Source: Pohlia nutans (lineage: Eukaryota > Streptophyta > Bryopsida > Bryales > Mniaceae). From it: 64,000 nt of DNA. Positions 1 to 64,000 of the stretch are shown here, one piece after another; the first letter of the stretch is position 1, and each line of letters begins with the position of its first letter. Location of the stretch: positions 32,698,253 to 32,762,252 of the forward strand of contig CM040087.1 of the NCBI GenBank assembly GCA_022496805.1, read 5' to 3'. Position numbers and translations under genes: made by a program. Under the pieces are notes generated by a model. It made no database searches, was not told the origin of the DNA, and saw only the letters and a program-made list of their open reading frames with translations.

Positions 1-1742
1 ATGTTTGTTTTAGGGGTCCCAACCAATTAAAATATGACATGTGTCAATTTTCATAAGAATTTATCAACTATGTTAAGAGGTTTTGAAACTCAAATCATCA
101 AGTTTCAATTTTGATTACAATAAATGGCGTATTTAGTGTCCAAGACATTATTTCTCAAATCCTGACACTATTTAATTGTAGGGAGATATTGTGTCATCGT
201 AAGAAAAAAAATGAATGTAGTGTTCCAATGACATATGACAACTTTATAATAAACATTGTCACCTTATGTCACTCTCATTACTTGGAAAGAACATGACACT
301 CTCAATGAAAGTGGGAATGACAACTAACAAACTCGTGCGTAGTGTCAAGGCACACTAATTCTTTTCACATGTGAATGAATTGTGATAAGAGACACACCTA
401 AAAGGGTGTACACACTATATATGCATGGTAAATAAGGTACACCAACCTATTACCACCACGTTTGCAATTCCGCTTTCATGTACCGACGGTGGATATTTTT
501 GATATGGAATGTACACCAATAAAACATGCATGAGGGGAGAATTGGAAACATGGTAGTAATAGATTGGTGTACCTTAGTTAATGAAGCAATCACAAATGAA
601 TCAAAGTGGATCCTATACCCATGTGATGAAGTTAGTAGAACTACTTGGCTAAACGAACAGACACTTCATTCACGTCGGCCCTTAAATGTGGTCCGGAGTT
701 TCTATCTATCTATCTAGAACTACTTTCAACATCTCTTATATTAAGTACATAGCGTCACGATACCATGTCACAAAATCATCCTCATTTTACATCCATACCT
801 TTCATTTCATTTTTCATCATGTTCTCAATGAAATTGTTCTCCACATTTCCCATAATGTTCCCCAATGCTTTGCATTACATTCCCTAGTGTTCCCTTCATG
901 TTCCCATCATGTTTCCTAATGTTCCCAAAGTTCCTAGGTTCCTTTTGTGTTTCCAATTGATTCGCACGTTCCCAATGCAATGTTGGTACATTGCAACAGG
1001 GTGTTTGCTTGTATTTTTTATTCACAATTATCTCAAGGTCAATGTTACTCTACCTCTTCTTTTTTATCAAAGTGGGGGCACCAATTCATTTAAACTTACG
1101 ACCTGCCTAAGAGGTGATGATTGTTTGGCCGCAATGCTGGTCAAATGCAACAAAATCTCAACATTGCGTGTGTAGCATCGTTTTGAGCAACTCTTGATAA
1201 GAAATTATCCTAGAATGTCAGATGGTCAAAAGCCGAATGGGAATCTGGTAGAGTAGGATTGTTGAGCTTTTTGGTGTGGTAGTTGCGTAGTTGACATTAT
1301 ATGCAACTTTTCCTAAATGCATCCATCATGATCCGGCACACCAGCTCCTTGTCATTCTTGTGCACATGTCAAAGTGATGTAAGATCGTGGACATTGTTCG
1401 AGTAAATTTTGATTTTCAAATTGTTTCACCAAGAGTTGATCTTACATTTTAATAAACTTCTTTTGTTTTAAAAAAAACGCTATTTGACACCGTAGCAAGG
1501 GTGGGTCAAACAAACACTTTATTCACGCCGACGTTACAACAAGATTGAAGTTCATTCTCTCTTAAAAAAAACATATTTAGGTTAGGTTTTCATGTTCAAA
1601 TTGTTTGCAATTTAAGCAAGGGCTATAGAAAACGTTACTTTTTGTTGCTAGAGCAACGCTCACTTTGGAATGTAGTTGGATAAGGAAAACAAATGAATAG
1701 AGTTATTCATATATGTATGTTCATATATATAATTATTTTCTA
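1..1742. other. AT-rich intergenic DNA, no gene seen
   Basis: Only short chance reading frames are present. Around 840-950 a short degenerate repeat of a GTTCCC-containing 10-mer occurs. I recognise no coding, RNA or mobile feature here. Confidence 0.6.
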
Positions 1743-1745
1743 TAA

Positions 1746-1845
1746 CACTAGTAGAAAAGGCTCATGTGTCGAGGGCAACATTTGTTTAGAACTGGGCAAT
1801 ATTGCCTCAACATCTACCTCACCGCAAACACCTTTTCTACGAGTT
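1746..1845. mobile_element. CACTA-like MITE, 100 bp
   Basis: The left end reads CACTAGTAGAAAAGG and the right end CCTTTTCTACGAGTT, an imperfect inverted pair. The element is flanked by a direct TAA at 1743-1745 and 1846-1848, matching the 3-bp duplication of CACTA (EnSpm) elements. A relative lies at 37779-37875; both carry internal GGGCAAC/GGGCAAT motifs. It is far too short to encode anything. Confidence 0.65.
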
Positions 1846-2349
1846 TAAGTAGCTTTCAATCATAAATTGACAACTTTAATATTATTATTTTTTGAAGGTT
1901 TTGATGATTTCATTTATATTTTTGCCCATTTATTTAACATAAAGATTGCCACTCCCAAAACCAAGTAAGAATAAATAAGATTCAGTAAAATCAAGTAAGC
2001 AAAAATTGACCTTAAAAAATTAGGCTGGTACGAAATGCTTTTGCATAAAGGTCACAATTAGGTGCATTTACCTTAGAGCTTACCAAACATGAAATGAGTG
2101 TGGCTAGAAGTCAATTGAATACAGAATTGCTCAATCTCATGTGCCCGTCCACATGATTGACTGGATTATTGACTACATTCATGAGCACCTAATGATATGT
2201 ATTGTGAAAACAATTCAGGTGACTGGCTACCAAAAGTTGACTGAAAGGACTAATTTGCCAAACATTGCTATTCCCTAATTGCCAAAGCCTACAACTCATT
2301 TCATTATGAGACTATGAATGCTTTTGGCCGGTTTGGTGTAGGACCTTAA

Positions 2350-3156
2350 CCCCTAACCGTCCTGACGTTCATGTTCTGAACGTTTTTGGGGACATTCATC
2401 TTTGAATGACTGTAACTTTTGCAAAACGTGTTCAAAAATAATGAAATTTTGCAAAAACTACCCGCATGATGTACAAAATGTGTTGTGAAATTTTTAGATC
2501 AATCCAAGATGAATTGAATTTTTGGTAATCATTTGAAAGTAGGTATCTTTTTTTTTGGACAATTCTGTGAATTTTGATGGCAACAACTTTGGAAGCTTGT
2601 ATCTCCTTCATCCCAAGTCCGTTTTCAATAAACCTTGCTGAGTTGAATTTCCCTTGAAGTTCACTTATCATGATAAAAAATTTCATGCCAATCCATGTTG
2701 TTATGAATGTTTGGAAGTCATTTTAGTGCACGGGTCTAGTTTGGACACTTTTTGCTTTTTGGTTCAAATGGGTCACTTTTCGGGCTACTTTTTGACATCG
2801 CAAGGCCATTTTAGGGCATATCAAAAAAATTCACGAGGCTTTTCTGGTACCAATGTGTTTATGTGATGATTTTGAACTACTTCATAGTTCAAAGTTTTTT
2901 CATTTGAGTAATTTTGAAAATGAATTTCACCTCTAATTGTGTTGCTAGGAAAATTTCAGCATCCTTTTTTAGCACTAAAACACTATGATCTTGCAATCTA
3001 TATGGCCAAATGACTCCAAAATTGATCCACATGATTTACAACATGTATGTTACAAGATTGTATGGTTGAGATTTCTATACCTCATTTACATTTAGACCTA
3101 TAACACGTCAAAAGCGATGATGATTTTAAGCCCAAAAAAGCTAGAGACCCTCAGGG
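2350..3156. mobile_element. TTAA-flanked element, family D (807 bp)
   Basis: TTAA at 2346-2349 is followed by CCCCTAACCGTCC, and CCCTCAGGG precedes TTAA at 3157-3160. The C-rich start, G-rich end and TTAA flanks match the other TTAA elements of the window, although the inverted match is poor. No second copy was found here, and the internal short reading frames resemble nothing I know. Confidence 0.5.
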
Positions 3157-3227
3157 TTAAACAAATATACCCTTAAGCCTTTAATGCCAAGAATAATGTT
3201 TAACAAATATTTCCTTTGTTGGGAATT

Positions 3228-3440
3228 ATTTCAGGGGTTGCACTCTACATTATGTTTGAGGATCACGTATGTTTATGAACCCTTCCAAAAACCTCTTCTA
3301 TATGAGAAGTTATATGTCTAAAAAAATTTGTATACAAATCTATTCCGTACTAAATATATGTTTATTGTAAGTATTTTTAGCTCTAGATATGTTTATTGTA
3401 TTGATACGTCATACGACAGTGTTCAAATTAACTCTTTGGT
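3228..3440 (+). repeat. Partial copy of repeat family J
   Basis: The block starting GGGGTTGCACTCTACATT and ending near GTGTTCAAATTAA matches, with gaps, the complete J element at 61312-61582 (reverse strand there) and the copy at 63250-63643. The right terminus is not recognisable, so it is a fragment. Confidence 0.6.
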
Positions 3441-5707
3441 ATCTAGAGTAATGTAGTTGCGTGCACTGGTTTTCAATATTTTTTTTCCACTGTGATTGAT
3501 ACTATCATAAATAGAATGAATTAAATTAAAAACTAATCATAAGTCAATTGTATTCTTAACTGGAGTGGAGAAAATTTTCCTAAATTAGAGAATCATCTAA
3601 TGGTGGAATTGCAAGATTATAGTATGTCTTTCAACCGTATAATGCACACTCAAAAATGAGATTTTGTGACTTCAAAGTTAAATAGAATTTAATATAAATT
3701 TTCTAAAATGAAAGTGACGTGGTTCAGCGATGCCCTGTGTCAACACCTCTCCATTGCAATCTTTCATTTCAAGAATGGACTGAGACATAATTATTGTGAA
3801 TTTTATAAAATAGAGACTTATATGTGTACGGTTTAGCCAGGACAAAAATTTACACGTAAAAATTTGAAAGAAGTTGGTACATTAATCAAGATCAGAATAC
3901 ATACACTGCCGGAAAGAACACAATCCAAAAAAAATGAAATAACAAACTCCCAAACACTAGATATACAACATAGTACATGTGTCGTATTTGTAAGTATTTG
4001 CTATTTTTTTAGGTGTTTGTAGTATTTTGGTATTTTGAACATGGTATTTTGATAGTTGCACAACTCTAAATTGAAATTTTATTTTTCTAAAAGAGGTGTA
4101 TGATAAATCTCCAAATATAAACTTCACAATTCAAAATCTAATTCTTCATGAATTTTCTGTTCTTTGCATTTTTGACACTCTAGTGATTAGGTGAGAATGT
4201 GGTCAGCTAGGCATTAAAGGGATAATATCCCTTTAGTGCACTCACGTCTACTTATACGTGTTTAGTACATTACCCCCCATCCTTTGGGGAAATATTTTAA
4301 AGTTGCTCTTGCCAAAAAAAAAGGTGAAAAGTGGACATGATGTTGATAATGTTACCTCTTGAAAGAGTGGATCTTTGAAGAAAACAAAATCATATTAAAA
4401 CCCATTTGAATTGCAACTCATAAGGTTTGAATTCATTTGAAATTTAAAAAGTCTTATGAGTTGCAATTCATAATTCTAAATTTCATGATAAAACCTTTTG
4501 AAAATCTTATGAGTTGCAAAATGGTATGCCTTGTTTGAAGTAGATAGGGCCACATCAAGTATAAAGCATAGGACAATTATTTTGGGACAAATATGCCCAA
4601 AAAAAGGACAATTATTTCCAAAAAGAGGGAGCATAGGAAAATTGAACATATTTTTCAACTATATTAATTCACTGCCAATCCATGCTTATGCAATGTGAAA
4701 AATCGACAAAAGAATCCAACATTGTATAGTTGAGATTATAACAATGATTCAAATTATATTCTATCTTTGAAAATGAAATTTTTGACATGCCTCAATTTAA
4801 TCATAAATGGAATGAAGAGAACATTTTCATGAATTATGAAACATCACTTTGACTATGCATAGTGTTGACAATTGAATATACAAGCTAAGGAAAGTGCCAA
4901 ACAAAGCATTTTAGAATTACCAAAGATTTATGAAGTGAAGGGGACTTCTTGATATGTAGTTGAGTCCATGATATTTTACGTGACATTCATCAAAGTAACC
5001 GATAATTACAAATAATCAAGTTATATAAAAGTGAAAAGGAAGTTAGATTTATACATAGAGGTTGATGAAAATGAATGGAAAAACATTAGTCTATAATTGG
5101 ACTATTGTTGCTTATGAGATAAGTTCATTCCTAAACAACGTCAACCCTTCTAATTCATGATTTGTAAAGATTTAGATCCGTTCATCAAACCTCAAATCGT
5201 TGGATCTATTGCCATTTGTAGGAATAGATTATATGTACATCTCAGAATTTCGAAGAAAATAAGTTTTGACTGCCCAATATTGTGCATTTGACTCAGTGGG
5301 AAAAGTGTTCAAACCTGTGGTTTTTTTAGAAAATTCGTGAAGTTCAATGACTCCAAAAATGTTGGGATTTTTAGAAGAGCTTGTGTGAGATGTGGAGAAC
5401 TTTTGACCATCAAAGTGGGAAAATATGCATTCACGGAACACTTCAAAAGGAGTCTTGCAATTCAAGGAGGTCAAAATTTCTATGAAATTGGGGCGCTTTC
5501 CTACTTGATATTTTATAAAATTCCATAAATTCAATTTGTGTGTTTTTGGTATGATTTTTGGCCCTCCATAACCGTAATTGCCCATAAGAAATTCTATAAA
5601 AAATTCACACTGCAAAAAGAGTGCTATAGATGAGAAAATCGATGTCGAATCTATACATCAAACAATTGTACAAACAAAGATTGAATAGGTTGTTGGGTAG
5701 TTGGGGG
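3441..5707. other. Intergenic DNA, no gene seen
   Basis: AT-rich, with chance reading frames only. A small perfect hairpin (AAAGGGATA/TATCCCTTT) lies at 4216-4235. The stretch ends in GGGGG immediately before the TTAA of element E1, which may be the right end of a further TTAA element whose start I could not find. Confidence 0.55.
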
Positions 5708-5711
5708 TTAA

Positions 5712-6613
5712 TCCCTAAACGTCCCAACATTCAAAAATTGGATCACGAATAGATTTAAAGCCTTATAACTTTCTCATACAAACTTGGATGATTGTCATCC
5801 AAATCACCTCTGAAAGCCTACTAACCCCTAAATGCCTAGAGCCCTCTCCAAATTCAGCAGTTTTGCAAAGCTGCATTATAAAATGCAATCTAGAGGGATA
5901 TTTTCAACTTGATACATGAATAGAAGCTGTACAATATGAATTTTAGATTCTATCCATACGATTAGATCTATGATTACTATTACGAGTAATTTTGTATAAA
6001 ATTTGAAACGTGAAATTCAAAATTATTTTGTAATTCAATTACGAATAAGATATTGACAATCTATAGATGAAATTCATTGTGATTGGTTGAAATGTAATAC
6101 TCTAAGTGTAGTGATTTTTGGAGATTTTTTGGTTGCTTAATTTTATGAGTTGACTTTTTTTTAGAACACATTTACACTGAAATCTTCAAAATTTTGGGTG
6201 AATCACTACAACATGAAATGAGGCATAAAAATTTCACAAATCATTCCCTTTCTAATCAAATCACATATACATGAAGCTAACTTCCCGTAGAATTTGCAGT
6301 AAAAATTCCACATTGCAAAAAGTGCATGACAAATGAGAAATTTTGAATGAAATCTGTACGTTGTCCAAAAAATGAACACTTTGGCAGTTAGGGGTTAAAT
6401 TCTCTACCAGTTACAGTAAACCTTTTGTGATGGGGAACTATTGATAATATTGGAGAGGCCTCCAACTACAAGTATGTCTAATTTGTTGGGTAGATTTTAT
6501 GCTTGCAATGGTCTTCTCATGTACACCTCATGTACATCTAAGCCATGCTAAATATCTCAGGCTAATATCTACTTCTTGTTGAAAGGGTTGGTACATTTTG
6601 GTACATTTAGGGG
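5712..6613 (+). mobile_element. TTAA-flanked element E1, interrupted by element A1
   Basis: TTAA at 5708-5711 is followed by TCCCTAAACGTCCC, and CATTTAGGGG precedes TTAA at 6614-6617. Without the A1 insertion (5825-6394) the element is about 330 bp. Its first 110 bp match, in reverse orientation, the stretch 55845-55958 (E2), which lacks the insertion and so supplies an empty site. Confidence 0.65.
5825..6394 (+). mobile_element. TTAA-flanked element A1 (570 bp), nested in E1
   Basis: It starts CCCCTAAATGCC and ends CAGTTAGGGG, with CTAA (a decayed TTAA) at 5821-5824 and TTAA at 6395-6398. Related copies are A2 (23807-24978), A3 (reverse, about 37236-37773) and A4 (40080-40515, shorter). Internal sequence is non-coding. 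The host repeat E2 has one uninterrupted TTAA at the matching place (55856-55859). Confidence 0.75.
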
Positions 6614-6617
6614 TTAA

Positions 6618-6985
6618 ACACTTTCCTACTTGATATTTAAATTCTATTAAAAATAAAAGTTGGAAAATTTGAGAATTTAGAATATTCTTCAGAATTTTGA
6701 GGTTTCATATATATATATATATTTAATGAATACGACCATGGCTTATTGGCGTAGGTATTGACATTTATTAAAAATAAATCATCTAAATATATGTAAATTC
6801 ATCCAAAATTTTGTAGATTTCATCAATCCTGCTTTTAGAAACGATTTTGACCTTTTTTATAAAAAAATTAAAAATTAAAAATCCTCTGTACCGATTTTAA
6901 TGATTTCATCCACTAACTTACAAAACAGCCACTAACGGAAAATTCTCTGTTAGTAAGTTCGTAAGTTACGTTACCGAGGCCTTTC
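6618..6985. other. AT-rich upstream DNA of the THADA-like gene
   Basis: Contains a short TA run near 6708-6722 and no recognisable feature. GC content rises sharply after about 6960, where I place the promoter/5' leader of the next gene. Confidence 0.4.
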
Positions 6986-7020
6986 ACGTTGCTGGGACTT
7001 GGAGGTTTGGAACGCAAACA

Positions 7021-7036
7021 ATTAGGGTTAGGGTTT
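7021..7036 (+). promoter_or_regulatory. Telobox-like motif near the THADA-like gene leader
   Basis: ATTAGGGTTAGGGTTT is two adjoining plant telobox units. Such motifs are common close to transcription starts of plant translation- and RNA-related genes. Here it sits in a GC-rich stretch (about 6960-7308) that probably holds the non-coding first exon. A candidate donor (CCAG|GTCCGT) at 7308/7309 would pair with the acceptor before 8922. Confidence 0.45.
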
Positions 7037-7356
7037 AAGGTGCACCTAAATTCACAGGATTCACTCGCCACGCGCGCCGTCGGTGCCGCTTGCACGAGCA
7101 TCGGGCAGGTCAGTCGCTTTCATCTCTCATTCATCGCTCTTGTGAATTGATTGTTGTCAGAGAGATTTGAGAATCTCTCAGAGTTCTTTGTCTGCGAGGA
7201 AGCAGGACGAGTTTCTTTGCGGGCCGCAACGTTGTTGTTGTGGTTTGGTTCCATTATACAAGGCTTTTTGCGCTCATGTAGACGCCGGTCATTGAATTCC
7301 TGCGCCAGGTCCGTGCATTTTCTTTTGTTCATTTTCTACTTGTGAAGGAATACTTC

Positions 7357-8190
7357 CTCTTTCTGATTCTGCTTACTGAGCGCACGCATTACGATCTTTG
7401 AATAATGTGAGCAAGGGAAATCTCATGAGAAAGCTCTCTTGCACGTTGAATTATGTAGTGTAGGTAACGCACTAGCACTAAGAATTCTATTATCAATTTG
7501 TTCTTTATAGCTTTTACTGACCGTCAGTATTAGTAGAAATGCGTCGTAACGAACAAGTGTCGCAATTTCAGAAGCTGATATGCATCAGCTGGAAGCATTC
7601 TTGTGATTTGACATGATAGCTTCTACTTACGATTTGCTCTCTCTGATTCTGAGCGCACTCATTACTGATATGAAGATTTTTGGACAACGTGAGCGAGGGA
7701 AATCTCATGAGAGAGCTCTCTTGCACGTAGAATTATGGAGTGTAGGTAACGCACTAGCACTAAGAATTCTATTATCAATTTGTTCTTTATAGCTTTTACT
7801 GACCGTCAGTATTAGTAGAAATGCGTCGTAATGAACAAGTGTCGCAATTTCAGAAGCTGATATGCATCATCTCGAAGCATTCTTGTGATTTGACAGGATA
7901 GCTTCTACTTATGATTTGCTCTCTCTGATTCTGAGCGCACGCATTACTGATATGAAGATTTTTGGACAATGTGAGCGAGGGAAAGCTCTGAATTGTAGAA
8001 TTATGAAGTGTAATTAATGCACTAGCACTAAGAAATCTACCAGGTCCAGGAATCAAGTTGTTATTTGTATACTTTAGTAACCGTAAGTATTAGTATTAAT
8101 GCGGTACTGGTGATCGTCATGAACAAGTGTCGCAATTCCGAAATGGCAGTTGTGATACGCATCAGCTCGAAGCTTGTAGTGATCATCTAT
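7357..8190 (+). repeat. Tandem triplication, unit about 280 bp, in the 5' leader intron
   Basis: Units lie at about 7357-7637, 7638-7918 and 7919-8190. The first two are nearly identical; the third has diverged and carries small indels. All share blocks such as GCACTAGCACTAAGAA and GAACAAGTGTCGCAATT. The array lies between the inferred leader exon and the acceptor at 8921, so it would be intronic. Confidence 0.85.
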
Positions 8191-8929
8191 TTGATGCGGT
8201 ATTTAGACGTTTTCCCAAAGGTTTCATGTTCTGTATGCTGTGGCTTCTTTGAGTAGATTGCAGAATACATACTACTACTGGCCACTTTCATCTCGTATCA
8301 AAGTACTGATAGAGTTCGTCCTCTTCATTCACCAACATGGTATGTTTGCGGTTGATTTTCAGTCATGTCGCGCCTGCTTTTATTTGATGTTTGCATTTGG
8401 TTTGCCAATGAATAGTCTCGAAAGTATGGGTTGATGACAAACTTGTTGTAAGGTGTAGGGTTTAGTACTTGGACTCTGGCTTTGGCTTCCGTGTTTGAGC
8501 GAATTTTTGATTACTCTGGTTTATAGCATTTTATCGGTTGTGAATCTTCTGGCCAATTCACCAACAGACACTAAGGGACGTTGGCGAATTAATGCTGAAG
8601 AAGCAATAAATCAATAAATCGAGTATGTCTGTATCGTTTTAGGAGCATGGTCTAGGTACTCCTATATGTCGGATGTTAGATAGTCTCGTGAACTATTAGG
8701 GCCTCGAGCTGCGCAACTTGTTGTTTCAGACACCAAATCGACGTCATTCAGGGTTCAAAAGGTCGTCGATGATTATTACGAATACTATTCTCCAACAGGC
8801 TTGGAAATGAGGTTATGTTTCTGTCTGTCGTTGAACAGTACGTCACAGGATTTTGAAATTGTGCACCATATTTCAACCGGACATATAAATTTTATATGAG
8901 ACTGAGCCTCTTTGACTGCAGGTGGCAGG

Positions 8930-11900
8930 ATGGCAGTTCGGTGGAAAGCCGGTCAGAGGCGGAAGCGGTGGACGGAGCAAGCCATTTCTCTCCCGGCCAA
9001 TGTCCTTATTCAGCTTCAAGAAGCAGATGTATCAGTCGATTTGTCATCTGATGCGTCATTTACGAATTTTGCAAAGCAGCTTCTTTCGTTTGGAGAATTG
9101 CCATCTACGTTTGCTCAAATAGCGGCAACCAAAGCTCTTTCGGATGCATTGCTGTCCGTGCTGAAATCTAGTCCTATTTCAGCCCAGATAGCTCTGCGTC
9201 TTTATGTAGAGCTTTTATTTTTGCACAACTCTCGTCCCCTTCACCGTGGTTTGCTGACACCCTTATCACGTCTTTCCAAGGATTGGGAATTCAAAGTAGC
9301 GAACGCACTCAAGTGTTGTTGCTTGGAGTATGGTCAGGGCGGAATCAAGCACCAAAGGTTTTCTATAGTAGGAGTTGCAACATCTATCGCCAATCTTCCA
9401 CAGCCGGGCTTATTGAGAGGAGTATTAGAGATCTGTTTAAACATTTGTACTTTATCTTCTTGCTACGATGTAGCTTGGGTGCTAGATTACTCCAATGAAG
9501 GGGGGCGACCCCCTCCAAATACAATGGAGGATACCCAAGACGCTGTTGGCTCTCTTTACTACGTGCTGCAAAATTACTCTCAGTGGTTCATAAACGCGGA
9601 TTCGGATGAAAGTGTCTTATCGGACGGAGTATCAGTCGGGGAGACTCCAGGTGATCTCAGAATTTTAAATGACAAACCTGAAGTAAATATGGAAGGAAGG
9701 AATATGCAGTTGTGGTCAGGGTCTGGACCTGCGGTGTATGGCAGAGTAGTTAAAACACTCATAGATGTACTTCAAACCTCAGCACTGTCTCGAGACTGCG
9801 TGGTGGCCGCAGGGGTGGGACTATGTGCCGCAGCCTCATTCAAGAACTCTCAAGAGGAAGTTGTTTTATTACTGGCTAAATCAGTCTTTGCTGATTCTGC
9901 AGCTCAAAGCTTTGCTCTACTATCAATTGCGGATGGTGTTAGCGAAGGACCCAATAATTTTGGGATGTTGGACGCTGCTATTAGGGAACAATGCCAAAGT
10001 AGCCTCTCTGCTGAGGTCAGCAGATTTTCTGAGTTTGGCAAGCTATGTGTGTTGCGGGGACTCTTAACTGCCCTGCCTCGAGCAGCACTTAACATTCCTC
10101 TTCTTATTCGAGGGAATAACAGTTCTGCTGGGTCCTGTACTGGGAATGAAGGTGGCGAACCAGCGTGGAAATTATGGACAATTCTCTATGATGGAATATT
10201 GCCTGCTCTTTGTAAGCTCTCTGAAGGTTCTGTTGACAGCCACTTCAAGTTTCACACAGTGACAGCTCTTCAGATGTGCTTGCAGCAAATACGTGCTTCT
10301 GTGACCGGCAAATTAACCCTAGAAGCGCTCCAACGACTGGCCGAAGCAGCCAATATCCATAAAGTCTTGATTAGTGGATATGAGCCGTTGCCTTCAACTA
10401 TGATATCTCAAATTCTACAGATTGTGTGGAATAACTGGGAAGATCCTCTTACTCAAACCGTGAAGCAGGTGCAAGCTATCTTCGACCTCTTAGTAGATGT
10501 TCAGTTTGTGTTCGCACAACAGAGGGAAAATGACGACAATGGTAATGTTGAAGTCAGTAACGGGGAGTTTGTGAAGCAGATAGCATCAAATCTGCTAGCA
10601 GAGGGACGCTACAGAAAGGGCAAGTATGTGCCATTGGCCTCTTTAGCTGTGCGGATTGGTGCGGAAAAAATGCTGTCTATGAATCCAAACCTGCTATTTG
10701 ATACATTTCATGCACAGTCCGATGATGACGTGTGCTGTTCTGCAAGCTCATTTTTAAAAACATTTCTGGAGCGTCTCAAAGCGGATTGCTGGAGCTCTTT
10801 TGGTGGAGTTATGGAAGGCGATGTAGCCTTCAGGCGGCTTTGGATCCCTCCTCTACTGACCGTTCTTCTTTCTGGGAATTCCCGCCTTAGGACCAATCTT
10901 AATACATATGCACTACCTGTTGCCATGCGGATTGATCCGGACAGTGTGGTCTCCATACTGGCATTCATATTGGATGGAGCCAACAAATGGGGAGAAAGGT
11001 CCAGTGTCAACTGGGAGTATCTGAAGGGTGCTCCAGGCTTGCCTTCTCACCTAACAATGCATCAGCGTGTAGCAGCTTTGATATCAGTGTTAAAAGTGGC
11101 GCGTTCTTTGGTTCTTATCAATGGGGATATTGAACAAGAATTTAGCACGGCGAGTTCTGTCCCAAGGGTTTCTAATGGGGATACAACCTCATCTCTCAGT
11201 GAGGTTGTTGTTGTGAGGATTCAAAACGAGGTTGTTCAGGTCCCTCTATCATGGCTAGAGCAGGCGTTAACCCATCTTGATGATAGCTTACGGGTTGATG
11301 CGGCAGAACTGATATGCCTGAACCCAAAAACAGCATCCATGCCATCTTCATTGGAATTGAAAATGTTGAAACTCTCAATTCCCTTAAATATGAGGTGTTC
11401 ATCCACATCGTTTCGAATGCGATGGACTAGTCTCTTGAAGAATTTCTTCAGTCGTGTACGAACTGCAGCATGGAGGCAGCATAGGCTGGAAAATGAACCT
11501 CAGCCTGTGAAGGTATCCTCTTCTGCCATCAGTTATGGGGATGAGAAAAAGAAGAAAAGGGTTGCAGCAGCAGAGAAGCAGAAGAAAGGGTCCATCAAGC
11601 TTAATGAACATGAAGATGATGAGCAGGTTTCTAGGGATGGGGTGAGCATCGCTGAGATGCAAGAATTTATGCAGTTGTTGAGCCAGTACTTACTGTCTTC
11701 GCTCTATCCATCTGCCCCTTATGAGCGCAAAAACATGGCAACCGAGCTTTTGAATGCAATAATTGAGGTTTGGAGCCTATCACCTGAGACGAAGCCGATG
11801 GAATCGAACTCACTTGTTGCAGAGGGTTTTTCGCCCTATCAAGCTGGCCTTCTATCGGCAGAGGCGACTCTTGTGGTTGTTGGTGCAATTGTGGATAGCT

Positions 11901-14900
11901 GGGACAAGCTGAGGGAAAGTGCGTTCAGGATTCTGGTGCGTTACCCGACCCCATTGCCAGGATTGGAATCAACTACCTCAATTGAACATATCCTACACTG
12001 GGCTAAGGGCCTCGTTGGTAGTCCTCGCGTGCGAGAAAGTGATGCAGGAGCGCTGGTTCTCCGCCTCATTTTCCGCAAATATGTGCTTGAACTTGGTTGG
12101 ACAGTCAATGTTCATACTGTGATCACATCTACAGATGTGGATAAAGAATGTGGAGGGATAGGGCCTGATAGAATAGGCGTAGCAATAGCAGAATATGTGG
12201 AGTCTTTGAATGACTGGCTGGAATGGGGGATTGACGAGGGGGACAAAGACCTCGTGAAGGCTTGCTCGCACAGTTTCGTGCATGGGGTACTGCTAACACT
12301 CCGGTACACAATGGAAGAGCTGCCATGGACTTCAGTTGCTGTACAAGTTGGTGCTCACCGTCTCAGGACGGCCTTGCACAAGCTCATAAGCCTGGTTTTG
12401 CGGGCCACCGCATTGATTCTGTGGGTGGTTTCTGCCGATGCTCTTAATCTGCCACCTGACATGACTTCGGATACTCAAGCAGGTATGTTGGATGACATGA
12501 TGATGGATGTCAATCTGGACGAAGAGGGCTTTGAGGATGGAGAGGGGGTCGCCCCTGTTGAGCAAATGGTCATGGTTGGTTGCTGGCTGTCGATGAAAGA
12601 GGTGCGACCTCTGTCTTTTCATTTTGTTTAAAGACTTTGGTATCTATTTTCCTACTTTGAGAAATGTAATTATTGTCCTGTGCCTGAATTTAGTACACAT
12701 TTGCATGCTTTTGTACATTTAATGAAATCTATTCAACGTCATGGTCTAAGACTTGTTCGCTTCTTGTTATCACGATTCGCACCAGGAGAAGCTGTCATAG
12801 ACCTCTTTGAATTTGTTCCTCTTATGAATGTGGAGCTTTAAATTTGTTTTATAGGTCAGCCTTCTTTTAGGAACCATCGCGAGAGAAGTACCGCTATCTG
12901 GCAGCAATGCTGAAGGGGATAGCGCAATATCACAGCGTGCTGAAGAGGTAAGGGATTAGAACCTGAATCATTGATTTGTAAAAATGCTTTTAGCTGAAAT
13001 TTATTGTTTTTTACATTCATGTTTTTATATGTCAAATGACTAGACATTACAAGAGTTCGACCTTGTTTGTAAGGATTGTGATTATACGTGAGGATGTGAT
13101 TATTGCAAAGAGCATAGAGTAGAATGACAGTGTCTTGTCCTTAAAGGCATGGGATTGCTTTCCTACAATTATATATGGCAATCTCGAAACACTTAGATGG
13201 CAAGTTTGCAATTGTAATAGCGACGTTGTGTGTATGATATTTATGATGTGGTTTGATATGTGATTACGTCCCAGGGTACAAGTGAGCTGCTGAATGCGGA
13301 GCAGTTGGAGGCAATGGGAGCGCACTTCTTGCAAGTGCTGCTGGCCATGAAACACAATGGTGCTATCGACAAAACTCGGACAGGCTTTATTGCCCTTTGT
13401 GATCGTCTTCTACGCTCTTCTGACCCCAGGTTATCTACCTGTGCATCTTTCACATATGTTCATATTATGCAGAGTTTCATGAATCTTACGAACGCTGTCC
13501 AGTTGTAGATGATTCTTATATCTTGAGTTGATGTCAAAGCACGGATTGGAAATCTAGAAGCAGCGTACGTCCTTGAAATGCATTTTTGAGATTCATGCCA
13601 GCTGAAAGTTTTTAAACCAGGTCTTTGACACGGATGCAGATTGAACAAGTTGCCTGAAACATGGATGAAGCAGCTGCTTGAACGAACAGGGGCTAAAGGA
13701 CAGACAGTGGATAATCTACTGAGGCGAAGTGCTGGCATACCAGCAGCATTCCTTGCACTTTTCTTGGCTGAGCCTGATGGTGCGCCTAAAAAGCTTCTTC
13801 CAATGGCCATGAAATGGTTGATTGATACGTCCAGAGCTTTTGTCTCTGCATCGACCAAAGATAACGCTGGGCAAACCTCTCGCGGGGAGGATCTCGTACA
13901 TGTTGTTGACAACACCGTCGACAATATGGAGCTACAAACAAAGATGAAACAGCGGGATGAAGGTGTAGTGCCCACCGTCCATGCGTTCAACGCTATGAGG
14001 GTCGCATTTCATGACACCAACTTAGCTACTGATACTTCTGGATTCTGCGCGGATGGCCTCATTACTGCTATACAAGCCTTTTCGTGCCCTTATTGGGAAG
14101 TTCGCAACAGTGCGACACTTGCGTTTGCAGCCCTTGTACATCGCTGTATTGGATTTCTGAATGTGTACAAGCGTGAATCTGCAAGGCGAGCTATTACAGG
14201 TTTCGAGTTTTTCCACAGGTGAGGATTCTAATTTGAAGTAATAGCCGCTTTTGCTCAGATTGATTGGAAAAAAAATTCGTTAAGGTTTTACTATACGGGA
14301 TGGGATCTGGTAGCTCATGTCTCCGTCATGCGTAATATTCAGAATTGAGTTGTTCATGTCTAAGGCTTCAGTTGTATCTGATGTGTGTAGATTTCCAACA
14401 TTGCACCCCTTTCTTTTGCAAGAACTTCGCTCAGCAACTCTGCAACTACAGCATGAAGAAGGCAGTGGTGGATATCAGGGTCATGGAATGACAAGCACTT
14501 TACATCCAAGCTTGGGCCCTGTTTTGATCATATTGTCTCGACTCAAGCCCTCGGTTATAAGTACAGGAGTGGGTGATTGGCTCAGTCCTTCTGCATTCCG
14601 TCCTTACGTGACTTCCTGTGCTACGCTGGAGAACTTTCATGTCCGAGTGCTAGCATCACGTGCTCTAGCACCCCTTGTGTCCTCAGATGACTTACCGGCA
14701 GTTTTGTTGAAGCTTGCTGAAAGCTTACCGAGTGCAAGAAATGCATCAAGTAACGCGCTATCCAACAGTGCAATCCATGGGGTGCTGCTGCAGATGACAG
14801 TTCTTCTGAACTCGAATTGTTCCGCACTGCCAGACCTTGACATGCGCCAAATGATCGTGACAAAGCTTTATAGCGATGTTGAGCAGCGTTTATGGCTTGG

Positions 14901-16635
14901 GTCGATTCGCCTTTGTCCTTGCCATATGGTAGTAGGTGCCTTTTTCAGTATGTTGGAAGCAACATTGGGCATTGCTAAGACTTGTGCGCAAGGGCTGACA
15001 TCCATGGGAGCTTTGATTAACAACCTTGAAGGGCATCTACTGCAATTGTGTTCAGAGTGCTTGGAGGATGACACCGAAGATGCGGCAACTTGGAAAGAAT
15101 CCATGCAGGTTCTTGTGCGGGAACGAGCTGCCAACCTGTATTTTACCACTATCCTCTCGAACTGGTCATCACAGAGCAGCACAATGGAACATAATGGAGA
15201 CAGTCCAACAGATATGACGGCAGTGAAGAATCTGGGGCTTATGTTCAACCGTGCGCTTTCAAATAAAATGTATGAAGTGCGTCTAGCAACTCTCAAGGTT
15301 CTAAAGAGGTTTTCTCTCTGTTTAACCAAGCCAACCTCTGAAGAAGCCGGTTGGATGGGTAGCTACTTGCAGCCATTGCTCGTGGAGAGATTGAGTTTAG
15401 AGAATCATCCAGGGTGTGTTCGTCGCATTCTCCACGTGTTTTTTGCTTGGAGGTCAGTGTTTCAAAGGCAGAGTTCAGACAGCAGCATTGCGTGGGATTC
15501 ATCCTCGTTGGTGATCTGGGACAGGGTGCTGCATATCTACAAGACATCGAAACATGCAAAGACCAAGGAGGTGGCTATGAAGTGCATGGGAGCATGTTTG
15601 AGTCAGATGCTTGGCTGCCTGCGTGCCAGAGACAGCAATGTTGCAGAGCTTGTCAGGGGGGCAGTTGATGAATGGATTTGTCTCGTGAAGGAGCATAGTG
15701 CAGCAAGTGAGTCAGCCAATTTCCGTCGTGCTACAGCAGAGGCCATTGTGGCTTCTAAGTTGCTGGATCAGGTTCCATGGGTAGCGCCAAAATTGGCTTC
15801 AAAAGAGGACGGACCGGAGCTGGAATTCGCTGAATGGTACGGGAGGTCCCTGTTACAGGTTTGGTGCGTCTGTGTGAAACTCTTGGAAGATGAAGACCCC
15901 GAGCTGCGGCAGAGTCTCGCACTGTCCCTGTTGGACGTTCTCGCTCTTTCATCTGGAGCCCTTGGGAATGCTCATTTCAATGCAGAAGTTCCGTCACAGG
16001 TGGAGCGGGTAGTGCAGCTGGCGTTTCAGTATCTGAGCTCCCATTTTGGTTCGTGGCAGGTATACTGGGAAGTGTTGGCAGACTGGTTGTTGGGCTCAGA
16101 GGATATAGATGCCCTCCTCGTCAACGATGTGGATCTAGTCAGACGCCTGTTTGACAAGGAAATGGACAATCACCATGAAGAGGAATTGGTGTTTGTGCAG
16201 CTGTGCTGCCTCCATTTACGCCAGTTGTGCGAATCATCTCGCGAAGAATTCGTGGGAGCGTGGAGACACAGATTTTTAGAACAAGCCAAGTCTTGTGCGG
16301 AATTGACTCTACGTATGCAGGAGAAGATGTCCTGGGTTGGTGGCGTAACAAACCACCAGGATGCGTTTAAAATGGTGTATCGCAGGTTACTGGGTCTCTT
16401 GACGTTTGCAGGACCTTGCACCAGCAATCAGACCCAAGCGCTGAAAGACCAGCTTTTGGAAATCAGCACATTGTTGCAGCGGCTACCCTTGAATCCGCTT
16501 GTTTCCAATGTGATGTTCAAAGTTTTGCAGGCATATGAAACACATGCGGCTATTGATCTGGGCTCTGCTGCTTATCGTGTCAGCATGGGCTTAGCTTTCT
16601 GTGATAAGTTCGAGCCCTTGTTCCTCGTGGAGTGA
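8930..16635 (+). CDS. THADA: THADA/Trm732-like tRNA methyltransferase cofactor (HEAT/ARM-type, DUF2428)
   Basis: Five coding exons: 8930-12601, 12855-12947, 13275-13429, 13640-14218 and 14391-16635. They give 6744 nt, or 2247 residues, all joined at GT-AG borders with phase kept. The start ATG at 8930 lies just after an acceptor (8921) and opens MAVRWKAGQRRKRW, as in plant relatives. Family hallmarks read across junctions: GCWLSMKE then VSLLLGTI (residues about 1217-1232), HFLQVLLAMKHNGAIDK, RRSAGIPAAF (about 1335), GVVPTVHAFN, YWEVRNSA and RRFPTLHPF-like sequence at the exon 4/5 join. The length is close to plant homologues (about 2100-2200). Yeast Trm732 and human THADA assist the Trm7/FTSJ1 enzyme in 2'-O-methylating position 32 of tRNA anticodon loops; the protein is a cytoplasmic alpha-solenoid with no catalytic site of its own. 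A Lys-rich low-complexity patch lies near residues 870-900. The role here is inferred from family membership. Confidence 0.93.
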
Positions 16636-18660
16636 AGTCCCTGATGAGAGGTCTCTATATTCCTCAGACCCACCCTGATGCTGCTATCTTCAGCTTTTGG
16701 AGCATGTCGTTTGAACGGCAACGATACACTTCATGCACTCAGGTACAGGATACTTTTAGCATGTCAACATATGTAGGGGTATGATCGCTGTGGGTACAAG
16801 AGCCAAATCATTATGTTGACATCATATTTTTATCATTTTGTATGAATTTCTTATGCAATGTCAAAGTGGAAGGTTGTAGACCACTAAAAGTGACAGCTGA
16901 CAACTTAAGGTAGAAGCACCAGAAACTGTTAGGTACCAATTGTGGTCACCTATAAAAGCACCTGTTTCAACTTCAGGAGTTCCCAATCTAGCATTAATTA
17001 TGAATACCAAGTTAGGTATCTGATTGGACTAGAAATGAACGACAGTTACTGGTACACCTACTAACATCAATAGTGGTCTATGCATATTAAGTTTGAAAAT
17101 TTATAACAAAATCATACATTGTGAAAAAATTAATTAAAAATTGAGCTTGGTTATCAAACCCAAAGTTTTATGTGCTGCAATTTTTTATCATTGAAAATTA
17201 GTGCTCCATGTAGATTGAAATGATTAAACTGACGGCAACTGTACCCCTTACCTTATTTCCATTCAAAGATCATAGACATATAGCCAAGCCATGCTTACAC
17301 CACTTGCTAATAAGTCCACTTAATTGTATGAATAGATGAGTTGCTATTGTAACAGGGGTCAGTATTATAGGAGACGGGATCTGGTCCTCCACCTCATCCA
17401 GGAATGGTGTTTCCTGAATTAGTATCATATCGAACAAGTGCTATTCTTACTAATTTTTATTTGTGTCTTGGCTGCAGCTGTGGAGTTTTGCATAAATCAG
17501 AGAGCTTTCAATTAACTTCAGTTATGGTCTGGAAGGTTGGAAAGCTGATGGTGTTGGAATATAGCAAGGTAGTCCTGATTGCTCTTTTCACCAATTTGGA
17601 TTAGTGTATGAGTCAACACGTTGAATTCATTGAATGTACTGGAACTATGGCTTTTTGTTATCTGATTCCCAAGGGGAACCATGGATACAAATCAGGGATT
17701 AACATATATATCTGAATATTTATTTTTGCAACCTTGATGTTGCATTGAGTTCCCTTTAGAATGGATCAATTTGAATTATGACCTTATGTGATCAACCGAA
17801 AAGATTGCAAATGCTACCGTATCTATTCTTTTTTTGAAGAAACTTCCTACACATGTCTCCAGTGACAAAATAAAATCTTGGACAAAGGTTTGAAAATCCA
17901 TAGTTCTTGAGATCAACTCCGAAGTGCATCATTGGACTAAAGTGGTTTATTGAAGATGGAAAATATTGTTTTTTCATTCTATATAGGCATATTAGAAAAC
18001 ATGTTGTATAAAGTTTGAATTGTGTGAGCATAGTTGAATAGAACATTTGAATTAGCCTTTACTTAATAAAATTTAATTTATTTCAACTCTTTCATCAGTT
18101 CTAATGAAAATAGGTTCATAACATTCTATAGGAGCTTTTTATATTACTTGTACTTTACAATGACGAGCCCTTTGATTTCTAGAAGTGTTCTTTGCTTATT
18201 TGTTTTATTTATGTAAAAATAGTCAGCTATAAATTAGAAGATTGATAGGAAGTTTTCAGTTACTGATCGAGAGTTTTCATTTTTTGATAGGAGCTCTATC
18301 TTCATCCTTTTTTTCAATAGCAACAATAGACTTCTTTGGTTGATTTTGTTTTTAATTATTATTATTATAGGGGTTGCAAGCTCCTATGCGTCAACCCCAT
18401 CTCATCACACCCTCATGTTGCACTCAAGCTTTTCAAACCACTTTTTGGTATATTCTCTTCAATAAAAATTGAATTCAATCCTCTTCTAGGTTGAAGTTTT
18501 TGTACTCCTTGTGCAAGCTTTGCTTGTGAGATTGGTACACATACTACTCTTAAGCCCTACTCTAACGTCGAAACCGTTCTTCATGTTTTACTTGCAAGAA
18601 ATCCATAAAGACAAGAGAAGAAAAGATGTGAAAATTAGGGTTGGCATAGTTGCAAGTTGA
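16636..18660. other. 3' flank of the THADA-like gene, then gene-free DNA
   Basis: The 3' UTR probably ends within a few hundred bases of the stop; I could not fix a poly(A) site. The rest shows only chance reading frames (for example 17404-17604) with no recognisable product. Confidence 0.5.
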
Positions 18661-18669
18661 ACCCTTATC

Positions 18670-19015
18670 CTAAACAAGTGGACTACATGAGTTGTATGTA
18701 ACTCAAACATGGCTCTTGGTGTTGCCTTATGTTAGAAGTAAATTCCAAAATCCAAACAAGTGGACTCCATCGGTCCTACGTGACTTGAATTTGGCTCTTG
18801 GTATCGCCTTCTGAAGGAAGTAGATTCCAAAATTAAAACATGTGGATTGTATGGGTTATACATGACTTTGAACGTGACTGATGGTCTTGCCTTTTGTCGG
18901 ACATAGATTCCAAAATAAAAAGAAGTGGACTCCGTGATTCTTATGCGACTTTTACATGACTCTTAGTGTTGTCTTTTGTCGGAAGTAGATTCCATAATCC
19001 AAATAGGTGGACTCT
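18670..19015 (+). repeat. Degenerate tandem array, period about 82 bp
   Basis: Units begin near 18676, 18758, 18840, 18922 and 19004, each with a variant of AAGTGGACTCC, then TGGCTCTTGGT and GGAAGTAGATTCC. A further degraded unit occurs at about 19710-19790, beyond the MITE at 19227-19502. Confidence 0.75.
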
Positions 19016-19226
19016 GTAAGTCACACAGTATGAGTACTAATAATTGGGAAGGACCAATTATGGAGCATATATAGGGGTAGCTAAACCAAAAATGACAACA
19101 TTGTATTCCGCCAATCCAATTGTCAATGATCAGGTTGGGCGGATTCACATATGTTAGTCACTACTATTTCTAAATCTATAGTACATAGAATCAGTAGCCA
19201 CCTACTTTTGGTTTTCATGCCTCCTA

Positions 19227-19502
19227 CCGTACCAGGAAGGCAGGGTCGGCACTTTTGTGTCGAATAATTAATAAAAGTTCAAAAAGTAGAGGTCGATACT
19301 TTCAAAAATAGTTATTAAAAATTTGGCTATTAATAACTAACATTGAATTTTACAAGCGGCTAAACATTTTCTTTTGTTTTTTGTCTACTATTTTTGTTGA
19401 CTTCATTTTTTTTGATTTCGACAAAATACTGGATAAATTTATTTTATTTTTCGGCATTTTTTTGGGGAATTATTTTCTGCCGACCCTGCCTTCCTGGTAC
19501 GG
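19227..19502. mobile_element. MITE with perfect 25-bp TIRs and TA target duplication
   Basis: The first 25 bases (19227-19251, starting CCGTACCAGGAAGGC) are exactly the reverse complement of the last 25 (19478-19502). TA flanks both sides (19225-19226, 19503-19504). A length of 276 bp with no coding capacity and a TA duplication point to a Tc1/mariner-type non-autonomous element. The TIRs are unrelated to the Tc1-like elements at 41402 and 43789. Confidence 0.85.
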
Positions 19503-19799
19503 TATTCAATTAGGTTACTAGTTTATATGATTTCATACGGTTTTTCATTCATAAAAAAATCAATACATCTTCGATTTTAATTTTAATTTTTCCATACTCT
19601 CTTTGATTGCCCGACCTCTAAATATTTTTATTCACTTTGACTATGCCAATTAACCAATAGTTGGGCTCCGAAAATGATGGTTTTTAGTATTGCTACCTTA
19701 CATAATTCAGACATGACTCACAGTCTTGTCTTTGTCAAACGTTGACTCTGTGATTCAAATATGTGGAATCCATAACTCGACATATGGTGATCATTAACT

Positions 19800-21291
19800 A
19801 GTTATCAAAGCAAGTATTACAAGAAATGAAATGATCTTAACCCCTGAATGATAGAGTGAGTGTGCAACTCGCACAATGAAATAATCAATTTTCATCCAAA
19901 AGCTTTGATCACTAGTGAAAATTTTAGAAACTACATGAATTGAAATATACGGTCAATTTTAATCACGGGAAGAAAAATTATAATTTTTTAGAAGTATTAT
20001 AGCATCGATTCAATATAAAATTCATTGTTATAAGTAGCATGGAGGCTCCAAAATTTGTATACATTAACTAAGTATCATAGGAAAAAAACCACTAAGTTTT
20101 TGGATGAAAATCATCTTTTGAAAAATAAATCAAAAGAGAATCTTCATTTAGATTCATTTTTATAAATAATGAAGAAATGTCATTTATATTCCATGAATTT
20201 TGAGACCCCCACGTCATTGTCATGTAAACTTAGTTTCCAATTGTAACTAAATTGTGATCCCATTGCAAAAGGATGTTCGCTCTCATTGCTCTATAATAGT
20301 ATGTAGAGCAGAAGATTTCAAAATTATTTTAGATTATCAACTTTCAAACCATTTTAGTATTCTTTTTTTATAAATTTGGAAAAATATCCAAAATTAAGAT
20401 TCAAATATAAATTAGGCTATCAAACACTTGCAAATCTTGCATCTTTTTAATAAATTTTGAAAACGCAACCTATACTACTACTTGTATTTATAAAGAAAAT
20501 TATGAAATATGTTGTATACTCTTACAATGTTCTTACCTATATTAATCAAATCATTCATTCGATGTGCATAACCAAAAATATAAAAATATAAAAATGAAGG
20601 CCAAATTAGTTCTCATGTCATTTTGTCTAATTCCAAACAAACCATATAAAAACTTTTTTTGTTAGTTTATTTTTCGACTAACACATGCAATATTTTTGAT
20701 GATATCTTGTGCGGCCGACACGATCAGTAAAAAGTAAATTATAAAAAGAGAAGTCCAAATTTCTAGGAAATTGTTTTTGCAAAAAACTCTATCCTCCATA
20801 GTGAAAAAATAGAATCCTAAAGAATACCAACATAATCTTGGAGAATATCTACATCATTTTGACAAAATATTTGACACTAATAGCCGGGTATGGTATCAAA
20901 ATTAACCGAATTTAATGATATCGGATTGGATACTTTTAAATGAATTGTACATCTCCCTTAGTAGCAAGTGTATGGTCTACCTTTGCATCTATCCATGAGT
21001 TGGAGTCTTTGTGCACGACAAAGATAAATTTACAACACATGGGCTCTCTACCTCCCTCCTTGTTGCTACCATGCACAATGCAAGTCACTAAGTTTCCACT
21101 TGTTTGAAAAAATGGGTAGCTATTGATAGAACATAGATGATGATGAAGAATATGTTGTACATTCTCTTTGGAAGCAAAAGCAGAGGTAGCACTACATTGA
21201 AATCACCGTATGTTGTGACCCATTATTAAAGGTAAATGAAAATGTGTCTTTGTCAAATTCTCACATAGTTCTACGATTGTAATTATATAGT
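19800..21291. other. Intergenic DNA, no gene seen
   Basis: Strongly AT-rich. One isolated TTAACCCCTGAATG at 19837-19850 resembles the left end of a TTAA element, but no matching right end was found downstream. Confidence 0.5.
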
Positions 21292-21648
21292 AAAATTATC
21301 CGTAAACTAAATGATTGAGTGGGCCTTAGTTTGACTAAAATTTGGAGAAAGGAAAATTATTGAGAGAAGTTCTAGGAAATCAAAAGAATGAGTGAGTGGG
21401 GACGGTATAGGTATTTGTAGCAAGAATCTATTGCCAAAAAAGGGGCTAGCAATCACCTTCTTCAAGTGTGAAGGTGAATAATAGAAACTTGGGTGATAAG
21501 TTTTTTAGCACCGATTTTGGTGCTTTCAAAGTTTGCATCCACAGTTTTTTTTAGTGCCCGACACGTGTTCTTTTTTGAGAATTAATGTCACTATTCACTC
21601 GAACTAAAGTCCACTCACCCACTTTTGAGGGACTTTAAAGATAACTCT
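21292..21648 (-). mobile_element. MITE family L, copy 1 (357 bp)
   Basis: The copy is co-linear, in reverse orientation, with 50369-50724 in the GH9 intron. Its ends are worn versions of AGAGTTATCCGTAAA (AAAATTATCCGTAAAC at left, TTTAAAGATAACTCT at right). The flanking triplets AGT and ATT do not match, so this insertion is older or altered. Confidence 0.75.
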
Positions 21649-22429
21649 ATTATATTAAATTATATATATAACAACAAATCTACTTGTTGAATTAGGCCAA
21701 AACTTGATGAACTATATCTAAAAAAATCACATTCAAAAAGATTATGTGAAGAGAGAGTTTTGAAAGTATAAAACATGTCAACAATCCAAAAACGGGTCAG
21801 TTGAACCTTTAGAAAGAATAAATAACTGGAATTAAATCTAAAAATAAAATTCTAGATTTTCATTTAGATATTCTATAGGTTCAATAATATTAATATTAAT
21901 TATTGATATTTAAATAATATTAAAATTTTAGTTTAAACTATATAAGTAAACATAAAATCCAACATTCTCTCTTTGAGTTGATTTTGTAATAACAAATTTG
22001 GAATTTGAACTTACTTTGGTCAAAGTAAGTACAATGTGGTCATTCTCTATCTTTTTGGATATGGAGAAAAAAAATTGTTATTTGAAGAATCTAATAATAT
22101 TTCAACCATGGTCATTCACACACTTTAAAAAAAATACAATTTACAATCTTCACCAATCACATGACAGATTTTCAATTGTATAATATACTTTTGGTGGTGT
22201 TTATTGACTTTGAATTGATTTGACAAAGATCAAATTTAATTTGTGATCTTTTGACCACACATATAATTCATAATCATTATGCTTTACATTTTTTTTGAAA
22301 CAATTTCATTAGAGTTGTGAATCACATGTTCAAATTAACATCTTATATATTTTTTTAATAAAATCTCAATTTATAATTGCAAAGGTAAACTTTACTTTGT
22401 ATCATTTATTTGCATGTAACGTAATTGAC

Positions 22430-22535
22430 ATACTATATATACATATACACATATATATATGTGTATATATGTGTATATATATGTATATATATGTATATAT
22501 ACATATATATACATATGTATGTATATGTATAAAGT
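22430..22535. repeat. TA/TATG-rich microsatellite
   Basis: Alternating purine-pyrimidine run of TA, CATA and TGTA units over about 100 bp, largely self-complementary. Confidence 0.8.
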
Positions 22536-22624
22536 CATGTCCTACTTACTAACCACAATATTTTTAGAATTAATAATTTTACATTTTATATTTTATAATT
22601 ATGTACTTTTGAAATAAGAGTTTG

Positions 22625-22763
22625 GTCAACATACTTCCCACCCAATACATTCATTGCTGGTAGTACTGACAAATGGATTTAAACATGCTTCCCACCCAAT
22701 ACATTCATTGCTGGTAGTACTGACATATGGATTTTAACATACTTCCCACCCAATACAATCATT
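22625..22763 (+). repeat. Tandem repeat, period about 60 bp, 2.3 units
   Basis: The block CTTCCCACCCAATACATTC followed by GCTGGTAGTACTGACA recurs at about 22634, 22690 and (partial) 22742. Confidence 0.85.
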
Positions 22764-22769
22764 TGTGGC

Positions 22770-23802
22770 ATGATCTCTTCATGATTTTACATATTTGGAT
22801 TCATAGAATATGAAAAAAGTAAAACTAAAATAATCCTTTTTCGATGGTCCGATCGACATGCATAGGTAGTGGACTCATACATGGAAGGTAAACATGTCAA
22901 ACACATGATTTGACTGCACTTTCAAGTAATGAGATTCACGACAATGAGCATGTTGGGCAGTTGTCCGCAGTCCGCAATATTTACTGTTGCTTGAAGCTTG
23001 CCTTAAAATGCCTTGTCATGAGTTTGATTTTTTTTAATGAACAATTGAGAATATTCACATAAAGCAGCATTTGTTTAATTGCATTCTTAAAAAGACTAAT
23101 TAATTCAATAGAATTTATTACTAAGAGACAGTGTAGAAATCGAGATAACAATTTACATTTTATAATCTATAATGTACTTTTTTGACTTTCAATCTTATAC
23201 GTAGAGTTTCATCCATCCACACAAAATCATCTCGCTAATTCTAGAGACTCTCAAAACTTTGATTCAATTCACATCCAAACATAACTTTAATCCCAAATAT
23301 GTTTATTGCCTTTACTTTCACACATAGTAATATAAAATGTTATCAATTTGTATGCAATAGGGCAATTATCAAAGTTCAAAAATTAATAAAGTGGAGTCTT
23401 AAGGCATAGATGTTTTAGACCCAAATGTTAGAACCTTTCAAAAGTCTTTTAAGGACCTTTTAGGTATTTGTAAATAAACAAAGAATTTTCTATAGATTGA
23501 AGTTCCTAGGTCTTGAGAAGGACTCTTAGAAGCTTTTATCAAGTGTCCAAACAATAACGTAAATAGGAGGTGAGACAAAGGGCTTTTTAGTCTCCGCAAC
23601 ACAAGCTAGCCATTTGAAACAATTTACGGTGCCTTGTTTTTATATTGTGTTCTAATTATGAATATAAGTTCTTCCCATAATCTTAAGAGCAATCTTGGAG
23701 GTCTTGTATCTTTTTGATCATGAACTGTGCATCATGAACGTTGCATCCCTCATTAATCTATTCATGCGCATCACTAATTAGATGATGAGGCATTTCGCTA
23801 CC
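22770..23802. other. Intergenic DNA, no gene seen
   Basis: Chance reading frames only; no repeat family of this window recognised. Confidence 0.5.
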
Positions 23803-24362
23803 TTAACCCCTAAATGCTTAGAGCCCTTTCCAAATTCGGCAGTTTTGCAAAGATGCATTATAAAATGCAATTTAGAAGGATATTTTGAACTTTATATATG
23901 AATAAAAGTTGTACATTATGAATTTTAGATTCTATTTGTACGGTTAGATCTATGATTGCTATAACAAATATTTTTTTATAAAATTCGAAACGTGAAATTC
24001 AAAATTATTTTGTAATTCAATTACGAACAAGATTTTGACAATCTATGGATGAAATTCATCGTGATTGGTTGAAATGTAATATTCTAAGTGTAGTGGTTTT
24101 TGGAGATTTTTTGGTTGCTTAATTTTATGAGTTGACTTTTATTACAGCACTTTTACACTGAAATCCTCAAAATATTGGGTGAATCACTACAACATGAAAT
24201 GAGGCATAAAAATTTCACACATCATCCCTTTTCTAATCGGATCACATATGCATGAAGCTAACTTCTCAGAATCTACAATAAAAATCCCACGCTGCTAAAA
24301 GTGCATGATGGATGAGATATTTTGGATGAAATTTGTACATCGTCCAAAAAATGGATGTTTAA

Positions 24363-24851
24363 CCCCTAGAAGCCCGAGGGGTATTGGACAAAACATAGAT
24401 GTGTTATAATATGTGCCTTCCATGTGTTTGATGAAGTTTGGTTCAATAGACAAAATGTAGAGTATCATCTCTACAAATTATCCGTACGGTCAAACTTCCA
24501 AAAATAACTTTAGATCATTTTTTAATGAATTTAATAGCATTAACCTATGAAAAATTGTATAAATTATAATTTTCATATTTAGAGTTCAAATTTTAGTATG
24601 ATTGGTTAAAGTTGGGCTATCTATTGTAAACTTCAAAAAAACAAAAGAAATGATGGAGGGATCATCATTACTTTCTCCAAATAGCAAATTTTGTAACACT
24701 AAGACAATGTTGAGGTGATCTACTTTGAAAAATTCTCCCGGGTGGAGTTTAACTCCGATTGCTATAATTGAAATTGGGTTGGAAAGTAGACTTGATGTAG
24801 TATTTTAAAATATTTTTTGTTTTTTCAAAAAAAAAAATAAAAAAAAAATAA

Positions 24852-24905
<54 letters not shown>

Positions 24906-24963
24906 CGGGCAGCCCATTAAATTCGGGCAGCGACCAGAAAATGATTGTTTGAGCTCTTAGGGG
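24363..24963 (+). mobile_element. TTAA-flanked element B1 (601 bp), nested in A2
   Basis: It begins CCCCTAGAAGCCCG and ends CTCTTAGGGG, with TTAA at 24359-24362 and 24964-24967. It is co-linear with B2 (44663-46203) and, reversed, with B3 (57398-57938) and B4 (58020-58556). It contains a long (TA)n run (24853-24902) and, near the right end, two GGGCAGC motifs shared with families C and F. Confidence 0.8.
24845..24903. repeat. (TA)n microsatellite inside B1
   Basis: About 25 uninterrupted TA units follow an A-rich run. Sister copies B3 and B4 have an A/T-rich stretch here but no such TA run, so it expanded after insertion or in this copy only. Confidence 0.9.
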
Positions 24964-25523
24964 TTAAGCAATTAGGGGTTAAAAGAGTCGTAGTTACTCT
25001 TGCCATTTACCCGCGCTTGACAAATGACATTCTTTTATCTTTGTTGCAATTACATTGAAATTACTAATATCACTAAATCCTAAGCCCAACAATGCAATCA
25101 AATTCTAAAGTTTTTAAAGTGGACTGCATTGAATTGAACTTTCTTAATGAGTTATGTATTTATTGTCCTTGTTCAAATTCATAAATCATTGCTCGTGTTA
25201 TCATTGGCTGATTGGCATTATTACATTATTTGAAGTTTGTATTTCTAACCAACCAAAAATCAACAATTAAAAAGACAAGAATTCAAACTAGTAAAAAACA
25301 AAATTTGTTAAAATAACAGTTCATTCTTGACCATTACAATATCTAGAAGTTGAAAAGATTATATTGGCAACATCAATAAAAAAAACTTGCTTCTTTCATT
25401 ACATGTTGTTGAAACACACTAATAATGTTTGAATTGATATAAATTGTGTGTGTTTTACACATTTTTTTGTAAGTGATGGAAATTTTGAGGTACTTAGTAT
25501 TTGATTTATACTCTAAGTCTTAA

Positions 25524-26462
25524 CCCCTAAAGGCCCTTAAAAGCCAAAATGGCTTTTTGTTGTTTCGGGCAGCTTAGATGGAAGGTCTAAATTAAGAATT
25601 TTGGACTATAATTTGGCGTGGGCGTGGTCGTACATACAAGGTGTGTGGGGTAAAAATTACAAAGTCAAATTCGGATTTTATAATTTTTTTATTGAAATTT
25701 TTGGTTTCAAGCCCAACTGGGGCAGAAAAAAACTTTTTATTATAATCATTTTTTCAATTTTTTTTTTGGAGACATGCTCTTCACCACATTTAGGCTCAGA
25801 ATTTGAAGTGACCCATGTTGATTATATTCTTGGCTTGACAAGGGCAGCCTCCAAAATAAAGAACAACAACCTCCAAGGTTTTTTGTAATTTCACATCCAT
25901 TTCTTTCGAAATTTGTCAAAATTTGAGATTTTGAATTATTTTAAAAATAATTTTGCCTAAAATTTATAAAATCATAGAAGTACCTAATCACCGTTCATTT
26001 TTTTCCAAAAATCAAATACAATTAATGTGATGCATGTTTCACCAAATTGCCATTTTTATACCTACTTCCGGAAATTAATTTGGATGAAGGTTTGAAACGC
26101 GTAATGAGTCTCTAAAATTTTGCATGAGCGTACCCAACTTAGTTATCTACGTGGAAAAAAATATGAGCAAAATTTTTGGAGTAACAATCTTCAAGTCCCC
26201 CTTTGCACTATGGAGACAATGCCTCCCAAGCAATGCCCTGAAAAACTTTTGCACAAACTTTGGATGTTATGATCTTGCAAATGATAAACATCCAACGGTC
26301 AATTTTTGAAACAGTAGCTATGAATAGGCTTAGGTACAAGATCTTACGGTTGGAATTCTAAAAGAAGTAAAAAAAACTTGGTTCACATCCCGGGAGTACA
26401 TAGAGGTAGAAAATCGCAGTTTTGAGGTTTCAAGCTCCCAAAAACACAAGGAAATTTAGGGG
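25524..26462 (+). mobile_element. TTAA-flanked element F (939 bp)
   Basis: TTAA (25520-25523) is followed by CCCCTAAAGGCCC, and GAAATTTAGGGG precedes TTAA at 26463-26466. Near the left end lie a small palindrome (AAAAGCC...GGCTTTT) and CGGGCAGC, features also seen in families C and B. A 95-codon frame (25601-25888) has no recognisable similarity. Confidence 0.65.
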
Positions 26463-26466
26463 TTAA

Positions 26467-27800
26467 CTTTTGCTTTATTTTGGGAATCTTACAAGGCACA
26501 AGATTTAGAATTGAAGTTGTTATTTCACCATTAAAAATAATTGTGAATTTTTATTTATTGTTCAATCCGTCATTGAGGAAGGTAGTTCAAAATGCAACCT
26601 TCTCATTTAAGTTATATGTGACTTAATTTATCATATACTTGAAGTTGTTGTTTCACGATTGAAAAAATTGTGAATGATGGTTTGATTGTTGTTCTATCTA
26701 TAGTTAAAATTTTAATTTTAGAAACAACTTTTCACACAATTTACAAGTTGCACAATTTACTTTAGCATTGAAATTAATATTTTAGGGTTGAAATATAAGA
26801 GCATTTGGTTATTATCCCATTTTTAAATTTTATTAAAAAGAGTGATTTTAGAGTAACATCTTTTCACACAATTTATGTATGGCACAATTTACTTCAAGAT
26901 TGAAATTACTATAAAATCACTACACTATTTATAAATGGAATTTTATTATTTTATTTGTCATTAGAAAGAATGGTTTTAGAAATCACAAATGTTGTGATGC
27001 ATATGGGCATGGGCATTATAAGTTTAAGCTTTTCATAGATTTAGAATATTCTATGCATGGGTAAGAATATCTCAAATCTACAATGAACCTAAATTTGTGA
27101 TATCCATGTTTGTACCTTTTCCAACAATAGAAAGGATTTTTTCCACAATATGTATATGTGACTCAACCTATTGTAAGATTAAAATTATTATTTCATAATA
27201 TAATTATTAATGAAAGGGTGGTTTAGTATTTCACCTCTTATTATGAAGAATGATGTCAAAAGTACCTTTCCTCGCAATTTACACATAGCACAATTCAAGG
27301 CTACTTATACCTTTAGAATACAAGTTTAAAAATAAATAAACAAACTACAACCGAATGACAAATTTGTAATCAATAATGATTTTTTGGTCAACAAAGTGTT
27401 CTTCTCTTCTATACCTTCATAACAACTCGTCCTTCTTTGAACAAATAATTAACTATTCCTAATTTTTTATTTTATTTTCATGAATATTCTCTAAAACCTA
27501 TTTTTTTCCTTTACAATTTTTTGATTTTTTTTGATTTTTTGATTTTTAGAATTATTCAAAAACAAAGCTGCTATGAAGGTACAACATTATGATATATTTG
27601 GGAATTTATAATTTTAAGGTGGTAGGTAAACTTCAATGTGGCATGAAAATTTCATGGTGACAGGTACATTTCAAAGTGGCAAGTAAACTTCAATATGATA
27701 GGTAAAATTCAAGGTGGTAGGTATGGACTAGTCACATGTGTATGGATGGAAACAAGAATATTTTTATTTTTTGGAGGGTAAATTACGTTACGAACGTACA
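26467..27800. other. AT-rich intergenic DNA, no gene seen
   Basis: Several degenerate repeats of CACAATTTAC-type blocks suggest an old locally duplicated sequence, but I could not define units. No coding signal. Confidence 0.45.
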
Positions 27801-27804
27801 CAAG

Positions 27805-27951
27805 GAATCTTGACCGATTCACTGCCAAAAAAATATTACTACCAAACCGTAGATTATAGCAAGTTTTGCAAGCGATTGTTCAATTTAGCAAGTGTTCACT
27901 AAGAATTCACCATCATTCTTGTACCATTTACTACTTGGCGAATGTGTCAAG
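27805..27951 (+). repeat. Interspersed repeat Q, copy 1
   Basis: The block starting CTTGACCGATTCACTGCCAA and including CACCATCATTCT and GTACCATTTACTAC matches 47228-47370 with scattered differences. Its nature is unknown. Confidence 0.7.
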
Positions 27952-27964
27952 GTGCTTAGTAGTA

Positions 27965-28179
27965 CACTAAATAGGTAGATTAGTGTTAAATACACTAATT
28001 TACATAAACATGTTGTAAGTTTTTATTGTTGACCAATTTTTTTACCCTCTATATTGGTTAAGATGGGAATCTTTCAATAATATTGGAATCAATGTCTTTG
28101 GTAAATTTTTATTCGAGAGTAAAAATCTATAATATTTTTAAATCTTATAATTATCTAAGACTAATCTACCTATTTAGTG
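27965..28179. mobile_element. MITE family W, copy 1 (215 bp)
   Basis: Left end CACTAAATAGGTAGATTAGT and right end ACTAATCTACCTATTTAGTG are exact inverses, and TA flanks both sides. A second copy lies at 52985-53200 in the GH9 gene. Here a 9-bp direct repeat GTGCTTAGT also occurs just outside (27952-27960 and 28182-28190), which would fit a Mutator-type duplication with ends extended slightly. The superfamily stays open (CACTA-like termini, TA flanks, possible 9-bp duplication). Confidence 0.8.
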
Positions 28180-28460
28180 TAGTGCTTAGTGGCAAGATTG
28201 GATTTGTTATTTCACGATTAATTATATTTTATTAAAAATTGATTACAATTCCACCTTCATGATGAGAGTGAATTTAGAAACGACTTTTCCACAAATTCAA
28301 GGACAAAGGGCGGTGTACTAACATTAAACTCACATTTACATCTCCATACCATTTTAGTGATGAAGTGAGTTCTCACTCGGGGGAAAAGGGACGACGGACG
28401 CCAGCCTAAATTTTAATTATTTTCCCAACTGCCCGACTGCCCGGGGAGTTTGCCGCGAGA

Positions 28461-29550
28461 ATGTCGTCTTCTCTCATAAGAAAGACGATCTCCCGCCATT
28501 GCCTGTCCCAACGCCTCTCTGCTCCCGCCTCGCCGGCCTTCCTATTTGCGGCTTTCTTCTCCGTTCAAATTGTTCACAGCTCTCGGGCTCGGCTTCTTCG
28601 TGTTGCTCTGCTGCTCCCCGTCCCGTTTATTTGCTCGGAGCTTCGGCTCACTGGAGTTTCCCGCTTCTGGTAAGTGAATTGATGTGAGTTCATGCTCCTT
28701 GTGCCGTTTTTTTCATTATTTGATTTGAAGATGCCATGACCTTGTCCGAGTTTCTGGAGCACGAGTTCCTAACAATTGCAATGGAGTCAAGTGAGCGATA
28801 GGCAGTGAATGGATGCCAGTTTCTGTTCCCTGTGCCGTTTTTTCCACATTTGGTTTGGAGGTGCCGTGACCTTGTCCGCGTTTTTAGTTGCTAACAATTG
28901 CAATGGAGTGAAGTGAGCGATGGCAAGTGAATGGATGTGAGTTCATGCTCCTTGTGCCGTTTTTTCCACATTTGATTTGAAGATGCCATGACCTCGTCCG
29001 AGTTTCTGGAGCACGAGTTCTTAACAATTGCAATGGAGTCAAGTGAGCGATAGATGCCAGTTTCTGTTCCTTGTGCCGTTTTTTCCACATTTGGTTTGAA
29101 GATGCCAAGACCTTGTCCGAGTTTCTGGAGCACGAGTTCTTAACAATTGCAATGGAGTCAAGTGAGCGATAGGTAGTGAATGGATGTCAGTTTCTGTTCC
29201 TTGTGCCGTTCTTTCCACATTTGGTTTGGAGGTGACGTGACCTTGTCCGAGTTTTTTGGAGTTCACAATTGCAATGGAGTCAAGGTTAGCGATGGCAAGT
29301 GAATGGATGTCAGTTGCCGTTATTTTTCCACATTTGACTTGGAAGACGCGGGGACCTTGTCCGAGTTGCTAACGATTGCAATGGCGTGAAGTGAGCGATG
29401 GCATTCGTGATTCAGTTTCGGAGTGACGCTCTTTGGTGCTCTTCCCGAAGGTTCGGCGTTGTTGCCGGATCATTAGTTGTAGCTTGCTGTCTGTTGGCGT
29501 TTTCATTGCTCTATTTGTAACGTGCGTTTATTTTTTTGTTGATGCAGAGT
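28461..29550 (+). promoter_or_regulatory. Candidate upstream ORF spanning the leader splice junction of the chromomethylase gene
   Basis: A probable leader exon ends at the donor TTCTG|GTAAGT (28669/28670) and rejoins at GATGCAG|AGTAG (29548). An ATG at 28461 opens 69 codons and its TGA stop is created by the splice itself (TG from 28668-28669, A from 29548). The main ATG follows at 29565, 15 nt after that stop. If the transcript starts upstream of 28461, this uORF would lower or regulate translation of the enzyme. The transcription start is not known. Confidence 0.5.
28670..29405 (+). repeat. Six-unit tandem array in the chromomethylase leader intron
   Basis: The block TTGTCCGAGTTTCTGGAGCA...AACAATTGCAATGG...AGTGAGCGAT recurs near 28741, 28871, 28993, 29112, 29241 and 29356, spaced 115-130 bp. 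Units also hold GTGCCGTTTTTTCCACATTT. The first unit starts at the splice donor itself (GTAAGTGAAT); later units carry decayed forms such as GCAAGTGAAT and GTAGTGAAT. Confidence 0.85.
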
Positions 29551-29564
29551 AGTTCGCTGGCACG

Positions 29565-32500
29565 ATGTCGAGGAGCGCGCTCGTGCGAGGGCGGCCTGTG
29601 AAACGGGATCAGCAGGAGGTTGTTCCAGTAGCGAAATCGGCAGTGAATGGCGCCGTGATTGACTTGGATGACGTGGCGGATGAGCCTCTTGTGCAGTCAG
29701 ATGCGAAGCGGAAGAAGGCTCCTCGCCGGGCTTCGTCCACGAAGAAGCAGAAGGTAACGAAAGGGCGGGCTGTAGTGGCTGAAGTCCCGGAGAAGGGGGA
29801 GGACGAGGAATCAGGGTTGCTTGGCGATGGCGGTGACGAAGAGGCTGCGCCTGAAGAGGAAGTGGAGCGGGAGGAGCTTGATAAGGATGATGTGGATTGT
29901 TGCTTCATCGAGAGCAGTCGGATTCCTACTCATGTGGCGAAAAAGGATTATCCTCACCGATACCCTGAGGTATGTATCGTCTATGCGTTATTGACATTTT
30001 GAAGAGCAATGGTTGTGGACGAGAAATTCGCTGCTGTGTGCTTATTGTGTTTGGTGCGTTGGTTGCAGGCTGCTGCTACTGTCATGAACAAATTCAAGAA
30101 GGCACAGCCAGGGGAGGAGAAAGAGATTCCTGTCATTGCGCATTATAAGCAGGCTGAAGTCGAGGGGAAGCTCTACAAGCTGGGCGATTGTGTTCATATT
30201 TTTGTTAGTTTCTTCCCGTCACTCTTCTTGCCTCAGTTCGTGTTCGTGTTAGTTACGGCCATGCGTTGTTTATTCTTGTGATTAGCGACGAGTGTCGTAG
30301 CATTTTTCACTCAAACTCATTTTTGTAATGTTGGCAGTCGGGTTTGGAGGACCCTTTCATAGGGAGGATTACTGAGTTTTATGAAAAAGAGGATAAGTCT
30401 CCATGGTTTGCTGCGCAGTGGTTCTTCAGAACTTACGACACGGTAAGTTGTGAATCTTGCTTCCTGAAGTTGTTTCGTTATGGTTCCGTGCTTAGCATAT
30501 TTATACACAGTGTTAATGGTTTAATTTGATCTCTACCAGATTCTTGTGTAGCTCACGAATGATTGTCTTTGCGTTTGCAGGGGATGGGTAAAGAAGCCAG
30601 GAATCAAGACCCTAAAAGGATCTTCTATTCTGACGTGATGGATGACAATGAATTACATGTCATTGTGGGCAAAGTAACTATAGTTCGAATTGCTTCGAAG
30701 GTTTGGCCAAAATCCATGCTCACTGTTCCAAACAGATGAGTAGGCATCTTATTTATTTTGGGGATGGTTACATGGATGCACAACTGGAACCTTACGTTCT
30801 TTCGTCTTCAATTCTCTTATGTGACAGGGAAGACTTGATAAAACGCCATGTGAGACTCCGAAATGCGATTATTACTTTGACAAAGGGTACAAGTTTGCAT
30901 ACGCAACTTTCTATGAGCTCCCGAAAGATTTACCAGGTTAGTCTTTGTGGCCCAGCGTCCTTTGGGATGAATCATGCCAGAGTGAAGAGTCTATGTGTTC
31001 TTAGTTTGTGGATTCCCATTTGCACTAACGTTACTTTTGTTCCTCCGCAGAGCCCCCTGGATTAGATTATTCCGCCATCAAATTCCACATCTCGGAGAAC
31101 CATTCTGCATCAAAGAACGAGTCAATCCAAGACAGTTCCAGCACAGACTCCGAGGACAAGAAGGAATTTTATCTTCTTGACTTGTACTGTGGATGTGGTG
31201 CTATGTCAACTGGAATGTGTCTTGGGATGAACCTTGCAGGCGTTAACCTTGTCACTGTAAGACACGTCCACAGTATACATTGTCTATTCAGTGTTCTATT
31301 CATTGTGCACTAGGTGCTGGTAAGAGTGCAGTCTGAATGATGAAGCGATGCCTTCTTTGAATTTTGGTTCTGTCCATAGCAATCCGGTTTGTTCTGCAAG
31401 TTATAAACTACACGGTCTGACAGAGGAATTCTGGATTTTTTCCGCAGAAATGGGCTGTGGACCTGAACGAGTTTGCATGCATGTCACTGAAGCACAATCA
31501 CCCAGAAACTATTGTGAGTCCTTCTTTGCTGTTTCAATTGATTTCTCTTCACCTGGAATTTGGTACATTAATGAACACCATATTTTTCTCGTCGGGATTT
31601 GTCATTTCAGCTTTTGCAAAATTATTGGCATTATCATTCCAAACTCTACTAAAATAATGTTATAAGTAATACAACAACTGTATCACGTTATGGTGTTCAT
31701 CAATGTGATTTCATTTTGGTTACATTCCAGGGTTAAGATATATTGAAGTACCTTTATAATATTCTTGTGTTTTGCAGGTCCGAAATGAAGCAGCAGAAGA
31801 TTATCTGCAATTGCTGAAAGAGTGGCAGAAACTTTGTCAGAAGTACCCAGAAGGATGTGTTGTGGAAGAAGACAGTGAGGAAGAAGACGATGACCAAGGA
31901 TCAGCCCCTGGTGAGTATGAAGTGGAACGGATACACGGAATTCGATGGATTGGAGAAGTGAGCAACAAAGATAAGGAAGTGATGGAGCTTGTCGATGATA
32001 TGGAAGATGTCCTTCCAAATCAAAAGACTCCAAAGACCAAGGAAGCAAAGGAAGAGGATGAGCCTCCTCTCGCTAAAGGGCTGGAGTTTAAAGTGAGTTC
32101 TACTTTGACCTTGATTAATTTGAATAAAACGATAGACCCACCATTAGCTATGCATCCGCTATGGTGATGCCATTGCCGTCACCATTCTCGAGTTCTCGAT
32201 TGGTCAGCAATTTTGTCAATGTTTCATCAATTGTTTATGCACTTCTTGAGGTACTGATGTGTGGGGTGTATTATGTAACTACAGGTCAGATGGAAGGGCT
32301 ACACTCCTGAGCATGACACTTGGGAACCCTCTGCAAGCTTAGAGTAAGATTTCTGATTTTTGTGCAAATTCATTGTTGATGATGAAAACCATGGTGGTCC
32401 TATTCAGCTTGGGTTGCATTGTGATTTGCAGGCCAATCAAGAACTGTCTTTCCCTTCCCACCTTTATTTCAGTCAGATCCTGAACAGAATGGTGACGGCA

Positions 32501-35458
32501 TGCATGTAGATTCTTATTATTATGTCCTGTTTTTGTTGTGAATTGCCTATTAACTGTTTCTTTGCATGTATTCAGTCACTGCCCTGAGCGTGTGAAGGAG
32601 TTTGTTTTGGCAGGGAGGGCACAAAAACTTCTGCCACTTCCTGTATGTTATCATACCTACTTTTATGTATTTTAATTACTCCCTGTAGGTTCTCATTTCA
32701 AATGTGAGTGTTGGGCTATGGATGTCTGTAATTTGCACCTCCCGTACAGACCTGTGCTAATTATCTTAGCGTACGAGTCCATAGTTCATATGTAAGCTGA
32801 GTAACTCATGCAGTTTCTTCCTGGTTCCAGGGTGAATGTGATGTCATCTGTGGAGGCCCACCCTGCCAAGGTGCCAGTGGTTTCAACCGGTTTCGGAACA
32901 AAGCAGATCCTTTGGCAGATCCAAGGAACAAACAGATGGTCGTGTATATGGATATCGTTGATTTCTTACGTCCAAGGTTTTTCCTTATGGAGAACGTTGT
33001 AGATATCCTCAAATTTTGTGGGGGTGTGCTTGGCCGTTATGCTCTTGCTAGAGCTGTGGGCATGAGCTACCAGGTACAGGATAGATCCACTTGATAAGAT
33101 TTAATCACGATTAACTGTTTTGTGACCATCATGTTTTACTTAGAAGCTAAATAAATTGAGAATCTTTTTCTGCAGGCAAAAGTTGGGATCATGGTTGCTG
33201 GGTGCTATGGGATGCCTCAATTTCGAGCTCGCTGCTTCTTGTGGGGAGCTAATAGCGAAGAGGTAAGCCTGTCCTTCCCTTCCCTCTATTTCAGTCAGAT
33301 CCTAAACAGAATCTCACTAAATGAGAAGCGTTAACTAGCACGCATCTACAGCAACCTTGTTCTGGCGTGTTACAATCTCTAGCCAAATTTTCTGCAAAGA
33401 ATAATCACCAAATATTTTTCATTGTTTGAGTATCTCTTCTTATTTAGTGCCTTAAGTCAACTTTTTCTTTCATCTAACGATTGAGTTTGACGTAGTTCTC
33501 ACGTGTGTTTTTACACTTATCGAATTTAATGCAGCCGCTTCCACCATATCCTATGCCCACACATAAAGTTATTGTGCGTGGTGGTGTTCCAAATGCATGG
33601 GAGGTAAGTGATTTTGCTCTTCATTGAACTGTCACTGATACAAGTATCATCCTGGCAGATTAGAGTCTCACCTCTTCTGTTTAGTAATAATAGCTGATTA
33701 CATGTTTTGCTGCGTTTTGATTTGTGCATCAATGCTTTGTTATTGTTGCAGCGATGTCTAGTTGCGTATGAAGAGTTCAAGCAGCCTGAATGGCTACAAA
33801 AACCTCTTGTTCTCAAGGATGCACTTTCCGATCTTCCTCCTGTAAGTTTATGCGAGTACACTGAATGAATGTCTTTTCCTCTCAATGAGTCACGACATCT
33901 GCATTGACTTTTGAAATTTGTACAGATCCTTATAGTTGTAGGTGGCTTCCGTTTATTTTTCAGGTTGATAATGACCACGGCAAGGATGACATACCATATG
34001 AAGAGGATCCGCAATGTGATTTCCAACACTTCCTACGCTTACCAAAGAAAGGTGGAGTCTTTTTTTTCCTTTGTACCACCGTATGTGATCTCTTTAAAAA
34101 GTATTCCAAGGTTAAGAAGCTTTCATTGTAGGAGAAATTTGACTGATTGTCCGGAGAAATTCGACTGATTCTGAAATTTGCACAATTGGCTGCAGGCACT
34201 GGAGGTCTAGGCAGTCTTGGTGAACAGAAGAAGAAAGGCTTGCTGCCAGATCATCGACCTCTATGCTTGAATGCAGATGACTACTACCGTGTCAAGCAAA
34301 TCCCGAAGAGGAAGGTAAGTAATTTTAGCACTGGCAGGATCCAAATGGTTTTCTTTTCTAAAAGAACTTGTACATTGCATAGATGTGTAAGTAAAATTGT
34401 AAAGCTTTTACTTCATCCCACTTATGATCAACACTACTGACTTGCAGGGAGCAAATTTTAGAGATCTTAAGGGCATCATTATCAAAGAGGACGGAATCAC
34501 GGTTGATGTTGTCAAGGAAAACCGTGAACTGGTGCCCTCTGGCAAGCCCTTGGTATGTAATATCTCAATCTTCAGACAAATGAGTTTTGATCCATTTTTG
34601 TAATTTGTGAATGTGATTTTGTATGTTTACTTCTGAATTATGTTGCTTGCGTGATTAATTTCTGGCTTTTGCATGCGTGACTAATTTCTGGCTTTTGCAT
34701 GCAGGTTCCAGACTATGCTATAAGCTTCATAAAGGGTCGTTCTCTCAAGTACGCCATCTCTACCTTTAAAGCTTCCATGTATGGGCCTCCAGTCATAGAT
34801 ATTAAAAAGAAAAAGTTCTTTCCTAACTCTTGCAATATCTGCTTTTGCAGACCCTTCGGAAGGTTGTGGTGGGATGAAACGGTTGCAACAGTTGTCACTC
34901 GAGCAGAGCCTCATAACCAGGTGCAACTTCGTGTTAGTTAGAAAATATTCTTCCATGATTGCTTCTTCAAGCCCAAACCAAGTTTAAGTACCAGGAGGTT
35001 TTAAGTACTTCTTGCCAATTGAAGCATCTTATATTTGAGTGCTTATTGATAAATGCTCTGTCTTCTGTCGAAATTGGATGCAGATTATTCTCCATCCTGA
35101 GCAAGATAGAGTGTTGACCATCAGGGAGAATGCACGTGTACAGGGATTTCCGGACTATTACAAGTTGTTCGGTCCAATCAAGCAGAGGTTCTTTTCTTTC
35201 ACCCCTCGTCATTTCCAAGTTGTATTACTTGTTGATACGGCTGTAGTATCATGCTATTTTCATGTCCTTAACGTGGTGTGTGATTTGGCTGTCAGATATA
35301 TGCAAGTAGGGAATGCAGTTGCAGTGCCTGTTGCAACAGCACTTGGATACACCCTTGGGCAATCTTTCCTTGGCAAAGTTGTTCTTCAACAAGAGACCCT
35401 TGAACTTCCTCGATACTTTCCATACTGCTTGACGATACCAGAAGCAGTGCACATGTGA
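29565..35458 (+). CDS. CMT: Chromomethylase, DNA (cytosine-5) methyltransferase of the CMT family
   Basis: Twenty-one coding exons: 29565-29969, 30069-30203, 30338-30442, 30581-30700, 30828-30936, 31051-31256, 31448-31513, 31778-32092, 32285-32343, 32576-32642, 32831-33073, 33176-33262, 33535-33603, 33752-33841, 33964-34051, 34196-34314, 34448-34552, 34705-34748, 34851-34920, 35084-35187, 35296-35458. They total 2769 nt, 922 residues (Arabidopsis CMT3: 839). Order: acidic/basic low-complexity N-terminus (1-130), BAH domain (about 136-290), methyltransferase motif [15 protein letters not shown] (333-346), embedded chromodomain (about 427-525, with VRWKGY and DTWEP), motif IV GGPPCQG with catalytic Cys541, motif VI ENV (583-585), motif VIII QFRAR (625-629), motif [16 protein letters not shown] (815-828), motif [12 protein letters not shown] (870-880). 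In plants the BAH and chromodomain read H3K9 methylation and the enzyme methylates CHG (some also CHH) sites in repeats. Donors at exons 4, 15, 19 and 20 are weak but keep frame and motif continuity. All key residues are present, so it looks functional. Which CMT subclass it is needs a tree. Confidence 0.95.
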
Positions 35459-37235
35459 CTGGATTTGGGGGCACACGAGTTTCAACTGGCGCTCAGCGTC
35501 ACATAAACTAAATTAATCTCAAGATGGATTTTTAGAGTGATGCCGTCAAAACAGCCTTCCGGAGATGGACAGAACAGCGGAGCGTCAACGTAAACAGATA
35601 TGTGCCTCACTTGTACAGAACTTGAGTCAGAAAAGATAGATTCACATTGTGCCAGTGTAAAATATTCACCCGTCAGCAGAAGAGGACTGCTTGTAACCAA
35701 TGGATGTAGCTTTCGGGAGGGTGGAACACTGATACACTTTCTGGCACGTACATTTGAAGTTCTAAATTATTTAGTAGCTACTGCTGATAAGTTCAGATAG
35801 AACCTATTGTTGGATTGTAATTTGTTATTTTCTCGCAGGGGAGGATGGGATCCCCCTGACCTGAACCATTTCAAAACACACGATGACAATTCAACCATTA
35901 CGTTACATACTGTGAGGCCATTACGTTACATACTGTATTGGAACTGTCATTGACTCGGATAGGGACATGTACAATGTTGTAATGTTGTGGGCTCTTATCG
36001 ATCTTCAACAGACAGAATGGAACTAGTTCTCGTAGTTTAGCTTCCAGCAACTATGAAGTGAGAAACAGGTCCTTCGTTCGTCGTTTGGAAACGGTACCCT
36101 TGCCGCGGACTGTAGTTCCAGTGAAAATCGATTTTCGCTTGGGTGTTCCTGCTTCACCTGTCGGACTTTGGGTCAAGCCTGAAACGAAGGGTTAGTAACT
36201 GCGAATCTCAATTGGAATAGAGTGTCTCAAAGTGGAAAGAAGCTTTCAACTCACATTACGCTCGTTTTCAGTTCAAGAAGACTGCAGAACTACCGTAGTA
36301 CCATAGCAGGTTCGTCCTGAAATAATTCTGAAAATAAAAAACGTAAAAATTAGAAAATTCTAAAGACAGAAAAACGAAAATAGGATAAATTAGTTTTTGC
36401 AATATTTTGTTATTTCTAAGCTATTTAAGGGCAATTTTACTGATTTTTTGCTAAAAAAACGAAAATTGAGAAATTCAGCTTTTGAGAGGCGAACCTTATT
36501 TTTTCCCAAAAAAAAAAATATTCGTTCGCCGGGTGACGAACTTGCTATGCTGTTACGATGGTCTATGGTGAATTGGAGAACAACCTAAAGCAAGGCCGTG
36601 TTCCGACAGGGGGTGTCAATCTTGTGACCTCCCCAATGTTGAAGGAAAACCCCACAAATTTTCCCAAGCCTAGAAGCTAGACCATGGGGACTATTCATGA
36701 AAAAAGCCTGTCATAGAGGTTTGTGTAGACCATGGGGACTATTCATGAAAAAAAGCCTGTCATAGAGGTTTGTGAGATTTAATAGCCTGGGTGTATTTAA
36801 GGTGATTGGGGGTTCAAGTTGTTAAATTGGGTTAAAAAAACCTTGATCCAATTTCTGTGGTGCTAAAATTTGAGCTATGAAGATTGCTACATAGGATGAG
36901 GAGAAGTTTGGGTTAGGCCTTAATATAAAGCTCTTCACTTCAATTTACCAAATTTGAGCAATTTTATTGGTTGAAATTTGTGAAGTTTGGATCAGGGCTC
37001 CAAAAAATCGAAGATTTACAATTTTGAAATGACTAATTTGATACTTTGTGTTGTGTAAAATATACTTTAGATGCATGCCCGAATTTTATACCACAAAAAT
37101 GTTTGTCAAAAAATAAATAAAATTGAATATGTAAAAGTCATTGTATAATTTGCTCAAAAGTGCCTCCTAAAAATAAAATAAAAAACCACGAGTTTTGATT
37201 TGTGCTTCTTGATTCTTTGGGGGTTTAGGGATTAA
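35459..37235. other. 3' flank of chromomethylase and gene-free DNA
   Basis: The first few hundred bases probably hold the 3' UTR. From about 36300 the sequence is AT-rich with no recognised coding content. GGGTTTAGGGATTAA at 37221-37235 resembles the end of an E-type TTAA element whose other end I could not find. Confidence 0.5.
36678..36774 (+). repeat. Recent 48-bp tandem duplication
   Basis: Two copies of the block TAGACCATGGGGACTATTCA...CATAGAGGTTTGTG lie at 36678-36725 and 36726-36774. They differ by one A in an A-run, so the duplication is young. Confidence 0.9.
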
Positions 37236-37773
37236 CTTTTAACTAATCGAGGGTCCATTTTTTAGATGATGTACAAATTTCATCCATGTTTTCTCATCCA
37301 TGATGCAATTTGAGTTGAGCGGATTTTTACTATAGATTTTATTGGAAGTTAGCTTCATGCATTTGTGATATGATTATAAAGGGGATGATTTGTGAAATTT
37401 TTATGCCTAATTTCATGTTGTAGTGGTTCATCCAAAATTTCAGTCTAAAATTGCTCTTAAAAGCAACCAAAAAATCTCCAAAAATCACTACACTCATAGA
37501 GTTTTACATTTCAACCCATCACAACAAATTTCATCGACAGATTGTCAATATCTTAGTCGTAATTGAATTACAAAAGAATTTTGAATTTTGAGTTTTAAAT
37601 ATTGGTGATAGCAATCATAGATCTAACGATATGGATATAATCTAAAATTCATAATGTACAAATTTTATTCATACATCAAGTTCAAAATATCCCTCTTAGT
37701 TGCATTTTTTAATGCATCTTTGCAAAACTTTTGAATTTGTAAAAGGCTTTAGGCATTTAGGGGTTGAACACTA
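37236..37773 (-). mobile_element. TTAA-type element A3, reverse orientation
   Basis: It reads as the reverse complement of A1/A2 from GGACCC-like sequence near 37250 to GGCATTTAGGGG at 37762-37773. The right flank is TTGA (37774-37777, one change from TTAA). The left end is worn; TTAA occurs at 37232-37235 and 37239-37242. A CACTA-like MITE begins 5 bp after its right terminus. Confidence 0.65.
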
Positions 37774-37778
37774 GTAGA

Positions 37779-37875
37779 AAAGGTGCATGTGCTGAGAAAG
37801 ATGCCTAGGCAAATGGGCAACACTTGCCTAAAATTGGGCAACATTGCTTTGGCACTAGCACCTTTTATATTAGTG
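37779..37875. mobile_element. CACTA-like MITE, second copy (about 97 bp)
   Basis: Starts CACTAGTAGAAAAGGTGCATG and ends CCTTTTATATTAGTG; related to 1746-1845. A GAA triplet precedes it and overlaps its right end, so the exact right boundary is uncertain by a base. It sits directly beside element A3. Confidence 0.6.
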
Positions 37876-38218
37876 AATGACAATAATAGTATGTTGGAGC
37901 CATCACCCAAAAGGAAGTATCATAGATCATAATTATCTAGTGACACTTCTCTCCCACTTTTGAACTCGTATTCAATGTGATTTACAACTAAACCCAACAA
38001 TCGTGTTTCAAAATATTAGTTGCCACACCTTTGTTGCTATTCCTTTGTCTTGGTGAAGTTCACTTGTATATATAAATGGCCCTCTCTAATGACAAAGAAC
38101 GCGATTTGTTGACACTATACAGTGCCTTGCAATAAGTCTTGTAACCCCACTTTCAAACTTCACACTAAAACATTTATCACACCCACTACAACGGTTTGTT
38201 GACCATGAAATTTTGCAT

Positions 38219-38886
38219 GTACCACCGCTTGGACATAAAGCATTTTTGGGCCAAATTTGGTACGTTAAAAATGAACAGTTTATGAAATAATACTAATTTG
38301 CTAACTTTTAGGCCTCTGTTAAAAAAAATCATATATGGTACCCAATAGCTGCCATGGATTCAAGTTTTTGGTAGAAGGTAGAAGTTGTAATGAGGAACAA
38401 TACGGTGTTATAAAAAATAATGGTATTCCTAGGTATTTTTGTGTCCATTTGCAATTCAAAATTTTAAAAAGAAGGCTAAATTTTAGTTTAATTATACAAT
38501 AAAGTAATTTTCTATTTTTCTCACTTTTTTTGTAACACCATGTTGTCATAGTAAGGAATAACTTGATGTCACAAAAAGATGAGAAAAAAAAGTAATTTAC
38601 TTTATTATGTAATCAAACTAAAATTTGCTATTATTTTGTGAAATTTTGAATTGCATGTGGACACAAAAATACCTAAGAATACCATTATTTTTTATAACAC
38701 CATATTGTTCCTCATTGCAACTTCTACCTTCTATCAAAAACCTGAATCCATGGCAGCTATTGGGTACCATATATGATTTTTTTTAACAGAGGCCTAAAAG
38801 TTAGCAAATTAGCATTATTTCATAAATTGTTCATTTTTAACGTACCAAATTTGGCTCAAAAATGCTTTATGTCCAAGCGGCGGTAC
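38219..38886. repeat. Long inverted repeat (foldback) 1, arms about 317 bp
   Basis: Left arm 38219-38535 and right arm 38568-38886 are inverse copies with few differences (for example GTACCACCGCTTGGAC versus GTCCAAGCGGCGGTAC). The loop is about 32 bp. A transcript would fold into a near-perfect stem of about 300 bp. No transposase frame is present. Confidence 0.9.
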
Positions 38887-39453
38887 AATGGGGTACTAAT
38901 CAAAATGTCGTTTTTGAATTCGCAGTGAGAAAAATTTCAATACGGCCAACTTTGAAAGCCTCCCGAGAGCTCAAAAGTTGATGTTCTATCACGAATTTTT
39001 TACCAAAGAATCATCTTTGAGTTAATTATATGTATGCCAAATTTCAAGGCCAAAAGATTGACCGAAAAAAAGTTATTCAAAATCTACCAACATTGGTAGC
39101 TGTGGAAATTTTTTCACTGCTGCCAACTTTGACAACCTCCCAAAGATTGATTTTTTTTTTTTGCCATAAAATTCTTGGAACAAAAACCTCTTTATGTTAA
39201 TACTACATATGATAAAAAATTTAAGGCCAAAATTTGACTTCTATGTTGGTAGATTTTGAATAATTTTTTTTCGGTGAATCTTTGGGCCTTGAAATTTGGC
39301 ATACATATAATTAACTTAAAGATAATTCTTTGGTAAAAAATTCGTGGTAAAACATCAATTTTTGAGCTCTCGGGAGGCTTTCAAAGTTGGCAGTATTGAA
39401 ATTTTTCTCACTGCGAATTCGAAAACGACATTTTGATTGGTACCCCACTGTAC
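38883..39453. repeat. Long inverted repeat (foldback) 2, arms about 215 bp, with a third internal unit
   Basis: Left arm 38883-39097 and right arm 39240-39453 are inverse copies (GTACAATGGGGTAC versus GTACCCCACTGTAC). It shares the four bases GTAC with foldback 1. The loop (39098-39239) is itself a diverged direct copy of part of the left arm (the GCCAACTTTGA...CCTCCC block recurs). The combined structure is bounded by CATGTAC and GTACATG. Confidence 0.85.
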
Positions 39454-40075
39454 ATGAAGTTGGAATGGAGAAGGCAATATTTGATACTAAACCCCACTTC
39501 TAACCTTCTTTCCAACTTGCATCTATAGGCGCCATACATTTATTTGAATGGACACATTAGAAATTCATGAGTTTATTGGACCTTACTATACATAATCATA
39601 TTTAAGTTATCTATACTTCATAAGATCATTAACTTTTTCCATTCTAATTTCTCTATACTAAAAGTTTAACATGTAGTCATATTGTAAATAATATTAGAAT
39701 TAAAGGTTCCATTATGTGGATAAAAAAACATTAATATGTCAAAATAGAAAAAAATGAGAGAAATTTATTAATTAAAAAAAAACTTTAATAAATAGCAACC
39801 CTACCAATTGATTCATTGTAGATTGTAAATACTATTATGATCACTAGCTAGAACACTTTTTTTAGGCTTACTTAACTTTATTGGTAAATCTATTTCCAAT
39901 AGATTCTTCATTTATGCCAATTTTAGGATTGGAGTTATTTTTTTAATCTATATTATCATTATTATCATATTGGCACAAACAATCAAATACAATAAAAGGT
40001 TTGTCCTTAACCCGTAAATGTTCACCATGGCATGAGAGGTCATTTACAAATGTTACTAAAACTTAATTTAGTATT
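39454..40075. other. AT-rich intergenic DNA, no gene seen
   Basis: TTAACCCGTAAATG at 40007-40020 looks like another TTAA-element left end, but no partner end is evident. Confidence 0.45.
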
Positions 40076-40079
40076 TTAA

Positions 40080-40515
40080 CCCTTAAACATCCTCACCCCT
40101 CTCCAAATTGGGCAATTTTGTAAGAATGCATTATTGTAAATTATGAATTTTAATTTGATTATCAATAAGATATTAACAATCTCTAAATGAAATTTGTTGT
40201 AATGGGTTGAAATGTAATACTCTAGGAATAGTGATTTTTGAAGATTTTTGGATGCTTAATTTTAAGAGTTGGTTATTCAAGAACACTTTTGAGCCAAGAT
40301 CTTCAAAATTTTGGGTGAGGGTGAATCACTGCAAGATGATATGGGGCATAAAATTTACAAATCATTCCCTTTCTAATCAAGTTTGTACATGCATGAAGCT
40401 AACTTCCCATAAAATCTGCCATAAAATTTCACACAACAAGAAGTGTATGACAGATGAGAAAACATGGATGAAATTTGTACATTATGTGGAAAATGCATGG
40501 TTGGACCTTCAAGGG
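40080..40515 (+). mobile_element. TTAA-flanked element A4 (436 bp)
   Basis: TTAA (40076-40079) is followed by CCCTTAAACATCC, and CCTTCAAGGG precedes TTAA (40516-40519). The body matches A1/A2 with an internal deletion in the left third, so it is a shortened relative. Confidence 0.7.
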
Positions 40516-40519
40516 TTAA

Positions 40520-41399
40520 ATTTTCAGTTTAGGCAACCTTTCAAACTATATCCTTTAGTCAGATGAAACTATTCATTTAAAGAAGTTGTTTGTTTTTTAA
40601 AAATTGTCAATTTCTAAATGAGAAATAGACACCAAAAGATTGCATCTCATCAAAATCAACAACCTCGGACCATTCATAAATCTATGCGTTTTTATTCAAT
40701 CATGTTCAATTTATTTTTCATTTTTGTGAAATGAAATTTTCTATTCATTGAATGTAATTTTCTAATTTGAGACTCTTCATGTCATCCAAATTTGAAAAAG
40801 GGTGTTTTTTATAACACCCTTTGGAGGAATGGAAAAATGTGATAAATTGATCCAATGGAATTAATTTTAACATCTTTAGATTTATTTTGATATTATCTAT
40901 AAAGAGCAACAAGAAGATTCTAAAAAAAGTGAAAATATTGGGACAAAAATGATGTAAAACCTTGGACACTTATAGGTTAATATTTACATTTTTAGTACCT
41001 TCTAATTTTAAAATGAATATAGGAAATGTAATTTATCATTGTATTATGGCTAATGTGGTTCAAATTGGATAAATGAAAAGTAAATTTGACTTCATAAAGG
41101 AAAAAAAATGCATTATTTAAAAGATTTTTTTTTTTTGGACAACCAGTCTAAATTGGACAACAACCATAAAATAACTGATTGGGTCTTATATCATCACCAC
41201 CCATCTTCATATAGATGAGGATGGTATTTATTCGTGTATTTATTGAATGAAAAGCAAGCAATTAATGTTTGGATCTGCCAAAAAAATTGTTTGCCTCAAT
41301 AAATGATCAATTTTTGCCAATAATTAGTAGGTTGTATAATAAACAATGAATTTAAAAAAAAATCACACTAGGAGACAAGTGATTGGTTGGAAGTTAATA
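40520..41399. other. AT-rich intergenic DNA, no gene seen
   Basis: No coding, repeat or RNA feature recognised. Confidence 0.5.
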
Positions 41400-41401
41400 T
41401 A

Positions 41402-43139
41402 AGGTGGTTACCCCATTACCAACTAGCTCCTTTCACCAACAACTTGGGGCATTATCTGCAATCAATGTTGTAATGATGTTGGTTGTAGCATGAGTTACAG
41501 TTGGTAATGGGTTCTCTCTTGTTGGTTTTAGTATATGTAAGTGTGGTTATGGATTTGTTGTTGTTGGTTTAGGCATCTTTAGTGTGTGCAATACAAATCT
41601 CCTTTAGACAGAAAGAGGTGTACCTACAGTAGTCAACACAAGTGTTTGAACAGCGAGTGATATTCCCGAAATAGAAAGAGCAGTGATCAAAAAGTCAACA
41701 TGTAGGGGGATTTTTGGCTTGCATTGATGACAAAAAACACATGGCATCTAATTAGCAGCATATCTTTTGAAATTAGCCACATAGAAGCTCTCCAAAACAA
41801 AATATCTGCAGGCTGTGTGTACAACTTAATATGCACACAAGTTGTGTACACCACCACCATCTCAATGCTAACATTGCTTTCAAGATTTCATGTGCAACAA
41901 CTTTCAGAGTTCGAGAGAGGTTTCCAGTGAGTCATAATGGCTCCTAGGAGATGTGAGAGTGAGAGAAAGGCGGTTTTGATGCACAAGCGAGGTAGTTCCT
42001 ATGGTCAAATTTCAGCACTGTTGGGTGTACCTCGAAGTACTTGCAGTGATATAGTACGAAGATTTGGTGAGAGAGGGAGTGTGAAAGACAAGTAGACCTC
42101 GAATTCTTGATGAGCGCGATGATTGTGATATTGTGAGGAAGTTAAACAACCAAAGTACTAGTACTGCTGCAGCTATAGGAAGAGAGTTAAGATCTATGGG
42201 CATGCAATTGAGTGATGATACAGTTAGAAGGAGTCTTCAGAGGCAAGGCCTGCAAGCACGTGTGAAGATCAAGAAGCCACTTTTGACTAAGAAGCATCGA
42301 GCACGACGTTTTCAATGGGCAAAGAAGTGTAATCGTTTCACTTGGGAAGATTGGAGTTTTGTCATCTTCTCTGATGAGTCAAAATTCAACCTCTTTGGCT
42401 TAGATGGACGGCAGTATTGTTGGAGAAAGAGTGGAGAAAGTCTTTTAGAGCAGCATGTGCAATGTACAGTTAAACATGGGGGAGGAAATATAATGGTTTG
42501 GGGTTGCATGAGTTGGAAAGGAGTTGGTAAGCTTCATTTGATTGAAGGGAAGATGGATAGATACATATATCGAGAGATTTTGGAGACAGAATTTATGGAG
42601 ACTATACGCATGCAAGGTTTAGAGGAAGAGAGTGTCATTTTTCAACACGATTGCTTAGACATTGCATTCTTGAGTTGTAAAGTCATTTTGTAGCTTGTAC
42701 TTTCATTTTATACAAGTAATGCACAATGTTTCTAGTTCTTGCAAAAAGAATTGTACATCTTAGTTGTATATTTGAATTAAACTAAATTTTTTGGGTTCAC
42801 ATTTCAACTTCAAAAGTTGTATTATATATTTGTTGCAACTATATGCTCTTATACACTTTTACATTCAATTTTATGATGTAATCTGTAAGAATGGTAGCAA
42901 ATTCTTTCAATTAGCTTCCTCTGTACGACTATTTATGCTAGCCACTGTATATGACGTGAGTGGGATGCGATATACTTCAACTTTGAAATTTATAAATAAT
43001 TCATTTTTCATCCAAAAATTATGTTTCAACTTGTGTTGGAATCTATTTCTTCTTGCCTACCTCTAAAAATAACAATACTCAATAATATGAATGCATCATA
43101 TCCGTATTTCTTATTCAGTTGGGAATGGAGTAACCACCT
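41402..43139 (+). mobile_element. Tc1-like element T1 (1738 bp), internally deleted
   Basis: The left TIR AGGTGGTTACCCCATTACC and the right end TTCCCAACT...GTAACCACCT are inverse with few mismatches; TA flanks both ends (41400-41401, 43140-43141). It carries a broken Tc1-family transposase (41937-42693). Its first 230 and last 190 bp also form the deletion derivative at 43789-44205. The reverse-strand remnant at 61030-62400 is a relative with a different set of lesions. Confidence 0.9.
41937..42693 (+). pseudogene. Tc1-family DDE transposase, frameshifted and C-terminally deleted
   Basis: ATG at 41937 opens MAPRRCESERKAVLMHKRG, followed by a helix-turn-helix-like region (ISALLGVPRSTCSDIVRRFG). 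A stop at 42093 is a one-base frameshift: the next frame resumes at once with SRPRILDE and runs to 42693. That part holds the DNA-binding second half, then the catalytic start FSDESKFNLFGLDGRQYCW, HGGGNIMVWGC and FQHD (second Asp). Right after FQHD the expected region with the third acidic residue is missing and an unrelated tail ends the frame. The first two catalytic Asp are intact and the third is lost, so the element cannot move by itself. Such transposases act in the nucleus on their own TIRs. Confidence 0.9.
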
Positions 43140-43197
43140 TAGCAAGTTGCATGAGTGGGGTAATCAAGTGACTTACTCTCTAAATAAGTGGCCTCTA

Positions 43198-43661
43198 CTA
43201 AGGTAAAGGTACCTTAACCCTTAAACGACATATGCTTTCCAGATACCACACCCAAAATCTCTTTTAAATTCCATTTTAAGTAAGATTTTGTTTTTAATTT
43301 ACTTTGGCTCTATTCTATAAAAAGGTATAGATTTCTCTAAGGTACTCGGTTTGGCATTTTAAAAACCCCATTTGGTGCAATGGAGTAGAAGTTATGAGCA
43401 AAATTCTCCCAAACTATAACCAAGCCCGTGGTGCTTGCATTGTCGTTTAAGGGTTAAACCACCATGACACCTAAAACTACCAACTTCTACACCCTCTTTC
43501 ATTTCAGGAAGGAAATATTGACTTTCATTACATGACTTATGCATCAATTGCTCAAAAGTTAAGTCATGTATCGACAACTTACATTTCTTCCCTAAAATGA
43601 AGGAAGAGTGTAGAAGTTGATGGTTTTAGGTTCATGGTGATTTTAGGTACCTCTACCTTAG
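43198..43661. mobile_element. Hairpin MITE V, interrupted in its left arm by element G
   Basis: Ends CTAAGGTAAAGGTACC and GGTACCTCTACCTTAG are inverse; the arms continue through CACCTAAAACTACCAACTT at about 43467-43485 versus the inverse at about 43600-43640. Removing element G leaves roughly 224 bp, nearly all stem. The right arm has no insertion and gives the unoccupied sequence for the site of G. Confidence 0.7.
43218..43453. mobile_element. TTAA-flanked element G (236 bp), perfect 13-bp TIRs
   Basis: TTAA (43214-43217), then CCCTTAAACGACA; TGTCGTTTAAGGG, then TTAA (43454-43457). The terminal sequence is close to family C (CCCTTAAACGTCAA). It is inserted in the left arm of hairpin element V. 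Confidence 0.85.
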
Positions 43662-43788
43662 TGATGAAGTTTTAATGTTGGGAAATTATTGTGTAAGAGT
43701 GGAGATGCTCTTAGGGCATTGGCACCGTGATCATGGAAATCATCTCTGCAAGGCAACGTTGACGAGGTCTATTGCAGAGCTCTGAATA

Positions 43789-44205
43789 AGGTGGTTATCC
43801 CATTCCCAACTATCTCCTTTTACCAACAGGTAGGGGCATTATCCACAATCAATGCTCCGACGGTGTTGGTTGTAGCATGAGGTAGAGTTGGTAATGGGTT
43901 CTCTCTTGTTGGTTTTAGTATGTGTAAGTGTGGTTATGGATTCGTTGTTGTTGGTTCAAGCATCTTTAGAGTGTGCAGTACAAATCTTCTTTAGACAGAA
44001 AGAGGTGTACCTATATGACGTGAATGGGATGCGTCATACTTCAACTTTGAAAATTTGTAACTAATTCATTCTTCATCCAAAAATTATGTTTCAACTTGTG
44101 CTGGAATCTAATTCTTCTTGTCTATCTCTAAAATTTTTTAACACTAAATAATTTCAATGCCTCATATCCGTATTTCTTATTCAGTTGGGAATGGGGTAAC
44201 CACCT
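43789..44205 (+). mobile_element. Tc1-like deletion derivative T3 (417 bp)
   Basis: The left ~230 bp match T1 from 41402 and the right ~187 bp match T1 up to 43139; the transposase gene is missing. TA flanks both ends (43787-43788, 44206-44207). The join lies near 44015, where GTACCTATATGACGTG fuses the two parts over a short shared TAT. This is a MITE being born from its parent element, 650 bp away. Confidence 0.9.
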
Positions 44206-44662
44206 TAGCGAGTTCAAGCACCGAGGTCTTGCTGCCACAGCCATGTTCCACATTCTACCCTCGTTATCTCCATGTGCCCGTTGCTGGTTGGACGCGGCAA
44301 TGTGTAAGGACATGGCGACCATCTTGTCAATGAAGTTTAGGGGCAGTCACAGTCACTGAATATCACGCATGTATGCCGTGGAAATCCTTTGGTGCAATTC
44401 ACGCAATATTCGGTTCAAATGCAACAATGGTACAGTACTTTTTGCTGATGGTGAAGATGAGTTTATAGTAAGGGTGGGTTTATAGTAAGGGAGGGTAATT
44501 AGTGAAGGAGGGTAATTAGTGAAGGTGACAATGAAAATGTAAAATCAATGCAAAATAAAGATATCAGCCACTCAATAAAAATCTCAACCCTCGCTAATAT
44601 TGTGATTTTTCAAATTAGAGTGTGTCTTTGGAATTAGTAACACACGCACTCACTAGACTTAA

Positions 44663-46203
44663 CCCCTAAATGACAAAGGGGGTAAGGGCAAAACCTAGAT
44701 GTGTTATAAAATGTTACTTCTATAACTTTGATGAAGTTTGATTCAAAAGAGAAAATTTGAAGTATGATGTTAAGTATTCATATGTACGGTCAAACTTCCA
44801 AAAATAGTCTTAGATACTCATTTAATGAATTTAGAAGCATTTACAATTTAAATTTCACCAAAATTACAAATTCTATTTTTTAAAATTGAAATTTGATATG
44901 ATTGGTTAAAACTAGACATTCTATTCTTAACCCTTAAACGTCAAGGTAAGCCCCATGGGCTTATTTAAAGAGAATAATGAAGAAAAAAGTTGATTTTTTC
45001 AACCAAATCAAGCGAGACTTGGTGTGTTGGAAAGCTACTGAAAAAGCGATCTAGATTCCAAATTTTCGCCTCATTTGAGAAATTGTGGAATCGTTGGTAA
45101 GCAATCAAAGCTATCATGTTGAACAAGTTTTAAGATTGGGGCAACTGAAGTTCAGCAGTGCCGCAGTGCTATAGTGCTAGCCAACAGTGCACTGCAAAGC
45201 CGTTTTTGCCATATTTTATTTTATTTTATTTATTTTTCCTTCCCCAAAAAATTAGATGCCTTCCGGGCTGCCCCGTCTAGGCCCTCTTGACGTTTAAGGG
45301 TTAAATTCGAAAAGACAAAATTTTCAAATGAGAGAATATTAGTAGTTTTACAAAATAGTAAGTTTTATAACACTAGGATAATATTGAGGTCTTAGTCTTA
45401 AAAAATTTCCTTAGTAAATCTCAACAAAGAAAATGAAATGTATCAAACTACACTAGAATGTGATCTCTACCCCCAATTTCAAAAACAAAAATCAAAACTG
45501 GAAAAATATCATTTCTTGATCATGGGCAATCACTACTGGGTGATGGTCCAGTTGGGGTACCCAAAAAAGCTGCATTCGGGACAATTGCACTATGTGTTGG
45601 TGTGTCAAACAAACATATTTTTTAGTTTCAATAAAGTAAGACTTCATTAAATGTGATTTTAGTTTTCTACACTTATAACGTATCAAGGAAAAAAAATTGA
45701 TTACAATCAAAGATTTTTAAGTAATTTTATTTGATTTTTTAGTTGAAAAAGTAAGTTATGTCCCAATCACCTAGAATCCCTAAAATCAAACAAATGGAAT
45801 ATCAAAAAAATTAATTAATATTATTTTTGAATACGACCTACATCTAATTGTGTAGAGTACAAAATAATTTATTTTATCATTAAAAAAATTAATGAATTGT
45901 GCACATGCAACTTGCAAATCCCAAAATTCAGCAATTTTTCACACATTTATGAATGGATCCAAAAATAATATTTTTTTTAATATAAACTCTTTGAACATAT
46001 ACATTTTGATTCCATTGAGGTGCATGATTTTATTTTTTTCATTTTAGGGTCTTTTTACTTGATCAAAATGAGCAAATTAGGCAAACTTTGAGGTTTTAAA
46101 CAAAAATAATGTAATTAGTGTGTCCAAAAAGTGATACCCCAAGCTAATTATTGCCCTGCTATTTGGACTGCAACCAGAAAATGATCGATCAGTCATATAG
46201 GGG
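44663..46203 (+). mobile_element. TTAA-flanked element B2, interrupted by C1
   Basis: TTAA (44659-44662), CCCCTAAATGACAAAG at left; CATATAGGGG, then TTAA (46204-46207) at right. Left part and right end match B1; about 700 bp (roughly 45425-46140) between them has no counterpart in B1, B3 or B4 and may be another insertion or a longer parental form. C1 lies at 44931-45300. Confidence 0.7.
44931..45300 (+). mobile_element. TTAA-flanked element C1 (370 bp), nested in B2
   Basis: TTAA (44927-44930), then CCCTTAAACGTCAA; TTGACGTTTAAGGG, then TTAA (45301-45304): perfect 14-bp TIRs, 18 bp with the TTAA. Sister copy C2 (59296-59668) is about 90% identical by eye. Near the left end is the palindrome AAGCCCCATGGGCTT and near the right end CCGGGCTGCCCC. 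Confidence 0.88.
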
Positions 46204-46207
46204 TTAA

Positions 46208-46470
46208 CCAAAAAGTCAACCCAAGGAGGAAAGTTTTGGCAAACTTGTGTTGAATTCCTCTTGAACTCATATTGAAATATAAGTAGACCAAAAACTAGTC
46301 AATGATGAGTTGGGAGACAATCTAAAACAAGGCATTGTCATTATTCTCCACACCTCCCACACCTTCCACCAAAGCTCCAACCCCATGATACACAAGGGAA
46401 CAATTTATGACACGACACTATTCAAGACAAGTATAGTTCAATAGAGAGGTTAGAAGTAGAGCAAAAAGGG
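46208..46470 (+). repeat. Interspersed repeat H, copy 1
   Basis: From the TTAA at the right end of B2 onward, the sequence matches 58561-58830, which follows B4 in the same way. Shared blocks include GAGGAAAGTTTTGGCAAACT and GATGAGTTGGGAGACAATCT. No coding potential. Confidence 0.75.
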
Positions 46471-46789
46471 AGGTTTGATACGCTTCTTTTCGGTTAACGC
46501 AACTATTAGTGAACTGGTTTTTCACTATTTCTACCATGAAGACGAGATTCCCAGTTCCAGGGAAGATTTCTGTTGTAGGGTGCGGTGAACTTAGGGTTTA
46601 AGATTCCTAGCCTCCCCAGAAAGAAAACAAAGCCAATAAAAGCGAAGAGCGTTGGGAAAGGAACGGAAAAGTACAGAATGGCAGCCGAAAGGACGTAGGC
46701 ACGTTTCAGAAGGGAAAAAAAAGGGTAAGAAAAAAAGGAACAGTCAGTGTAGCACCTCCACAACTTACGGAAAATCACTGTAGATGAAA
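46471..46789. other. Gene-free stretch, function unknown
   Basis: GC content is slightly higher than around it, and a telobox-like TTAGGGTTTAAG occurs at 46591-46602. A 98-codon reverse-strand frame has no recognisable similarity. It might be a captured promoter fragment, but I cannot support that. Confidence 0.3.
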
Positions 46790-47204
46790 GGTATGTTCGC
46801 ACCTGGCCTTAGAGGTGGTCTTACAAGGGGGTCTTACATCCTTAAAAAAGTGTGTGTTCCCACCTACATTCTTTAGTAATTACCAATCCTACATGGATGT
46901 ACACATGACACACTTTTAAGAATGGGTATTAGCTAACATTTAGGAGGACAAAAAATATTTGAGCAATAGTAGGCAATTGTTAAGGGAGCACCAAAATAGG
47001 AAATATTCCCTAGTTTTGAACACTAAAGAATGGTCTTAGCTAATGTGGCACTTGATGGGCCATTATGTAATCCCCCTACTATTGCTAACACCTTTCCAAA
47101 CCTCATTGATGACACCTTTCCTACAAAGAAGGTATTTTTCCCAAAATTGTGGGGGTGTTAAATTTTTATCCACGGTCTTTGCAAAGGCCAAGTGCGAACA
47201 GGCC
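46790..47204. mobile_element. PIF/Harbinger-like MITE P (415 bp)
   Basis: Left end GGTATGTTCGCACCTGGCC and right end GGCCAAGTGCGAACAGGCC are inverse with three mismatches. GGCC-type ends with TGTTCGCAC are typical of plant Harbinger/Tourist elements. The right flank is TTA; the left flank is AAA, so the target duplication is not confirmed. Confidence 0.55.
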
Positions 47205-47214
47205 TTAATGGTTG

Positions 47215-47375
47215 CCCAGCAATTACATAGGGAACCTTGACCGATTCACTGCCAAGTAAATAATACTGTCAAACTGCAGTTTATAGCAAGTTTTACAGGT
47301 TGTTCAATTTAACTAATGTTCACAAAAAAATCACCATCATTCTGTACCATTTACTACATGGTGAATGTGTTAAAA
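47215..47375 (+). repeat. Interspersed repeat Q, copy 2
   Basis: Matches 27805-27951 (CTTGACCGATTCACTGCCAA, GTACCATTTACTAC) with scattered substitutions. Confidence 0.7.
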
Positions 47376-47379
47376 AGGT

Positions 47380-48047
47380 TAAAAATTGAAAGAGTAGTTA
47401 ATAACGGAGAAAGCGGTTATAACGTGATTAGGGAGGCTCAACTGAAACAAGGACGCACATAAAAGTTACCGATCAAACTGAACTTACTGGTGAATCAAAA
47501 TCCCAACAGTAGTAATCACTAATCAGCAGCAGCGTCGGCGGCGGCGATCTTCACGCTGCAAAGATCTGTCGGTTCCTGCAGATCCCCAACATGTACACCT
47601 CCGGAACATGTATGTACAGCTACTGTACACCACGCAGTAGTACATACACTATGTGCACGCTTCTCCCGTTTCAGTAGTGTTGCCGAAATGGCCACAAGTC
47701 ATCACAAATGCTGCTGTTGTTATTATTATGGCAATGGAATGATCGAAGCCATTCTGTTGTTCATCATGTGCTAACTTAGCTAGCTAGTAGCTTTGCATGC
47801 AACTTATTCGGAGCTCAGCCGCGAGGTCAATGCACGTCGTCGATGGCCATTCTTTTGACGGATTTCGTGGTAAAAGCTCTTTGTCTAATACGCGCATTCT
47901 TCGATTGAGCTTTAAATAGCAGAACACGTGAGTTTGGTTTTTGTTTTTGTTGATCAATGGGAGTGCTAAATAACTTAGTGCAGGTGCGCCGGCCCTCGTG
48001 ATGAAGCGCAGAAGCGCGTACGAGCTCTGACTTGCAAGTTGCAACTG
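47380..48047 (+). promoter_or_regulatory. Upstream region of the GH9 gene
   Basis: GC content rises from about 47500. A TTTAAATAG box lies at 47911-47919, about 130 bp before the proposed start codon, and could be a TATA element. No other gene is seen. This is inference from position only. Confidence 0.35.
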
Positions 48048-54541
<6,494 letters not shown>

Positions 54542-54551
<10 letters not shown>

Positions 54552-54742
54552 TCAATTCTTCCTTAAACCCTAAACCCTAGAATGATCAATTCTTCCTTAA
54601 ACACTAAACCCTGAACCCTAGAATGATCGTTTCTTCCTTAAACCCTAAACCCTGGACCCTAGAATGATCAATTCTTCCTTAAACCCTAAACCCTGGACCC
54701 TAGAATGATCAATTCTTCCTTAAACCCTAAACCCTGGACCCC
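54542..54742 (+). repeat. 41-bp tandem array starting at the GH9 stop codon, telomere-like core
   Basis: About 4.7 units of CTAGAATGATCAATTCTTCC followed by TTAAACCCTAAACCCTGGAC. The first unit overlaps the last two codons and TGA stop of the GH9 gene (CTAGAATGA, 54543-54551). Each unit holds an AAACCCTAAACCC telomere-like/telobox core in the 3' UTR. Confidence 0.9.
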
Positions 54743-55539
54743 ATGATGATTTACTTATTTTTTTACTTAGGGGCTCATTGATGCACATGGACAAAGTAGA
54801 CTAGTTGTTCCATTTTGCCTCCCTCCCTTTCCAATAAGGCAAGGAGTGTGTCGGTGTTCGATGTCCTGAGCTGCTGGAAGGTGGCCGAACATGATGCTGA
54901 GAGGTTCTAAGTAACTTAGAGATAGAAAGACTCCTTAGTTACTTTTTCTTGCTTCAAGAAAAAACTAAGGACTGCTTGTAAAATAGAGAAATAAAAAATT
55001 ATATATTATTTGACTCTTTCGGGTCAACGAGATATATATACATTCATTCTATTATCAGAGTATTTTTGTCTTTTGGCAGACTTTAATTTGCTCTGTGCAT
55101 TCATGTCTCTGGGCTCCATCTGAACCTGAACCTGTGCACATCTGGCACATGATTGTGTTCCAAGTGGGCATTCGAATCTCCTGGCGGCCAGGCAAAAAAT
55201 AAGAAGCAGCTTCTGCACATTAAAATAATACATGGTCTTTGCAGGGGAGCTGCCTGAGTGCCTGCTCCTTTTTACAGTCAGCTTTGTCGAGTATCAATAT
55301 GACTCTGCAGGATACAAAAATCACTTATCAAACATTATGACCTTAGCCTACGTCATGGTTGGGTTTCGACGTACATTAGCTGATTGTAGTGTAAAAGTAC
55401 CACGTGTCATCTTATGGTTCGTGTGGGGTGACGTGTAAATTCGATTTTATTAACACATACGTCTTATGAAAATAACCCTGATTATTTTCTTATACTGTAC
55501 AATCTTTGAGCTGATCTCAACACCCTTGGAGAAGCGAAG
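54743..55539. other. 3' flank of GH9 gene, no further gene seen
   Basis: Probable 3' UTR remainder followed by non-coding DNA. A short reverse-strand frame (55024-55233) and a forward frame (55232-55438) have no recognisable similarity. Confidence 0.45.
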
Positions 55540-55543
55540 TTAA

Positions 55544-55958
55544 CCCAGATTCTTTTCATGCACAATCTTAAGGTGTGAGGTACCAAAAAGCTATTAGGTG
55601 GTAGGCACTCATTGAGCACCGTGCATGCTCTTAATAGGAAATGTCACACTTTTGGATCTATCTGTGCCATATGATTGTACTCTACAATAGAGCAGACCTG
55701 TACCCAAACAGCACAGCAACTCTGGGCAGGAACAAGACGGCAAACAAGACTGGGGAAATTTTAATAATCGGGGAGCCTTGTTAACCGCATCCGGCCTGCA
55801 TGTGGATAAGGCCGGCAAATAGAGGGTGAGCCGTATTAACATATTGGTAGAGAATTTAATAGGCTTTCAAAGGTGACTTAGATGGAGGTTGTATGAGAAA
55901 GTTACAAGGCTTTGAATCTGTTCTTGATTCGGTTTCTAGATGCAGGGACGATTAGGGA
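55544..55958 (-). mobile_element. TTAA-type element E2 (uninterrupted relative of E1)
   Basis: The right part (about 55845-55958) is the reverse complement of E1's start (GGGACGATTAGGGATTAA at 55945-55962). TTAA at 55959-55962 closes it; TTAACCC at 55540-55546 is a candidate other end, less certain because it does not resemble E1's. At 55856-55859 it has the single TTAA that is occupied by A1 in E1. Confidence 0.55.
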
Positions 55959-55962
55959 TTAA

Positions 55963-57393
55963 CAAGGTAACTACAATGACGAAAGGTGAATTCTTGAAAC
56001 TGATAAACTGGTAAAATTGTCCCACAACTGCGAAAAGAAAGAATGTAAAGCTAGCACAGCCCTGCATGCCAGGTCCTTCCAATGGTGGGCATGCTAATAA
56101 GTGGTGTAAATTGATGTGATAACCAAAGTGGTAAATGCGAGTACATGGGGAAATAAATAGAGGACCTGAACTGCAAGCCAGCCAGGGCAGAAACTGAAAG
56201 ACTGAGTGAGTGTCTGTCTGCTTTACATGAGTTGATGAGCACTAAACATGTGAAGCCTGTTGCACTGCCCGCTGACACGAATGTTAATTGTTACCTCATA
56301 ACACATTCACAGTCCGCCACATGGGAAACTTATGAACAACCTCCCTCGCGTTTTCTTTTCCATCCCCTGGAGCCTCCCTGTCCATATGCATGCGTCTCAC
56401 GGCCCCAGTGGTTCCTGCCATCATCACTTCCATATATGACCTTACATCAGAATCAGAGCAGTCTGCGCGCGAGGGTTTTCATCGAGCCATTTCAATCGAT
56501 CCATCTCTCACACCGACCTTTCAAATCCTGGCAGTCCGTCCAGTGTTGGTTCTCGCTTGTGCGTAGCAATGTAAGGTAGGAGGCTCTAAACCTAGGGCTG
56601 TGAATTTATGTGTCCAGCTGTGAATTTATGAGGACACAGGGAGAACTGAGCATGATTTTTCACTGTAAGACAAATCCAAGCAAAGACCAACCAACTTTGA
56701 ATCAAAAAAATTGGATGTTCCTAAAATTAGTTATGAATTTTTGAAATTGAAATGACATGGGTTATAAATTGGTGCTGTTCACCATGGGTACATTCAAAAT
56801 TTCAAAATGTTCGTCCTTGGTAGAGTGCAGATTTAGAATTGTGGCAGGTTTAGAGCCCTCTACCTTATGGAGAGATACAACATTCAGTGTAAAATCAGCC
56901 GAATGGAATTGCCAAATTACTCGTTGAAACTCATAGTTTTAGGCTAAAATCCGGATAAAATTTGTGATACTCGGGTGCTACCTAGGTGAGACATGGATCT
57001 AAAACTGATTGCCTTTGTAAAATATTGGGTTTTAACTAGTTTCCTTGGAAAACTCCCCGTTCAGTGGTGCGTAGTTGGCAGACGTAGATTGGGTGGTGGA
57101 TCGTATTTTTGCATTCACCTGAGAAACTCTAACTTTTGTTGTATAATTAATAATAATAATAATCATGCTGTTTCTCATCCAATTCCAAGCATGCTACTTA
57201 CAGTACAATTGTAGTACTGTACCTTCAACGACGGAGTGACTGTGTGTAATGAAGCATCATGTGCCACAGTGCCGCGCGCGGGTCCTGTACCTTCCAAACT
57301 CAGTCAATGTTACAATCATTTTCATTCATACTGAGCGTCATACTGTACAAGGGCAGGGTCAGCATATTTGTACAACAACAGCTGGTGAAATAT
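55963..57393. other. Gene-free stretch with mixed composition
   Basis: A 115-codon frame at 56232-56579 lies in a more GC-rich patch but has no recognisable domain and no homopolymer-free family pattern I know. No other feature. Confidence 0.4.
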
Positions 57394-57397
57394 TTAA

Positions 57398-57938
57398 CCC
57401 CTAAGTGACCGATCAACCATTTTATGGTCGCTGCCCTTTTTTACGGGCTGCCCGAGATGAAAAAAAACTTTTTTTCGAAAATAAAAAATATTTTCAAATA
57501 GGAAATCAAGTTTACTTTCCAACCCAATTTGAATCATGTCAATCGGAGTTAAACTCTATCAAGGAGAAATTTTCAAAGACAAAGACTTGAACATTGTCCT
57601 AGTGTTACAAAACTTACTATTTCGGGAAAGTAATGATGTTCCCTCTTTCTAAAATTTTGCTTTTTTGAATTGTAGAATAGAATGTCTACTTTCAACCAAT
57701 CATACCAAATTTCAAATTCTAAAAATAAAATTTGTAATTTTGGTGAGTATTCAACGATAAATGCTTCTAAATTCGTTTAATGAGTATCTAAAACATTTTT
57801 TGAAGGTTTGACTGTACGGATAATTACTAAACATCGTGCTTCGCATTTTCTCTTTTGGACCAAACTTCATTGAAGTTGTAGAAGCAACATTTTATAACAC
57901 ATTTAGGTTTTGCCCTTACCCCCTCTGTCATTTAGGGG
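57398..57938 (-). mobile_element. TTAA-flanked element B3 (541 bp)
   Basis: TTAA (57394-57397), CCCCTAAGTGACCGATC at left; GTCATTTAGGGG, then TTAA (57939-57942). It is reverse-oriented relative to B1 and B2, very similar to B4. Includes GACCATTTTATGGTC and CGGGCTGCCCG near the left end. Confidence 0.88.
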
Positions 57939-58019
57939 TTAACAGTGTTTTTCCTGTGTTTTTCTTTTCTTGAAGCCTCACTTGCCACGTAAAAAAAAAT
58001 TGGGAAAGAATAGAGTTAA

Positions 58020-58556
58020 CCCCTAAGTGACCAAACGACCATTTTATGGTCGCTGCCCTTTTTAACGGGCTACCCGGAATGAAAAAAAAAAATGCAAAAA
58101 AATGAAAATTTCACATAGGAAATCAAGTCTTCTTTCCAACCCAATTTGAATCATGTCAATCCGAGTTAAAGTCCATCAAGGAGAAATTTTCAAAGACAAA
58201 CACCTCAACATTGTCCTACTGTTACAAAACTTACTATTTCGGGAAATCAATGATGTTCCCTCTTTCTAAAAAATTTATTTTTTGAACTTTAGAATAGAAT
58301 GTTTAGTTTCAACTAATCATACCAAATTTCAAATTCTAAAAATAAAATTTTAAATTTTGGCGAATATTCAAGGATAAATGCTTCTAAATTCGTTTAATGA
58401 GTATCTAAAACATTTTTTTGAAAGTTTGACCATACGGATAATTACTAAACATCTTGCTTCTCATTTTCTCTATTGGACCAAACTTTATCAAAGTTGTAGA
58501 AGCAGCATTTTATAACACATTTAGGTTTTGCCCTTACCCCCTCTGTCATTTAGGGG
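58020..58556 (-). mobile_element. TTAA-flanked element B4 (537 bp)
   Basis: TTAA (58016-58019), CCCCTAAGTGACCAAAC; GTCATTTAGGGG, TTAA (58557-58560). Same orientation as B3, only 77 bp away, and highly similar along its whole length. It is followed directly by repeat H. Confidence 0.88.
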
Positions 58557-58560
58557 TTAA

Positions 58561-58830
58561 CAAAAAATTCAGCCCAAAGAGGAAAGTTTTGGCAAACTAG
58601 TGTTGAATTCCTCTTGAACTCATATTGAAATATAAATAGATCAAAAACTAGCTTATGATGAGTTGGGAGACAATCTAAAGCAAAGCATTGTCATTATTCT
58701 CCACACCTCGCTATGACTCCCACACCTTCCACCAAAGCTCCAAGCCCATAGTCTACAAAGAGACAATCTATGACACAACACTATTCAACCCAAATATAGT
58801 TCAATAGAGAGGTTAGAAGTAGAGCAGAAA
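58561..58830 (+). repeat. Interspersed repeat H, copy 2
   Basis: Matches 46208-46470. In both places H begins exactly at the TTAA that closes a B element. Confidence 0.75.
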
Positions 58831-59291
58831 CAAAGATTAAATGGGCTTTTTTTTTGTTAACTCAAAAATTTGACGAAATCTTAACTTACAATCATATTTT
58901 AATAGAATTTCTTCATATTTTAGTGGTTTACTCTACAAAATTTGGCTACCTTTACAAATATTATAGAGAAAATCTGGCAAAAAAGTTCAAAATTTTGTCA
59001 TTTTTTTCCTTTACAAAAGAGAAATGTCATATTTTGTAGAGAAATCTAAGGAAATATAACCAAAAAGAAATGTTGACCAAGAAGCAAAACTACTTTTTGT
59101 AGAAAGTTCTAAATTTGAAAAAACAAATAAATAAATAAATTTAATGAAATAAAATTTAAAAATCTCATTTTGCTAATTGCCAATAATTCGTTCACTTTAC
59201 TCATTTTCATTTATTTAAAAAAAATTCTCATCCATTTATGAAAGTGCTAAAAAAATTTGTTTCACAGGTGCTGCCAATTAAGTCTTACTTG
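58831..59291. other. AT-rich intergenic DNA, no gene seen
   Basis: Only short chance frames. Confidence 0.5.
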
Positions 59292-59295
59292 TTAA

Positions 59296-59668
59296 CCCTT
59301 AAACGTCAAAGCAAGCCCCATGGGCTTAGTATAAAGGAATAATTGGAGAAAAAAGTTTCATTTCTCAACCAAATCAAGTGAGACTTGTTGCGTTGGAAAG
59401 CTACTGAAAAAGCGATCTAGATTCCAAATTTTCGCCTCATTTGAGAGATTGTGGAATCGTTGGTAAGCAATCAAAGTTATCAAATTGAACAAGTTTTGAG
59501 GTTGGGGCAGCTGAAGTTCAGCAGTCCCACAGTGCTACAGTGCAAGCCAGCAGTGCACTGCAGAGCCGTTTTTGCCAATTTTTTTTTTTTTTTTTTTTTT
59601 TTTTTCCCCTCCAAAAAATTTAGATTCCTTCCGGGCTGCCCCGTCCAGGCCCTCTTGACGTTTAAGGG
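59296..59668 (+). mobile_element. TTAA-flanked element C2 (373 bp)
   Basis: TTAA (59292-59295), CCCTTAAACGTCAA; TTGACGTTTAAGGG, TTAA (59669-59672). Same ends and body as C1; a long T run at 59578-59606 replaces C1's TTTTATTTTATTT. Confidence 0.9.
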
Positions 59669-59854
59669 TTAAGAGGTGTGTGTATTCATGGCGGTGATGG
59701 TATGGGACTCTTTTTTGCTAAATAGGCCAACCAGTGATAGAAAATCAATGAAATTTTTGCTCAAAACATGAAAAATTGCAAAAAACAAAAATCTATGTTT
59801 AAAAATATGTTCAATTTGTTTTGGAAAATAAGGTTCACCAGATGAAATATTTGT

Positions 59855-60560
59855 GAATATTTTTTAAGATTCTCTTTCTCACCATACAAAATGAATTTGT
59901 AAAATCATCTCCCAAACATTTTGGAATTCATTTGAAGAAATATTTTTTCCCTACGCTATCTTCTACCTACAGTAGTGTGAATCAAATCTAAACATGCAAA
60001 TTATATAGAATATAATGTATTGCACAATCTTGACTCGTATTGCAAGAACTAAGGGGCCCAAACAAAGGGGGTGAATTCAAATTTTAAATATTGGTGAACA
60101 TTTTCAAGATTCTCTTTTTCACCATACAAAATAATTGCAAAATCGTTTTCCAAAATTTTTGGAATTCATTAGAGTTATTTGTAAAGTACCTCAAAACCCT
60201 TCTTTTTGACCTGTAATTTGGAAAGTAGAGGATCGGCATGATCTCACTGTAGACCTAGAATAGAACACTGGATAGATTAAAAAAATTATTCATAAAAATT
60301 TGGAGGGAGGGAGGAGAATTGGGTGGTGGGGTGGGACCGTGAGGAGGAGTGGTGTCAGAATGCTCTGGTACCAGCTCTGGTCCATGAAAAATACAAGACA
60401 AAGGACCGGATGCCTTTACAAATAACTCTATTTTGTGGAAATATTTCTTAAGACTCTAACCTCTACGAACAGTAGTGTGAATCAAATCTAAAAATGCAAA
60501 TAAAAATACATTGTATTGCACAATCTTGACACATATTGCAAGAACTAAGGGGTGGATTCA
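59855..60560 (+). repeat. Direct duplication of about 230 bp; second copy carries MITE M
   Basis: Copy 1 (about 59855-60070) and copy 2 (about 60092-60560) share AAGATTCTCTTT, CACCATACAAAAT, TTTGGAATTCATT, CAGTAGTGTGAATCAAATCT and GTATTGCACAATCTTGAC in the same order. Copy 2 is split after GGAATTCATT by MITE M. Confidence 0.85.
60171..60429. mobile_element. MITE M (259 bp) with ATT duplication and an adjacent empty site
   Basis: Ends AGAGTTATTTGTAAAG and CTTTACAAATAACTCT are perfect inverses. ATT occurs at 60168-60170 and 60430-60432. The older duplicate at 59936 reads GGAATTCATTTGAAGAAATA with a single ATT, so a 3-bp duplication is directly shown. Ends resemble MITE family L. Confidence 0.9.
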
Positions 60561-61029
60561 AATTTTGACTACAATAGAGTTATAAGTTATTCTTTAGCTC
60601 AAAATGTTTTGGAGTCCAATTTGATATCAAGATTTTAGACTTCAACAGTTTTGAAAATGAATCAATGAGAAATTAATTTGAAGAACTTGAGTAGGGGGCT
60701 TGATAAAGACCGTAGAGAGTACTATGACAAGGAGTGGTCTCCCTCCTCACTCTCGCATGGTACTAGGTGAGCCACAGTGGTTTTCAAGGAGATGAGGCTG
60801 GTGTAGGGGACTCATTCCCACACCTTTGGCAATATGAGGTGTTTGGTTGCATTTTTGAACACTAGTTAGGAAGTGTCCCACTTCATATTAGGCTACTACT
60901 GCAAGTACTAAATAATGAGTTCCGTAAGAAAAGTAGCCCTAATGAGATTACTAAGGACCTTTTGGGGATTCGAGCATCAACTAAGGCCACGGGTAGTGCC
61001 AGTGGCGGGTAGTGTCAGTGGCGGGTAGT
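60561..61029. other. Intergenic DNA with a short tandem repeat
   Basis: GGCGGGTAGTG(C/T)CAGT-like units repeat three times at about 60982-61033. No gene seen. Confidence 0.5.
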
Positions 61030-62239
61030 GCCATCATTGAGCATTTGGACATTTGTGGAAGTTCCACGTTATGCCATCAAATGATATGCCTGAGTATCTT
61101 GTAGAAGTTAAGTTTTGGAGTCCAGTGGTGTTCTATAGGATTGACGTTAGGCGATTGTAGTGCGTGCCAAATAACTTGAAACTTTTGTGTAAACAACCTA
61201 TCTATAAAATAATGTGCAGTATGTATGGGCTCATTGTCATGTTGGAAAATAACATCCTCCTCATAAACCTTGTATGTATATAGTGTCTATAAAATCTGTC
61301 TCTATATTGTCCTCGGGGGGTGCATTGTACTAAACATGTACGAGTATACGTGAGTGCACAGAAGGGGTATTAATTTGAACACTACCGTATTACGTATACA
61401 TACAATAAACACATTTAGAACTGAAAATATTCACGTATACTTACACTAAACATATATTTAAAACGGAATACATCTGTATACAAAGGTATTTTAGACATAT
61501 AGCCTCTCGTATATAGGGGGTTTTTAGAAGGGGTCATGAACGCACGTGATTCTCAAACATAATGTAGAGTGCACCCCCCGAGATACTGTTTCAATACACA
61601 TATCTATCCATCTTCCCTTCAATCAAATGAAGCTTGCCAGCTCCTTCTCAACTCATACAACCCCAAACCATTATGATTCCTCCCTCGTGTTTAATTGTGC
61701 ATTGCACATGCTAGTTTAAGAGACACTCTCTACTCTTTCTCTAACAATATTGTCATCCATTTGAGCCAAAAGGTTAACTTTTGACTTATTAGAAAAAATG
61801 ACAAAACTCCAATCTATCCAAGTTACATGGCTGCATTTCTTTGCCCATTTAGAACAACGCGCTTGATGCTTCTTTGTCAAAAGTGGCATTTTGGTCTTAA
61901 TACGTGCTTGCAGCCCTTGTCTATGAAGGCTTTTTTTAATAGTGTCATCACTCAATTGTATGCCTTAAGACTGTAATCCTCTTCCTATTGCTTCAGTTGA
62001 ACTAGTACATCGATCATTTAACCTCCTTACAATTTCACGACCGCCACGTTGATTAATAATTTGAGATTTACCATGTGAAGCTCTATCTCACAGACTCCCT
62101 CTCTCACAAAACCTTCACACTATGTCCTTGTAAGTGTTTCGGGGAATGCCCAAACTGCTGAAATTTTGCCATATAAGTTGTCTCGCTCATGCATCTCAAG
62201 AACTGCCTTTCGTTGATTTTCAAATCTCCTAAGAGCCAT
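61030..62239 (-). pseudogene. Tc1-family transposase remnant T2, interrupted by element J1
   Basis: Read on the reverse strand, an ATG near 62239 opens MALRRFENQRKAVLEMHER, matching T1's start. The frame then breaks repeatedly; 61955-61716 encodes LSDDT-like DNA-binding sequence through FSNKSKVNL, where the first catalytic Asp is Asn and the next Glu is Lys. Element J1 (61312-61582) sits inside the catalytic domain. Beyond it (about 61300-61060) the frame gives VIFQHDNEPIHTAHYF and SPNVNPIEHHW, the second and third catalytic motifs that T1 has partly lost. Element ends were not found. Clearly non-functional. Confidence 0.85.
61312..61582 (-). mobile_element. Element J1 (271 bp), hAT-like, inside the T2 transposase
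   Basis: Perfect 13-bp ends CTCGGGGGGTGCA and TGCACCCCCCGAG. On the reverse strand it is flanked by AACAGTAT and GACAATAT (6 of 8 match), suggesting an 8-bp duplication as in hAT elements, though the termini are not CAGGG. Relatives: 3228-3440 (partial) and 63250-63643 (interrupted by K). Confidence 0.75.
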
Positions 62240-62399
62240 AGCAAATCACTTGTAGCCTCTCCAAAACACCAACTAAAAAAACTTGTAGCACAAGAAAGCC
62301 TCAAAACATCACTTGCATTGAAAAGATTGTGGTGTGCACAACTTTTGTGCATATTTAGTTGTACACACCACTTCCAGATCTTTCGGTCTGTGGGTCCTC

Positions 62400-62609
62400 C
62401 AAGTAGCTAACTTTGAGGACATTTTCATTTGTTGCATGCTATGTGTTATTCTTACTAAATTTGGTCAAAACCGTATCACAACTACATTGTTCAATCACCG
62501 CCTCAACCATTTCAAAATTCACTATCTTTGAGTTTTCCGCAAACTAATCTCTCTATGGACGTGACTGCCAAAAAGTAGAGAAACGAAAATTGATCCCTTG
62601 GAATTATAG
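62400..62609. other. Short gene-free stretch
   Basis: No recognised feature; T2's outer terminus should lie nearby but no AGGTGGTTACC end is visible. Confidence 0.4.
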
Positions 62610-62878
62610 AGCAAAAAAGAAGGGGTGACTTGAAGGCCATCCTGGAGTGTCAAGTAAGGGATCCCATGGAAATGAGACGCGTGGCAGATGAGGTAAACGG
62701 AAAAGGGGGTTTTGAATTGGGGTTCAAAAAAAAGAAGGCATCATTTTTGGACTTTCAAAACTTTGCAACCCCAAATTTTTTTAGGCTCCGACACACACTT
62801 TTTTTTGGAAATTTGAAGTACCGTTCACACAAACTACACCCCACTCACCCAATGTTTATTCACTTTGCGGATAACTCT
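62610..62878 (-). mobile_element. MITE family L, degraded copy 3
   Basis: The right end TTTGCGGATAACTCT followed by ATT matches the L terminus, and the inner sequence (CCACTCACCCA, GACACACACTT) follows L2 in reverse. The left end is not recognisable. Confidence 0.55.
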
Positions 62879-62885
62879 ATTTTCT

Positions 62886-63249
62886 GAACACTTTGGCTGA
62901 CCACTGTATAGTAATTTTGTTCCATTCTTCACTACCATAGCGAGTTACAACTATTCGTTTTGTTTTTATCCACAATGTATAACACGTGATGCAAGCGAGG
63001 TGTTTTTGTACTCAGAGAATTGAAGAACCAGAGGACCAAAAAACATTCCTAACCAAAATGCAGTGGTGGCAAAAAGTGGTGAAGATATTATCCAAGTCTC
63101 TGAAAACCCGGGACATGCTTTGAAGGCAGCTCTTCCTCATGATTCTTGCCTAATGCCTTTCAAGATTGCTACCACAGGAGAAAAAATTCTTCCGCTTCTT
63201 CACTACCAATACAATCTCCCATTCTCCCTGTGCATCGCCATGAATGTTG
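62886..63249. other. Gene-free stretch with a short open frame
   Basis: A frame at 63063-63311 reads smoothly for 82 codons and ends inside repeat J2; it faintly resembles the LCIA.NVARG segment of receptor kinases, which is not enough to call a gene fragment. Confidence 0.35.
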
Positions 63250-63643
63250 CCCGGGGTGCACTCTACATTATGTTTGAGAATCACGTGCGTTCATGTCCCT
63301 TTTGGTTTTAAATGTGTTTATTGAATGTATACGTAATACGGCAATGTTCAAATTAACCTTAAAGTTCCAGAGAGCCCTTTCTGACTAGTATTATACAACA
63401 ATATTCCATTGTATTTGGCACGGTTCCACACCTCTTATGGGTTTAAGATCAAAAGTGAAGTTCAAATTCACGTCAACATGATTTTAATGAGCTATTGGGG
63501 CCTCAATTTGGAACTTCCTATTTACAGTAAATGTCAAATAAATGCCAACGTATCTACTATTCCCATCAGCCCTTTAAGGATTAATACCCCTTCTATGCAG
63601 GCCTCCTAGGGAATGTTGTTTCAATGCAACCCACCCTTGCTCG
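63250..63643 (+). mobile_element. Element J2, interrupted by TTAA element K
   Basis: Begins CCGGGGTGCACTCTACATT and ends near ATGCAACCCACCCTTGCTCG (J1 ends TGCACCCCCCGAG). The order matches J1 with some deletion; K splits it at TTCAAATTAA/TTAATACCCC, which is TTCAAATTAATACCCC in J1. Confidence 0.7.
63357..63580. mobile_element. TTAA-flanked element K (224 bp), nested in J2
   Basis: TTAA (63353-63356), CCTTAAAGTTCC at left; CCCTTTAAGGA, TTAA (63581-63584) at right. The ends are inverse over CCTTAAAG. The sister element J1 shows the empty site with one TTAA. Confidence 0.75.
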
Positions 63644-64000
63644 TAAGTCGGTAGCTAGACTCCACATCTAAAAGATTTACTACAAGCAGAGGCGTCATTT
63701 CTCACTCTAAAGGATCCTATTCATTGTCACTTTTCACTTTACACGCTTGTCCTATGTGACAAATAGCACTCACCAAATCCAACCAAAAAATTGGTGAGTT
63801 CAAAGTGGCGCCGTTTAAATCATGCACCTTTGACGCATGCTCCTTGTAATGATTGTACATTTTTTTTCTAATTATATAATAAGGTAGCGGACCACATAAC
63901 CGACTGAATTTCAGATTCGAGTACCTCAGATTGTGAAACCAAAATTTTATAAATTTTCATTGCTCCGCAAAGCTTGTGCGATGACAATCCCGAAGAGAAC
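63644..64000. other. Gene-free end of window
   Basis: No recognised feature. Confidence 0.5.

Follow-up and report, generated by a model that had tools for sequence, protein, structure and literature searches.

What are the TTAA-flanked elements found throughout a 64,000-nt stretch of the Pohlia nutans genome (the window, analysed at its full length), and which enzyme mobilised them? A sequence-only reading had proposed a piggyBac-like MITE population in a plant genome, consisting of at least 16 elements with CCC and GGG ends inside TTAA. The host is indeed a land plant, the moss P. nutans, and piggyBac transposase is encoded by long copies whose ends are of the same type, as shown below. We regard it as almost certain that the 16 elements are non-autonomous transposons of the piggyBac superfamily, mobilised in trans by transposases of autonomous relatives in the same genome. 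The finding is of interest because most of what is known of piggyBac comes from animals, with hardly any description from land plants.

All 16 elements could be paired end to end, some with corrected boundaries (Table 1), and together they make up 13.7% of the window. TTAA is present on both flanks of 14 of them, since A1 and A4 each have one altered flank base (CTAA and TTGA, respectively); one end of A4 also departs from the proposed CCC pattern. The words TTAACCC and GGGTTAA each occur 16 times in the window, compared with a mean of 5-8 for their total (maximum 14) in sequences simulated 60 times under each Markov order from 1 to 3. Element ends account for 12 of the TTAACCC and 13 of the GGGTTAA words. 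TTAACCC remained unpaired at 10313, 11267, 19837 and 40007, the first two within the THADA frame at 8912-12631, and GGGTTAA at 5711, 31736 and 36835. A source gene had been said to be missing from the window, and this holds: the best transposase match among 1,581 stop-to-stop frames of at least 25 aa had an E-value of 0.32. The window also contains a piece of a Tc1-type transposase (42133-42693).

Table 1. TTAA-bounded elements of the window, with scores of their ends in the matrix scan.
Element	Position	Strand	Length (bp)	End scores (bits)	Remarks
D1	2346..3160	+	811 between TTAA copies	left 24.3, right <10	TTAA both sides; ends CCCCTAACCGTC / CCCTGAGGGTCT
E1	5708..6617	+		17.3 and 16.7	starts at 5712 inside TTAA; contains A1
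A1	5821..6398	+	578		left flank CTAA; non-autonomous kin of the L020/L022/L028 piggyBac group (by sequence likeness)
A2	23803..24982	+			starts at 23807 inside TTAA; B1 nested near right end
B1	24359..24967	+			nested in A2
F1	25520..26466	+	943	26.9 and 16.8	TTAA both sides
A4	37232..37767	-		21.6 (37767 end), opposite end <10	decayed; flanks TTAA and TTGA (37767); opposite end CTTTTAAC, not CCC
A3	40076..40519	+	440
G1	43214..43457	+	240	23.2 at each end
B2	44659..46207	-		24.0 and 17.4	starts at 44663 inside TTAA; contains C1
C1	44927..45304	+			nested in B2
E2	55540..55962	-		13.6 (55962 end), weak end <10	weak end TTAACCCAGATT
B3	57394..57942	+	545		42 of 44 genome matches cover the full element length
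B4	58016..58560	+	541
C2	59292..59672	+	377		right-end 22-mer occurs 1,603 times genome-wide
K1	63353..63584	+	228	better end 11.1, other <10	weakest of the 16; ends CCTTAAAG / TCCTTAAAG

The expectation that one or more related transposases act, or acted, in this genome was supported by a profile search with DDE_Tnp_1_7 (PF13843). In P. nutans the first look gave 1305 candidates, and all 116 scored places passed the cut-off (best E-value 1.6e-81), while none of 14 control genomes yielded a hit. TTAA and C-rich ends delimit 18 of the 24 transposase loci examined over 9-10 kb, namely 14 from the set of 20 ten-kb loci and all four from the later nine-kb set (ends paired by eye, TTAA flanks partly by construction); no pair of ends could be assigned in the other six ten-kb loci. 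The autonomous elements measure 4.7-6.3 kb, with one of the 18 reaching 8.0 kb. Pfam found DDE_Tnp_1_7 and no other domain in each of three proteins submitted. Three aspartates (D206, D294 and D409) are invariant in all ten aligned copies and align with the DE, DN and GVD stretches of piggyBat; they would represent the DDD catalytic triad of piggyBac, the exact correspondence being our own reading. Use of DDD by the piggyBac transposase is stated in PMC7351741. C505, C508, C516, C519, C529 and H534 are likewise invariant in 10 of 10 copies and make up a predicted C-terminal cysteine-rich domain. Of the diverged pairs, the three that are unsaturated at silent sites have dN/dS values of 0.10-0.12.

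Several observations bear on how recently these elements moved. An old, dead population with a long-inactive transposase would fit the stops that interrupt many of the coding copies, and also the decayed ends of A1, A4, E2 and K1. We consider such a population improbable, though it deserves to be weighed, because the autonomous elements L010 and L019 are 99.4% identical across 5,037 bp, with a 1004-aa open frame in both, and because 20 copies of family B, picked among the best-scoring, are 95-99% identical to one another. The flanks of L010 and L019 do not match, i.e. the two insertion sites are unrelated.

The window elements share their ends with the coding elements in a manner that can be quantified. 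A 16-bp matrix trained on 28 ends of transposase-coding elements outside the window scored 30 window sites at 14 bits or more, compared with a mean of 0.4 and a maximum of 2 in 30 simulated windows. One end fell below 10 bits in four elements (D1, A4, E2 and K1). All 28 ends of the first 14 coding elements start with CCC, partly by construction as they were found via TTAACCC or TTAACCT, and so do six of eight ends of the later four; the exceptions among the 36 are the right end of L050 (CCT) and the left end of L051 (CTC). The inverted repeats of the coding elements are imperfect and only about 12-14 bp long, so that "MITE" is a loose label for the population.

Beyond the terminal bases, 30 window ends (A4 was left out) were compared with the 18 coding elements, using 200 shuffles. 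At their 5' ends, L020 (75%, 108 nt) and L022 (70%, 121 nt) align with the right end of A1, and the right end of A3 resembles the left end of L028. The right end of B1 resembles the left end of L049/L052 past the terminal 12 bp; no shuffle equalled the A3 or the B1 match. The left end of B3 matches the same L049/L052 end across 60 nt, as does that of B4. The right end of C2 resembles the right end of L050, with one of 200 shuffles as good (uncorrected). Convincing or suggestive matches were confined to these single ends of A1, A3, B1, B3, B4 and C2, and the opposite ends of A1, A3, B1, B3 and B4 were not significant. The right end of C1 (0.17) was not significant either, the left end of F1 reached 0.03 uncorrected, the match of the A2 right end traces to the nested B1, and the own ends of B2 had no significant match among the 18. 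End matches near PF13843 hits, inspected by eye at the places listed, gave no coding parents for B or C; four further loci subsequently supplied L049/L052 for B and, suggestively, L050 for C. Judged by these alignments, families A and B are non-autonomous relatives of piggyBac coding elements, and family C is suggestively linked to L050. No convincing subterminal match among the 18 coding elements was obtained for D, E, F, G or K; these five families agree with them in terminal bases and TTAA only. Subterminal palindromes were also considered as a family trait and dropped, since the best stem averaged 4.48 in 60 ends and 4.39 in 2,000 random stretches.

For these five families without an identified coding relative, a Kolobok or Sola3 origin could be envisaged, as both superfamilies also duplicate TTAA. 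It is very unlikely that some families belong there. F, G and E1 are recognised at both ends, and D at one, by the matrix built from PF13843 elements, and the window ends begin with CCC, as piggyBac ends do. The same start is seen in an end oligonucleotide of Trichoplusia ni piggyBac quoted in PMC7351741. Kolobok has TTAA duplication in common with the Pohlia elements but differs in its transposase and in its termini, which are 5'-RR and YY-3' according to the relevant section of PMC9587614, versus 5'-CCC..GGG-3' in Pohlia.

Genome-wide counts of flanking TTAA, which the sequence-only reading had called for, agree with a TTAA target. TTAA precedes 1,515 of 1,603 family C ends and 427 of 461 family B ends. 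The tests that could have refuted the sequence-only reading, on the flanks of genome-wide copies and on the enzyme encoded by source elements, spoke for it. The exact end TTAACCCYTAAMYGYC occurs 41,497 times, compared with 1,373 for VTAACCCYTAAMYGYC, which has another first base (reversed-pattern controls, 2 and 25). All 20 B copies read have TTAA on both sides, partly by construction; as copies were located through TTAA-containing ends, the three genome counts are less biased. The elements might instead be Tourist-like (PIF/Harbinger, TAA/TTA) or Stowaway-like (Tc1/mariner, TA) MITEs whose flanks only resemble TTAA; MITEs of these two kinds are common in plants, and the Tc1-type piece in the window could be cited in their favour. 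A TA or TAA target would leave the outermost T free, so the T found in 41,497 of 42,870 ends contradicts and, for the common ends, refutes this explanation; as the coding elements with these ends also encode piggyBac transposase, we give it almost no credence. Contamination or misassembly that placed an animal or protist piggyBac in a plant assembly might be suspected, with piggyBac being mainly animal and the nearest relatives being database proteins without organism name, but is refuted by placement and can be practically dismissed: the elements share a 40.8-Mb contig with THADA, a moss gene (84% to Ceratodon purpureus, 56% of query), the 116 scored transposase copies are spread over contigs C1 to C22, and elements are nested in each other.

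In a tree, the piggyBac transposases of Pohlia group with 19 PF13843 database proteins (support 100/100), and the sampled proteins of animals and oomycetes lie apart from this clade. These database proteins (P0001, P0122 and others, from the sources lgn, jgi and ena) are up to 52% identical to the Pohlia copies and are probably of environmental origin. PGBD4-like proteins of molluscs, fishes, mammals and arthropods share homology across the domain, at about 27-37% identity, but fall outside the group. Viral carriers were also looked for: viral contigs matched the pattern at 48 places, but not one of these was a relative. Only two PDB sequences matched the Pohlia transposase. The better match is piggyBat of Myotis lucifugus (9c0f, 1.1e-26), left out of the tree, whose catalytic stretches align with the Pohlia copies but which has a 578-aa chain and a mammalian host. 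The other is T. ni piggyBac (6x67, 7.8e-26), which also shares the TTAA target, DDD and a C-terminal cysteine-rich domain. In contrast to its 594-aa chain, the open frames of Pohlia reach about 1,100 aa and include a long N-terminal part rich in Arg and Gly, and the elements, usually 4.7-6.3 kb, are longer than the T. ni element of about 2.5 kb. The domain order of the piggyBac transposase, cysteine-rich domain included, is described in PMC7351741.

New here are the host, the scale and the lineage; the mechanism is already known. The autonomous relatives would supply transposase in trans. If the enzyme acts like the known piggyBac transposase, as the mechanistic passages of PMC7351741 describe it, it would bind both ends, cut via a 4-nt hairpin, integrate into TTAA and excise without a scar. 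Shortened copies that retain the terminal and subterminal sites would be moved by it and could thereby multiply. We propose more tentatively, at somewhat under even confidence, that a deep piggyBac clade, absent from the named organisms searched, is present as at least four co-resident lineages in a land plant, is still transposing, and has given rise to tens of thousands of non-autonomous copies that occupy several per cent of the genome and land partly in sites of their own making. With intact, near-identical autonomous copies and many non-autonomous ends in a moss, a plant-native form of piggyBac, a standard tool for animal genomes, becomes testable. The population also offers a natural experiment on the expansion, nesting and diversification of a TTAA-targeting cut-and-paste element in a plant.

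That piggyBac is little documented in land plants is right, though not in an absolute sense, as the literature has several plant mentions. Two papers mention piggyBac elements in plants in passing, a plant review includes the superfamily in its list, another review names it among angiosperm MITE superfamilies, and Elliott and Gregory count it among the superfamilies present in all groups studied, land plants included. A fern table lists 1,230 small PiggyBac pieces and a grass table a single one of 75 bp. The main text of the P. nutans genome paper reports 23.68% DNA transposons and does not contain the word piggyBac (PMC9247546), a hint that moss annotation may leave a large repeat class without a name.

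New insertions would also hit TTAA in the population's own ends. As each of these carries TTAA, insertion there would build nested and abutting arrays, and such arrangements are seen in the window. In addition to the three nested pairs of Table 1, E1 shares its left TTAA with an additional element, whose end (GGGGTTAA) runs to 5711, and A4 shares a TTAA with the end of another (37235). A self-targeting excess, which we do not claim as demonstrated, may stem from some TTAA sites being used more than others.

Interrupted copies can be restored by removing the insert. A2 without B1 is 575 bp long (A1, 578), and its last 60 bases align to A1 without gaps. Removal of C1 leaves B2 at about 1.2 kb, which exceeds the remaining B copies in length; B2 aligns with B1, B3 and B4, which represent the uninterrupted version of the C1 insertion site. 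When the C1 flanks are joined via one TTAA, they align gap-free over 252 nt with window positions 57817-57566 (81.7% identity); among six other listed alignments of this site, four had 10-19 gaps and one had 3. The empty sites of C1 in B2, of B1 in A2 and of autonomous L020 each hold a single four-base word. The paralogue words are TGTA, TTTA, TTTG or TTGA; as TTAA is intact in none of them, target duplication rests on length and alignment. For L020, the empty site is found in an L013 paralogue, which aligns ungapped across 302 nt at 94% identity.

The data lend good support to a piggyBac population in Pohlia nutans, with an ordinary mechanism and an unusual host, scale and lineage. The sequence-only reading had proposed that related transposases act, or acted, in this genome. 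A profile search of the genome for the piggyBac transposase (PF13843, DDE_Tnp_1_7) gave 1,305 first-look candidates, and all 116 that were scored passed the curated cut-off, at places spread over contigs C1 to C22. The same profile had no match in any of 14 control genomes. Long copies with the same kind of ends were also found, as the transposase was flanked by an upstream and a downstream end in 14 of 20 ten-kb loci. Ends were paired by eye, which failed for the remaining six loci (L013, L016, L021, L024, L026 and L027). These first 14 coding elements measure 5.0-6.1 kb end to end, apart from L023 with 8.0 kb. Four later loci from other subgroups could all be paired, giving lengths of 4.7-6.3 kb; among their eight ends, two lack the initial CCC, and a second candidate right end is present in L051.

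The longest open frame of the coding elements has 1,104 aa. Pfam identified DDE_Tnp_1_7 alone in each of three proteins, and PDB matches by sequence were to piggyBat and piggyBac and to no others. An alignment of ten transposase copies shows complete conservation of the Asp columns in DE, DN and GVD, as well as of a C-x2-C..C-x2-C..C..H tail. Eight pairs were compared for dN/dS: three diverged pairs gave 0.10-0.12, silent sites were saturated in four, and L010/L019, which are nearly identical, gave 0.99, a value resting on very few changes.

Genome-wide, TTAACCCYTAAMYGYC occurs 41,497 times (reversed control 2), and 1,373 times with any other first base (control 25). The flanking TTAA anticipated for genomic copies precedes 1,515 of 1,603 C ends and 427 of 461 B ends. 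Because TTAA dominates in all these counts, a two- or three-base target is ruled out. Judged from alignments, empty sites likewise agree with a four-base target. The site of C1 in B2, compared with B3, aligns over 252 nt without a gap (81.7%; five other alignments spanning this site have 3-19 gaps), and that of the L020 autonomous element, set against a paralogous repeat from L013, over 302 nt without a gap (94%); for B1 in A2, the comparison was with A1. Each empty site consists of a single four-base word, which in the paralogue differs from TTAA at one or two positions; none has an intact TTAA.

The window contains TTAACCC and GGGTTAA 16 times each, versus 5-8 combined (maximum 14) in simulated sequence. 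Both ends could be paired for all 16 elements originally proposed. With nested inserts removed, the shortest has 228 bp and the longest, B2, about 1.2 kb; together the elements make up 8,755 of 64,000 bases (13.7%). The claim that TTAA lies outside every element held on both flanks for 14 of them, the exceptions being A1, whose left flank is CTAA, and A4, with TTGA as one flank. Three elements host another one (B1 inside A2, C1 inside B2, A1 inside E1). A transposase remnant was looked for in the window and none was found, in line with the earlier statement that no source gene lies there.

Window and coding elements were linked by their ends. For the first 14 coding elements, the 28 ends were compiled into a 16-column matrix. 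Its consensus is TTAA, CCC and, in most ends, YTAA; G stands at +10 in 28/28 ends. The matrix finds 30 sites of at least 14 bits in the window, whereas 30 simulated windows averaged 0.4 such sites and never had more than 2; D1, A4, E2 and K1 each have one end below 10 bits. By BLAST, the A1 right end aligns over 108-121 nt with the 5' ends of two coding elements, L020 (75% identity) and L022 (70%). Excluding the terminal 12 bp, we compared 30 ends of 15 window elements (A4 left out) with 36 coding ends, using 200 shuffles per end, uncorrected for 30 tests. Matches better than 200/200 shuffles were obtained for the A3 right end, to L028, and for one end in each of B1, B3 and B4, to L049/L052. 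Without correction for the 30 tests, the matches of the C2 right end to L050, the A1 right end to L022 and the F1 left end were equalled by 1, 3 and 6 of 200 shuffles, respectively. The remaining ends, including C1 right (0.17), had no significant match to the 36 coding ends, and an A2 right-end match was rejected as due to the nested B1. The subterminal matches indicate that families A and B, to which 8 of the 16 elements belong, have coding relatives, and are suggestive of one for family C. For the other six elements the piggyBac assignment is putative, drawn from shared ends and target only.

Assuming two ends per element, the 41,497 exact ends represent some 20,700 element-equivalents. The strict pattern recovers only 6 of the window's 30 sites of at least 14 bits, and its density is 3.8 per 64 kb as a genome mean versus 6 in the window. 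Extrapolating from this one window, the true element number is therefore probably several times higher than the exact-end count, and the population perhaps accounts for 5-10% of the genome. A genome search with B3, in which 40 of 6,559 candidates were scored, gave a full-length span in 42 of 44 matches: 40 at 95-100% (B3 itself among them), one at 93%, and B4 at 89%. The 20 B copies read out from these matches are 95-99% identical to each other. The coding elements L010 and L019, on different chromosomes and with unrelated flanks, have 1,004-aa frames and share 99.4% identity over 5,037 bp.

Some elements occupy a TTAA that belongs to another end of this type, namely 6 of 20 B copies (binomial P 0.0005), 3 of 14 coding elements (P 0.035) and 2 of 16 window elements (P 0.2), against a baseline of 56 in 1,056 other TTAA sites (5.3%). 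A palindromic pattern detects 329 TTAA sites genome-wide with an exact end on both sides, while about 100-160 are expected under independence, computed from an estimated 2.6-4.2 million genomic TTAA sites. This two- to threefold excess may be due only to uneven accessibility. One TTAA is common to two head-to-tail B elements (L032 1-1216; G000:C15:6385305-6386398). Insertions in the inner TTAA (CCCTTAA type) of another end, seen in L043, L046 and L025, divide the host end at a distance of 7-8 bases from its TTAA start. In L014 (reverse strand), an A-like stretch at element positions 3979-4320, 77-82% identical to A1 and A3, starts with a TTAA end directly behind the transposase frame of the autonomous copy and is probably a nested A element.

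Two homologue searches with the Pohlia transposases, scoring word-sharing candidates only, found 58 and 179 proteins (120 of the 179 were listed). Among the matches listed, the nearest are unnamed database proteins (up to 52% identity), and the named ones are from animals and Phytophthora. No named land plant was seen in these lists, and TE-masked plant proteomes would not reveal any. In a tree of 52 hand-picked rows, one 100/100 group comprises the 10 Pohlia copies together with 19 unnamed rows, and within it the Pohlia copies require at least four label changes. PiggyBac in plants is named in passing statements, lists or tables of the accessible literature; a described moss family was not found in the literature searched, which mostly excludes subscription papers.

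Other features of the window are listed in the table. The joined THADA frames share 98% identity with an unnamed protein and 84% with the protein of Ceratodon purpureus (moss), in both cases over 56% of the query; named liverworts follow at 46-48%. The window comes from a land plant. The fold-back arms are 253 nt at 95% and 211 nt at 94%.

Further features of the window
Feature	Window position	Strand	Description
THADA/TRM732 gene	8912-16635	+	several exons
Fold-back structure	38218-39453		two adjoining near-perfect inverted repeats
Tc1/Tc3-type transposase piece	42133-42693	+	186-aa frame, HTH_Tnp_Tc3_2 1.3e-14
Four TTAAACCCTAAACCCT units	54563-54760		three at 41-base spacing (54638, 54679, 54720)

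The TTAAACCCTAAACCCT units score 10 bits as ends in the matrix scan; they resemble telomere-type repeats and were not counted as elements.
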